From Ilex aquifolium (taxonomy: Eukaryota; Streptophyta; Magnoliopsida; Aquifoliales; Aquifoliaceae): a DNA stretch of 64,000 nt. Position 1 is the first letter of the stretch. Every line of letters begins with the position of its first letter. Shown here one piece after another: positions 1 through 64,000 of the stretch. Under the pieces are notes generated by a model, which saw nothing but the letters and a program-made list of their open reading frames with translations, did not search any database and was not told where the DNA came from. The stretch is taken from positions 28,365,311 through 28,429,310 of the forward strand of contig OX637403.1 of NCBI GenBank assembly GCA_951799425.1, in the 5' to 3' direction. The translations under genes were made by a program, and so were the position numbers.

Positions 1-360
1 ATCTTTAGGGGTTTAAAATTCTACTTGATAAAGAGAAGGGTATGTGTACAAGAAATTAAGGACAAGCAATCATTTTCAAGTACAGAATTTAGCAATAAGT
101 CAGACACTTAGTTTGGGAGGTAAAACCCCAAGACATGGAGACACTGTATGGTTTGCCTTCCTTGAGAATATTACATTTTTTGTCCATAATTGCTGTTTGT
201 TTCAATTTTTCCTCTGTTTATTGACTGATTTCAACTTTCTATGGCTATTTTTTTTTGTGTTATGAAGGGTCCATCGCTAGTATTTACATATAAGCACTAT
301 AGTGTTTATGATAACAGTATTTTTATAAATTATGAAACAGAAAATAATCAAGAGAAAACA
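1..360 (+). promoter_or_regulatory. 5' flank and probable promoter/5'UTR of BUD13
   Basis: This AT-rich stretch lies directly upstream of the BUD13 start codon. I see no gene in it: the short open frames have no recognisable protein character. By position it should hold the promoter and 5'UTR of BUD13, but no convincing TATA box or other motif fixes the transcription start. Confidence 0.4.
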
Positions 361-3300
361 ATGGTGGCTTCATCTTCGACCTCTGCCTCACTGAAGGAAT
401 ATCTCAAAAGATATGAAAATAACAATGAAGAGGATAAGAAAAAGAAGAAGAAAAAGAAGAAAGATAAACCAGAGGCGACTGGAGTCGTCGTTGTTGATGA
501 AGATCCCGTTTGGCAAAAACAAGTAAATTTTGAAGAAGAAAAGGAAGAATCAGAAGGTTTTTGTATAGCAAACCTCCCATTTTATATGTTCTTCCATTAT
601 TGAACTTAAGTTGATTGTGTTACTAATATGCAAGGTTTTTTAAGCAGATGAAGAGAAGCCCCAGGTTGATGAAGATATTGAGGTCAAGCGTATGAAGAGA
701 TTGGAGCAACTTAAATCCAGGCGTCCTTTTGGTGCCATTTCTGAGGATGGAAGTGGTTGGGTATCGGTCTCTGCTTCTGAAAACTTGAATTCCAATGGCC
801 GAAATTCAGAAACAAATCCATTCCATCCCTCTGGCTCGGATCCTAATTACCTGAATTCTGGTGATACTGATATCTCTCCTCGTAGGCGTAGGGCTCGTTA
901 TGACACTCCTTCACCAGAAGGTGACCTGAAACCATCAGAGTCCATTGCAGAATTTACAGATTTGTCACCCCAACGGCGGCGTCACAAACGTCATTATACT
1001 CCATCTCCAGAACCTGAAATGAAACCATCACGTTCGTCAGGCCCAGACCCTGATTTTTCTCCTCCTCGGAGGTCTCGTCCCCAAAGGCTGTCAGAATATG
1101 AAATGAAGAACTCTGAGGAAAGAAACTTGCCTGACCAATCTCCTCCTCGAAGAGTTCCACGTAGCTATCCATATCGAGATGATTCACGTGCCTATGCCGG
1201 GGAAGATCTTTCACCTCAAAGGAAAAGAAGGAAGGAAAGGTCTGGACTACGCGATGCATCGCCTCGACAGTCGTATCGTCATTCAACTGAAATTGATGCT
1301 TCACATGTATCTTCAGTTTCAGACCTTTCTCCACCAAGGAAAATTCAGAAGGAATCAACTATTTTGGCAGGACGGCCAAAGACTGGTTTGGTTACTGGCC
1401 TTGACATCAAAGAAGAGATTGCTAAAACAAAGAAGGAAGATTGGTTGAGGTAATTAATGTTTTTTTTTTTAATCTTTAGTTTAGAGTGCGGGCCTTGGCG
1501 CAACAGTAAGGTTGCTCCATTGTGACCTGGAGGTCATGGGTTCTAGTCATGGAAACAGCTTCTCTGCTTGCAGAGGTAAGGCTGCATACATTTAACCCTC
1601 CCCAGATCCCGCAATGGTGGGGGTCTTTGTGTACGCCTTTTAATCTTCAGTTTCATGTATGCCCTGCATACAAGCCAGGCACAGGATGAAATGATCCTGC
1701 ACCAACCCTCGGACCATTTTCCTTATGTCATGTATTATAGAGTTTTGAACCCAAGATCTAGATATTATCTCCCTTTGGAATTAGTGTGGCTGCAAAATAG
1801 GAACCAGATGTTTCATATAGTCTATCAATTTTGTTTCTCGCACTCTGTACTACTACTGCTCTAAAGATTTGGCAATTTCTCATTTATGAAGGATGATTTC
1901 ACAATATCTATGCAGCTCAGTATTCCTTTCCTTGGAAGATTCATGACTGGAGGATGCACGACATATCTTTGTGTTGGATTACTTGATTAGTTTGCTCATA
2001 CTAACCTAATGTTACATGTTGTTGTAGGTTTAAAGATATGGATCCTTCTATGAGCGGTCGAGGTGCTGAACCTGTATATCGTGATAAAATAACAGGTTAG
2101 AACTTATTTCATGAGTGACTTTTTTTTAACAACCCTTTTGGGTGCTCTATCTGGGTCTCACAATATACTGTTGCAGGAGAACGCATGTCAAAGGATCAGT
2201 ACTTGAAGAAATTGGAAAAAAGAGAAGAGAAACCCAAGGTACTGTAACAATTTGGTGTCATGTTTGGGTCTCGCTATAATTGGATTTTTCACCAGAGTTG
2301 TTCCTCGTGACTTTTGTTCTTGTGTCGGGGTGGTGTTGTAATGATTTTTCACCACTATTCTAGAATCAATTTATTAGTCGATACCAACTCAAATTAATTT
2401 AGAATTTGTTTTTATATGATCTATATAAAGTTTGACCCTAATTGAAAATGTATGTAGTTGTAGATCATATAAGTGTTCATGATACATTTTATGGATCTGC
2501 AATCTATAAAATAGTTAGAATAGAGATTGGAAAAAGTGATTTGATCCACTAGAGTTCTATTAAACATCCAGAATACGAGTTTGGCTCTTAGGACCCAAGT
2601 TTAGCATGGTGGATGATGCGAGTAAGGTTGGATTAAATTTAGGGTGGTGTTCTCTTGGATTTTGGATATATAACTTGGGCAAAATGAATGGAGCCAGGAT
2701 ATGTAACTAGGGCATGTTCAAGGTTTTGGCATCAAGCACAAAAGAGTAGAATCTAACATATTCCTATATTTTAGAACCGGAACTAACAAGAGTTGCTATA
2801 TCTGTAATGATCCAGCTGATGATTCGGCAAACTTTGGCAAGAGGGGGCATTTACATCCTCCTTGAAAATTTTCAAGGGTGATGCAGGATGGCTACATGCT
2901 GTTTGTTATCGGTGTTTTTTGTTTTTGTTTTTGTTTTCTTTTAGTGTTTGTTGTATGTTTTGATAGGGTATCCTCGGTCAACATCTCATCTTCTTTGCCC
3001 ACCTTTTTTTTTCTTCATGTCAGGGAATAATTTGTCTAAGCGACGTTGATTGAATGATTCTTTTCTAGTTGTTATTGAAAGAATTTTTTGTTACTAACTT
3101 TCTTCTTCTTTTCTTTTTGGAAGATTCAAACTCAAGACCTATACCCTCTGCAACTCATTCCTCACCCCACCCCACCCCACCCAACACAACACACAAACAA
3201 CTAAAAGGGGGGGAAAAAAAAAAGCTAGTAGTATAATAATTATAAAGTGTTGCTTTTTCTTAGTTGTTTAATTGTGTCCGCCATGTCTATCATCTAGTAT

Positions 3301-5049
3301 CATTTGGTTGGATAGGCCTTGATTCTTACATGTGTAGCTTGCTTCAAATTCTTTTCACTCTTTCCTCCTCCTATTGCAATGGAAGCTTTATTACTAATAA
3401 AAGTTTTTGGTTTTCATTCATTTTTATTAAATTGTTAATATTTTTTTCGCCAGGAGATAAAGTTGGAATGGGGTAAGGGCTTGGCTCAAAAGCGGGAAGC
3501 TGAGGAAAAGGAGCGGGAGTTGGAACTTGAGAAGGACAAACCATTTGCACGGACCAGGTAAAACGCAAGGATCAGAACAAAAATTGGTTGTATATATATA
3601 GTAGTGACAGTGGAGGAACTTACAAATTAGTATGTCTTGTCAACCTTAGTTGGAAGACATTTAAAATGAACTTAAAAATTATCCCAAAGATAAAGGGGGA
3701 GGGGAGAACGCTTGCACTAGATGAAAGTTATTACACTGTAGTGTTTGTGATGGCAGTTCTTCTGGGCACGGTGTGGGCCATGGTCTTACTATTTGGTTCA
3801 TTGTTTGATCTACTTCACGGTTGTGCAGTAGGGTTTAACTGATATCAGAGGTTCCAAGAAATGTGCTTGCATACCAATGATAGTTACTGTTCTTGTTAAT
3901 GCTATTGTTATGGTTACTGTTCACTCATAAATTTGGTTGGGCTGGAAAAAAAAAATTGTGTCACCTGTTCTCTCTGTAATTAAGAAAACCTTGGATTGTT
4001 ATGTGCACCTGCCAAATATTAGTTAATTAGTATGACAAAAGGGAAACAAAATGACTGGAAAGGGGGCTTGCTGGAGAACTGATGTTCATGTGCATGTGTT
4101 ACAGTTTAATTTGCATCTTTTGATTGTGGGCTCGTGGCTATAGTTGGTACTAGCTTGCAGTGACTAGATTCATGACCATTGATTTCTTGTTTCTTATTTG
4201 CTATAGTTCACTAGGCATGACTTCCCAGATGATTTTGTGTTCATAGGGATTGCCCTATTCAACGAACCCCATGTTAAAATCGCTCGAGTTGTAGGATGCT
4301 CTTTCTGTTAGGAAATCACCACAAAAAAATGACTTTCCTAAATGCTTACCTTCTCATGTGTATGATTCACTTTTTGTTGTCAGAGATGATCCAGAACTTG
4401 ACAAATTGCTGAAGGAAAGAGTTAGATGGGGTGACCCTATGGCACATTTGGTCAAGGTAGTTTATTAATTTGCTTTTATTGTTTTTCCCCAGAAAGAAAC
4501 GCTGGCAATTTGCTTTTAAGTATTTTTTATTGACATTTCCTAATTCCCAATGTCTCAGAAAAAGCAGTCTGAGCTAGTTCTGCCAGATCTTGGTGACGAT
4601 GAGAAGGTGAAAGAATCAGGCTTCATCATTCCTCAAGAAATTCCGAGCCACAGTTGGATAAAAAGAGGGCTCGATGCTGCACCTAATCGATATGGAATCA
4701 AACCCGGGCGACATTGGGATGGGGTTGATCGCAGCAACGGTTAGTTTAATTCCATTAAGACTTCATTCCATGAACACTTTTTTTTCACCTACTTGTGGCA
4801 GAAAACAAGAAGTTTTTTCTTTTTTTTGATCTTCTGGAACATATTATCATGCATAGAGGGAGGAGAGGAAAATTATGATGGATTCTATGGACTTATATTT
4901 TCAATAATCTATATTATATTTTAATCATCAAATTGATCACACGTTTTGTTCTGTATCTTGTAGGATTTGAGAAGCAGTCCTTCAAAAGGATGAACGAAAA
5001 ACAAGCTACGGAAAGGGAAGCCTATCTGTGGTCCGTTTCTGATATGTAA
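361..5049 (+). CDS. BUD13: BUD13/CWC26 homologue, RES-complex pre-mRNA splicing factor
   Basis: Eight exons join in frame to 523 aa: 361-556, 648-1449, 2028-2095, 2177-2238, 3454-3557, 4384-4456, 4559-4739, 4964-5049; every intron is GT-AG. BUD13 is known as a nuclear member of the retention-and-splicing (RES) complex, which binds the activated spliceosome. The N-terminus is acidic and basic with a run of ten lysines (about residues 28-37). The middle (about 85-325) is a low-complexity RS-like region with repeated D-x-SP-x-RR motifs. The conserved Bud13 domain fills the C-terminus: it begins near LRFKDMDPSMSGRGAEPVYR (exons 2-3), continues with GERMSKDQYLKKL, and ends with the block containing RPGxHWDGVDRSNGFE and a final YLWSVSDM. 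The start at 361 is the first ATG in frame with SLKEYLKRY, typical of this family. Intron 2 holds a SINE. Intron 4 (1.2 kb) is long and AT-rich with a short CCCCA repeat near 3160-3185; intron 5 (0.8 kb) shows nothing else. Confidence 0.95.
1483..1637 (+). mobile_element. tRNA-derived SINE (Au-like) in BUD13 intron 2
   Basis: A 155-bp element with a tRNA-like head (GGTCATGGGTTCTAGTC resembles the Pol III box B) and a body resembling the plant Au SINE family (AAACAGCTTCTCTGCTTGCAG, then AAGGCTGCATACATTTAACC). It is flanked by 16-bp direct repeats, 1467-1482 and 1638-1653, that differ at one base, as expected for a target-site duplication. It lies in the same orientation as the gene. Family assignment is from memory of Au-type sequences and is less certain than the SINE call. 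Confidence 0.8.
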
Positions 5050-5984
5050 AAAAATTTGAGATTGAATTTGTAAATAAATTGTTTATCTCTCTCTGCCATC
5101 ATGGCTATTGTATTTTTATCATTCGAGTCTTTGCTTTTTAAGTATCATAATATTATCATCTAGTCTATTACTCCATTGTGATGGTTACTGATAAGATAAA
5201 TAATCACCAAAGTCTCACAAATTCAAATGCCTTAATTCTTTTTCAAGGAATGCCAGATGGACTTAAAAATTGAACTTAATTAATCACTGTTATTGATTTA
5301 ATTATGAATTTTAATAAATATTGGGATTTATTACTTATTGAATGGCAATAGTCGATCGAGTTTAGTTTTTAAGTTCAATTTTTAATCCTCTAGTAATACT
5401 CTTCTTGATATCTTTTCTTCACATGTTTTTCTTCTTTTTTGGGTAGTTGATATTTTGGAAACCCACACTATATCATGTGTATATGACCTCATATTTTTTT
5501 TTTTATCATATAACGGAGAATTGTATTAAACACGGTTTGTAATCCTTAGTTATAACACAAGTTGTGAATATGTACAATTATTAGTAAATCACGTGTATAA
5601 GATTATTTAGTGTATGCTTAAATAATAGCCTTTTAAGTCTTTTTATTCAAATTACTCTAATTATATGACATAAAATTGTTTGTTTAGGCATGAAAGTCAA
5701 AACAGAATATTTATTGGGTATGTTTGAAGTTAACTTTAAATTTTAGTTTTTTTATTTTTTTTAAAGGAAAAGATCCTAGTCCGTTTAGACTAGAGTTTTA
5801 TTGGACGTTTTTTTTATAAATTTTTTAGGCAAAAATAAATTTTATAAAAAACTTATTTTAAAAAAAAATTGACTTTTTCAGGAACATTTGAAACCGTTTC
5901 CAGAACTTTTTAAACCTTTATTTTACACCTAAAATAGTTAATTTCCCACCGGATTTTAAAAAACAGAAAATGTGATCATCAGGC
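5050..5984. other. AT-rich spacer after BUD13 with a small foldback
   Basis: No gene is visible. A perfect 16-bp inverted repeat (TTAAAAATTGAACTTA at 5263-5278 and its complement at 5370-5385) brackets about 90 bp of AT-rich DNA and may be a small MITE. The rest is simple AT-rich sequence that probably includes the BUD13 3'UTR. Confidence 0.5.
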
Positions 5985-7200
5985 GGCTCCAACCTCAGAA
6001 ATCCACACACACACACTCCACTTACCTTCAAAATCTCTCGAAAAGTTGATCGACACGCAGAAAACCTCTCTCCAAATCCTCCCAAAACTCTGGTCCGATC
6101 ACAAAAACGACGAACCCACTGATCTGAAGGACGGAGGTGGTGCGCATCTTAAAGCTAAGCCACACCATCCTGGGTATTTGTCCAGAATGTGCTGATTCAT
6201 ATGTACTCTGTTTGTCGGAGAATTTGGGGTGCAGGAAAGGTGGCTACATGAAAAATGGGCAAGTGGGTTTTGTTTTGCAATGGTTTCTATAGCAATGGTT
6301 GTTTGCTTCGGTTGTATACCTATGAGACCAAAACGCTGGTTGATGACCTTTTAAAAGGAAATACCGGTTGTGATTTGATAAAAATTACTCCACAGATAAA
6401 ATGGAGTGGCAAATCGCATTCATGGCAATCACATGTTGAGACAATGGCTCTGTCGAGTTAAAGCAAATCGTACACCAGTTTCATCATTCAGAATCCTTGT
6501 TCATCTCTGGATGCTACTCCAGGTGATGAATACTACTATGAATCTTTTGCCATGTTGTAATTCTGATGTCGGGTATTCATGAAAATCACAACAATTACAA
6601 AGTTTGTTTTCTTATTTTGATTCTCTCCTTTTAATCTTGTTTGTTTCTTAGTTGCATCTTAATTGGTAATTTACATTTACATTTGCCAGTGTATCCTGAA
6701 ATAAGTTTCCATGTTACAATTACTGCTATGAATCATTTTCTTCTCACTACCCATGATAATCTGTAAAGCATTTGAAATGGAAGTTTGCTATTCAAACCAA
6801 ATCCTCAATATTGAAATATTTAAATGTGTTGACTTCTATATGTTCTACTTTGAACGTGGCCCAACGTTGTACAATTATTTGCAGACAGTAAATTATAGGG
6901 ACGAAAGTATACATCTCGATGGTGATAAGTGTCTGAAAACTCTTCAGTATAGATTATTATCTGCTAACAGGATTCATCAATAGAACTGGATTACGTCGAA
7001 GCGAAAACAAATCAAGATTAGTTGTCAACTACCTGTTAACAATGTGCTTGTTTGGTGGCATATTTACTATTTTTCATATTAAAACTGGTTTTCTGAGAAT
7101 GCAGGCAGACATGCACTGCTTTTGAAGGCACAAGTGGGCCTTGTGCTTGACTGTGGATTGTCTACATCAAAGCAGACAAATACTATATTTAAAATGATTA
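5985..7200 (+). other. Unassigned region with UTR-like and coding-like fragments
   Basis: The composition changes at about 5985 from AT-rich to C-rich, 5'UTR-like sequence. Open stretches follow at 6255-6461 (68 codons, with YETKTLVDDLLKGNTGCDL) and 6753-6983 (76 codons). I do not recognise either and found no convincing splice model joining them. It could be a decayed gene, a lowly conserved transcript, or chance. It lies between BUD13 and the 3' end of the convergent expansin-like gene. Confidence 0.25.
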
Positions 7201-7400
7201 ATTATGACTGTTTATTAGGACATTTTTTATGGCATCAGTCAACAATACAATGATTACAATAGAAAACAAGTATAGCCTTATCTAACCTCTAAGAAAGACA
7301 AATAGAGTACGTGAAAAGGAACAACATATGTAGAATGAAGAACAATATTCCAGATGGTATAACCTTAGAATCTATAAGGAGTGAAGCCCAGTGAGGGAGG

Positions 7401-9012
7401 CTATACGTTTACTTGTACTCCCGAATCATAAGTTTCTCCAGGTTTCCAGTTTCCAGGAATGTTATTAAGTGGAACGACCCATGTCTCTTCTCCATCTTCA
7501 TCACTGAATAACATTCTTAGTGACAAGGGTCCACTGGGGGGTGAGGTGGTTGTCCATACTGCTCCATAACTGCGATCCAATAGCTTGCACACAAAATTCT
7601 GTGTCTGCATTTTCGATAATATGTCAAAATTAAGGGAAGTTTGTCACTGCCTAGATAAATTACTGTTACTTTGTGTTTAACAAATTAATTCAATGCTTTG
7701 AGAAAAACCCCATTGCATGCAAACTTGGCTTTGTTTGAATAACAGAGGCAAATATAAGCTACATATTCAAAGTTTGTGGGAAATACCTCACATAGCTGTA
7801 CAGCCGTGATATCCTTCTTGCCTTGTTGATACCATATCACAAAAGCCAGGTAGTTAGGGTAGTTGCTGTTTTCGTCAATCTTGATTGTAATATTTTTGTT
7901 TGGGTAGCTGCATGAAATCCTGTTTGGGAGAGAGAGAGAGAGAGAGAGAGAGAGACCATGAGTGACCAAATATTATTGTCTAATGTCTAGCATGCCTCTT
8001 TGATTTCACTTAAATCATAATTGACAAGAAAAATAACTCCTTATGGTATGTTTTAATTATGGCATAATGGTTTCCACAATTGAATTAATAATAACGTTGA
8101 ACTTGAACAGACAATTAGCTGTGCAACCAATTCCTAAATGCAGCAGATATCATATAGTCCTTTCTTTGGGGAAACTACAGAAAATAGCCCTCTTAAACTT
8201 ACAGAAATAGCCTATGGCTGATCACATCTACAACTCAATGTTTCTGAGTTCAAAGATTTTTACATAGAAGTTTTTCTTTTTTTCCCGGGAAAGTCCCATA
8301 GAAGTTATTCTAAGAGTTCCTTTTATTCTCCCTTTAACTGTATGAATCTTACCGTCTATATTCAATATCGACCACACCAAGGGCAAATAGAGAGGCAGCT
8401 GCATCTGTAGTTTGAGCCATCCGGCCAAAGGCTCGCCTGCTCAGAATAAAGTCGGTCTGATGACCGCCTCCATGGTCAGTTATGACCACCGTCACTCCTT
8501 TATCTGAGCAGTAGTTACTGTTGGTGCACCTGACCTGATGAGACAAATAGCTGTTTATGAGAATGTTGTTACTGCACAATACGATGATTTAAGTCATAAA
8601 CCTCATCCTTGTGATCTACTTTATCCATGTTTACCACATCAATACTCACCTGGTAGCAAGCACCGCATCCTAGACCATCTCGATAGAGATCCGATACAGC
8701 TGAGACATCCCCATCATTGATTGTGGCTCCAAATTTACCAAAGCCGCATCTTCCAGCTGCATTTAATCATCAGGCAGAGATTAGAGACAACAAAAAACAT
8801 TCTTGTACATGCATGTTTAACTATGTTATGCCACAAATACTGATGTGTACACAGTATATATGAATCTTACTATCTGTTCCTTGTTCATCAGAGTTTGGGT
8901 AGTAAGCTGCCCGGGAATGAACGAAACAGTCACTACATGTCGCAGCATCTCCAAGATTTTGTATAAAAAGAGAAGTTGCAAAAAGGATGGCAAGAGCCTG
9001 CAGGGGAGCCAT
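7401..9012 (-). CDS. EXLB1: Expansin-like B protein
   Basis: Five exons on the minus strand, 9012-8871, 8756-8650, 8534-8353, 7919-7787 and 7604-7401, join in phase to 255 aa; all introns are GT-AG. Residues 1 to about 23 (MAPLQALAILFATSLF...) are a signal peptide, so the product should be secreted to the cell wall. A six-stranded double-psi beta-barrel domain follows (about 45-145; TGRCGFGKFG, GLGCGACYQVRC, TDHGGGHQTDFILS), then a CBM63-type domain (about 155-250; NYLAFVIWYQQGKKDI, SYGAVWTTTSPPSGPLSLR). It has the family length and the VDIEYRR linker typical of expansin-like proteins rather than the catalytic-type HFD motif of alpha-expansins. Wall-loosening activity has not been shown for expansin-like proteins in general. 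ATG 9012 was chosen because it gives a clean signal peptide; upstream in-frame ATGs at 9057 and 9044 do not. The symbol is the likely subfamily, not proven orthology. Confidence 0.93.
7928..7955. repeat. (GA)n microsatellite in expansin-like intron 3
   Basis: About 14 AG repeats directly upstream (in gene orientation) of the exon 4 acceptor. On the coding strand it reads as a CT tract, so it may also serve as the polypyrimidine tract of that intron. Confidence 0.9.
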
Positions 9013-10961
9013 TGTAGCAAAAGCAAGGAAAACAAAGAAGACAATTTGGTAGTGCATGAAGAAATTGAGGTTTGTGCTATTTATAGTATACTAAACCATC
9101 AACCACCTTCATTTTGGTAAAACTAATGACTTTGACGGCTGGCTCAAGTTCATCTGAATGAATGGGATTTTGCTAAGATTTTTCCTTAGCAACCTTCTTA
9201 GACTTGAGCATTAGTTGTTTTCACAACATAGAAAACCAAAATTTGACATTCTCTTGCATGTTGAAGTCTTTGTACAAAGTTCTAAAATGTCATTATCATC
9301 TTATTCCTTTGACAATTTTCTCTGCGTCTGGACCTTGATTTTCACCAGAAAAAATGCTTTAGTAGTTCGTAATGTTCACGTCAAAAGCATTATCTATAAG
9401 CTGGAAAATGTTTGCATCTTAATCCCTTAGCTCATTTGGACTTGTACTAGTCTGAATCAGGGTGTGAGGAGATCGACCTTGACTCACCATACGATAGCGT
9501 GTCTGTGTATGAGAGAGAGAGAGTGGTTTGAGACCAAAGATATCTTACTTTGAGAAATATAGAATAGAGATAGTTTTGCTTGAATAGAAAGAAAGTGGGA
9601 GGGTGAGTTAGGTGGTCTTGCACTAAAGAATATCATGTGGAGAACCTGTTGATGTTCCCACTTAGTGAGAAAATCACAACAGTGAATTTGGTTTCTCGCT
9701 ATGGAAGATGTGAGGAAACATCCATCTCTTTATCAAATTAACACATTCTTTTGTTATTTTCTATTAAATAAAGAACTACTACTGCTAACAGTTATGCATG
9801 TGAAAAAGAGGTAAAATGTCCAGTGCACATGAACGGAAAATGTCGTTATCCTTTACACATGACTCTTGCCTATGTTAAAAGTCTCTGGTAACATTACTTA
9901 TATTCAAGCAAGCCCACTAGGCCTGCAGCCACCTAGTGAAAAAGAGGTAAAATGTCCCGTGTTTGCTAATCATATCTAGGCCTGCAGCCACCTAGTGATT
10001 CTTAGTTACCATTCTTTCCAGCACACTCTAAAAGAATATGTACAAATTAGCTTCTTGTTTCTACAGAGTTGGAAATTATTGATCATGACAGTGTAGAGAG
10101 AGGTACACAACATGAATCAAGTCCATTGGATTGAAACACATCAGCCATGACCTGGAAACCATTTAAATTTTGGACCCCCCACCCTGTCAGGACTAGGACT
10201 TGCATTATAGGGATATTATTCGTATTACAATGTTTGAAGTCGGCATGCTAATCGTTGTTGATATTTCTCTTTCATAGACGTCAACTCAGAAATCAGATCT
10301 TGTCTAATATATTTTTTCTCAATTTCGCTCGATATTACATCACTCATCGTGTATGGATGACTTATACCACACCACTATTCAAAAGGAAAGACTATATGAT
10401 GTTCCTGGGAAGGTATTGTCTGCGCAAGGATGACACGCACAAATCGAAAAATGGTCCTGGAAAGATATTGTCAACACCAAGAAGCAATGGCCCAATTTGC
10501 ATCCGAGGACAAAATAAGGTTAGTTGGTTTGTTCGAAATCTTGTGATGTGTACTGGGCTAGCTATGGCCTGGGCCAGGCCAACCATATGTTTGGGCCGGG
10601 CCAGATTGACCCTTACAGTTATATATTTTTAAGATCAACCAGTCCTTGGGCCATCTTGCTTGTCCCGGCCCAATCATGGGCTGGCCATTGTTTTTAAATC
10701 TTTTAATTTTTATTTTATTACTTTAACCTTTTTTCTGTTGTTTTGAAGAAATAAAAATTCCTATAATATAATCAAGAAATATAATATACGTATACAATAT
10801 TAATAAGATAAATAATCGTGGTTGAGTTAGGCTGCACTATTTCAAACGTAGCCTTGAGTAGAGTTAGTTCAAACTTTCTTGGCCCAAGCCTTGTCTACCA
10901 GCCTAATGTTCTATCTTCTAGCCCTCATTTTAGATTTTTCAGTTTTTTGATAAACTAATTG
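9013..10961. other. Spacer upstream of the expansin-like gene, with interleaved direct repeats
   Basis: This should hold the promoter of the minus-strand expansin-like gene at its left edge. I see no gene. Two short direct repeats interleave: a 22-bp word at 9800-9821 and 9936-9957 (GTGAAAAAGAGGTAAAATGT...), and a 21-bp word at 9919-9939 and 9978-9998 (AGGCCTGCAGCCACCTAGTG...). Around 10550-10690, GGCC-rich inverted words (GGGCCAGGCC, GGGCCGGGCC) suggest a decayed transposon end. An open frame at 10255-10632 has no recognisable domain. Confidence 0.5.
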
Positions 10962-11192
10962 GTAACCTAAAAGTAGCTCGAGTGGTAACAGAAATGAATT
11001 GTAAACTTAGACGTTTTGAGCTAGAATCTTTGTAATTCCTTGGAGGCAGATCATGAGAGATTTATCTCTCATGAATTTCCTAATTTTGGCGTGGATGACA
11101 TGTCTTTGATCGGATCGGAAAGGGGATTAATCGAGATGCGCATAAATTGGCTCGAACACTATTGATTGTTGAACAAAAAAAAGAAAGAAGAG
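10962..11192 (+). mobile_element. SINE family A, copy 1
   Basis: A 231-bp element with a tRNA-like head (GTAGCTCGAGTGGTAACAG as box A; GAGCTAGAATCTTTG as a degenerate box B) and an A-rich tail. It is flanked by identical 10-bp direct repeats AAACTAATTG at 10952-10961 and 11193-11202. Three more copies and a tail fragment lie elsewhere in the window. Confidence 0.85.
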
Positions 11193-11323
11193 AAACTAAT
11201 TGATATCTATTAGGATGGTATTAACATTGGTACTCTATTAAAAGTTACAAGATTTAAAAGTAAAAAATTTAGTATGCTGTCAAAGATGTGAATAAATCAT
11301 TAAGATGTGAATATGTGACTTTT

Positions 11324-11573
11324 TTTTTTGGTTTAATAGTCAGGGGTGTTTGGTCCAATTTATGTGTATTTTGACTAACCAATCTCCTCCCTGGTCCTTT
11401 CAAAATCAAATCATCCACGTCGGGATTAGAGTTATTCACGGGGGATAAATTCCTCATAGCTTAATCTCAAGGAGTTGTTAAGATTCAAACTCAAGACATC
11501 TGAATTTACAGTTCGTCTCTGTTATTACATAAATTACCGTTGGAATTAAACATGTGAGTTTTAATCTGCTTAT
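11324..11573 (-). mobile_element. SINE family A, copy 2
   Basis: Same family as the copy at 10962, reversed (T-rich tail at the left, tRNA-like head at the right). Flanked by 20-bp direct repeats at 11304-11323 and 11574-11593 that differ at one base (GATGTGAATAT[G/A]TGACTTTT). The short antisense open frame here has no coding meaning. Confidence 0.8.
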
Positions 11574-11593
11574 GATGTGAATATATGACTTTT

Positions 11594-12703
11594 AATCTGT
11601 TTATAGATGTAGTGGCCAATTTGATTTTTGGTTCTTGGGGGCAATCTGTGAAACTTAACAGAAAAGTTTCCATTCCAAAATAAACGTGTAACAAAAAGAG
11701 TAGGCAGACGACAAGTCTGTGGTTGGCAGGTTTGTTGATTCCCCTCCAAAAACTACGTGTAGAATCAAAAAGGCATATCCGTCCAATTGAATAATTGTTG
11801 TTGAGACCACCTCCCTGTTGTTTTGAATAATAACAAAAATGTATCTTAAATTGTGTGATTTTTCACTTTTTACACAAAACAAAACTCAACCAAGTTTTGA
11901 CAAATCGAAACAATTGGCTTGTTTGGAGCTGATTTTTTTTTTTTAAGTGAAAAGTTACGGTTTAAAAAGTCCACTAAAATTGTTTGCAGTATTTTTTAAA
12001 AAATTAAAAATTTTAAAAAAATTCGTTCGAAGTGACTTTTTTGTGTCAATAAAAAAAAAATAATTACATGTATGTATATTCTCAAAATATGAATTTTAAA
12101 TTTTTTTAGGTCACTAATATTATTTTATGAATATAATAAATTAAAAAATTATGTGTGATCTGTGATAAAATTCTAAAAAATCAAAAGAAAAGTTCAAAAA
12201 ATTACTTCTTGAATCAACCTAAATAAATTTTTTTGGGTTCAAAAAATTATTATATAAATTAATAAAAAAGTCAAGGTTCAAACATACATAATCTATATAA
12301 TAAAACACGTAACAACTTGAATTTTATCCCTTACATATTTTCCTCTCTAAAAATATCACATCACCCATTTCTATCATATGTTTAATCATTTAATATTTGA
12401 TTAATTTATAGTTAATATAATTTTTATTTTAAACATTATTCATATACGATAATATACACATGTTGAAAAAATTTAATATAGTGGAATCGATTTTTTGGAC
12501 GCTCGAATTTTATATTTTATCGTACCTTCAGGGACGAGTTATGACTATTTTATATATAAGTTAAATTCCTAGCGGAGTTGAGATTTGATTGTAGGCTTTC
12601 ATGTTTGTCTGAATTTGTTTAATTTCATTTTGGAAATAATTACCTTTTTTTAGTGAAGGTTGGTAATGAATCAAATAACTTACAATATTCTCCCTTTTTC
12701 GTC
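11594..12703. other. AT-rich spacer
   Basis: Low-complexity AT-rich DNA, especially 11920-12300, with no gene, RNA or bounded element that I can support. Confidence 0.5.
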
Positions 12704-12931
12704 TCTTTTTTTTTTAATTCAACGGTTAAGAGTGTTTAGACTAACTTACATGTACCTCGACTAATCCTCTCTTCAGTCCAGTTTACGACGAGTTATTCAC
12801 ATTGGAATTAGGGAATTCATGAGAAATAAATTTCTCATGGTTTGATTTCAAAGATTTATCGAGGTTTAAATTTAAGATATCTAAATTTATAATTCATTAT
12901 TATTACCATTTGAATTACTCATTAAGATTTT
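12704..12931 (-). mobile_element. SINE family A, copy 3
   Basis: A 228-bp reversed copy of the same SINE. It is flanked by identical 10-bp direct repeats CTTTTTCGTC at 12694-12703 and 12932-12941, with the T-run (complement of the A tail) at the left edge. Confidence 0.85.
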
Positions 12932-12941
12932 CTTTTTCGTC

Positions 12942-13311
12942 CCTCGGGCCTCATATTGGTGGTGAAGTGACGAGAAATTAAATGTATAGGGACGGCGGGG
13001 TTGTCCGAATAAATTGTAAAATTCAGGGGAGGCTTATAACATTTGTCAAAAATAAGGAAATAGAGTGACACAGGTGAGTAAATATTAAATGTAAGGATGA
13101 TATCGTGTTACCAACCTGATATTATTGACTAAAAATAAAATTTTAAATAAACAAGATGAACCTACTTTAGTTTCTTCAGATTCGTGGAAGATTCTCTCTC
13201 TCTCTCTCTCTTCACCACCATTCGTTCTCTTTTCCCTGAGCTCTCAAATACCCATTTCTCAGGAACAATTAGTCGTAGAAACCGCTTCGGAAATTGTCTT
13301 TTACCCATTGC
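12942..13311 (+). promoter_or_regulatory. Promoter/5'UTR region of the SGPP-like phosphatase
   Basis: Sequence just upstream of the phosphatase start. It contains a CT microsatellite (about 13192-13212), common in plant 5' leaders. No clear TATA box was identified. Confidence 0.45.
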
Positions 13312-15260
13312 ATGATGTCTGGAGAAAACTCGGTAGACAGGTAATTATGCATGTTAATACATCTCATTTTGTGTGCTTTGATTCTGTAATTATTCCCCAA
13401 GATTTGTTCATCGAGGATTTGATATTGGTTTTTTTTTTTTTCCCTTTATATTTTTCATCTGACAAAAAATGATTTGAAAATTTACGAGTTTTCTTCCAAC
13501 GAGAACAATTTGTTATTGCGAAAACTCCCATTTTTGGTTTTCTCTCGTATGGTTGTGCTTATGTTTTTATATCTATGTTTGCATTTTGGAGATGTTTTGG
13601 GTTTCACACAGAACATTATAATTTACATTTTCTTGTTTATTGAATTTATTCTTGTAAGTTGTTCTTTGAATCGCATTGCTAATGAGGATAGCTGTTGGCC
13701 CAATGGCCACCGCCCACTGGATTTTAAGATCACGGGTTTGAATTTCGTTGTCCTCCTCCCTATAATAGTGTCTGACACAAAAAAAAAATTGCATTGCTGA
13801 TATTTTTCTTTCTTTTATTGATTGAATCATATAAGTATGAATGGCTTCTTGAGAAACTTGTGGGTTTTAAGTCTATATAATCGATTTTTGTTTTTGGTAT
13901 CTGTTTGTTGATTAGGGGCTTTCCTTTAATTTAAAAGATTAGCATCAGTGTGGGTATAGCTCATTAAAATTTCTGTTTATGTGCACCAAGTATATGGGAT
14001 TAGGGATATAGATTTGTAATGCAAAACTACAATCTGGTGTCATGAAATCCCTTTGTAGTTTTGGTTTTTATTTCTGGGAATTATGAAAAAAGAGAAGAAA
14101 AACATGTCCTATCTGGTTTTGATTCTGTGGGAGCAAAGAAAAACTGATTATTGCTTTGATTTTTTGTAAGCAGCGAATGTGCTCTCTCTGGACTTGCCCC
14201 TCTCGAAGCAGTACTATTCGATGTTGATGGAACTCTCTGTGATTCAGATCCTCTCCACTATTATGCTTTCCGTGAAATGCTTCAAGAGGTAGAGTCTTAT
14301 TTTTTTCCCTCTCCATTATCATTGAAAGAGATAGTTTCGGGTTCAAGAATCTGACCATTTCTATCACATTCGCGTTAGATCTTGTAACTTGAATGAGATG
14401 TAAAATCATGGTTTGTGGGCATTGATTTTGGGGACTAATAAAGGCAGGGGTGTTTGACAGATAGGCTTCAATGGTGGTGTTCCAATTACTGAGGACTTCT
14501 TTGTTCAGAATATTGCTGGAAATCACAATGAAGACATTGCTTCTTTCCTCTTCCCAGATGATCACCCAAGGGGTGTAAAGTTCTTGGAGGATAAGGAGGC
14601 CATGTATAGAAGGTGAAACCCTCATTTCTTTTTTATTGAGAATTTTTCAAGCTCCAATCTTGTGATTTGTTTGGTAGAGAACACTTGCTAAAGAACATAG
14701 ACATTTGATGGAGAACACAGATTGGCCAAGGATCAAGTGCAACCTATAAATGGTCTTTACAAATTGACGAAATGGATTGAAGATCGTGGTTTGAAACGCG
14801 CTGCTGTTACTAATGCTCCTAGACTAAATGCTGAACTGATGATCTCACTTCTTGGCCTTTCTGATTTCTTCGAGGCTGTTATCCTTGGGAGTGACTGTGC
14901 GCGTGCCAAACCATTCCCGGACCCCTACTTAAAGGCTCTTGAAGTACTTAACGTGTCGAAGGATCACACTGTTGTCTTTGAGGTTTGACTTATTTCAGGA
15001 CCCTCATGTTTTTCAGTAGTAAGCTGAAAATTTCCATAATGTTTATATTGTGTGGTTTGTTCTTTCAGGATTCTGTTTCAGGAATAAAAGCCGGGGTGGC
15101 AGCTGGGTTGCCTGTTGTGGGCTTAACGACCAGAAACCCGGATCACTTACTGATGAAAGCAAAACCCACGTTTCTTATAAAGGACTATGAAGATCCAAAA
15201 TTGTGGGCAGCTTTGGAAGAGCTTGATAGAAAGGCAGGTGCGGCAAACGGTTCTGCTTGA
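13312..15260 (+). CDS. SGPP: HAD-superfamily sugar/glycerol-phosphate phosphatase, SGPP type
   Basis: Five exons, 13312-13340, 14174-14288, 14461-14612, 14721-14982 and 15069-15260, join in phase to 249 aa. It matches the plant family that includes Arabidopsis At2g38740, small cytosolic phosphatases acting on sugar and polyol phosphates. All HAD motifs are present: motif I DVDGT (nucleophile D26, acid/base D28), motif II AAVTNAP (T129), motif III K162 in AKPFP, and motif IV E186-D187 in FEDSVSG. Between motifs I and II lies a helical C1 cap containing AFREMLQEIGFNGGVPITED. The start is one of two adjacent ATGs at 13312 and 13315; exon 1 is only 29 nt. Intron 1 carries a SINE. The exact substrate cannot be read from the sequence. 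Convergent with the DRP1 gene. Confidence 0.93.
13684..13790 (+). mobile_element. SINE-like insertion in SGPP intron 1
   Basis: A 107-bp element with a tRNA-like head (TGGCCCAATGGCCACC; box B-like ATCACGGGTTTGAATTTC) and an A-run at the 3' end. It is flanked by 11-bp direct repeats, GCATTGCTAAT at 13673-13683 and GCATTGCTGAT at 13791-13801. It resembles the shorter insertion at 33726. Confidence 0.75.
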
Positions 15261-15603
15261 AACATTACTATGGTTATACAGACAATTTTGTAGTAGAAAC
15301 AGGGGACTATCTGAATAATTATGCCGTAGAGGAGCTGTTACATCCTCTTAGTTGCAAGATCACCTCCCCAGATTCATTTCCTATATCTTTGTATCTCCAT
15401 TTTTAGCTGTTCTCGTGTTACTAGAAGGAAGAATGACTGCTGATTCACAGGCATTTTATATGTAATGTCCCTACTAAGGGCACATTTACTTTGTAACAAA
15501 TATATTTCTATCATCTGCTGGCCTACGAAACCACCTTATCTGTGATTTTCAGATGATCTCTTATATCACTCTGAAGGTGATGGGGGATTGAGCCAAGTCT
15601 GTT
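15261..15603 (+). other. 3' region of the SGPP-like gene
   Basis: Probable 3'UTR and downstream sequence of the phosphatase. No further feature is supported. Confidence 0.4.
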
Positions 15604-15905
15604 GAATTATTTACAAATGTATAGTCCTTTTTAAACAAATTTACCAATCTATGGTAGTTTTAAACTTATTTATTAATCTAAAGCACTTTTTGAAAGTTGA
15701 GTCAACAATAAATCCGCTTTCATTTATTACGGTACTTTTTAAAAGTGGAGTCAACAAATCCACTTTTTAAAATTATGATGAAGACCATTTGAAAACGGAT
15801 TTGTTGACTCTGCTTCAAAAAAGTGTCGTAGACTAATAAATAAGTTTAAAACTATCATAAATTGATAAATTTGTTTAAAAACGGTTGTACATTGGTAAAT
15901 AATTC
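15604..15905. mobile_element. Foldback MITE, type F copy 1
   Basis: A 302-bp element in which the left half is the imperfect reverse complement of the right half, with arms of about 115 nt; it begins GAATTATTTAC and ends with the complement. Inside are paired words built on AAATCCGCTTT / AACGGATTTGTTGACTC. A related foldback lies at 61408-61640. Confidence 0.8.
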
Positions 15906-16238
15906 CGAGTATGTTTGGGAATGGATTTGTTTTTTGAGTAGGGGTAACCTAAGTTATGTCTTGTAAGTCCTCATGTTATGTCAAAATTAAAATTTCTCTA
16001 TGCCCCCATCCACTCCTCGAGAAGGACAACCCGCCTAGACTACATAATCCACTTGGTGGCCCGATTGCAACCTCATGGTACTAAGCCCGAGCCTTTTGCA
16101 ATAAAGTGTCAGCATCGAAAGAAATATCAAATAGAATGCCAACCTAGGCAGCTGAGTGCCAGCAATCAAACTTAGAAGTCTAAATCCAATATACAAGGAA
16201 GATCTGTAACAGAAGTATCTCTACACAAAAGTCGATAC
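15906..16238. other. Spacer between SGPP-like and DRP1 genes
   Basis: Region between two convergent genes, containing the DRP1 3'UTR on the minus strand. No separate feature is seen. Confidence 0.4.
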
Positions 16239-19200
16239 TCATCTTGCCCACAACACTGAATCAATTTCATCCCTTGCAGACTTGTACAACTCAAGCCTCC
16301 TTGTACATTGCTGCCTTCTCTCCAGTAACGCTGGATCTTCAGCCAGTAAATGTGCAAGCTGCTGGCCCTACAGAGTGAGAATGCAAACAATTAATCACCA
16401 CCCTCTAAACTTATCGCGGTCACCATGATGTTAACGAAGGAGTTTGAGTATACTAGACCCTTCAAAGGATTGGATTCGGGCCAAAATATATTCAACCACA
16501 ATAGATTAGCATATTTTGTCATGTATCAAAACATCGATGAAATTCTTATCAACTTCATAAAGAGAAGAAGTCTGACCTATAGCGAGATCAACAAATTCAG
16601 AACAAGGATGATATCTGATATACTGTAGGTATGTGAGTGAGAGAGTTGAATACCTCCTTTTTGCCCAAGTGGGTATAAAAGTGATCTAGTAAAGATTGCT
16701 TGGCCTCACGAACTTGACAATAAACCACGGCTTTTGGAATGGTGTTCCTGAGTGTCTCGGACACCATCACAACATAAGATGAAACATTTGAACCTATCCT
16801 CCGGAGGTGACCTTCTGTGTAGCGATCTGCAGTAGGATTTCCACCCTTCTCCACTTCCTGGGGAAGTTTCCGGAAGAAATCAACAGTAATGTATGAGCAT
16901 TCCATGTCCACCATCCGTAACACAGTTTTCCTACTGTCATCACGGAACCTCTCTAATGCTTCATTGGCAGCCGCTGCTATGTCTGCTTGAAGAGTTGGAA
17001 AACGCCTCAACTCCTGCAGTCAGAATGTCAATTACATATGCATAGTTTTGATCCTTAACAGCCCAGAAAATAGTACTGTTCTGAAATTTCAAACCTGAGT
17101 TTCTACAATTGACTTTCTCACAAGTTCCTTCAGAATGAAGTGGACCTACAATATGAAATAATAGTGTTCAATTAGATTTTAAACATTCAATGGCTTTTGG
17201 GGAGAAAGCAAATATGTACATGGAATCAATTCTGAAATGAACCCAGAACCCATACATTCTATCAGCTTTTTGACTTAATACAATTTCTTAAGACACTTAT
17301 TTAAGCCAATCTCAATGCCTGAAATGAACACAGCACCGTTAATGTTCCAGAGGACCTTCCGTTAATGGCACACTAGGATATCCTTCTCTGAGCCATCTCA
17401 GAAGGAAAACATGCTTGAACAACATTAGGAGGCCACAAGTACAATGGCCATTCACCACAAGAATCCATCATAATAGCAACAAGGAGATGAAAGATAACAA
17501 GCACGTACTGCATCTACTGAAGCTTCAGCTGGGCCTCTAAAATAATTAAGGGCACCTTCAATTAGACGTCGGTAACCTTGTTCGGGTGCAATCAGATGAG
17601 GTTGGTATCCATCTGCCTCAGAGACGGCTTTCCTCACATTCTGCAGTGAAAGATGACGATCAAATGGAAGCTTCCTTAGAGCAACAGGGAGCTGGTAGTC
17701 AAAAACACCATAAATTCGATCTCCTCCAGGTCGCCTGACAATGAAAATAGTAGTGTAAACAGAAAATACAATTACATTAACATATAATCTTTTGATGATT
17801 TATGATTCCTGAGTAGCTGTCTCGTTTGCCCCTTTTAGATCTTACTGTTTTTTTTGGGTTTTTTTCTTTTTTTGGTTGTTGGGGGGGGGGGGGGGGGGGC
17901 AAAAATTACATATTACCCTCCATCAAGATGCTCCTTAAATATATGGTCAAATGCACGGCAGAGCTCTAAAATGGTGTATAACTGGGTCTGTAACATGAGA
18001 AAACCAGTAAAAAAGTGAACTTTGACCAGAACACAACATAGCATAATTGAATAAAACAGATAAAAGCTCCTCACCCCTGCATCAAGAGCCAAAGGCCTAC
18101 CAAGGTGGTCAAGCTCCGCTTCAAGATCATCAATGGTTTTGTTAATCAAAGACATAAGACCCGGTATGCGAGCCTTAATTACAGACTCCAGATTCTGAAA
18201 CGAAATCCACTCATAAGAGTATCACCATTCCATATACAGATTTACCCTTTAACGAACTGGGTAGAGAATATTTACGGCAAAGTGAAAACAAGTAGTACAA
18301 AGTGTACCTTTGAAAGCAGTTTTGCAAGATATTCAGAACCCATTCTGCTGGCTAAGTGCCCATACTCGGAACTGGTGGCAAAAAATTCACGCTCCTTACG
18401 CCGTGCAGCAATCATGTCAATGTTTCTATTTATATCAGCCTGTGAACGATTCACAATTCCAACCCAAGGATGTTGCAGTCGATAAGATCTTCCTTCGAGA
18501 ACCTTCAATATAGCACGCCAATCACTACTGTGTTAGAGAGAGAGAGTGGCAATAGTCTACACTGATGGTTATTTGATGTCAGTGGCTTGCATGAGTAAAC
18601 CTTACAGAACACACAATGAAAAAATGTTAAAAGATATTTATACGATCACGGTATCACCATATTGGAAACAATCACGTCCAAACAAAATTCAAGCTAATTG
18701 TGAAGCCATGAACAGATTCCATTGCATAAAAACCAGTACAAGCATTGTGAATGCCTCTCGAAAAATGATGGATTCTAAGGCAACAAGGAAACAAGAAGTT
18801 CAACATCCCATATAAGAAGCACATCCATATATGGTTTTGCATAACATTAGAAGAGTACACTACACCCTTCATTTGACTGTGGTTTGCATGAAATAGAAAT
18901 AACTTCGTAAATTTCAGCATTTATATGCAGTGAAACAAAATTACCCTAAACCTAAGCAGGAAAGAGGAGGGGCCTCCATTATCTCCAGTACAGTTAACAT
19001 CAAGCACAACTATCTCTACCATCAAATATGTCTTCAAAAATCATCAGCGTTTGAAAATTAACCAACACCTTCAGAGCCTTATTCACGGACCGCAGCCACC
19101 TTTTCAATCAGCCATAGCATTCCACCCTATTCATGTCACTGCTCTCTATCAGATCCATTACCTCTTTTATCAGCTCTGCTCCCTTCCACAACACCATCAA

Positions 19201-22200
19201 CAACCAAACCTTTGTCAGTCAGCAGCTGTCCCCTTGAACATTAGGTCCATTTATACTCATTGTGACCACCTCAGCCATTAATCTCCATCCACTTTGATTC
19301 CTACCTGCAGCATGGATGTCTTTGTTTCTCTCTTTATGTGGGTTGGGAGCTGGATACCCACCTCCAAATTCTTAGGACTACGAATAATTTTAATATAAAA
19401 CAATAATAGGACTCTTTCGCCCCTAGAATTTTCAGTAAAAATTGTCATAGAAGGTAATCAAACTTACATCCAATGCATTTGTTCCCCTATCCATGAGATC
19501 AAGCTTTGTCAGCACGCCAAATGTCCGTTCACCTTAAAAGAGCATGATGTCATTATATAAGCACACAGACATTGCAGTTATGACAACACTATCAACTAAA
19601 AATAATAAGTTGAGTCAAGAAAGATAAGATGTGCAGTACCTGTTGGATCAACTTCTCGAGCAAGTTTGATAGCATCAGATGTTGCAATATCTTGATTTGC
19701 TGGAGTTATGGCTAAAATGATGCAATTTGGCTACAAACCAAGAACCAGAAGTCCATCAATTAAGTTGAGGAAATTCGTGATTAAAAATATCAAAAACCAA
19801 ATTTATGTCCAACTCCAATCTAATTTCAATTGTTTTCAGTTGAAAAAGCATGTTCCATGTCCCTGAAAAACAGACACTAGAACAGGAATATTCGCAGCAT
19901 CCATGAACCCATCATTATCATAGCCTTTTCAACAATCTCTCTACGATATCTGCTTTTTTATTCAACCCAAGGAAGAGTAAATATGCATGAGTAAAAAACT
20001 TGGACTTTGGCTTGCAAATAAAATGCCCAATACCTTCTGTACATAGGAACGAACCATGCTTTCAATTTCTTGAACAATATTCTCTGGCTGTCCCTCTGTC
20101 AATGACCAGCTGCTTTAGTAGTCCATTTTCGGGGTTATAAATTACAAAACTAGTAACCTGGGTAGGTCAGCATACATGAGGAAAAGGATAAAATAACACA
20201 CCTACAGCAACCTTCGTTAAACCGGGTAAATCTATCAGTGTCAAATTAACAACTGCCAAGTAGAATAAACCATAAAATATTGTCAGAGGAGAAAATTTTG
20301 TAAAGCAACAAACAAGCAAAACAAAAAAAGAGAGGAGAAAACTTTGTAAAGCAAACAAACAAGCACAACAAAAAAAAAAAAGGAGAAAACTTAGTAAAGC
20401 AACAAACAAGCACAACAAAAAAAAAAAGAGGAGAAAACTTAGTAAAGCAACAAACAAGCCCAACAAAAAAAAAAAAGAGAGGAGAAAACTTGGTAAAGCA
20501 ACAAACAAGCACAACAAAAAAAAAAAACATGAAATCATAATGGCCACATGTGGCAAAAATCAGCCTACCATATACTGCAGCAAAGAGATAAGCACTTATC
20601 ATGAGTTCCTAAAATCAAATAAGTGCCTCAGAGTATATATGGAACATCCATGATAAACCTGAATATATATTATAAGACTGCATGTACAAAATAAAATGTG
20701 ATCCACATTGAGCATCAACACCCAGCAAAAATATAAAAAACAAATAGGACACAGGAAAATACACTAAGAGAAAGGATGAAGTTCATGATTGGAAAAAGAT
20801 AATGCAACCTGACAACTACTGCCATAGGAGCTATTATGCTAGTGCAAACTCACCATGCGGCTAAGAAAAACAACTAGATGGAAAATAATGGGGGACCGCT
20901 TATAAAATTAATTTTGAAAGGAGGAAAAAAAAAAAGGAGACCGCACCATTTGGGGAGTAGATACTGAGATTAATAGGAAGTGAAGAAATCTGCTTTGTCC
21001 TCCCAATTACCCTGTCAGTTTCGGCCTGGATTTCTGACCGCACCATAGCTTGGTAAGAAAACCATAGAGACAGAAGATTAGATCCAACTGCACATCTCTT
21101 ACAAAATAAAACAACCAGACGAGTAACCATGTCAAAGAAATGTGCAACAAGTAAAGCAGCTTAATATGCACAATGATGTTAGAGCAAGATTAAATTATAA
21201 GATGGGATACAGAAGCAAATCGACATAAAAGTCAGATCCGCATAGAATATTCTGTACATATCAAACAATGAATGATTATCACAGCTTCTACATAAGAATC
21301 CATACAGAAATCGGTGAACTTTTTATTTCCAGTGTGAAGAAACTGTGCGTAGTCCTCCTGCCCTTGCTCTGTCTTGTTAAGCTGCAATACCAACGGCCTC
21401 CTCGTCACAATCCCTACGAGCAAAGACAATATAGAACATTAAGGATGAAAAAATAAAAAATAAAAAGATCTTGAATTTCAAAATTCACCAGTCATTGTAT
21501 AGTGCTTTAATTGAAACAGAGAACTTGAGATTCTGAGAGCACCATGACTGGCAGTTGGATAAATACCATCTATTCTGAAGCTTACAAAACAAAGGCCAAA
21601 TTATCCGAAAAGTTAAATACATAAATTTCCATTGTCTGGGTTTTCAAATGAAAAATCGAAAACTCAAGTCAAATAAAACAAATATACACATTTAGGAGTC
21701 ATAAAGAGCAAGTTTCCATCTCTGAGGCGAAGAATTAAATACAAAAAAGATAATACCAATAACTTTGATCTATTTTTCACACTTTCTCACTAACTCGACA
21801 GCCATACCGAATTTCAATTATGCTATTTTTCCAGTAACCAAAAGAGCACAAAACCTACCACGAGAATCTGCGTGGTTTCCGCAAATTTTATAAGCAGCAA
21901 ACAGACTTGTGAATCAAAGTAAAGACGATAACAGCAACAAAGCAAACACAAAACATTAAATCCATATAACTTGCTAATAAAAGATTCGAAACCTGATCCT
22001 CTGGGCAGAAAATCACGCCCAACGATGCTCTCCAACACAGAAGACTTTCCAGAACTCTACAAATCCACACCAAAAGCATCACTCAAAATCCAAAATAAAA
22101 ACCTAACCAACACAACCAACACAGTACACACTACACAGCGAAACAGAAGAACAGTATCCCGCAAATGTAAGCGTATACATGTATACGTGAGTGGCCGTGT

Positions 22201-22384
22201 GTGTACGTATATCTGTGTTCCTACACATAGACACAGAGATACGGAGAAGTCGAACCTGTCCTCCGACTACGACGATGGTGGGAAGAGCGTCCCAAAGCGT
22301 TGGCAAATTACGATCATCGCCATGGTCCCCAAGGACCGTACAAGCTCTCTGCAAACGGTTGACGAGCCCAATTACGCTCTCCAT
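16239..22384 (-). CDS. DRP1: Dynamin-related protein, DRP1 (phragmoplastin) class
   Basis: Fifteen minus-strand exons give 607 aa: 22384-22256, 22056-21993, 21413-21306, 21048-20947, 20252-20202, 20095-20034, 19730-19640, 19532-19468, 18502-18308, 18194-18075, 17987-17917, 17734-17509, 17145-17095, 17013-16654, 16367-16239. All phases agree. DRP1 proteins are known large GTPases of the cell plate and plasma membrane, acting in cytokinesis and clathrin-mediated endocytosis. Visible motifs: P-loop GGQSSGKS (41-48), switch II DLPG (142-145), TKLD (211-214), NRSQ (242-245). A middle domain follows, then a GTPase effector domain (about 500-607) ending in [10 protein letters not shown]. There is no PH or proline-rich domain, and 607 aa is the usual DRP1 size. 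ATG 22384 gives the family N-terminus ([15 protein letters not shown]); an in-frame ATG 14 codons upstream is less likely. The DRP1 subgroup (A-E) is not resolved. Confidence 0.96.
17881..17899. repeat. G19 homopolymer in DRP1 intron 11
   Basis: A run of 19 G on the + strand (C on the coding strand), just downstream of the exon 11 donor. Its length may be affected by sequencing error. Confidence 0.8.
18542..19467. other. Long DRP1 intron 8, no further feature
   Basis: The intron between exons 8 and 9 (18503-19467) is the longest of this gene. I see no inserted gene or bounded element; short open frames within it are chance. Confidence 0.5.
20284..20527. repeat. Minisatellite, five copies of about 48 bp, in DRP1 intron 4
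   Basis: Five tandem copies of a unit reading GAGGAGAAAACTTNGTAAAG, then CAACAAACAAGCACAAC and an A-run. Copies differ by single bases and A-run length. Two antisense open frames of about 120 codons are an artefact of this repeat. Confidence 0.9.
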
Positions 22385-22903
22385 CTGGGAAGAAACCCTA
22401 ACCCTAGCCTGAGAGTGAGAATTCAAACCGGCGATAAAGGAGACGAGTATAGCAAAACCAGCGAAGATAGAGAAGAAGAAGAAGACGTAGAAGAATGTGA
22501 TGAGACCTATTTTCTTTTCTTTTTTTTATTATTATTTTTTGACTTGAGAGCGATATGTGTTGTTGCTGATAAACTGCGCCACGTGGGGGCTCTCATTTTA
22601 TATTTGCTGTCGGGGTCTCAGGGGGTTTTGAATGTTTTTGAATATTAAAATTGGCGGGCTCATTTTCCTATGTTACTTTTTATTCGTAATCTGCTGAAAA
22701 CTTTTTGAACAATCCGTAACTTTATTTGAAAATCAAATCACGTGATTTTAATGTAACTATTTAAATAATTGTGAGTTCTAATATTAGATAGAGCTTACAA
22801 TCAATTCAATGATTATACACCATTAAGTTCCTAAATAAAATCCAAATAACATTTCTCAAACTTTTTTATTATTCCCATGTCAAATGATTTTTGAGGTTTT
22901 ATT
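22385..22903 (-). promoter_or_regulatory. Promoter/5'UTR region of DRP1
   Basis: Sequence upstream of the minus-strand DRP1 start, with a GAAGAA-rich stretch at 22464-22495 and a CACGTG G-box at 22579-22584. A G-box often binds bZIP/bHLH factors, but its role here is only suggested by position. Confidence 0.4.
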
Positions 22904-23259
22904 AGGAGTTGACTACAGTATTGAAAAATATTTGTTTTGGTATTATACTTCCACTTATTACTGTTGTAGTTATTTTTATAAAATTAATGGGTTCTTTTAT
23001 CATTGTTGTAGTACACCAAAAAAATAGTAAAAATAATTATCACAACAGTGATAAAAATACCAACAAATATGACAAATAATTACTACAAATGTGATAAAAA
23101 CACCCACAATAATAGTAAAAATATTTACAAAAGTGATAAATAACCCATAAAAGTAGTAAAATTTTGGGTTATTAAATGATCCATAAAAATACATATTGAA
23201 GTGGTAAAAATTAGAAATACGATACCAAAATTATTTCTTCGGTACCGTAATCAAGTCCT
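22904..23259. mobile_element. MITE, type M copy 1
   Basis: A 356-bp AT-rich element with terminal inverted repeats of about 60 bp: the left end AGGAGTTGACTACAGTATTG is the imperfect complement of the right end, which finishes ACCGTAATCAAGTCCT. The interior iterates a short motif like GTGATAAAAATACC. A second copy begins 124 bp downstream. The target duplication is unclear. Confidence 0.7.
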
Positions 23260-23382
23260 ATTATGTGCATGAAGTGGATGTAATGTGAGTTGTCTGATTA
23301 GTGAGTCTCATTATTATCTAACAGCCTACATTTATTTAATGCAAAATTTCAATGCACAAATTTAATAAAAAAATTTGATGCA

Positions 23383-23791
23383 CCGAGTTGACTATTGTAT
23401 CAAAAAAAAAATTTGTATCATACCTCTATTTATTATATTTATAGGTATTTTTATCATATTTTTGATTTTTTATCATTGTTGTGGTATTCTAAAAAATGGT
23501 AAAAATAGCTACCATAACATTGGTAAGAATACTCACAAATATAGTAAAAACACCCACAAATGTGGTAATTTTTTTGTACCAAAGAAAAGTGATAAAAATA
23601 ATTACCACAAATGTCGTAAAAAGACCTATAACAGTGGTAAAAGCATCTACAAAAGTGATAAATTATTCACAAAAGTGATAATTATTTTTGTTTATAAAAT
23701 AATTCATAAAAATTATAAAAATACCTATTAAAGTGATAAAAGTTAAAAATACGGTGCCAAAATTATTTCTTTGTTACCGTAATCAAGTCCT
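23383..23791. mobile_element. MITE, type M copy 2
   Basis: Second copy of the element at 22904, in the same orientation. It has the same terminal words (GAGTTGACTATTGTATC at the left, GTTACCGTAATCAAGTCCT at the right) and the same internal GTGATAAAAAT iterations, with insertions giving 409 bp. Confidence 0.7.
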
Positions 23792-24410
23792 TGATTCACA
23801 TAATATTTGCTCAAATACGTCAGATCAAGAAGAGCCAAACTCATGGTCCATGGACTAAAACCTTATTCATTGTAATATGAGTTTTTTGGGTTTTGGAACA
23901 ATTTTTTAGACTTATTTGAAAAAAAGTGTATGAATAAATTGTTTATTTTATTAAGTGTAATTTTAATAAAACATCTTGTGTTTAGGTACAAAATTCAAAT
24001 GAAACCAGAATTATTTTACCTAATTACCCTCCCTCAAATTATGCATGATCGATTGACAATTATGTATCTAATCAAATATGTGAAGATTTTATTGGATATT
24101 ACCATTTTGTTGAATTTTGAACTATATTTTTTGTATTCAGTCTGCCTTCAACGAGCAATCTTTAATGTCCGGCATTCAACGCCCAACATTCAACGTTAGC
24201 CTTCTACGTTTAGTCTTCTTCTTTGGTTTGCGGCAAAAATCATTTGATCTTCTTTGTTTATTTATGTTTGCTTCCGAATTTTCGATCATCTTCACCGAAA
24301 GTGCATGTAAGTTTTTAATAATTTTGTTTTTTTTAGCAGCCATTTTTTTCCAACCAATCAATTTCGATTTAACGTCAATATATTTTTTTGGATTTTAACC
24401 TTATGTATTT
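23792..24410. other. AT-rich spacer
   Basis: No gene or element supported. GC falls further and several overlapping short open frames are uninformative. Confidence 0.5.
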
Positions 24411-24800
24411 TATTGATGTAACTCCTATGTTTTTTTATATTTTTTTTGACGTGTGATTGTTTTTTCTTAGGATTATCATGGATGAAACTGACTTTTTAGG
24501 ATGGGTGAAACTATTTTTTCAGAAATATGTTTCCTGCCATTTTTTTCTTTGGTTTCAATTGAACACCGTAGTAGGATGAAACTATATGTTTTGCAAAACA
24601 TCATAGTAGCTCCTATGATTTTTGGTATTTTTTTTGACGTATAAATGTTTTTTTTAGGATTATCATGGGTGAAACTGTTTTTTTAGAGTTATCATGGGTG
24701 AAACAATTTTTTTTAGGATTATCGTGGGTGAAACTCTTTTTTAAAAAAATATGTTTTTTGTCAATTTTTTTTTTGGTTTCAATTGTACACCATAGTATGA
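24411..24800. repeat. Direct duplication, about 190-bp unit, two copies
   Basis: Units beginning near 24411 and 24601 share CTCCTATG, TTTTTTTTGACGT, TTAGGATTATCATGG[A/G]TGAAACTG and a TTTGGTTTCAATTG[A/T]ACACC end. Within each unit, ATCATGGGTGAAAC is itself repeated two to three times. Confidence 0.75.
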
Positions 24801-25374
24801 CGACACTGTATGTTTTACTTTCTACAAAAAATTAAAGTAGAATTTTATGTTTATAAAATATCTAAATAATGTTATTGTTTGATTCTCTTCGATGTAACTG
24901 TTTATGTTATGAGATAGAATATCATTTATTTTTTTATTGTCATACTCAGGAATTGAGGAACTAGTGTTGTTTTTTATGCAAATATGACGGTGAGACTTTT
25001 GTTAGCTGAGATTTTGCTGTCATCAACTAAAAAGACCGATCCAGAAAATGTAGAATAAGATCAAGGAGGAACGTTTTTGGCGGATTCGATGTGGGCATTG
25101 TGGACGGTTAGGGAGCCACAATAAGAACACTTGTAATTAGCCTATATGATTGGATTATTTTTTAAAATTAATAAAATTCTATTAACTATTTTTTTATTAA
25201 TATCATGTTATTTTTTTTATCATTGTTGTATTATTTTTTAGTCATTCTACGTGGACATATTACCATGGAGCTTATAATTTAGGAAAACAACACCTATGGT
25301 GTATCTCTTTTTCATAGTTGTGATGGTAAACTCTATTGTATACTGATAAGTCTTGTATACTACCCTATTAATGC

Positions 25375-26150
25375 CAAAAATTGATAAGGTAAAGAGTTAC
25401 ACCAATTAGTTACCTCATCATAATTTGATATCAACGCAACAACAAACAAGTACACTAATCAGTTACACCAGCCATTTGCATTTGTCATATGATACACTAA
25501 ACAATTATTCATGTGGTTTGAAAATAGTTACTGATTATATACGACACCAACCAGTTACAATTGTTTTATGATACACCAATAATTTATTCATGTGTTTTGA
25601 AAATAGTTAGACCAAACAATTACATCAATCATGAGACACCAATTAGTTAAAATTACCTTATGATATACCAAATAGTTATTCATGTGTTATGAAAAAAAGT
25701 TACACTATACTGTTACTAAAATTATACGACACCAACCAGTTACAATTGTACTATGATACATCAATAATTTATTAATATGTTCTAAGGACAATTTGACCAG
25801 GCAGTTACACCAATTATGAGACACCAATTAGTTACAATTGTCCTATAATACACTAAATAGTTATTCATGTGTTCTGAAAATGGTTACACTAACCAATCTA
25901 TTGCATAATTCAATTGTATTGTTAGACCAAAGAGTTACACTATTCAGTATTACCACGTGGTTACATCAATTATACACACCAAATTTGGTGAACCAAAAAA
26001 TTACACCAACGAGGTACATCATATAGGGACACCAAATAGATAAACCAATGACCTATAGTATTAAACCAAAGTATTACACTTGACAGTCGCACAATTCAGT
26101 GACAACAAAGAGTTACAACAATGACATATACCAAACAGTTTCACCAAAAA
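25375..26150. repeat. Degenerate repeat array based on AGTTACACCAA
   Basis: Dozens of variants of AGTTACA / ACACCAA[C/T]CAGTTACA occur over about 775 bp. A higher-order period of about 189 bp is visible: CGACACCAACCAGTTACAAT recurs near 25539 and 25728, with TTATTCATGTGTT words between. No coding potential. Confidence 0.7.
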
Positions 26151-27377
26151 AGTTTTAAAAATTTTTAAACCTAAAATGTAAAAAATAATCTAATTGAAAT
26201 TGTAATCCATAAATGACTTCCCAGATATTCTTGTCTTCCAAAGCTTTGCAATATTTTTGATTTTTAAATTTGCCGAAGACCAAGGGACGTAATCTATGCT
26301 TCCTGACTTTCTGCCTTTTTCCTTAATGGAGCGGAAAATGACGCTTAGGACCAAAATTGGTTTTGCACTATTTTCCCTTCAACTTAATGGCATTTTGGTC
26401 ATTATCTAAAAAAATGCACTTGAGTCTAAATAAGTTATCATATTTCATTTTAGCTCAAATAAATTTAAATTTTTGTACCGACTTCCGTTCTTCCCTTGTA
26501 CCATTGGGTTAACCCTCCGCCTCCAGATGACCGGTTGGAGGGTCGATTGTACCATGGGCTATTGGGCATTAGTTCTAGTTCCTGGGTCCATGACTAGTTT
26601 GCCAAGCCTTACTTACACTAACCCAATTCATTTTTTTTTTTTAATCCTTTTTCTTGTTTTTTAGGTTAGCCAAGTAAATTGAGAACGTTGAAAAAAAAAA
26701 AAAAAAGTAAATTGAGAACATTGTGTTGAATTATTTCACTGTGGCACAAATTTGGAAACAAAGCTGGTTCGGTCAGAATATTCACATCCTACACGAGAGT
26801 TTGATCATTAGTTCAATCCAGCTCTTGGACTATTTTTCATATGAAAATATTATTTGAATATAATTTGTTGATTTAATGATCAAAACTGTTGAATGATAAC
26901 GAATTTCAATTAATACTAGAGTTCACTGTCAATTCAATAATAGTAATTCAAATAAAATTGCTCTTTTTCCTAAATTAAAGTAATTAATAAAGAGGTTGTC
27001 GATTGTAAAATACAAACATACAATATCTATATCATGGAATTACACCACAATTTTTTTTATCCATAACATTATGTACTACATTTTACGAGCAATGCTTTTG
27101 GGACCTAATTTTAGGGCTAATATGAGGACCTACTTCATTGTGGTCATTAGATTAGATATGAGTTCCAATATTTAATGAAAGTCTATTAATTCAAGAGACG
27201 TTATTGATCAAAGACGTGCATGGGTTATAGTAGTTTTTGGGGCGAAAGAGTAAAATGATATTATAATATTTTTTGATTGGATTATAATACCACCTCTCAA
27301 GTGGTATTAAAAGAGGGTATTAAAAATATACAGTTAGTATACGTATCTGATTTAGTATCATACACAATACCGAGTGA
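26151..27377. other. Spacer without supported genes
   Basis: AT-rich sequence. The stretch at 26470-26660 has a GC-rich, tRNA/SINE-like look (inverted words GGTTGGAGGGTCG, ACCCTCCGCC) followed by a T-run, but I cannot bound an element. Confidence 0.4.
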
Positions 27378-27385
27378 CTTTTGAC

Positions 27386-27801
27386 TAGGGGTGTTCAAAT
27401 TTTCGATTGACTGCAATTTCCTATCATACCCGGTCCTACCCTTATTGAACGACTAGCCGCAAAAATCGGGTAGGAATGTGGAAGAGTTTTTGGTTTTCCG
27501 ATTAAATTGGGTAGGAATGCGGAATACCCATCGGATAGCTATATATATATATATAGGTTTTAGTGTTATTGATTTATTGTGTTGTTAAATTGGTGCATGT
27601 TATTTAATTGAATTGTTAAAATGATCCAAAAATTAATAGCTATAAAAGAGTTTACCCGACTTGCTACCCGATTAATCGGATAGGAAGTCGGGTAGAAATA
27701 TCACACCTGATCGGATAGGGTAGGTTAAAAAAAAATTCTTCCGCAAAGTATTGGATAGAAATACTATATTTCCTACCCATAGGGTAGGGTGAACACCCCT
27801 A
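27386..27801. mobile_element. Non-autonomous hAT element with 8-bp target duplication
   Basis: 416 bp bounded by TAGGGGTGTTCA and its complement TGAACACCCCTA. Identical 8-bp repeats CTTTTGAC flank it at 27378-27385 and 27802-27809. Terminal sequence and 8-bp duplication are diagnostic of the hAT superfamily. The interior is rich in CGGGTAGGAA-type words in both orientations and has no transposase. Confidence 0.92.
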
Positions 27802-28018
27802 CTTTTGACATCCAAATGTTGTATGACACCGTACTAAAATATTTTAATACTATACAACTCTCTAATACTTTCAATGATATGGCACAAAATGAGTCCTAAC
27901 GTCACAAACTAGGTGCATATCCTTCCGCCTCAGGGGAGATGTGTTTGCAGAACTCCCAATTTCAAGAACTCTGCATAAGTTTTTTTTTTTAATTCAAAAA
28001 AAGACCCAAGATTATCAA

Positions 28019-29899
28019 TCAAATAATTTCCAACCCTTGCATACTTTGCTCATGCTGTGTAATTTCTTCATCTTTCCTCAACCTTGCTCCATTACCACCC
28101 ATTGAACAGAGTTCTGTATGAGAATCAGAAGCCTCATTGGCATTAGAAACCATTCTTTTCGATCTCGAATCATCAAGGTAATGTTGATAGGCATAAGAAA
28201 GAAAGCCCCACATAGCAAGCAGCAAAGCAATCACCTTCACTCCATCCATTTTTTCATTGAAAAATATCACTGCAAGAACAGGAACAGCAGGCAATGCCAA
28301 GGTACTAATCACATTAGAGAACAGTGAAGACACCTCAAAGATCAATCCAAGCAAACCCACTGATGATATTTGCCATGTCAAAGCTGTCCAAACCAGTGTC
28401 ATCACATAGGACACCTTCCCCTCTTCATATTCTCTCATCTCTCTCCCCAATTTTTTCGATTCCCCGCTAGCGAAAAGTCCCACCACACAAGCACAAGTTG
28501 TGACAAATGATGGGTAAAATTGCATATCCAAGACAGCACCAAAGGTTTCTCTCTTGATTACCTTTTGGAATGAGAGTTGTACTAGAGAAAGGTATAGTGA
28601 GTATGTACCCGATGCCCCGAGTGTGCATAGGAATCCAATTATGTACTTCCCTTTAGGGACTTCTGTTGTGTTATCAGATTCTGCATGAACTGCAAGAAGG
28701 GAGGTTGAGATGGTGAGGAGGACAAGAGAGTTGAGTATTAAAGAGGTAAATTTTTGAGAATTTAGGAGGAAGGAGAAGAGGGCATTGAAGGCTAATTGGG
28801 TTCCACATAAGAGGGAATAGGTGGATACAGGGAGGTATAAGAGTCCATATGAATACATCATGTTGTCACCTGCCAAGAGAAGGCCAAAGAAGAGGTAAAG
28901 CAACACAAGAGCATAGATGGATGGTCGGGTTGCAATCGAGTTGTGTTCTTCGTGTTCAGGTCGTGTCATTTCAGGCTCGTGATTGGAGGACGTGTTGGAT
29001 GATGAGAAGAAAAAAAAGAGAGGAATCAGGATGGGGAAGCCAGCTGACTGAACCAACGTTGCCATCCATTTGCTGTTCCCGCCTTTGTCGTAGTATAATC
29101 TCCCCAATAGAGTGGCAGTAGATTGGCCAGCAAGAAGAAAAATGATATACACAGCCACCCGAAGCCACCATTTGTAGGCTTGAAGTGTAGAAACTTGAAA
29201 TTGGTTGGTAGGAGATGGGCCTTTATGTGAGTTTGATTCTCTGCCTTCCACTGGTAAAAACACAATGTATTATCGTAAGTTCTCTATTCCCATCATTTCT
29301 CGAGAGTAAGCGACAAGTTTTAAAGATAAGGCATATCTCGTTGAATCAGTCTTTTTTCGCCACATATCGTTGGCAGATATCATGATGCTAACAAATTAAC
29401 AAAGGTAACAAAACAATCAAGGTGCTATTTTCTACTTCAAAGCCTACTTGATCAATTACAATCCAGAAATTGAATCCCATGGTATGAACTATGAAGCTAT
29501 GATCATATGAGCTATCAGTGACTAATTCTGTTCTCTTTTTTTTTTTTTTGGGTCCGAAAACCAGAGAAAACACCTGATTATATTGAACAGATGATGTAAT
29601 TCTTCATTTTATCATACCCTCTTTCCATTAAAATCCCTTCGTTTCTATCAGCTTAAAGTTTCAAATCGAAGGCAATTCAGCAAACACTATGCACGCAATG
29701 ATATGATGTAAGGGTTAGGTGTTGTTGTGAAGGTTGTTTGCTCTGTGAATTCTATGGGTGCAGTAGAACCTGGAAAAAAAGGATGAACAAAAATAGAACT
29801 AACCTCTATGTGACGCGCACACACACACACAGAGAAATAAATTGGCAACTTGGTTGACCAACCTGTGGCTTGAAGTTCCACCTCTTGAGCAGCCTCCAT
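28019..29899 (-). CDS. Purine permease (PUP family) membrane transporter
   Basis: Two minus-strand exons, 29899-29863 (37 nt) and 29250-28019, join across a GT-AG intron to 422 aa. PUP proteins belong to the drug/metabolite transporter superfamily and are known to move purines, cytokinins and some alkaloids at the plasma membrane. The cytosolic N-terminus (MEAAQEVELQATVEGRES) leads into about ten membrane spans, from the KWWLRVAVYIIFLLAGQSTA segment to ALLLAMWGFLSYAYQHYLDD. Family words visible are LLGRLYYDKGGNSKWMATLV, GFPILIPL, STYSLLCGTQLAFNALFS, SLLGLIFEVSSLFSNVI-like sequence and LPAVPVLAVIFFNEKM. The long exon alone opens at an internal ATG 13 nt beyond the acceptor, but the spliced form gives a more typical N-terminus. 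The member number and substrate cannot be assigned. Confidence 0.92.
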
Positions 29900-30371
29900 G
29901 AAGATTCAGAGCAATTAACCTAGATAAACTACTAGGAATTCCTTTCTTTTTTTTTGTGTTAGTTGCTGAAAACAAGTGAAAGTCTTGCATAAACCTAAAA
30001 CACCATCACTGAATCTGACAAAAATTTCCAACTTGGTAGATTCAAACTCGACAAAGTTGACTAACTAAAAACACTTGAATCAACGACTTTGAAGCTCTGT
30101 TCATACCATTTTAATCATGCTACGGTGATAGGATTCAAAATTTCAAACCTTAACATCCCCCTCCTCGTTCATGTCTATTTTGACACATGGTGTGAATAAT
30201 ATAAAAAATATTACTTGAACTTCAAATGTTGGCTTATTAATTACAACTATTAAAGATATTGTGAATTCTAATAAATATTGAAACCTACAATTAAATCAAT
30301 GACAGTGAATGATATTGCTCGAATAATATAGTCTCGGTCCTTTGTGGAGGATTCAGATCTTTCCATTACGT
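29900..30371 (-). promoter_or_regulatory. Upstream region of the purine permease gene
   Basis: AT-rich sequence upstream of the permease start; the promoter should be here by position. No defined motif is claimed. Confidence 0.35.
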
Positions 30372-30545
30372 GAGTGTCTAGGTGTGTTTAGGCACACTTA
30401 AACTAATTCTCTATCGGTTCGGTCAATAAGTCACCCATAGTGGGATTAGGGAATTTGTGAGGTCTGACCTAAGAGAGTTTCCAGTTTTAAATTCGAACTT
30501 TCTGATTTACAGATCATCCATATCACCAGTAGGATGCCCTTGGAG
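30372..30545 (-). mobile_element. SINE family A, copy 4 (diverged)
   Basis: Shares with copies 2 and 3 the ordered words GTGTTTAG, GGGATTAGGGAATTTGTGA, AGAGTTTCCAGTTTTAAATT and CTGATTTACAGATCATC. Ends and target duplication are not clear, so it is older or truncated. Confidence 0.6.
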
Positions 30546-31308
30546 TGGTTTTACTTCCATTTAAGTCAATGTTAGATCACTTGCAGTGTAAGAATTGAAG
30601 TCACACTTATACATAATCAATCCCACTTAAATTTATGGTGGGAAATCTACTATTGCAAATACTTAGAAAGTAGGGTAAATTATACTTTCATCCCTTCAAT
30701 TATAGGCTTGATTTTACTTTCTTTCTTAAATTATTGAATTTTTCACATTACTCCATCAACTATTTGAATTATTTTATACTGCCTCATTTGTAAATGCCTG
30801 CTAAATTTTTGGACAAAAATTGTTGATGTGTCGGGACAAAATGAAAAAAATTATAGAGCGCAGGGGATAAAATGAAGTAATTTCCCTTTAAATGTGTAAT
30901 AGACGTTAATAATTGGAATGATGTGAAATTAATCACATAATTGAGGGTGCAAGGTGAAAAACATAATAATTGAAGGGATAATATAAAAAAAAATCATAGT
31001 TAAGGATGTCAAAGTATAATTTAGCCTAAAAAGTGTGAAGGATGGGATCAAAAATTTTGCTCTTATTGTTTGAGTCAAAGATGAACTCTAGCATATACCA
31101 GATGGTCCAAATTGGCTAGCTACCCCTTCCGATCTTGAAGATGGTGATGGGTGGTCTTGATACTGTTTTTTGTTCATACATTGTTTTCTGGAATGAGGTG
31201 AACAACTAATACACCAAATAACCAAGCAAATAAATAAATAAATAAAAGGTTCAGAATTCCATTTCATAATATCATGATATTTTTCTCCGAATAGTGGTGT
31301 TCCCTATC
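30546..31308. other. Spacer
   Basis: AT-rich DNA without a supported feature. A gappy inverted pattern around 30680-31030 (AATTATACTTTCATCCCTTCAA near the left and a complementary TTGAAGGGATAATAT near the right) may be an old foldback element. Confidence 0.4.
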
Positions 31309-31318
31309 AAATCAACAA

Positions 31319-31616
31319 CCACCAGGCTGGTGGTCTACCAGCTTGCAACACCCCGTTAAGGGTTCTCATTGACATCCATAAGGCTAGCAAGTGGGTTTAA
31401 TTCTCGCGGATCCCGTTGCTTCCATTAACAACTCTGCAGTGCGGATTAGGCTATAATTCAAGTCTATCTTTGAAAACGCATACAATTTTTCGCCGTCTAG
31501 ACCCCACTAATGGGCTTCAACCCTCGTGGGTTCGGACTATTATGGTCATGTCTAGATATGGGTTCCACCCCGATTGTCCCTTCGAACCCTTTTGTCTAGT
31601 GAAAAAAAAAAAAATA
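31319..31616 (+). mobile_element. SINE (family B) with target duplication
   Basis: 298 bp beginning CCACCAGGCTGGTGGTCTAC, with a box B-like AAGTGGGTTTAATTCTCG, ending in a poly(A) run at 31602-31614. Identical 10-bp repeats AAATCAACAA flank it at 31309-31318 and 31617-31626. The short open frame 31416-31649 spans it and is not a gene. Confidence 0.8.
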
Positions 31617-31626
31617 AAATCAACAA

Positions 31627-32119
31627 AAGTTATGACTTTTCCTGCCTAAACCATATATTTTCCCCATCTTCCATGCTTTTATCCTTTCCCTCTATTACTA
31701 ATTCCCCATTCATTGAAAATATTTGTATAAAAGAATTTGCTATATTAGAGCAAAGTGGCTTCTCGGTGGGTTAATAAAATGCACCCCTAGTCACACCATG
31801 AGGTCAAGTCTCACAATCACATACTGATTCATATACCCCTTCGCCCTTCCCGTTAGGTTAGACTAGGTCCATTGTTATATCTGAAGAAAGAACTACTTGT
31901 CTTGAACTCGTGGTATGTTGGATGCCAAGTCCTTGATCATGAACAAGGATGACAGACCTTTCCAAGAACGTTCTGATGATAATTTTCGTTAGAGTTTGCT
32001 TCGTGTAGATGAGATAACAAATGAGAGTTTCATTGCGATACGGATTCCAAACAGTTCCTCAAATAATGTATGCCTTAATTCATTGCACCGACCAAATATT
32101 ATGAACATTCATAACTCCC
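31627..32119. other. Spacer before the snRNA array
   Basis: No supported gene. The array-related sequence begins around 32390. Confidence 0.4.
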
Positions 32120-32362
32120 TAGAGGTGATAATCGAGCCGAGTTTTGCGAGCTCGAGCTGAGTCTGTCGAACTCGTTTTTTTAAACTGAGTCTAAAAAATT
32201 GTTTAAGCTCGGCTCGTTTAGAAAATGAGTCGAGTCCGAGTAGCTCAATTATTTTACATATAAACGAACCGAGCTTTTAGACTCATTTTTTTAATGAGTC
32301 TAAAAAATTGTCAAAACTCGACTCGTCCGAACCGAAATAGCTCGGCTCAATTATCAACCCTA
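32120..32362. mobile_element. Foldback MITE, hAT-like
   Basis: 243 bp with 22-bp terminal inverted repeats (TAGAGGTGATAATCGAGCCGAG at the left; the complement of the right end reads TAGGGTTGATAATTGAGCCG...). The interior is made of paired GAGTCTAAAAAATTG and CGGCTCG words. The flanking 8 bp do not match, so hAT affiliation rests on the ends alone. Confidence 0.65.
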
Positions 32363-32565
32363 AACCAACCCATTTATTATTTGTTCAAGAAGGTATGAAT
32401 TCTTCCTGGTTTTTTAAATGGTGTTGATTCCTTTAAACATGTTAATATACTATGGATGTTGCCACTACATTTAACAGTAGTGGGGGGACAAAAAGCCAGT
32501 GGGGTGGAAGAGAAGACATTACATGAATAATTTAGGTGAGTAAAGAGGTTTTCTGAGCTAACATA

Positions 32566-32619
32566 TTCCCACATCGAGCGCATATGAAAGAGCATTAAAC
32601 TACGACTCGAGATATAATA
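32566..32619 (+). promoter_or_regulatory. USE + TATA promoter of U2-1
   Basis: USE TTCCCACATCG at 32566-32576 and TATA-like ATATAATA at 32612-32619. The USE-TATA gap is 35 nt, and the TATA box begins 31 nt before the RNA. In plants this longer spacing marks Pol II snRNA genes. The flanking sequence is diverged from the main array and resembles that of U2-9. Confidence 0.85.
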
Positions 32620-32642
32620 GAGCAGAAACATCAAATTAAAGC

Positions 32643-32838
32643 ATACCTTTCTCGGCCTTTTGGCTAAGATCAAGTGTAGTATCTGTTCTTATCAGTTTAA
32701 TATCTGATACGTGGGACAATGTCCCACACGATATTAAATTAATTTTTTTCAGGGGGAGAGTTCACCACAATAGCTTGCTATTGGGATTCTTGAGTGTCGC
32801 CTTTGCGTTGCACTATTGCATGGGCCTGGCGCACCCCA
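32643..32838 (+). ncRNA. U2: U2 spliceosomal snRNA, copy U2-1
   Basis: A full-length 196-nt U2, starting ATACCTTTCTCGGCCTTTTG. The branch-point recognition word GTGTAGTATCTG is intact, followed by the conserved ATCAGTTTAATATCTGATA stem, the Sm-site region AATTAATTTTTTTCAG, and the 3' stem-loops ending GGCCTGGCGCACCCCA. U2 snRNA is known to pair with the intron branch point. The downstream CACCAATCCTAGTTTTAA resembles the plant snRNA 3' box (CA-N3-10-AGTNNAA). Small differences from the array consensus (GAGAGTTCACC, GGGATTCTTGAG) fall in the 3' half. 3' end set by alignment, plus or minus a few nt. Confidence 0.95.
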
Positions 32839-33324
32839 CCAATCCTAGTTTTAATATTTTGAAGAGAGGCAGGACATGAGTGGTTATATAATAATCATAG
32901 GAATTCACTTAAAAAGTGTAGCTAAGAATTTCTTTGAGGTCATTGTTTTTACATACATATCCAAGATTTTTTATGTAAACTTTTGATGTGAATTCAACAC
33001 ATTAATGTGGGTTGTTACAGTAAATATGAATTCGTGAATTGGGTGAGGGAAGAGTGCGAATATGAGATGATTTTGCTCATAACTTGCAAATTGACACGCA
33101 GAACGTGACAACGTCAATTTCTTTACACGAATAACGTGTCGTAGGCTATAACCTAAAAGTAATAGCAAAAAAAAAAAAAAAATGAGGCTATATCTAGAAG
33201 TGCAGATGCTCATTTGGTGACCACTGATTGCAAGAGATGTCCAATGGTTACGGGTTCATCTCTATAAAGTTTGAATCCCCATAAAGTTTATAATATAACA
33301 AGTATTAAGTTCTGGTAAAGTGTT
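32839..33324. other. Spacer between U2-1 and U1-1
   Basis: AT-rich, diverged from the corresponding spacers elsewhere in the array, with an A15 run at 33167-33181. No gene. Confidence 0.5.
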
Positions 33325-33367
33325 AGAAGTTATTAAACTAGAAAGTCCCAAAGCCTCTCCTTTATAG

Positions 33368-33417
33368 ATCCCACATCGAAGCTATAAGAGAGAAGGCAAG
33401 GTAAGTGAGATGCATAT
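33368..33417 (+). promoter_or_regulatory. USE + weak TATA promoter of U1-1
   Basis: Perfect USE ATCCCACATCG at 33368-33378 and GCATATGG in the TATA position (33412-33419). The other U1 copies have GCATATAG there, so the TATA element of this copy is weaker. Confidence 0.8.
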
Positions 33418-33443
33418 GGGAGATGGTCAAGCAATTGTAGAAC

Positions 33444-33605
33444 TTACTTACCTGGACAGGGTCAATAGGTGATCAAGAAGGCCTATGGCCTAGGTTGGTG
33501 ACCTCCATTGCACTTGGGAGGGGTACCTGCCTAAGGTCTATCCAAGTGGTAGATCCTATGTCATAATTTGTGATAGTAGGGGCTTGCGTCCGCGCAGCCC
33601 TTTCT
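33444..33605 (+). ncRNA. U1: U1 spliceosomal snRNA, copy U1-1 (variant first base)
   Basis: About 162 nt matching plant U1. The 5' end reads TTACTTACCTGGACAGGGTC; all other copies start ATACTTACCTG. The segment that pairs with 5' splice sites (ACTTACCTG) is intact; only the first base is changed. Stem-loop I word GATCAAGAAGG, the CCTCCATTGCACTTGG region and the Sm-like ATAATTTGTGATAG are present. The last stem GGGGCTTGCGTCCGCGCAGC has TCC where others have TTC in the loop. The 3' end is approximate. Confidence 0.93.
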
Positions 33606-33725
33606 CCAACATCTATTTCAAAGTTTTTTTTTATTTGGGTTGTTAATATTAATTCAAAGTTTTTTTTTTGTTTGGGTTTTTAGTATTATTTTGCTTTTTT
33701 AATGGGTCATCATTTGCTATTGCTG

Positions 33726-33812
33726 ACCAATGGACTTTTGGTTCGGGTGTTTCTTATCTTATGAAGACTTTATCTTCTTGAGATCAAGGGTTTAAGTTCC
33801 CTTAAAAAAAAA
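33726..33812 (+). mobile_element. Short SINE-like insertion downstream of U1-1
   Basis: 87 bp with an A9 tail and a box B-like ATCAAGGGTTTAAGTTCCC. Identical 11-bp repeats TGCTATTGCTG flank it (33715-33725 and 33813-33823). Other array units lack it at the same position (for example near 52330), confirming an insertion. Confidence 0.85.
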
Positions 33813-34324
33813 TGCTATTGCTGTCAATCCTTATTGTGCTTGGCATGTTTAATCTCTTCAGCTGGAACAATGGTGGAATTATTGATTGCACCATCTCTTT
33901 GACAATTTCTGGACGGTTATAAAGTGACAAAATCATGTTCTCACCCTCCTCATCACACACACACACAAAAGAAATAAAAGGCATAGCATGATATTTTAGA
34001 ATAAAAATACAACGGTGTCTTTAATTTGATGATATAATTTAGAGACATAATTCATTATCGTTATTGTATTAGCGATGAAATATCATATAATGTTGAGATC
34101 CACAACTAATTTAATAGTAATAGTGCATTCAATCTTCAAATTAGGTTCGAATAACATTTTTTCATATACTCAAGTAATAAATGTTAAGTTGTTCAACCAA
34201 ATAGCCATACTTGAGAATATATCTTTCCCAATATTCTCTTTGTTATTAGATCAAGCCTCAACAACTACGTAGAAATTTTTTCTACATTTACCTTAAGAAT
34301 AAAGTTAGATTCATTGTGTCAATC

Positions 34325-34560
34325 TAGATGTTGAGAACTGTTGGAGTACATTAACTATAAAATGGGAAACAATTGATTCCATTGTGATAAGGATTCCAAC
34401 ATTACCTGAAATGATATGTCTTGAAAACATTAGTGAAATTCATAAGCCAACTCTATAAAAGAGAGAGGATCCTATTATCAGTCTGTTAGTTGTTTAAGAA
34501 GATGATAATTCTTTCTAGCTTCCTCAACCACTTGCTTCCCAGAAAAGAGACCTTTCTCAA
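34325..34560 (+). other. Conserved TATA-bearing block upstream of U2 genes
   Basis: A block of about 240 bp running from ATGTTGAGAACTGTTGGAGT through CTCTATAAAAGAGAGAGG to a GA microsatellite. It recurs in units at about 42243, 48193, 52998 and 58735, about 480 bp upstream of U2. It contains a good TATA box (TATAAAAG) and a TGTTGGA start, reminiscent of an LTR fragment or a further transcription unit. I cannot decide between these. Confidence 0.5.
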
Positions 34561-34726
34561 TTAAGCTCAGTGAGAGAGAGAGAGAGAGAGAGAGAAATTA
34601 ATTTAAAAACTTAGAAAGATGCCACCACATTTGGCATCTTATTGAAGTGGACAAAAGTAGTGGGGACCAGGGAAAGACATTGCATAAATAATTGAGGTGA
34701 GAAAAGAGATTGTTTTAGCTAAGCGA

Positions 34727-34778
34727 ATCCCACATCGACTACACATGAGAGAGCACCAAACTCCGCCTTGATATATAA
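34727..34778 (+). promoter_or_regulatory. USE + TATA promoter of U2-2
   Basis: USE ATCCCACATCG at 34727-34737 and TATATAA at 34772-34778. The gap of 34 nt is typical of Pol II plant snRNA genes; TATA to RNA start is 32 nt. Confidence 0.9.
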
Positions 34779-34803
34779 GAGAAACGAAACCTCAATTCAA
34801 AGC

Positions 34804-34999
34804 ATACCTTTCTCGGCCTTTTGGCTAAGATCAAGTGTAGTATCTGTTCTTATCAGTTTAATATCTGATACGTGGGACAATGTCCCACACGATATTAAAT
34901 TAATTTTTTTCAGGGGGAGGGTCCACCACAATAGCTTGCTATTGGGATCCTCGAGTGTCGCCTTTGCGTTGCACTATTGCATGGGCCTGGCGCACCCCA
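34804..34999 (+). ncRNA. U2: U2 spliceosomal snRNA, copy U2-2
   Basis: Full-length 196 nt, matching the array consensus throughout: ATACCTTTCTCGG start, GTGTAGTATCTG branch-point pairing word, GGGGGAGGGTCCACC and GGCCTGGCGCACCCCA end. Intact USE/TATA upstream and a 3'-box-like sequence (CACCAATCCTAGTTCTAA) downstream. A good candidate for an active gene. Confidence 0.96.
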
Positions 35000-35513
35000 C
35001 CAATCCTAGTTCTAATATTTTGAAGAGAGGCGGGGCATGGGTGCAACTCAATGCCTATTTCATCTGTTCTTCCATATCCTAAAGAATCAATGGTGCCGTA
35101 GGAATTGATATCTACGTTCACAGTATGTATCTAAAGTTCTGCCATACTCACATCTTGATGGCCAAGCTAGAATTTCCATCTAGGGAGGGGAGGGGAGGGG
35201 TTTGGGAGCTAGCCACTACATCTATAGAGGTATCAACTCGAATTGATACGTTAACGCGAATTGACAAGATACGATTCTAAAATTGACACGATTATTAAAT
35301 ATACATAAATGATCTAAATTAATGTTTGACATTTAAAGCATCTCCAATCAACCATGACTCAAATTTAGATTCAAATTTAAGTAAAAAGTTTGATTTCGTA
35401 TAAAACACTTCAATGGGTAAACTAAAATATCTACTCAAGTATATATCCTCTCTCATTTTCCTGTCTTCATTCGCTCCCCAATATTATAAAAAAAAATCTC
35501 TCCAATTAAAACA
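35000..35513. other. Spacer after U2-2, start of a conserved foldback-like segment
   Basis: The segment from about 35231 (TAGAGGTATCAACTCGAATT) pairs with the region just before 41013 (ending ACACGAATTGAAACCCCTA). Together they form the ends of an old hAT-like foldback of about 1 kb present in every unit (also 43.15-45.56, 48.99-51.74 and 53.98-54.96 kb). In this unit the Helitron is inserted inside it. Confidence 0.5.
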
Positions 35514-38500
35514 CTAGTAATTGTCCGTGCCTAAAGACATTGTGTTACTCGTAAAAAATAAACAAAAAATTCTCCAAAGCAACAACACATACAAATACAT
35601 CAGGAAAAACAAAAATACTAATAGAACCAAATCAAATTTACAATCTTTAAGTAATAAATGAAATCAATAAAATTTTTCTTGTATTCGTCACCATTACCAT
35701 AATCCAATTGAATAACAAAACATAATTATAAACTCAATCCACCCATATAATAAATATCTCAAACAAAAAACTGTCCACAAATGCAACCATCTACATAATA
35801 AAAATAAGTTCCCAAGTTCACCAAATTGAGAAAAAAAATATATCAATTAAATTTAAAAAGAAAATTCCTTCAATAATATAAAGCAATTGCCCAAAATTGG
35901 AAAGCAATTGCCCTTACAACCAACAATTGCCCAAGTGTCGAAACCCACGAACAAAAGTTAACATTTTTGTTGGAAATTACACACTGAATACACAACCATA
36001 GGAGAATTAAGCTAAAAATCTATAATACATCTGAAGCAAAAAACCAATGTGTCTAAAAAATGATGTCAACATTCAAAAGTGTTTCAATGGTTCCTATCCA
36101 AGCAAGCAATTAAATAATAGAAAAGATCAGGAATTCACCTCTGAAATCGATGTGTAATTATGTAAGATCAGTCCTTAACTTTTAAAAGATCAGTCATTGG
36201 TATAACAAAATTTTCAAAAGAAACTGAAAAAAAAAGGGAACTTAAAGACAGTGGAGTGCTGATGGCGTGGTGGGAGCGACGATTGGTTCTTACGCCGCTG
36301 GCAGTGGATGGGTTGCAACACAAAGAGAAATAACATAAAGAGAGGTAGAGGGAGAGGGGGAGACATGTGTACCTGAGTAGTGCAACAATGCGACGCAAGA
36401 AGACAATAGCAAAAAGCGTAGTCAAAATCAACAACGAAACATGCATAATGTAACGCCCCAAATACCACCCTGAACGGCATTACATTATGAAACCATTCTT
36501 GTCATGAGAGCAACTAAATATATATATATATCCATCAAATATGAAACATTTTTAATTTTAACAAAATTTGGGCAGAGTCTCCTTTGTACAGGAAGCTCCA
36601 CCCAAAAATCACAACCTGTGCAATTCTATTAACTTGACCACACAGGGTCCATTTAACCATCCAATAACAATAAAATTTTCTATTTACCATCTATACTATC
36701 CTTAACATTATCCCAAAAGAATAAGCCAAACTAAGGCCATTACAACCCAAAAGAATTACATGAATATATTGCAGCAGAATTTCAAAAGAAACTAGACTTT
36801 ACAATGTTTGTACATATTGGTTCCTAGTCTAGTACAAAAATAAAAGGGGCATCTCTAAATGTCCCACTCGGGATCCAGGTACCCCTCTAATGAGGCTTCC
36901 CCAAGGCCCGGCTCATTAGCGCCAAGCTCCTCCTCTATAGCATAATCTGAAAAATGTTAATTGTAAGGGATGAGCACGAAGCTCTGTAGCAAAATCTTCC
37001 CAAACTCAAACAAGGTTTAGGAAAGTATATAAAACGGTTGGTCTCATTTTCACAAATAGCATATATAACATTTTGAAGGAAAAGCAGGACATTTTAAATA
37101 GATCTCAAGTTTAAGTAGCAATAGTAATCGAAATGGATAAATAAACACCATATACCATTGGTAATTCATTCTACCATGAACCGTTTTCAACAAGTTCTCG
37201 CAGAATCTCATACTTCCCGAAACTCTTGTCAAAACAATTTATGGTACAATGCACGATGACCCACACTGTGTGCCCGATACAACCCACGTTACTAACCCGT
37301 GATCATTAGCGATATGAAAAGTTTATACCCACACGGCGTACAAAGGCGTCTACCCACTCCATGTGGTAGGAAAAGTTCATACCCGCGTGGCATATAAAGA
37401 CGTATACCCATTACATGATACCCGGTCCATTGTAATCCATGTTCGTATCGTACCACCACGCAAGCGATAAAATTTCCACCGGGATAGACTAACCTCTAAC
37501 ACTCTACGGCAATGCTCGAAAGCAATTCAAGTCCATCACAACAATCATACAAGAGATATCATTACAAACATTTTCTCAATTTACCAGAAATCCCAAAATC
37601 CCCAAATTTCACAATTTGTACCATAGCAAAATTGAAGAAAAAGAGCAAGAGATCACCATAAACATCATTTTGTTATACAATATCAAGCACTAATGTTGTG
37701 ATGGTGAAAACAAAGAAAATGTAAAGAGGAAAAATTCATTTTTCTTAAAACTAGGGTTTGAGAATGAAAAAGGGACCTTTAATGGTTATCCAACTACCAC
37801 AATGTTTAAAACATGGCAATAAATGCAAGATGATCAAGAATCAAGTAAATAATAGCAAGTATATATGATTTTGAACCAAAAGAATACATATAATTTAATC
37901 CTAGCCTCAATGTAAGAGAATAGGAAGAAATCCCATACCTTAATGTTCTTGGGAAAAATTAGGGCTTTGATCTTGAATCAACCTTTCAATCTCTTGTTTT
38001 CTCTTGATCTTGTGTTTCTCTCTTTCTCTCTTCCTCTCTTATGTTTTCTAGGGTTTGGAGTGGTGTAATGAAGGCTAAGGAGGTGACAAAAATGTATTTA
38101 TAGTGGAGGAAAAATCGGCTTGTTCGCGACTTAAAATTTCAGATTTTTACAGTGACTACCGGTAGCTAATTTTGACTACCGGTAGCTCGGGCACACTGGA
38201 CCATTGACTACCGGTAGTTACTACCGGTAGTTGATCCCAGATTTTGCCTACTTCCTTTATTTTTCATTTCTAATCCATTCCAATCTCTTCCAAAACTATC
38301 CCAAACCTCTCCAAAATATATTTCTACCTCAAATCTATTTAGTACAAGTTCTAGGACATAAAATTTCATATTTTCACATACTAAAACTAAATTTCAAATA
38401 TTATTTCCTCGAGTTATACTATATCAACATTTTTACAACTATTATTTGCTATATCTATATATCTATATGCATATATAAAAGAAAATGCGGGGTGTTACAC

Positions 38501-40310
38501 ATAAAGACAATGTATAACTCCGATTAATACATATCGATACGAAAAATCAGCAAATCAGGTGATTAAAGTAAACAACAAATCCGAGAAAAATTCTGATCAA
38601 CCAAGATAACAAATCAAAAAATCACAATACCCCAATTTTTTCACATAACCTTACATAAATAATCAAACCACCAACCATATACCAAATGAATGCATAACTA
38701 ATGCTGTCAACCAAACCATTATTAATGAACCAAATAAACACCAAAAAAAAAATTCAAAATTCACTTCTTGAATTTTTTTTAGTTAATGCCCGTGCTTGAA
38801 AGCACTGTGTAACAAAATAAAAAATAATAATTTTTAAAAAAAATGACCATCAGCACAAATGTCCCTCACAACTCATGTGGTAGCCAAAACACCATCAACC
38901 ATCCACGTCCATATAAAAATCAAACCAGACCACCACCACCAGTTATGTTCTATCCACCACCTCAAGTTAGAAACTTTTTATGGCATTTCATCAAGCAGAA
39001 TCTGTGAGCATGAATTTGGGGCTTTTGGCCGAATAGATTATGGGAACACATTGAGAGAGAGAGATAGAATCTGTGAGCTTGAATTTTTGTTATAATTGTG
39101 TGTAATGTGCGTGTATGTGTGCTGTGTGTTGTGCGTGCTCTGTGTGTGTATGGTATGTTGTGCGTTTATGTGTTGTGCGTGCTCTGTGTGTGGGTGAGAT
39201 GAGTGTGTGCGTATAGTTAGGGGAATAGAGCTAGAGGCATTTTGTCGAACAACTTTTGTGCATGATGTGTGTATGTCCTGTGTGTGTTAAGCAGTCAACA
39301 GAGAGAGAAACAGAGAGAGAGGGAGAGAATTAGAGAGTTGTGAGGTACCTGGTATGCTTGCGCGCAAAATGAGCAGCGGAATGAGAAATGAGCAACATAG
39401 ATACAACAGTCAGAGAGAGAGTCACCTATAAAACCCATGTGGAATATAAAAATCATTAAATTCAATACACCACAGTCAAAAACACAAACACAAAAGCCTT
39501 GTCCACCCAAGCCCTAATTATCAAACAGAATATGAGCAAAACTCTAATAATTAAACAAATTAGGGAAGGCATTAAATAGACCTAGATCATCAAACACAGT
39601 TCGTAGCAATACAATCAACAAATTCCATGAACATAAATAAATAGATAAATGAGGCACCTAATAACATTCAAGAATTCACCAGTGAATGGGTGTTGGCTTT
39701 TGTGAGTGTGTATGTGTGGTGTGCGTGAGTCGAACATCTGTGTGCACAAGCTGTGAGGAACAACAAGAGGGTTTTCGGGTCTTAGAGAAAAAGAGAAAAA
39801 AAGGGAGATAAGATGTGTGTAAGAGAGACACCTGGGCAACTGCTGGCTGTTGTTGGTAGTGGTCGTGGCAGTGGCGTTGCTTCGTAGAAGAGGGCAGCGA
39901 TAGAGAGAGGCATGAGAGAGATATTTGACAGAGGGGGGAATATCTGAGATTGGGAGAGAGAGGCAGAAGTGAGATTGAGATGGATTCCATAAGAGAGATT
40001 TTGGGGATGAGTTTGGAAGGCAGAGATAAAGGCGTGAGAGATTAGGAGAGAGAGGCAGAAGTGAGATTGGGAAATATTTGAGAGATTTCGGATGAGAGAG
40101 AGAGAGGCGTGAGTCAGGAAATGTTGTTGGGTGGGAAAATAAAATTCAGTACTCATTGTAGATCGTCGGATCAGTATTTATGAGATGATTTGAACCGTCT
40201 TTTATGTTGAGATTACATTGTCCGTTGGATGTGTTTATATTTTGTCTCAAAACGATCTGGACCTCTCTTTGTCTCCAAAATTCAAACTCAGCTCTACTTT
40301 ATTATATAGA
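35514..40310 (-). mobile_element. Helitron (non-autonomous), minus orientation, carrying a solo LTR
   Basis: Read on the minus strand, it starts TCTATATAATAAAGTAGAGC (plus 40310) and ends CTAG (plus 35517-35514), inserted between A and T. Other units carry the empty site, for example TTTTAAAACA|TGTTTCTTAT at about 43422-43437. The 4797 bp include a 2051-bp solo LTR. The right part (39.0-40.3 kb) is GA-rich and shared with the related Helitron at 49354. No helicase or replication-initiator gene is present. Several GA-derived open frames are artefacts. Confidence 0.85.
36449..38499 (+). mobile_element. Solo LTR (probably chromovirus/Gypsy) inside the Helitron
   Basis: 2051 bp bounded by TGTAACGCCCC and GGGGTGTTACA, with identical 5-bp repeats CATAA at 36444-36448 and 38500-38504. 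Ends, length and lack of internal coding fit a solo LTR left by recombination of a Gypsy element of the Tekay/Del type; the family is inferred from the ends. It contains a two-copy tandem of about 55 bp near 37315-37430 (GAAAAGTTTATACCCAC...) and four copies of the palindrome CTACCGGTAG at 38155-38232. The + strand orientation is arbitrary. Confidence 0.85.
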
Positions 40311-41282
40311 TGTTTCTTATAAACTTCACAAATATTAACCAAAAGAAAATTAAGGAATACCAATTTCTTTGAGTGGTAGATTCATAAGTTTTTTACCTTC
40401 TAAAGTAACTTTCGTCTAAAGCAATGAAATTTTTAAAATTATCTACTCAATATCAACTAACAGTATTTCTGGTTTTCAATTCTGTCTAAAACAACTTCTG
40501 TCTAAAGCTATTCCATATGAGAGAGAGATTTTGAGAATGAGAGTTTATGAGAGAGAAAAATGGTAAAAAGAGAGATGAAGTATAGAGAGAGATATATATA
40601 GAGTAAAAAGTTACTTTAGAAGAATAGAGACTAGGAGAGGAGATGTGGTCAGGGACGATGGTAGTGGCTTTGAAGACACAGGTAGGAGAGACAAGAATTT
40701 GTACCATTAAAGGAGTCTTTTGGGTTTGGATAGAATAAAAAGTTACCGTTGAAAACTTGATATAAGATTTGAGTCTCCCTTAATTTGGGTCCAAAATAAA
40801 TTTTGCCTTGATTTGATATAAGTTTAGGTCTAATGTTGGAGAAATTTTTTGGGTCATTTTGACTCAAATTTAAATAAGTTTAGATTTGAATCAGGGTTGA
40901 AGATCCTCTTAGAATACACTAATTATATATTTTTTTTTTCGTTGGTCTTGACATGAACATGACACGAATAATAATGACATAACACACGGATCACATGACA
41001 CGAATTGAAACCCCTAATCTATACTATATGAAGTCTCTTTCTTCTTGAGATAATACTTTGATATTTCTATTAACATGGCATCAGATTTGGCCAAGGACCA
41101 GCTAAAATGGTTATGAACATTCACTGAAGCTGATAGAGGACCTAAGCAGTTTTCACAGTTCCCTTCTTTTTTATGTTTTTCAGCTAAGTGGTGCCCAATC
41201 CCTCTTTAACATATTTATTAGCCAGACCATGTTGCCAATAGAAGTTATTAAAATAGAAAGTCTCAAAGCCTCTCCTTTATAG

Positions 41283-41334
41283 ATCCCACATTGAAATTAT
41301 AAGAGAGAAGGCAAGGTAAGCCAAATGCATATAG
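41283..41334 (+). promoter_or_regulatory. USE + TATA promoter of U1-2
   Basis: ATCCCACATTG at 41283-41293 (consensus C changed to T at the tenth base) and GCATATAG at 41327-41334, 29-32 nt before the RNA. Confidence 0.8.
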
Positions 41335-41358
41335 GAGATGGTCGAGCAAATGTAGAAC

Positions 41359-41520
41359 ATACTTACCTGGACAGGGTCAATAGGTGATCAAGAAGGCCTA
41401 TGGCCTAGGTTGGTGACCTCCATTGCACTTGGGAGGGGTGCCCGCCTAAGGTCTGCCCAAGTGGCAGAGCCTATGTCATAATTTGTGATAGTGGGGGCTT
41501 GCGTTCGCGCAGCCCTTACC
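41359..41520 (+). ncRNA. U1: U1 spliceosomal snRNA, copy U1-2
   Basis: About 162 nt starting ATACTTACCTGGACAGGGTC. The 5' splice-site pairing segment, loop I word GATCAAGAAGG, CCTCCATTGCACTTGG, Sm-like ATAATTTGTGATAG and the final hairpin GGGGGCTTGCGTTCGCGCAG are all intact. The 3' end is approximate. Confidence 0.95.
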
Positions 41521-42480
41521 CAACATCTATTTTAAAGATTTTTCCCTCATGAGGATGAGGAATTGGGTTTTTTGTATTGTTTTGCATTCTTAATGGGTCA
41601 TCGTCTGTTATGGCTGTCAATCCTTATTGTGCTTGGCATGTTTAATCTCTTGAGCTGAAACAATGGTGGAATTATTGATTGCACCCATCTCTTTGACAAC
41701 TTCTGGCTTCTGCAAGACCGGTTATAAAGTGACAAAATCATGTTCTCTCTGTCTCTCTATCTCACACACACAAGAAACAAGTATAGCCTGATATTTAGAA
41801 TAAAAATATAATTATTCTTAACTTGATGATATAATTTGGAGACATAATTCACTACTATCATTAGATTAGTAGTGAAATTTCATATAATGTCGAGATCCAC
41901 TACTAATTTAATAATAACGGTGTATTAAGTCTTCAAATTAGGTCTGAATAATATTTTTTTTATATAATCAATCATATGTAATAAATATTAATTAGTTGTT
42001 CAATCAAATAGTCATAATTGAGAATATCTCTTTCTTAATATTCTCTTTGTTATTGTTGAACCCCAGTTCATTGAAAAAAACTTCTTTACTTCCCCCCTTC
42101 TCTCCATTTTAGAACAAAATAGTTTATTCGAGGGGTTAAGGATTTGTCCACTCTAAGACACAACTTTAAGTCTAGTCTCAACAACTACGTAAAAAAAAAA
42201 TTTCTCCAAGAATAAAGCTAGATTCATTGTGTCAATCTAGATGTTGAGAACTGTTGGAGTACATTAACTATAAAATGGGAAACAATTGATTCCATTGTGA
42301 TAAGGATTCCAACATTACCTGAAATGATATGTCTTGAAAACATTAATGCAATTCATAAGCCAACTCTATAAAAGAGAGAGGATCCTATTATCAGTCTGTT
42401 AGTTGTTTAAGAAGATGATAATTCTTTCTAGCTTCCTCAACCACTTGCTTCCCAGAAAAGAAACCTTTCTCAATTAAGCT

Positions 42481-42484
<4 letters not shown>

Positions 42485-42532
<48 letters not shown>
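42485..42532. repeat. (GA)n microsatellite upstream of U2-3
   Basis: About 24 GA repeats at a site that carries a variable GA tract in every unit (about 34570, 48441, 53243 and 58975). Confidence 0.95.
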
Positions 42533-42535
<3 letters not shown>

Positions 42536-42663
42536 TAATTTAAAAACTTAGAAAGATGCCACCACATTTGGCATCTTATTGAAGTGGACAAAAGTAGTGG
42601 GGACCAGGGAAAGACATTGCATAAATAATTGAGGTGAGAAAAGAGATTGTTTTAGCTAAGCCA

Positions 42664-42715
42664 ATCCCACATCGACTACACATGAGAGAGCACCTAACTC
42701 CGCCTTGATATATAA
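42664..42715 (+). promoter_or_regulatory. USE + TATA promoter of U2-3
   Basis: USE ATCCCACATCG at 42664-42674 and TATATAA at 42709-42715, with 34 nt between and 32 nt from TATA to RNA. Confidence 0.9.
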
Positions 42716-42740
42716 GAGAAACGAAACATCAATTCAAAGC

Positions 42741-42936
42741 ATACCTTTCTCGGCCTTTTGGCTAAGATCAAGTGTAGTATCTGTTCTTATCAGTTTAATA
42801 TCTGATACGTGGGACAATGTCCCACACGATATTAAATTAATTTTTTTCAGGGGGAGGGCCCACCACAATAGCTTGCTATTGGGATCCTCGAGTGTCGCCT
42901 TTGCGTTGCACTATTGCATGGGCCTGGCGCACCCCA
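42741..42936 (+). ncRNA. U2: U2 spliceosomal snRNA, copy U2-3
   Basis: Full-length 196 nt with an intact promoter. It differs from U2-2 by GGGCCCACC in place of GGGTCCACC, the form also seen in U2-9. All functional words are intact. Confidence 0.96.
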
Positions 42937-43723
42937 CCAATCCTAGTTCTAATATTTTGAAGAGAGGCAGGACATGGGTGCAACTCAATGCCTATTTCAT
43001 ATCCTAAAGATTCAATGGTGCCGTAGGGATTGATATCTACGTTCACAGTATGTATCTGAAGTTCTGCCATATTCACATCTTGATGACTAAGCTAGAATTT
43101 CCATCTAGAGAGGGGAGGGCGGGGGGAGGGGTTTGGGAGCTAGCCACTAGGTATCTACCCGAATTGATACGTTAACACGAATCTGACACGATACGATTCT
43201 AAAATTGACATAATAAATAATCTAGATTAATATTTGACATTTAAAGCTACTCCAACCAACCATGACTCAAATTTAGATTCAAATTTGAGTAAAAAGTTTG
43301 ATTTGGTATAAAATACTTTAATGGGTAAACTAAAATATTTACTCAAGTATCTCCCATTTTCCTGTCTTCATTCGCTCCCCAATATTAAAAATAAAACAAA
43401 AAAAAAAGCTCTCCAATTTTAAAACATGTTTCTTATAAACTTCACAAATATTAACTAAAAGAAAATTAAGGAATACCAATCTCTTTGAGTGGTAAATTCA
43501 TAAGTTTTTTACCTTCTAATGTAACTTCCGTCTAAAACAATGGAATTTTTAAAAATATCTACTCAATATCAACTAAGAGTATTTCTTATTTTCAATTCTG
43601 TCTAAAACAACTTTTGTCTAAAGCTAATCCATATGAGAGAGAGATTTTGAGAATGAGAGTTTATGAGAGAGAAAAAGGGTAAAAAGAGAGAGATGGAGTA
43701 TAGAGAGATATATATCTATCTAT
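42937..43723. other. Spacer after U2-3
   Basis: Conserved unit spacer: a G-rich run near 43110-43135, the start of the foldback-like segment, then the empty site of the minus-strand Helitron at about 43428. It ends in GA- and TATC-rich repeats where the next Helitron inserted. Confidence 0.6.
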
Positions 43724-45148
43724 CTATACTACTAATAAAAGTACCTTAACATGAAAAACTTTTGATTCACTATTTTACCCTCATAAAAAATTAAAAAGGT
43801 CATTCTATCCTTTCACACTTAATATCTAAATTACCATCATATTCTTATGCATTTAAATCTCTAAATTACATCTAAGATCACTTTTAGTTATATATACCCT
43901 AGATATAAATGTCAATTTTTATAAAACTTTTTGATTGATTATATTACTCTTAAAAACTATATGCGTCATTATAAGTTTTAACAAATATTCAAAAAAGCCT
44001 TCAAAAATTTCATCATATAATATTACTCACCTTATTTATAAAGATAATATTATGACTACATATTTATATTTTATTTTTCATCAAAATGTTTAACCCTTTA
44101 ATTTTTATGATAAAAAATAATGTATATATAGTTTTACATGATTTTTTAGTCGCAGTAAACTTTTCAGACTTTGTTAATATTTTATGTGAAAACTCGATTT
44201 AAAAAAAAAAAATTTAATATGCTTTATAGCATTGTATATTAAATTTGATTCCAATTAACCTAGATAATCCTAAATACAGTAAGATTCCAATATGATTGGT
44301 ATATTGATAATTATTTTTATTTTATTCAATGATTTATAAGTAGAATTTTAATCAAATTAATTTTCTAATTATCTATTCTCTATTTATAATTGTCAATTTT
44401 TATGAAACTTTTTGATTGATTATAATATTCTTAAAAAATATAAGGATTATTTTACATTTTAACAAAATTTTCAAAAAAACCTTCAAAAACTCCATCAATA
44501 TAATAATACTCATCTCATTTATAAAGATAATATCAAGACTACATATGTATATTTTATTTTTTATCAAAATGTTTAACCATTTTATTTTTAAAATAAAAAA
44601 TAATGTATATATAGTTTTACATGATTTTTTAGTCGCAATAAATTTTTTAAACTGTGTTAACATTTTATGTGAAAAACTTGAATTTTTTAAAAATTTTAAT
44701 ATGCTTTATAATATAATATATATTATGATGTTGTATATTAAATTTTATCTCAATTGACCTAACTCTAATCCTAAATACAGTAAGTTTCAATATGATTGGT
44801 ATATTGATAATTATTTTTATTTTATTCAATGATTTATAAGTGGAATCTTAATAAAAAATTTAATTTTCAAACATCACTAAAAAATCACTTTCAATTACAA
44901 AATTATAGAAACAAAATAAAACTTTAATTATTTCTTTTTTTTTTTTATTATTTTTCTTAAAGTTAGAACAATAACTCTTGAAAATATACAAAATTTTCAA
45001 AAATTTTATAGTGGAGCATGAGAGATGAAAAAATAAATTTGGTAAATTTGAGATAATATTTAATTCAAGTACCCATATACCAAATATTTATTTATTAATT
45101 TTTTTAAAAAAAAATTATTCACGTGGAACGCACGTGGTGCATTACTAG
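43724..45148 (+). mobile_element. Helitron (non-autonomous) with internal duplication
   Basis: Starts TCTATACTACTAATAAAAG after an A (43723) and ends CTAG before a T (45149). A 3' hairpin CACGTG-GAACG-CACGTG lies just before ATTACTAG. Units 1 and 4 show the empty site (GATATATATAGAGTAAAAAG near 40596 and 51321). The interior carries a direct duplication with a 480-bp period (GTCAATTTTTAT at about 43912 and 44392). No protein is coded. Confidence 0.92.
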
Positions 45149-45767
45149 TAGAGTAAAAAGTTACTTTAGAAGAATAGAGACTAGGAGAGGAGGTGTGGTC
45201 AGCAATTGTGATAGCGGCTTTGAAGACACAGGTAAGAGAGACAAGAACTTGTTCTATTAAAAGAGTCTTTTGAGTTTGGATAGAATAAAAAGTAACCGTT
45301 GAAAACTAGATATAATATTTGAGTCTTCCTCAATTTGGGTCCAAAATAAATTTTGCCTTGATTTGATATAAGTTTAGGTCTAAGGTTGGAGAAATTTTTT
45401 GGGTCATTTTGATTCAAATTTAAATGAGTTTAGATTTGAGTCAGGGTTGAAGATGCTCTTAGAACACACTATTTATATATATTTTTTCGTAGGTCTTGAC
45501 ATGAACATGACACAAATAATAATGACATAACACATGCATCACATGACACGAATTGAAACCCCTAATCTATACTATATGAAGTATCTTTCTTCTTGAGATC
45601 ATACTTTGATTTTTCTATTAACATGGTATCAGATTTGGCCAAGGACCAGCTAAAATGGATATGAACATTCACTTAAGCTGATAGAGGACCTAAGCAGTTT
45701 TCACAGTTCCCTTCTTTTTTCTGTTTTTCAGCTAAGTGTTGCCCAATCCCTCTTTAACATATTTATT
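45149..45767. other. Conserved spacer of unit 2
   Basis: Array-spacer sequence shared with 40600-41220, 51330-51950 and 54540-55130. It includes the right end of the old foldback (ATTGAAACCCCTAATC). No gene. Confidence 0.6.
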
Positions 45768-45850
45768 AGCCAGACTAGATGTGATAATTTTAACCCATTA
45801 TCTATTAATCCAACAAACTCGTCTATAAATAAATGGGTTGGGTACCTATA

Positions 45851-46461
45851 TCTATATAATAAAGTAGCTTACAATTCAAATCTCAAAAGATAAATAAAAT
45901 GACTTTTACTATTCGCGGTTGAGATCGCTTTAAATTTTACTTTAAAGTTAATCTAATGGCTAATATTAACACCCTAAATTTAATATGAATAATAGGCCCC
46001 TAAGGGTGCGTTTGGAGTGATTTTTTAAAAGTACTTTTAGAAATTATTTCTCATAAATACTTTTAAAAAAATAATAGTATTTGAAACTGCCCCCCACTAC
46101 CTCTACCACTACTACCACGACCACCGCCGCCGTCACCACCGCCACCACCACCGCTATCGTCACCGCCACCACCACCACCCCTGCCACCGCCACCGCCACC
46201 GCCGTCACCATCACCACCATCGTCGCCGCCGCCACCACCACCATCGTCGCCACCACGGTCATTGCCACCCACCACAACCATCACCATCTCCTCCTACCAC
46301 CACCACTGCCGCCCACCATCTCTCACCCCCACTACAAACTGATGCTTAAATTCATTTATCTCTTCTCTATGTTTATGATTTGATTTTGGATATAAATACA
46401 AATATGTTTATTATTTATCATTTTTTATTATACTGTGCCTTCAGGCACATACAATAACTAG
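45851..46461 (+). mobile_element. Small Helitron nested in the hAT element
   Basis: 611 bp starting TCTATATAATAAAGTAGC after an A and ending CTAG before a T. A 7-bp-stem hairpin TGTGCCT-TC-AGGCACA lies at 46434-46449, 12 nt from the end: textbook Helitron termini. The 5' end matches that of the Helitrons at 40310 and 51035. It contains a trinucleotide-rich tract (46090-46330, CCACCA/CCGCCA) whose open frames are low complexity. Confidence 0.88.
46090..46330. repeat. Trinucleotide-rich tract (CCA/CCG)
   Basis: About 240 bp of ACC/GCC/ATC triplets. The open frames on both strands are monotonous Thr/Pro/Ala or Gly/Val/Asp runs and are not genes. Confidence 0.85.
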
Positions 46462-47241
46462 TTAATTAATATGGGTTCTAAATGAGTTGGGTAATATGAT
46501 TCATTTTAATTAAGCAGGTTAATATGAATTACAAATGGGTACCCATTGGGTTGAATATTTATCTGTTTATTAAATAATACAAGTAATAAAATTAAATAAA
46601 TATACTAATATACCAAAAAATACACATTATTACACCAAAAAATATACACATATACACTAATACACTAAAACATACACACACTAGTACACAAAAAACACAC
46701 ACACTAATACAACACACATGATCCACGGGTCGACCCACGACCCATGGGTTGACCCACGACCCCATGAGTTGACCCATAACCCATGGTTCGACCCATGACT
46801 CACGACCCATGGACCATCCCATAGCCCACAATTGACCTCAACCCATTATGTGTGTATTTTTTTTATTAAATTTGTTTAAGTTTTTGTGTTAGTATATGTG
46901 TGTGTATTTTTGGTGTATTAGTGTGTATTTTAGTGTATTAGTGTGTATATTTTTAATACATTAGTTTGTGTGTGTTTTGGTGTATTAGTGTGTGTATGTG
47001 TGTTTTGGTGTACTAATGTGTCTATTAAGAATTTTAATTATTTTATGGTTTAATCGGTTTAACCCAACCCGTTATAAACTCAACCCATTATAACCCATTT
47101 ACTAGGTGAGTGAAAAATGGATTGGATTTATTTTAACCCAACCCATAACCAACCCAACCCACCCATTTGCCACCCCTAAGCCAGACTATGTTACCAATAG
47201 AAGTTATTAAACTAGAAAGTCTCAAAGCCTCCCCTTTATAG

Positions 47242-47293
47242 ATCCCACATAGAAACTATAAGAGAGAAGGCAAGGTAAGCCAAATGCATATAG
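47242..47293 (+). promoter_or_regulatory. Degenerate USE + TATA of U1-3
   Basis: ATCCCACATAG at 47242-47252 (the CG core end changed to AG) and GCATATAG at 47286-47293. The altered USE may lower expression of this copy. Confidence 0.75.
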
Positions 47294-47317
47294 GAGATGG
47301 TCAAGCAAATGTAGAAC

Positions 47318-47479
47318 ATACTTACCTGGACAGGGTCAATAGGTGATCAAGAAGGCCTATGGCCTAGGTTGGTGACCTCCATTGCACTTGGGTGGGGTGC
47401 CCGCCTAAGGTCTGCCCAAGTGGCAGAGCCTATGTCATAATTTGTGATAGTGGGGGCTTGCGTTCGCGCAGCCCTTACC
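47318..47479 (+). ncRNA. U1: U1 spliceosomal snRNA, copy U1-3
   Basis: About 162 nt, essentially identical to U1-2. One visible difference is CTTGGGTGGGGTGCC for CTTGGGAGGGGTGCC in the stem III region. The 5' splice-site pairing segment and last hairpin are intact. Confidence 0.94.
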
Positions 47480-48593
47480 CAACATCTATTTTAAAGATTT
47501 TTCCCTCATGAGAATGAGGAATTGGGTTTTTTGTATTGTTTTGCATTCTTAATGGGTCATCGTCTGTTATGGCTGTCAATCCTTATTGTGCTTGGCATGT
47601 TTAATCTCTTGAGCTGAAACAATGGTGGAATTATTGATTGCACCCATCTCTTTGACAACTTCTGGCTTATGCAAGACCGGTTATAAAGTGACAAAATCAT
47701 GTTCTCTCTCTCTCTCACACACACACACACACGAAACAAGCATAGCCTGATATTTAGAATAAAAATATAATTATTCTTAACTTGATGATATAATTTGGAG
47801 ACATAATTCACTACTATCATTAGATTAGTAGTGAAATTTCATATAATGTCGAGATCCACTACTAATTTAATAATAACGGTGTATTAAGTCTTCAAATTAG
47901 GTATGAATAATATTTTTTTATATAATCGATCATATGTGATAAATATTAATTAGTTTCTCAACCAAATAGCCATACTTGATAATATCTATTTCTTAATATT
48001 CTCTTTGTTATTGTTGAACCCCTGTTCATTGAAAAAATCTTCTATACTTCCCCCCCCCCCTCCCTCCATTTCAGAACAAAATAGTTTGTTTGAGCAGTTA
48101 AGGATTTGTCCACTCTAAGGCGCAACTTTAAGTCGAGTCTCAACAACTACGTAGAAATTTTTTCTCCGTTTACCTCAAGAATAAAGCTAGATTCATTGTT
48201 GGAGTACATTAACTATAATGATACGTGCCTTGAAAACGATTGATTCCATTGTGATAAGGATTCCAACATTACCTGAAATGATACGTGCCTTGAAAACATT
48301 GATGCCATTCATAAGCCAACTCTATAAAAGAGAGAGGCTCCTATTATCAGTCTGTTAGTTGTTTAAGAAGATGATAATTCTTTCTAGCTTTCTCAACCAC
48401 TTGCTTCCCAGAAAAAGAGACCTTTCTCAATTAAGCTCAGTGAGAGAGAGAGAGAGAGAAATTAATTAAAAAACTTAGAAAGATGCCACCACATTTGACA
48501 TCTTATTGAGGGAGACAAAAGTAGTGGGGGACAAGAGAAAGACTTTATTACTAAATAATTGAGGTGAGAAAATAGGTTGTTTTAGCTAAGCGA

Positions 48594-48604
48594 ATCCCAC
48601 ATCG
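48594..48604 (+). promoter_or_regulatory. Orphan USE of the deleted U2-4 promoter
   Basis: Perfect USE ATCCCACATCG, but the TATA box and RNA start that should follow have been removed by the 81-bp deletion. Confidence 0.8.
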
Positions 48605-48626
48605 ACTACACATGAGAGAGCACCTA

Positions 48627-48785
48627 TATCTGTTCTTATCAGTTTAATATCTGATACGTGGGACAATGTTCCACACGATATTAAATTAATTTTTTTCAGG
48701 GGGAGGGTCCACCACAATAGCTTGCTATTGGGATCCTTGAGTGTCGCCCTTGTGTTGCACTATTGCATGGGCCTGGCGCACCCCA
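48627..48785 (+). pseudogene. U2: U2 snRNA pseudogene, copy U2-4 (5' truncated)
   Basis: Begins at TATCTGTTCTTATCAG, position 38 of U2, and runs to the normal end. Compared with U2-3, the stretch equivalent to 42697-42777 (TATA box and first 37 nt of RNA, including the branch-point pairing word) is missing; the junction is CACCTA|TATCTG. A few further changes (GTTCCACACG, CCCTTGTGTTGC) suggest decay. It cannot make a working U2. Confidence 0.93.
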
Positions 48786-49353
48786 CCAAGTCTAGTTCCA
48801 ATATTTTAAAGAGAGGCACGACATGGGTGCAACTCAATGCCTATTTCATCTGTTCCATATCCTAAAGAATCAATGGTGACGTAGGGATTGATATCTACGT
48901 TCACAGTGTGTATATAAGTTCTGCCATACTCACATCTTGATGGCCAAGCTAGAATTTCCATCTAGAGAGGGGACGGCGGGGGGAGGGGTTTGGGAGCTAG
49001 CCACTACATCTATAGGTCAACTCGAATTGATCTGTTAACACGAACTTGTCACGATACGATTCTAAAATTAACACGATTATTAAATACACATAATTAATGG
49101 TCTAAATTAATGTTTGACATTTACAACATCTCCAACCAACCATGACTCAAATTTAGATTCAAATTTGAGTAAAAAACTTGATTTCATATAAAACACTTCA
49201 ATGGATAAACTAAAATATCTACTGAAGTATATATCTTCTCTCATTTTAATTTTTCACACCAAAATATTATATCGTCTCTCATTTTCTTGTTTTCATTCCC
49301 TCTCCAATATTAAAAATAAAACAAAAAAGAAAAAGCTCTCCAATATTAAAACA
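48786..49353. other. Spacer after U2-4
   Basis: Conserved array spacer with a G-rich run near 48965-48985 and the start of the old foldback-like segment. No gene. Confidence 0.5.
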
Positions 49354-51035
49354 CTAGCAATTGTCCGTGCCTGAATGTACTATATAACAAGTAAAAGACT
49401 CAATGTTTCAATAGTTTGGAAAAAAATTGATCTACCAAAAAAAGTTGAAAGAGCAAAACATATTATTGATAATATTGTAATTTCAATAAATGTCAATAGG
49501 TCAAGAATAAAACAAAGTTGATCACCACTGTCACTGTAACATTGAACAAAAAGTAAAAAATATTACCTAACTAATAACCATCACCACAACGCCACATGGG
49601 AAAAAACCCAACTGATCGCAAAAATAAAACCCAGTTAATCATCACTGTTGCCCCCCAACAAAAGAAAAGCAAAAGCCTAGCTAATTGCAGCCAGCACAAC
49701 AAAAAAAATAAAATAAAATCAAACCCGAATAATGGATCAGGTTTGAATTGCAATTAGCTAGGCTTTATTTTAAAAAAGACCATCGAATATCTTTGTTTCA
49801 ACCATACACCATTACCACCCGGCAACATAGCAAAAATACAACTCAATAAAAGAAAAATGTAGTGGGCATTTTATCAAACATATATAATGCAACATATAAA
49901 AAAGAATAAGGATAATTTCTAAGGGTGCAGAAGGGTGGTTGGGAGGCTCTGGGTTTACAAAAAAGTGAGGGGTTATGGGTTGGGGTTGGTTTATGGTGGA
50001 TTTGTAGGTGGGGCTACGATGGGCAATTGAATGAGTGAGAGAGAGAGAGTAAAGGACATACATGTCGGGTTAGTGGCTGGTGGTGGTGGACGGAGGCAAC
50101 AATAGAGAAGTGAAACACGCTCATTGTCATCCAAACAATACCGCAAACAAAAAGGGATCAACATAACACATATAAAAGACAACAATATACGAATCACACG
50201 TACCTGAAGTAGAGATCGAGCAATGAGGAAATTGAAACAAAAACAACAGATCTAAAGTGATAAGAAGGGGCAAAAAATTGAAACAAAAAAAATCAAATAA
50301 TCATGGTCTAATCAAGAAGGGGCAGAAATCAAATAATTGTTGAAACCAAATACAATCTGTGGGTGGGTTTCGCACACAACAATGCGTGTATGTAGGGGTT
50401 TTGTGTGCTGTGAATGTGTGTGTATTTGGGGGGGGGGGGGGGGGGTTAATGGTTGTGGGCGACTTTTTGTGTGTGAGTCGTAGGGGACTCTGGATTGGGG
50501 TGAGAGAGATAGTACCTGGTAGAAAGGCAAGAGAGAAAGAAAACTGAGGAAATAGAGGAACAGAGATAGAGAAAGGGAGAGAGAGCAAAACCTGGTATTG
50601 CCAGTGGCGGTGGCGAGGTCGCTGGTAGAGAGAGAGAGTGTGTGAGAGACAGACGTAGTATAGATATGAAAATGGGAGATATGTATTTTGGGTGGGACTG
50701 AGTGAGAGACGTACATGTATGAGAGATTGAGATAAGTCTTTGAGAGACGTACAAGGATAGAGGCGTGAGAGATTGAGAGAGAGAGGCAGAAGTGAGAGAC
50801 GTATAGGGATAAAGGCGTGAAATATTGGGATAGAGAGCCAAGAAATGTTGTTGGGCGGGAAAACAAAATTCAATACTCATTATAGACTGTTGGATCAGTA
50901 TTTATGAGATGATCTGAACCGTCTTTTTTTATTGGGATTACGTTGTCCGTTGGATGTGTTTATGTTTTGTCTCAAAACGATCTGGACCCCTCTTTGTCTC
51001 CAAAATTCAAATTCAGCTCTACTTTGTTATATAAA
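49354..51035 (-). mobile_element. Helitron (non-autonomous), minus orientation, same site as in unit 1
   Basis: 1682 bp inserted at exactly the same unit position as the 35514-40310 Helitron. It has the same minus-strand 3' end (GGCACGGACAATTG then CTAG) and the same GA-rich right part, but no solo LTR. Its minus-strand 5' end is mutated to TTTATATAACAAAGTAG. It contains a G-run (50428-50445) and GA tracts that create spurious open frames. Confidence 0.8.
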
Positions 51036-51970
51036 TGTTTCTTATAAACTTCACAAATATTAACCAAAAGAAAATTAAGGAATACCAATCTTTTTGAGTG
51101 GTAGATTCATAAGTTTTTTACCTTCTAAAGTAACTTCCGTCTAAAGCAATGTAATTTTTAAAAATATCTACTCAATATCAACTAACAGTATTTCTGGTTT
51201 TCAATTCTGTCTAAAACAACTTATGTCTAAAGTTATTCCATATGAGAGAGAGAGAGAGAGATTTTGAGAATGAGAGTTTGAGAGAAAAAGGGTAAAAAGA
51301 GAGAGATGGAGTATAGAGAGAGATATATATAGAGTAAAAAGTTACTTTAGAAGAATAGAGACCAGGAGAGGAGGTGTGGTTAGCGATGATGGTAGCAGCT
51401 TTGAAGACACAGGTAGGAGAGGCAAGAACTTGTTCCATTAAAGGAGTCTTTTGGGTTTGGATAGAATAAAAAGTTACTGTTGAAAACTTGATATAAGATT
51501 TGAATCTCCCTCAATTTGAGTCTAAACTAAGTTTTGCCTTGATTTGATATAAGTTTAGGTCTAAGGTTGGAGAAATTTTTTGGGTCATTTTGACTCAAAT
51601 TTAAATGAGTTTATATTTGAGTCAGAGTTGAAGATGCTCTTAGAACACACTAATTATATATATTTTTTCGTAGGCTTTAACATGACCATGACACGAATAA
51701 TAATGACATAACACACAAATCACACGACAAGAATTGAAACCCCTAATCTATACTATATGAAGTCTCTTTCTTCTTGAGATCATACTTTGATTTTTCTATT
51801 AACATGGTATCAGATTTGGCCAAGGACCAGCTAAAATGGTTATGAACATTCACCGAAGCTAATAGAGGACCTAAGCAGTTTTCAGGGTTCCCTTTTTTTT
51901 TTTTCTGTTTTTCAGCTAAGTGGTGCCCAATCCCTCTTTAGCATATTTATTAGCCAGGCCATGTTGCCAA
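51036..51970. other. Conserved spacer of unit 3
   Basis: Array spacer shared with the other units (CTTCACAAATATTAACCAAA to AGCCAGGCCATGTTGCC). It shows the empty sites of the unit-2 Helitron and hAT element. Confidence 0.6.
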
Positions 51971-52014
51971 TAGAAGTTATTAAACTAGAAAGTCTCAAAG
52001 CCTCTCCTTTATAG

Positions 52015-52066
52015 ATCCCACATCGAAACTATAACAGAGAAGGCAAGGTAAGTCAAATGCATATAG
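52015..52066 (+). promoter_or_regulatory. USE + TATA promoter of U1-4
   Basis: Perfect USE ATCCCACATCG at 52015-52025 and GCATATAG at 52059-52066, starting 32 nt before the RNA. Confidence 0.88.
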
Positions 52067-52090
52067 GAGATGGTCGAGCAAATGTAGAAC

Positions 52091-52252
52091 ATACTTACCT
52101 GGACAGGGTCAATAGGTGATCAAGAAGGCCTATGGCCTAGGTTGGTGACCTCCATTGCACTTGGGAGGGGTGCCCGCCTAAGGTCTGCCCAAGTGACAGA
52201 GCCTATGTCATAATTTGTGATAGTGGGGGCTTGCGTTCGCGCAGCCCTTACC
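52091..52252 (+). ncRNA. U1: U1 spliceosomal snRNA, copy U1-4
   Basis: About 162 nt starting ATACTTACCTGGACAGGGTC with all conserved parts intact and a perfect USE. It differs from U1-2 by AAGTGACAGAGCC for AAGTGGCAGAGCC. One of the best candidates for an active U1 gene in this window. Confidence 0.96.
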
Positions 52253-52495
52253 CAACATCTATTTCAAAGATTTTTCCCTCATGAGGATGAGGATTTGGGT
52301 TTTTTGTATTATTTTGCTTTCTTAATGGGTCATCATATGTTATGGCTGTCCATCCTTATTGTGCTTGGCATGTTTAATCACTTCAGCTGTGAAACAATGG
52401 TGGAATTATTGATTGCACCATCTCTCTCTTTGACAACTTTTGGCTTCTGCAAGACCGGTTATAAAGTGATAAAATCATAAGTGATAAAATCATGT

Positions 52496-52528
<33 letters not shown>

Positions 52529-53240
52529 AGAAAAAAGCATAGCCTGATATTTAGAAGAAAAATACAATTATTCTTAATTTGATGATATAATTTGGAGACA
52601 TAATTCACTATTGTCATTGGATTAATAGTGAAATCTCATAGAATGTCGAGATCTACTACTAATTTGATGATAACGGTGCATTAATTCTTCAAATTATGTC
52701 TGAATAACATTTTTTTTATATAATCAATCATTTGTAATAAATATTAATTAGTTGTTCAACCAAAAAACCATACTTGAGAATATCTCTTTCTTAATATTCT
52801 CTTTGTTATTGTTGACTCTCCTGTTCATTGAAAAAAACTTCTTTATTTTCCCCTCTCCCCCTCGTTTTAGAACAAAATGGTTTGTTCGAGTGGTTAAGAA
52901 TTTGTCCATCCTACGGCGCAATTTTAGGTCGAGTCTCAACAACTACGGAGAAGTTTTTTCTCCATTTACCTTATGAATAAAGCTAGATTCATTGTGTCAA
53001 TCTAGATGTTGAGAACTGTTGGAGTACATAAAAATGGGAAACAATTGATTCCATTGTGATAAGGATTCCAACATTACCTGAAATGATATATCTTGAAAAC
53101 ATTGATGCAATTCATAAGCCAACTCTATAAAAGAGAGAGGCTCCTATTATCAGTCTGTTAGTTATTTAAGAAGATGATAATTCTTTCTAGCTTCCTCAAC
53201 CACTTGCTTCCCAGAAAAGATACCTTTCTTAATTAAGCTC

Positions 53241-53242
<2 letters not shown>

Positions 53243-53301
<59 letters not shown>
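53243..53301. repeat. (GA)n microsatellite upstream of U2-5
   Basis: About 29 GA repeats, the longest of the variable GA tracts in the array. Confidence 0.95.
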
Positions 53302-53304
<3 letters not shown>

Positions 53305-53420
53305 TTAAAAAGATGCCACCACATTTGGCATCTTATTGAAGTGGACAAAAGTAGTGGGGACCAGGGAAAGACATTGCATAAATAATTGAGGTGAGAAAAG
53401 AGATTGTTTTAGCTAAGGGA

Positions 53421-53472
53421 ATCCCACATCGAATACACATGAGAGAGCACCTAAGTCCGCCTTGATATATAA
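53421..53472 (+). promoter_or_regulatory. USE + TATA promoter of U2-5
   Basis: USE ATCCCACATCG at 53421-53431 and TATATAA at 53466-53472; spacing as in the other U2 genes. Confidence 0.9.
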
Positions 53473-53497
53473 GAGAAACGAAACCTCAATTCAAAGC

Positions 53498-53693
53498 ATA
53501 CCTTTCTCGGCCTTTTGGCTAAGATCAAGTGTAGTATCTGTTCTTATCAGTTTAATATCTGATACGTGGGACAATGTCCCACACGATATTAAATTAATTT
53601 TTTTCAGGGGGAGGGTCCACCACAATAGCTTGCTATTGGGATCTTCGAGTGTCGCCCTTGCGTTGCACTATTGCATGGGCCTGGCGCACCCCA
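53498..53693 (+). ncRNA. U2: U2 spliceosomal snRNA, copy U2-5
   Basis: Full-length 196 nt, intact in every conserved part, with a perfect promoter. Minor differences from U2-2 are GGGATCTTCGAG and CGCCCTTGCG. Confidence 0.96.
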
Positions 53694-55144
53694 CCAATCC
53701 TAGTTCTAATATTTTAAAGAGGCATGACATGGGGTGCAACTCAATGCCTATTTCATCTTTTCTTTCAAATCCTAAAGAATTAATGGTTTCGTAGGAATTG
53801 AAAAAGCTATGACGTTGAATTAAAAGTTGATCATGTTAGAGAATTTATAAATTAGGAGGGAGATTACTTCAATTGTTCTGAAAATATCATAAACTTAAAG
53901 GGATTAAATGGCAAATTCGAAAAGTTAGAAAAGAAAGAGAGAGGGGGGGGGGGGGGGGGGGAGCTAGCCACTACATTTATAGAGGTGTCAACTCAAATTG
54001 GTCTAAATTGACATGATTATTAAATATGCATAATTAATAGTTTAAATTAATGTTTGACATTTAGAGAATCTCTAATCATTACTCAAATTTAGATTCAAAA
54101 TTGAGTAAAAAATTTGATTTTTTATAGAACACTCAAATAGGTAAACTCAAATATTCTCTCATTTTAATTTTTCCCACCAAAATATTTTATTCTCTCTCAT
54201 TTTCCTTTCTTCATTCTCTCTCCAATATTAAAACAAAAAAGAAAAGGCTCTCCAATATTAAAATATGTTTCTTACAAACTTCACAAATATTAACCAAAAG
54301 AAAAATTAGGAATACCAACCTCTTTGAATAGTAGATTCGTGAGTTTTTTACCGTCTAAAACAATGAAATTTTTTAAAATATCTACTCAATATTAACTAAC
54401 AGTATTTCTGGTCTTCAATTCCGTCTAAAACAACTTTTGTCTAAAACAATTCCATATAAAGAGACGAGAGGGAGATATTTTTTTAGAATGAGTTTATGAG
54501 AGAGAAAAAGGGTAAAAAGAGGGAGATAGAATATAGGGAGAGATATGTATAGAATAAAAAAGTTATCCTCGAAGAATAGAGATCAGGAGAGGCGATGTGG
54601 TCAGTGGCGATGACAACGGTTTGAAAGACAGAGGCAAGAAAAGCAAGAACTTGATCCATCGAAGGAGTTTTTTTTGGTTTGGATAGAATAAAAAGTTTCT
54701 ACTGAAAATTTGATATAAGATTTAGGTCTCCCTTAATTTGGGTCCAGAATAAGTTTTGTCTTGATTAGATATAAGTTTGGGTTTAAGGTTGGAAATTTTT
54801 TTTGGGTCATTTTGACTCAAATTTAAATGAGTCTAGATTTCAGTAAAGGTTGAAGATGCTCTTAGAATACATTAAATATATTTTTTTTTCGTGGGTCTTG
54901 ACATGAACATGACACGAATAATAATGATATAACACGCGGATCACACGACACGAATTGAAACCCTAATCTATACTATATAAAGTCTCTTTCTTGTTGAGAT
55001 CATACTTCGATTTTTCCATTAACATGGTATGAGATTTGGCCAAGGAGCAGCTAAAATGGTTATGAACATTCACTAAAGCTGATAGAGGACCTAAGCAGTT
55101 TTCAGGGTTCCCTTCTTTTTCTATTAGTCAGACCATGTTGCCAA
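53694..55144. other. Spacer after U2-5
   Basis: Insertion-free spacer. It contains a G run (53943-53961), the old foldback-like segment of about 1 kb with ends TAGAGGTGTCAACTC (53980) and CACGAATTGAAACCCTA, and GA-rich stretches. No gene. Confidence 0.6.
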
Positions 55145-55188
55145 TAGAAGTTATTAAACTAGAAAGTCCCAAAGCCTCTCCTTTATAG

Positions 55189-55240
55189 ATCCCACATCAA
55201 AATTATAAGAGAGAAGGCAAGGTAAGCCAAATGCATATAG
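55189..55240 (+). promoter_or_regulatory. Degenerate USE + TATA of U1-5
   Basis: ATCCCACATCA at 55189-55199 (final G lost) and GCATATAG at 55233-55240. Confidence 0.75.
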
Positions 55241-55264
55241 GAGATGGTCGAGCAAATGTAGAAC

Positions 55265-55426
55265 ATACTTACCTGGATAGGGTCAATAGGTGATCAAGAA
55301 GGCATATGGCCTAGGTTGGTGACCTCCATTGCACTTGGGAGGTGTGCCCATCTAAGGTCTGCCCAAGTGGCAGAGCCTATGTCATAATTTGTGATAGTGG
55401 GGACTTGTGTTCGGGCAACCCTTACA
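55265..55426 (+). pseudogene. U1: U1 snRNA, copy U1-5, probably decaying
   Basis: Keeps ATACTTACCTG but shows several changes absent elsewhere: CTGGATAGGG, GAAGGCATATGG (loop I stem), GGTGTGCCCATCTAAGG, and a last hairpin GGGGACTTGTGTTCGGGCAA where pairing is weakened. Together with the damaged USE this suggests a pseudogene, though low expression is not excluded. Confidence 0.75.
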
Positions 55427-55944
55427 CAAAATCTATTTCTAAGTTTTTTCCCTCATGAGGATGAGGATTTGGGTTTTTTGTATTATTTTGCTTTCTTAAT
55501 TTAATCTCTTGAGCTGAAACAATGGTGGAATTATTGATTGAACCCATCTCTTTGACAACTTCTGGCTTCTGCAAGACCGGTTATAAAGTGACAAAATCAT
55601 GTTCTCTCTCTCTCTCACACACAAAAGAAACAAGCATAGCCTTATAGTTAGACTAAAAATATAATTATTCTTAACTTGATGATATAATTTGGAGACATAA
55701 TTCACTATTATCATTAGACTAGTAGTGAAATTTCATATGATGTCGAGATCCACTACTAATTTAATAATAATGGTGTATTAAGTCTTCAAATTAGATCTGA
55801 ATAACATTTTTTTTTATATAATCGATCATATGTGATAAATATTAATTAGTTGCTCAACCAAATAGCCATACTTGAGAATATCTCTTTCTTAATATTCTCT
55901 TTGTTATTGTTGAACCCCTGTTCATTGAAAAAAACTTCTTTACT

Positions 55945-55963
55945 CCCCCCCCCCCCCCCCCCC
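55945..55963. repeat. C-homopolymer tract
   Basis: A run of about 19 C; the equivalent sites in other units have shorter C tracts (about 48051) or a longer one (58563-58586). Length may vary by slippage or read error. Confidence 0.8.
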
Positions 55964-56185
55964 CATTTCAGAACAAAATGGTTTGTTCAAGCGGTTAAGG
56001 ATTTGTCCACCCTGAGGCGCAACTTTAGGTCGAGCCTCAACAACTATGTAGAGAGAGAGAGAGAGAAATTAATTAAAAACTTAGAAAGATGCATAAATAA
56101 TTGAAGTGGACGAAAGTAGTGGGGACCAGGGAAAGACATTGCATAAATAATTGAGGTGAGAAAAGAGATTGTTTTAGCTAAGTGA

Positions 56186-56237
56186 ATCCCACATCGACTA
56201 CACATGAGAGAGCACCAAACTCCGCCTTGATATATAA
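56186..56237 (+). promoter_or_regulatory. USE + TATA promoter of U2-6
   Basis: USE ATCCCACATCG at 56186-56196 and TATATAA at 56231-56237. Confidence 0.9.
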
Positions 56238-56262
56238 GAGAAATGAAACCTCAATTCAAAGC

Positions 56263-56458
56263 ATACCTTTCTCGGCCTTTTGGCTAAGATCAAGTGTAGT
56301 ATCTGTTCTTATCAGTTTAATATCTGATACGTGGGACAATGTCCCACACGATATTAAATTAATTTTTTTCAGGGGGAGGGTCCACCACAATAGCTTGCTA
56401 TTGGGATTCTCGAGTGTCGCCTTTGCGTTGCACTATTGCATGGGCTTGGCGCACCCCA
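56263..56458 (+). ncRNA. U2: U2 spliceosomal snRNA, copy U2-6
   Basis: Full-length 196 nt with an intact promoter. Small changes (GGGATTCTCGAG, TGGGCTTGGCGC) lie in the 3' stem-loops; the second makes a G-U pair possible. The 3' box region is altered (CCACCAAATCTAATTCCAA). Confidence 0.94.
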
Positions 56459-56671
56459 CCAAATCTAATTCCAATATTTTATATATTTTATGGGTCTAAA
56501 AAAAAATATACCTTGGGGAAGGTTTAGGTTGATGAAGATGTTGAATTTTAAATTTCCTACTGCTTGCAAGGGGGCCGGTAGTGCTTGGGGTAGCTTAATT
56601 TCAAATTTGGGCTCACAATTTCACATGAATCGAATTTCCTTTGGGCCTTTTTTTAATTGGACTATGAAAAT

Positions 56672-56735
56672 GATTAGTCGAGGTGCGTGTAAATTGATCT
56701 AGACATTCCTGACAGTTGAATCAAAAAAAAGAAAC
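56672..56735 (+). mobile_element. SINE family A, 3' tail fragment
   Basis: Only the last part of family A is present: GATTAGTCGAGGTGCGTGTA, then AATTGATCTAGACATT and an A-run, matching 11125-11185 with scattered differences. Confidence 0.6.
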
Positions 56736-57514
56736 ATCATTTGATTCTCGTTTGAATAATGAAAATATATTTATATCAACACATTTAGTTAATTCAAAAA
56801 ACATGATTGAACATTCATTAAATCAATTGAATATATCATGGCATATAAATTCTTAGAGGATACTCAAAATAGAGAGGAAACTAACTCTAAATTCTGCCTT
56901 GTTATAATATATAGAATCTTTAATAACTGTGAATCTATGATGACAGTACTAGAATGAGCACTCCAACTCTGCCCCTTGTCTAAATTTCAGAGAATAAATG
57001 AGAATATTCAGGTTGGCCGACATTGGGGTCGAGGTAGTAAGTACTAAAACCTACATGTAATGTGAAGATTGATTGTAATATTGATACATCTACATCTATC
57101 AGACAAAGGCTCTTAAAGATCACAAATCAATAATAAAGGCAGTTTAATAAGCCCGAGTCTAAATGAACCAGACTTCTTGTCCTCTAAACCCAAAAAAAAA
57201 CTGAGGTTTTCAATCAATTTCAAACATATTCAATGTCCAATTTCTTTCACCAAATGTGAAAAGCTTTTCTTTAAGAAATATGTTTAAAACGAACTACCTT
57301 TCTAGAGTCATGTTAATTATTGAAGTTGCTACTACATTGATACAAGAGATAATCTTTCCTCCTCACCACGTTTACACATACAAAATTGAAAAAGATACTA
57401 ATGTTTAATACCCTAATAATTCAAAAACTTTTGTAGTGGTTGGCTTGTTGAACTTAAAAGGTTTTAAAAATCAGGATACCTCATTAGAAGCCAAAACCTC
57501 TCTTTTTTTTTTTC
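56736..57514. other. Spacer with segments duplicated elsewhere
   Basis: Contains a segment (about 56990-57160, AGAATAAATGAGAATATTCA...) shared with 63369-63530, and one (57150-57240) shared with about 60600-60710. No gene. Confidence 0.6.
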
Positions 57515-57566
57515 ATCCCACATCGAAACAATAGGAGATAAGGCTACGGAAGCCAACTGCATATGA
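57515..57566 (+). promoter_or_regulatory. USE + TATA promoter of U1-6
   Basis: Perfect USE ATCCCACATCG at 57515-57525 and GCATATGA at 57559-57566. The surrounding sequence is diverged from the main array. Confidence 0.85.
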
Positions 57567-57590
57567 GAGATATACGAGCAACCAAACAAC

Positions 57591-57752
57591 ATACTTACCT
57601 GGACGAGGTCAATGGGTGATCATGAAGGCCCATGGTCTAGGTTGGTGACCTCCATTGCACTTTGGAGGGGTGCCCGCCTAAGGTCTGTCCAAGTGATGGA
57701 ACCTACGTCATAATTTGTGATAGTGGGGGCCTGCGTTCGCGCGGCCCCTATC
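57591..57752 (+). ncRNA. U1: U1 spliceosomal snRNA, copy U1-6 (closest to plant consensus)
   Basis: About 162 nt starting ATACTTACCTGGACGAGGTC. It has GATCATGAAGGCCCATGG in stem-loop I and GGGGGCCTGCGTTCGCGCGG at the 3' hairpin with full GGGGCC/GGCCCC pairing, closer to the general plant U1 sequence than the other five. Perfect USE. Likely an older, well-conserved copy. Confidence 0.95.
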
Positions 57753-58400
57753 CAATATCTTTTCTAAAATTCTTTTTGCCTCTTGAAGGAGTGGGTTTGC
57801 AATGTGATTCTTGATGGCACTATCATGCCAATAATTTAAATGAATTAACTAAAATTTGAAGGAACAAAGTAAAACTAAAAGTATTTTCAACCGTGTTTTC
57901 TATTTGAGAGAGCATCTTTCGTAAAAAGTTACAATAGATAGTGAATTTTTACGCACCACTCTAATATATGTCTCTATTTTTTATCATTTTATGTTGACAT
58001 TTTTGTAAATAAATGTGACTTCGCTTCTATTTTTTTTTCAATTATTTTAAATGAGAATTGAGCGAGAATAAAGAGTCTATTGGAGATGTTCTTACAAATA
58101 CTTTGAAACCAACAATGTAATTTACTCTAACATCATTGATATCACTTACCCAATACCAATAAAACAACACGCACATCGTATACCTAAGATATGTGCATTC
58201 ATTAATTTGACTATATTTGTTTGAGTAATGCTATTGAGACCTAAACATTTGATATAATTTATTGACCTAATTATGTAGTTTTATTGTAACCATTAGATTA
58301 ACATCAAGTTCTAATGTTTGATGAAGTTCATAGTCAATCCACGGATTATAGTGCATTAGGTCAATAAATTAGATTCCAATAACATTGTTCTATTTGTTTT
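57753..58400. other. Spacer after U1-6
   Basis: Largely shared with 60715-61235 (AAGTAAAACTAAAAGTATTT, TTACGCACCACTCTAATA, AACATTTGA). No gene. Confidence 0.6.
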
Positions 58401-58562
58401 GGGGTAACATTAGAATAACATTTTTTTTATATAATCGATCATATGTGATAAATATTAATTACTTGCTCAACCAAATAGCCATACTTGAGAATATCTCTTT
58501 CTTAATATTCTCTTTGTTATTGTTGAACCCCTGTTAATTGGAAAAAACTTCTTTACTTCCAA

Positions 58563-58586
58563 CCCCCCCCCCCCCCCCCCCCCCCC
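58563..58586. repeat. C-homopolymer tract
   Basis: About 24 C in a row at the array position that is C-rich in several units. Confidence 0.8.
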
Positions 58587-59127
58587 ATTTCAGAACAAAA
58601 TGGTTTGTTCAAGTGGTTAAGGATTTGTCCATCCTGAGGCGCAACTTTAGGTTGAGCCTCAACAACTACATAGAAATTTTTTCTCGGTTTACCTAAAACA
58701 TAAGCTAGATTCATTGTGTCAATTTAGATGTTAAGGACTGTTAGAGTACATTAACATTAAAATGAGAAACGATTGATTCCATTGCGATAAGGATTCCAAC
58801 ATTACCTGAAATGATACGTGCCTTGAAAACATTGATGCCATTCATAAGCAAACCCTATAAAAGAGAGAGGCTCCTATTATCAGTCTCTTAGTTGTTTAAG
58901 AAGATGATAATTCATTCTTGCTTCCTCAACCACTTGCTTCCCATAAAAGAGACATTTCTCAATTAAGCTCAGTGAGAGAGAGAGAGAGAGAGAGAGAAAT
59001 TAATAAAAAACTTAGAAAGATGCCACCACATTTGGCATCTTATTGAGGTGGACAAAAGTAGTGGGGACCAGGGAAAGACATTGCATAAATAATTGAGGTG
59101 AGAAGAGAGATTGTTTTAGCTAAGCGA

Positions 59128-59179
59128 ATCCCACATCGACTACACATGAGAGAGCACCTAACTCTGCCTTGATATATAA
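59128..59179 (+). promoter_or_regulatory. USE + TATA promoter of U2-7
   Basis: USE ATCCCACATCG at 59128-59138 and TATATAA at 59173-59179. Confidence 0.9.
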
Positions 59180-59204
59180 GAGAGATGAAACTTTAGTTCA
59201 AAGC

Positions 59205-59399
59205 ATACCTTTCTCGGCCTTTTGGCTAAGATCAAGTGTAGTATCTGTTCTTATCAGTTTAATATCTGATACGTGGGACAATGTCCCACACGATATTAAA
59301 TTAATTTTTTTCAGGGGAGGGTCCACCACAATAGCTTGCTATTGGGATCCTCGAGTGTCGCCCTTGCGTTGCACTATTGCATGGGCCTGGCGCACCCCA
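59205..59399 (+). ncRNA. U2: U2 spliceosomal snRNA, copy U2-7 (one-base deletion)
   Basis: 195 nt: one G is missing from the GGGGGAGGG run after the Sm-site region (TTTCAGGGGAGGG). Otherwise like the consensus, with a perfect promoter. The missing base lies between the Sm site and stem-loop III and may be tolerated. Confidence 0.93.
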
Positions 59400-60008
59400 C
59401 CAATCCTAGTTCTAATGTTTTATGAGTTGGAGTGCTTATGCCATTGGTAATTACATAGATCAATTGTTTAATTAGATAAACATGATTCTTCTAGATTGCA
59501 AATCGAAGCTTTGTATGGCATATCCCATAAGGGGTGAAGCTAAAATTTCGAACTTAGTGTGCCATTATATTTACTTTTTTTTACAAGCTTGAGCTCAGAT
59601 ATTAATCATTGTAGCTTGAATGAATTTAAAACATGTCTCTTGAGGAATAAGTGTAGCTGTCCCTTAGGAGATACAAAAAATATTGAACGATTTTTGGGTT
59701 GCTAGAGACCAAGATCGACCACTGAACTATAGATGTGAGAGGGCATTAGATTAACATTTATATTATACTACTTACTATCAACTTAAATTTTTAGAACAAT
59801 TGTGATTGACAAGGAAGCCACTTCTATAATTACTAAGAAAAAACATTAAAATTAAAGCCAATTAACAGAAATTTCGAAAAAAAAAATCATGTAATTGGCG
59901 TAGGTATCCAATGATAATGGAGAATATATACAATAATCTGAGGACAGAAAGTTGCGACATTAGCCAAATAATATGGGTGGTGAACAAAGGGGCACTTGAA
60001 ATACCTTT
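59400..60008. other. Spacer after U2-7
   Basis: No gene. Its first 85 bp (GAGTTGGAGTGCTTATGCCA...) recur downstream of U2-9 at about 62270-62332. Confidence 0.5.
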
Positions 60009-60056
60009 ATATCACATCGATCAGGTAAGAAAGAACGTTGATTGATGCCTATAAAA
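60009..60056 (+). promoter_or_regulatory. USE-like + TATA of the divergent U2-8
   Basis: ATATCACATCG at 60009-60019 (degenerate USE) and TATAAAA at 60050-60056, 31 nt before the RNA-like start. Spacing is still that of a plant snRNA promoter. Confidence 0.65.
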
Positions 60057-60080
60057 CGGAGTCAAACAATATTTTAAAGT

Positions 60081-60260
60081 ATACTTTTCTCGGCTTTTTG
60101 GCTAACAAGTGTAGTATCTGTTCTTATCAGTTTAATATCTGATACATGGGACAATGTCTCACATGATATTAAATTAATTTTTTTAGGGGAGGGTCCACCA
60201 CAATAATTTGCTATTGGGGCCCTCGAGTGTCGCCCTTGCGTTGCACTACTGGCTCACCTA
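60081..60260 (+). pseudogene. U2: Divergent U2 snRNA, copy U2-8
   Basis: Starts ATACTTTTCTCGGCTTTTTG; GATC is deleted (GGCTAACAAGTGTAG), but GTGTAGTATCTGTTCTTATC is kept. Later changes include ACATGGGACAATGTCTCACA, CAATAATTTG and GGGGCCCTCGAG. The 3' end is truncated: TTGCACTACTGGCTCACC lacks the GGGCCTGGCGC stem. Most likely a pseudogene of an older U2 lineage. Confidence 0.85.
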
Positions 60261-61407
60261 GTTTAAATATTTGAAGAGTAACAATAAAATTATACATTAT
60301 GGATAAAACTCTGTAGGAAGGTGTAGGCTGAATAAGATGTTGAATTTCGAATTTCCTACTGCTTGCAAGGAGGTTGGTAGTGCTTGGGGTAACTTAATTT
60401 CAAATTTGGGCTCACAATCTCACATGAATCGAAAGATCCTTTGATTCTCATTTGAATGGTCAAAATCTAATAATATCGGCACATTTAGTCAATTCAAAAA
60501 ACACGATTGAACCTTCAATTGTGACCCTCGTCTAAGCCCATTTTTTCAATTTTCCTTGGTGCTAATAAAAAATTATTTTTGCCCAAAAAGCTAATGGAAA
60601 GGCCGTTTAATAAGCCTGAGTCTAAACGAACCACACTTCTTGTCCTCTAAATCCAAAAAAAAAAACTGAGGTTTTCAATCAACTTCAAACAGACTCAATG
60701 TCCAATTTGAAGGAACAGGGTAAAACGAAGAGTATTTTCAACTGTGATTTTTATTTTAGAGAGCATCTTTAGTAAAAAGTTACAATATATGGTGAATTTT
60801 TACGCACCACTCTAATAGATCTCTCTATTTTTATCATTTTATGTTGTCATTTTTGAAAATAAATGTGACTTCGCTTCTATTTTTTCTTCCATTATTTTAA
60901 ATGAGAATTGAGCGAGAATAAAGAGCCTATTGGAGATGCTCTTACAAATACTTTGAAACTAACAATGTAATTTTCTCTAACATCATTGATATCACTTACC
61001 TAATACCAATAAAACACACTCATTGTATACCTAAGATATGTGCATTCATTAATTTGAGTATATTTGTTTGAGTAATACTATTGAGACTTAAACATTTGAC
61101 ATAATTTACTAACATAATTATGCAGTTTCATTGTAACCATTAGATTAACACAAAGTTCTAATGTTTGATGGAGTTCATAGTCAATCCAAGGATTATAGTG
61201 AATTAGATCAATAAATTAGATTCCAATAACATCGTTCTATTTGTTTTGGTATAACATCTCTCGCCCATGCGCTCTCTTTGAATATTAAAGATCTCGAAAA
61301 TGATCAATCCATTGATAGGTTTGGAGGCAATTTCACCCAATAGGTTGAGGGATCTATTTGTATGTCGTTCTTGTAAAAATGTTCGTAAGTGAGAACATTG
61401 AATCAAT
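60261..61407. other. Spacer built from array-related duplications
   Basis: 60290-60430 recurs at 62455-62600 and partly at 56520-56640; 60600-60710 recurs at 57150-57250; 60715-61235 recurs at 57860-58395. No gene. Confidence 0.6.
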
Positions 61408-61640
61408 TACTAAAATACGGCACTTTTAAACTTATTTATCAATCTACGGCAGTTTTTTGAAAGCGGAATTGTTGATTCTACTTTTATGTTGAAAGCGGAA
61501 TCTACAAGACCGCTTTTAATACTTACAAAAATACATTTCTCTCTTTTTATTGTATCACTTGTTGAAAGCGGAATCAACAATTCCGCTTTTAAAACTATCA
61601 TAGATCGGTAATTAAGTTTAAAAGTGCCATACTTTGGTAT
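61408..61640. mobile_element. Foldback MITE, type F copy 2
   Basis: Left arm TACGGCACTTTTAAACTTA, with TTTGAAAGCGGAATTGTTG, pairs with right arm CAACAATTCCGCTTTTAAAA, then TAAGTTTAAAAGTGCCATA. Shares the layout and core words (AAAGCGGAAT, TTTTAAACTTATTTAT) with the foldback at 15604-15905. Confidence 0.75.
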
Positions 61641-61980
61641 TTTTGTTTGAAAAATACCGTATTTTGGTAAAGTCTATGAAATACAAATAAACGAGTAGCC
61701 CACTGCACGGTAGACCTTTTATTTTGATCTCTTTCAATATGTATTTGTTTTAGTTCCGGGGAGACTAAATTCATCCCTTATGGGAACGTTCAGAAGTCGA
61801 CACTTTCTCAAACCATCTGTGCCTTGAACTCATTGCACTGATCCAAATCAATCTGTTATTTATTTGTGTTGAATCCGTTACTTATTGATGGGGGGACCAC
61901 AAAAAAAAAGGGTCTGGGACAAAGGGAAGACAACATAAACAATTGAGGCAAAAGGAAATATATTGTTTGAAACTTATCTA
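61641..61980. other. Spacer upstream of U2-9
   Basis: No gene. The last 100 bp resemble the upstream region of U2-1 more than those of the tandem units. Confidence 0.5.
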
Positions 61981-62033
61981 ATCCCACATCGAATACATAT
62001 GAAAGTGAATTCAACTAGGACTCAACATATAAT
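61981..62033 (+). promoter_or_regulatory. USE + TATA promoter of U2-9
   Basis: USE ATCCCACATCG at 61981-61991 and TATAAT-type TATA at 62028-62033, 30 nt before the RNA. Same TATAATAGAGC form as U2-1. Confidence 0.87.
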
Positions 62034-62057
62034 AGAGCCGAAACAACTAACAAAAGC

Positions 62058-62253
62058 ATACCTTTCTCGGCCTTTTGGCTAAGATCAAGTGTAGTATCTG
62101 TTCTTATCAGTTTAATATCTGATACGTGGGACAATGTCCCACATGATATTAAATTAATTTTTTTCAGGGGGAGGGCCCACCACAATAGCTTGCTATTGGG
62201 GTCCTCGAGTGTCGCCTTTGCGTTGCACTATTGCAAGGGCCTGGCGCACCCCA
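62058..62253 (+). ncRNA. U2: U2 spliceosomal snRNA, copy U2-9
   Basis: Full-length 196 nt with intact promoter. It has CACATGATATT in place of CACACGATATT and TTGCAAGGGCC in place of TTGCATGGGCC in the 3' stem-loop. The core is intact. With U2-1 it forms the outer, diverged pair flanking the array. Confidence 0.95.
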
Positions 62254-62332
62254 CCAAGTCTAGTTCCAATATTTTATGGCTGGAGTGCTTATGCCATTAG
62301 TAAGTACTTTGATTAATTGTTTCATTAGATAA

Positions 62333-62440
62333 ACAATGTCTCATGATATTAAATTAATTTTTTTGGGGGAGGGTCCACCACAATAATTTGCTATTGGGGC
62401 CCTCGAGTGTCGCTCTTGCGTTGCACTACTAGCTCACCTA
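62333..62440 (+). pseudogene. U2: U2 fragment, copy U2-10
   Basis: Only the middle and 3' part, starting ACAATGTCTCATGATATT; it matches U2-8 (CAATAATTTG, GGGGCCCTCGAG, TTGCACTACTAGCTCACC). It is joined directly to a copy of the U2-7 downstream spacer and has no promoter. Confidence 0.88.
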
Positions 62441-62601
62441 GTTTAAATATTTGAAGAGTCTAACAATAAAATTATACATTAGGGATAAAACTCTGTAGGA
62501 AGGTGTAGGCTGAATAAGATGTTGAATTTTGAAATTCCTACTGCTTGCAAGGAGGTTGGTAGTGCTTGGGGTAACTTAATTTCAAATTTGGGCTCACAAT
62601 C

Positions 62602-63240
62602 TGTTGGAAAAAGTGGATCCAAATAAAGTGAACGGCAGGGTGAGGCGCGGACTAGGTCGCTCTCTTAAGACGATTCGCGCCCCTTTATGAAAGAATCACA
62701 GCACAGAAGGTATAGACGCGTCGTCCCCAGGATACAACAGCCCAGCCTATTGACTGTTGCTTCACTCAAATCTGCACAATCGAATGAAGCAGAAGGTTCA
62801 CACACACCTTTGAATATTGCCCAGAAACTTATCTAAGAAAATATAGATGATATGATATATATGTATACTGAATATATGTACATATATATACTGATAATAT
62901 ATGTGTTTAATAGGCCGTAATTACTTCTATATTTAATTGGATAATAAATTAAAATATGACTGTTGGAATACTAGCCGTTGAAGGCTTTTAGTATTCAGCA
63001 ACTGAAATTTTAATACTGAAGTAATAACAGAAAATAATAATAAAAAGTGAATTTTAGAAATCCGTATCTCCTCCGCTAGTCCCCCCCCCTGCGCACGTGA
63101 GAGTCCCAAGACCTTTCTTTGATTCAAAGGCTAGATAACACTAGTCTATATATATACTCAAGTATCTTTGGTCTTTTAGTCGATGTGGGATTGAGTTCCC
63201 ACACAAGACAAAACACTCTTTTAGTTAAAATATTCTAACA
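62602..63240 (+). mobile_element. Solo LTR with 5-bp target duplication
   Basis: 639 bp from TGTTGGAA to TTCTAACA, flanked by identical CAATC at 62597-62601 and 63241-63245. The host sequence is continuous across it (GGGCTCACAATC|TCACATGAATCG, as at 60413-60428). It contains a TATA-rich stretch (63146-63157) and, on the minus strand, a perfect USE word (63181-63191). Probably Copia-like by size and ends. No coding region. Confidence 0.9.
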
Positions 63241-63245
63241 CAATC

Positions 63246-64000
63246 TCACATGAATCGAAAGATCCTTTGATTCTCATTTGAATGATCAAAATCTAATAAC
63301 ATCAGCTGACATTTAGTCAATTCAAAAAACATGATTGAACCTTCAATTGTGACCCTCATCTAATTTTCAAAGAATAAATGAGAATGTTTAGGTTGGCCGA
63401 CATTAGGGTCGTGGTAGTAAGTAATATAGGGGGTGTGCTAAAACCTACCTGTAATGTGAAGATTGATTGTAATATTGATACATCTACATCTATCATTTAA
63501 AGGCTCGTAAAGTTGACAAATCAATAATAATGTCCAATTTCTTTCACCAAATGTGAATATCTTTTCTTTAAGAAATATGTTTAAAAAACCTATCTTTCTA
63601 GAGTCATGTTAATTATTGAAGTTGCTAATACATTGATACAAGACATAATGTTTCCTCCTCACCATGTTTACGTTTTTCACCCTAATACTCCGTTTGGTAC
63701 GATAGAAAAATAGAAAAATGAAAAGTTGTTAGGATAGATAAAATATCATGTTTGGTAAGGAAAGAAAATAAGAAGAATGAAAAGTGGATGGATGAACTTT
63801 CTTTCCAACTCACCAAATTCAATCCCTCCAAAATTGGAAGGAAAGTGGATGGAAAGTTAATTATTTGTACTAAAATGTATCTTATTTATCTATATATCAT
63901 TTGATATATACATATATTTTGTATACATTAATTTCATATATAAATACAATAATAAAATATTTAAAAAAAATTAAAAATTTTAAAAATTAAAAAAATATTT
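63246..64000. other. Spacer at the right edge
   Basis: 63246-63350 continues the duplicated segment interrupted by the solo LTR; 63369-63660 matches 56990-57360. The last 320 bp begin CTCCGTTTGGTACGATAG, typical of a transposon end, and run off the window AT-rich. No gene. Confidence 0.5.

Follow-up and report, generated by a model that had tools for sequence, protein, structure and literature searches.

Organization of the array

Chromosome 13 (C13) of the European holly, Ilex aquifolium, harbors a cluster of genes for the spliceosomal RNAs U1 and U2. The window, the 64,000 nt stretch in which we analyzed it, comprises positions 28,365,311-28,429,310 of OX637403.1 (GCA_951799425.1); all coordinates below are window coordinates. 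Scanned in full at Rfam gathering thresholds, it yields 15 matches, all U1 or U2 and all on the + strand: six U1 (RF00003, 122.8-149.2 bits, E 1.6e-30 to 3.8e-38; curated cut-off 69.5 bits) and nine U2 (RF00004, 93.8-173.4 bits, E 1.9e-17 to 1.5e-36). A tenth U2-like sequence was recovered by BLAST, not by Rfam. The copies are as follows:

32643..32839, + strand: U2, leading copy (197 nt; RF00004, 162.9 bits; upstream sequence element (USE) at 32566 with one mismatch)
33444..33604, + strand: U1, unit A (RF00003, 143.6 bits; first base T instead of A)
34804..35000, + strand: U2, unit A (RF00004, 168.3 bits; identical to the majority sequence)
41359..41519, + strand: U1, unit B (RF00003, 147.9 bits)
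42741..42937, + strand: U2, unit B (RF00004, 165.2 bits)
47318..47478, + strand: U1, unit C (RF00003, 147.7 bits)
48594..48786, + strand: U2 pseudogene, unit C (RF00004, 93.8 bits; USE inside the match)
52091..52251, + strand: U1, unit D (RF00003, 143.5 bits)
53498..53694, + strand: U2, unit D (RF00004, 168.5 bits)
55265..55425, + strand: U1, unit E (RF00003, 122.8 bits; lowest-scoring U1 in the window, some mispairs)
56263..56459, + strand: U2, unit E (RF00004, 167.1 bits)
57591..57751, + strand: U1, unit F (RF00003, 149.2 bits)
59205..59400, + strand: U2, unit F (RF00004, 173.4 bits, top-scoring U2; 196 nt, one base short)
60081..60262, + strand: U2 pseudogene (RF00004, 101.2 bits; internal and 3' deletions, weak USE)
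62058..62254, + strand: U2, X type (RF00004, 171.1 bits)
62333..62442, + strand: U2 fragment (BLAST; 97.3% identity to pseudogene 60081)

A preliminary description of this DNA had listed six U1 and ten U2-like sequences in one direction, mostly alternating, and had proposed the Rfam covariance models as a check; the models recover every listed copy except the U2 fragment. They also bear out its count of six full-length U2 and one lacking a single base, as the nine Rfam-matched U2 comprise six of 197 nt, one of 196 nt (59205) and two with deletions (48594 and 60081). For U1, where it had regarded five copies as intact, all six lie above the cut-off, 55265 being the weakest.

The 30-kb cluster that it described is real, but its extent is larger, since the array runs past the end of the window, to about coordinate 79005. 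Downstream of the window lie five more U1, all above the RF00003 cut-off, and three more U2, which are partly visible, below the RF00004 cut-off and recovered by BLAST. The full array thus holds 11 U1, 12 U2 and one U2 fragment in about 46 kb, with start-to-start distances between genes of 0.8-6.6 kb and U1-to-U2 distances of 998-2383. No snRNA type other than U1 and U2 was found in the array by Rfam scans of the window and the downstream sequence, and a looser scan of the window (E 0.1) returned nothing extra except two sub-threshold miRNA matches.

The 5' end of U1, ACTTACCTG, is complementary to 5' splice sites and is found in all 11 U1, with T in place of A at the start in unit A. Alignment reveals two defects among these copies, one 13-nt duplication and one single-base loss in the last stem. 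The U1 of unit F has its nearest relative (98.8% identity) beyond the window, in the U1 of unit G at 64541. GTAGTA, the branch-point recognition motif of U2, is kept in the seven whole U2 of the window and in 60081, and is lost in 48594; the region lies outside the visible part of the three downstream U2. In 48594, a deletion apparent from the alignment joins the USE to the U2 body, so that the TATA region and the 5' part of U2 are gone.

Tandem repeats are difficult to assemble, and the array could in principle reflect a false duplication or misjoin. Between copies, however, the flanks have diverged by anything from several percent to tens of percent, and the error of HiFi reads is far below such differences. 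The window contains no N, and the assembly was built from HiFi reads with a contig N50 of 15.2 Mb and a QV of 64.2, according to the accessible part of PMC11109700. We therefore regard the probability of an artefact as close to negligible.

Promoters and 3' ends

Plant Pol II snRNA genes have their USE and TATA box four helical turns apart, one turn more than U6 and U3 genes, as described in the portion of PMC9845283 available to us. When we required a USE (RTCCCACATCG) followed after 33-36 bp by a TATA-like hexamer, for which the pattern is loose, all 11 U1 and 10 of the 12 U2 in the array qualified, one of them with a mismatch at the first base of the USE. Within the window, these are 6/6 U1 and 7/10 U2-like sequences, in line with the earlier observation that almost all copies have both elements at Pol II spacing. 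The two U2 lacking the standard promoter are 60081, with a weak USE and a spacing of 30 bp, and 48594, where the region is deleted. The TATA boxes of U1 are weak, with the best TATATAA match falling within the expected region in only 3 of 11 copies. USE sequences with at most one mismatch occur 15 times in the window against 0.68 expected, a number reached in none of 100 shuffles; 13 belong to promoters of array genes, one is fused to the broken U2 48594 and one is an orphan on the - strand. The array is heterotypic, with genes of two snRNA types adjoining on the same strand and having promoters of their own.

For the 3' ends, we used the 3' box consensus CAN3-10AGTNNAA as given in excerpts of PMC545797. 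No exact match was found among the array copies tested (60081 left out). With one mismatch, the box is present in 11/11 U2 (again without 60081) and 6/11 U1, a level to be read against a background in which about 20% of randomly chosen sites nearby reach 0-1 mismatch. For U2 the box is suggestive but not decisive.

Probable duplication of a two-gene unit

The units share sequence over up to 3 kb. Units B and C, for instance, are 89.8% identical over 1506 positions in self-BLAST; units H to J are diverged. Two further features are:

40025..43033, + strand: copied segment with the U1 and U2 of unit B (self-BLAST against unit D, 50756-53801; 90.7% over 3072 aligned positions)
58411..58412, no strand: sharp junction in unit F (BLAST blocks of X/G type to 58410 and of A-E type from 58413)

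Unit F is a chimera, resembling X at 91.6% over 57853-58410; from 58413 onwards, its matches are to B, D and E. Together with the long stretches common to the units, this sharp junction points to duplication with unequal exchange, and the array probably grew through repeated local duplication. Across eight units, U1-promoter distances are correlated with U2-promoter distances (r 0.61; 57 of 20000 permutations); U1 3' flanks show no significant correlation with U2 5' flanks (r 0.42; 1161 of 20000). We reject retroposition as a source of the copies, because promoters and flanks were copied along.

We consider it very likely that the locus consists of Pol II snRNA genes in tandem, each transcribed independently, and that it derives from a copied U1-U2 pair with unequal exchange. 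From the genes, their order and strand, the promoter elements, the common flanks and chimeric unit F, all of which can be read in the sequence, we infer the following course of copying. On chromosome 13, an ancestral U1-spacer-U2 pair would have been duplicated head to tail. Misaligned units would have undergone unequal exchange, giving rise to additional copies, the chimeric unit and the pseudogenes, and the spacers would have lengthened unevenly. Most copies would be transcribed singly by Pol II, and their RNAs would join U1 and U2 snRNPs, with selection, perhaps aided by gene conversion, holding the bodies alike.

Conservation of the RNA bodies

The RNA bodies are far more conserved than their flanks. 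In ten U2 copies (the two pseudogenes left out), nt 71-106 are 99.4% identical and nt 107-197 are 95.8% identical, whereas the promoter reaches 77% and the stretch +41..+200 only 43%; in ten U1 copies (unit H left out), the corresponding values are 90.9% for the body versus 69% and 55%. Paired cells account for 97.8% in seven array U2 and 96.2% in ten array U1. Covariation within the array is weak: the seven U2 have two-sided changes at only two pairs (matched by 45 of 500 shuffles), and the ten U1 at three (86 of 500). For the same U1, percentage paired and covariation score were matched by only 2 of 500 shuffles. Kinship among the copies can suffice to beat such shuffles without any structure. 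A mixed set of array and dispersed U2 has ten covarying pairs, matched by none of 500 shuffles, mostly due to three dispersed copies. That the array-only counts are weaker than those of the mixed set slightly lowers our confidence in the tandem-array explanation and slightly raises that in another, namely that the array is mostly silent duplicated DNA, with the functional genes elsewhere. The two broken U2, the U2 fragment and the 13-nt duplication in one U1 would also fit such a graveyard, as would the many further U1 and U2 matches elsewhere in the genome. Yet nt 1-106 of the seven fully visible U2 are 99.7% identical despite their drifted flanks, a pattern that gene conversion could produce as well, and 21 of 23 genes retain a USE and a TATA-like element. 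We find a largely silent array very unlikely.

Alternation and U1:U2 dosage

Among the 22 neighbor pairs of the array, 19 alternate between U1 and U2, which was reached in 201 of 200000 shuffles. The order might itself have been selected, as a co-amplified cassette that matches U1 and U2 dosage for early spliceosome assembly; a hand count of ten U1 and ten U2, obtained when both U2 pseudogenes and the U1 carrying a 13-nt duplication are set aside and with three of the U2 partly visible, is compatible with this. However, the copying of a two-gene unit already predicts alternation, and we take it to be the reason for it. The partners moreover have separate promoters and decay separately, as judged from 2/12 broken U2 plus the U2 fragment against the duplication and the single-base loss in two of 11 U1.

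The rest of the genome also speaks against such coupling. Scoring 40 of 64 U1 and 40 of 69 U2 first-look candidates, which makes the tallies lower bounds (that for U1 omits the copy at window coordinate 70801, which Rfam does recover), we found a U1-only cluster of at least 12 matches on C4 (15.85-15.96 Mb), a U2-only cluster of at least six matches on C11 (20.42-20.54 Mb) and scattered copies elsewhere. The 5.3 kb read from the C4 cluster hold two U1 and nothing else, the 9.9 kb from C11 U2 alone; both are same-strand rows like the array, but homotypic as far as seen. Outside C13, no U1-U2 linkage appeared among the matches listed, the closest pair being 2.6 Mb apart (C10); sub-threshold U2-like matches lie closer to a listed U1, at 55 kb (C7) and 1.4 Mb (C15). 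No U1 was found within about 10 kb on either side of four dispersed U2. Since homotypic clusters and scattered copies exist, the array alone cannot set the U1:U2 ratio. A dosage-matching cassette is hence very unlikely, and the coupling of U1 and U2 dosage suggested in the preliminary description is not upheld. We deem it similarly improbable, if anything more so, that the array is a conserved locus of the holly lineage with alternation under selection and time- or tissue-specific variants; if it were, a copy-number change at this one site would change both early spliceosome RNAs together.

We also asked whether a duplicated segment elsewhere carries a sister array. A UPF1-like exon downstream of the array has a paralog at C2:1.89 Mb (80%), and paralogs of a HAD gene (67%) and of a purine permease (57-61%) lie together at C6:38.385-38.428 Mb. 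Neither the C2 nor the C6 site has a listed U1 or U2 match nearby, so no sister array was found. Further purine permease paralogs occur on C2, C3 and C5.

Comparison with known systems

The array is unusual for its size and for pairing U1 with U2 in a plant; in the literature searched, we found no plant with a long row of U1 and U2 genes in alternation. Human RNU2 units are near-identical and of constant length. These genes, too, are tandem Pol II snRNA genes, but of a single RNA type, whereas the holly array alternates two RNAs and has diverged, uneven spacers, with a mean flank identity of about 43-66% outside promoters. In Arabidopsis, as presented in the accessible parts of PMC545797, there are seven U1-U4 clusters and one U2-U5 cluster, most promoters of major snRNA genes have a USE and a TATA box, and duplication of an ancestral U1-U4 cluster has been proposed. 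Two different Pol II snRNA genes thus adjoin in both plants, but the Arabidopsis clusters are pairs with gaps of 180-300 nt (U1-U4) or less than 200 nt (U2-U5) (PMC545797), unlike the 23 genes that form one 46 kb row in holly and pair U1 with U2. Linked U1 and U2 repeated at one chromosomal site are also described for some fish, e.g. the European hake, in the text available from PMC4696792; these animal clusters are known there via PCR fragments and FISH, not as an ordered array.

The holly array is a large row of plant snRNA genes whose sequence is legible down to the single base. It combines recent units with old ones, a chimera and pseudogenes, and it illustrates how plant snRNA multigene families may expand yet remain functional. 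Its copy-specific variants could be counted in RNA, which would address the question of equal use of the U1 and U2 copies. Finally, the presence of three snRNA clusters in one genome suggests that the clustering of plant snRNA genes can exceed the picture known from Arabidopsis.

Extent and composition of the array

There is little doubt that the window belongs to holly chromosome 13 (C13:28365311–28429310). The genome copy searched comprised 800,232,872 bases in 103 contigs; a passage of the genome's published description gives 104 scaffolds and a slightly larger assembly of 800,663,922 bases for Ilex aquifolium drIleAqui2.1 (PMC11109700). The Rfam U1 and U2 models recovered 15 matches above curated cut-offs in the window, six U1 and nine U2, and a relaxed scan of the window (E 0.1) added no further snRNA. 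Since BLAST with array copies as queries contributed a U2 fragment at 62333–62442, the preliminary description was right to count six U1 and ten U2 sequences, the tenth U2 being this fragment.

The array extends past the window: the first two 10 kb stretches downstream hold five further U1 genes (Rfam) and three further U2 genes seen in part. No U1 or U2 was found in the third and fourth 10 kb stretches downstream, in the 10 kb upstream, or in three more such stretches (one further upstream and two further downstream), one of which reads N for 2,500 bases. In window coordinates, the whole array thus runs from 32643 to about 79005 and comprises 11 U1, 12 U2 and the U2 fragment. The single orientation described earlier holds within the window and downstream, where all copies lie on the + strand, and so does the mostly alternating order: with the fragment left out, 19 of 22 neighbouring pairs alternate, a value reached by 201 of 200,000 shuffles. 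In the following, the U1-U2 units are termed A–F in the window and G–J downstream of it.

Neighbouring protein-coding features
Window 28022–29269, − strand: purine permease, intact reading frame, 96% identical to an Ilex paraguariensis protein
L011:6634–7311 (a stretch read outside the window): UPF1-like helicase of nonsense-mediated decay, one exon (Pfam UPF1_Zn_bind, 4.5e-17)
Window 644–1453: charged, arginine-serine-rich reading frame

The I. paraguariensis permease is the best of 2,128 matches to its holly counterpart, and the UPF1-like exon lies about 12 kb past the last U1 of the array. The reading frame at 644–1453 has no Pfam match; we take it to resemble the splicing factor BUD13.

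Promoters

A passage in a review places four helical turns between the upstream sequence element (USE) and the TATA box of plant Pol II snRNA genes (PMC9845283). The window contains 15 USEs (RTCCCACATCG) within one mismatch, against 0.68 expected. All 11 U1 genes have the USE core (eight exactly, three with a single mismatch in the final two positions), followed after 33–34 bp by a TATA-like hexamer, and 10 of the 12 U2 genes combine a USE, in one case mismatched at the first base, with such a hexamer at 34–36 bp. Of the other two, one (at 60081) combines a weak USE with a spacing of 30 bp, and in the other (at 48594) the region from USE to body is gone. The earlier claim of Pol II spacing in nearly all copies is borne out with the loose hexamer pattern behind these counts; the TATA boxes of the U1 genes are weak, as the best match to TATATAA falls in the expected region for only three of 11.

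A perfect USE (ATCCCACATCG) on the − strand at 63181–63191 is not followed by U1 or U2. Closer to Pol III spacing, TATATATATAG begins 24 bases past it, with a T run about 110 bases beyond. No Rfam family scored above cut-off at this locus; a mobile element carrying the motif, or a small gene transcribed by Pol III, may account for it.

RNA bodies and structure

The snRNA bodies of the array are more alike than their flanks. Across 10 U2 copies, identity is 99.4% at nt 71–106 and 95.8% at nt 107–197, against 77% in the promoter and 43–66% further out; across 10 U1 copies, it is 90.9% in the body, against 69% and 47–62%. The seven wholly visible U2 are 95.9–99.5% identical overall and 99.7% identical over their first 106 nt. 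Selection, gene conversion or both may lie behind this. Among the U1 bodies, that of unit I lacks one base of the last stem, and that of unit H (L009:6801–6973, downstream) has 13 internal nt duplicated in tandem around stem-loop II, despite which it scores 115.2 bits (Rfam) and keeps its USE and TATA-like element.

Rfam base pairing is retained in 97.8% of cells for seven array U2 and in 96.2% for 10 array U1. Inside the array, there is little covariation: two-sided changes occur at two U2 pairs (45 of 500 shuffles gave as many) and at three U1 pairs (86 of 500), although the U1 covariation score was reached by only 2 of 500. Adding three dispersed U2 (chromosomes 19, 11 and 5) raised the U2 count to 10 two-sided pairs (0 of 500), whereas adding two chromosome 4 U1 left three pairs (56 of 500). 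The fold is therefore kept across the family, and the array U2 by themselves vary too little to prove it there.

Growth of the array

In self-comparison, the units have common flanks: identity is 90.7% between units B and D (3072 positions), 89.8% between B and C (1506) and 89.5% between A and B (1306). Among the U1 genes, A–E form a recent group, and F–J are more diverged. Across eight units (unit C was excluded because its U2 promoter is gone), U1 and U2 distances correlate for promoters (r 0.61; 57 of 20,000 permutations) and for promoters plus bodies (r 0.56; 277 of 20,000), and not significantly for inner flanks (r 0.42; 1161 of 20,000). The promoter correlation is as would be expected if U1 and U2 were copied jointly. 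Part of the discord between their distances stems from the composite make-up of unit F, whose U1 shares 98.8% identity with the unit G copy and whose spacer is 91.6% identical, up to 58410, to the region ahead of the U2 at 62058, and resembles units B, D and E from 58413 onward. Unequal exchange between misaligned units would leave such a trace.

Other U1 and U2 genes

Genome searches, in which partial copies were counted too, gave at least 41 U2 matches (13 in the array, six on chromosome 11, 22 elsewhere) and at least 40 U1 matches (10 in the array, 12 on chromosome 4, 18 elsewhere).

Further clusters
C4:15849107–15962194 (15.85–15.96 Mb, 113 kb), − strand: U1 cluster, at least 12 matches, all −
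C11:20418475–20539755 (20.42–20.54 Mb), + strand: U2 cluster, at least six matches, all +

Two U1 of the chromosome 4 cluster, read in the stretch L053, score 154.4 and 144.5 bits. The chromosome 11 cluster is U2-only as far as seen; among the matches listed, its first five lie about 2–3 kb apart, and the visible parts of the cluster's copies are 87–91% like the array U2. From the listed matches, the genome thus has one mixed cluster and two apparently single-type ones, and no U1-U2 pair outside chromosome 13 lies nearer than 2.6 Mb among them.

Comparison and interpretation

In Arabidopsis, U1 clusters with U4 at seven places and U2 with U5 at one, and a U2 and a U5 are also duplicated in tandem (PMC545797), whereas the holly array joins U1 with U2, a linkage it has in common with some fish (PMC4696792). 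For yerba mate, the passage found lists 65 U1 and 46 U2 genes and does not state their arrangement (PMC11709435). Among the titles and abstract openings listed, none mentions a long plant array in which U1 and U2 alternate; this silence is weak evidence of absence, as older plant snRNA papers in other journals could describe one.

The dosage coupling of U1 and U2 proposed earlier is not supported, because the genes have their own promoters and decay separately, and because each RNA has other sources in the genome; selection might nonetheless favour the pair. Judging from the sequence, the likeliest reading is that the array arose as a U1-U2 unit was copied in tandem, and that Pol II transcribes each of its snRNA genes independently.
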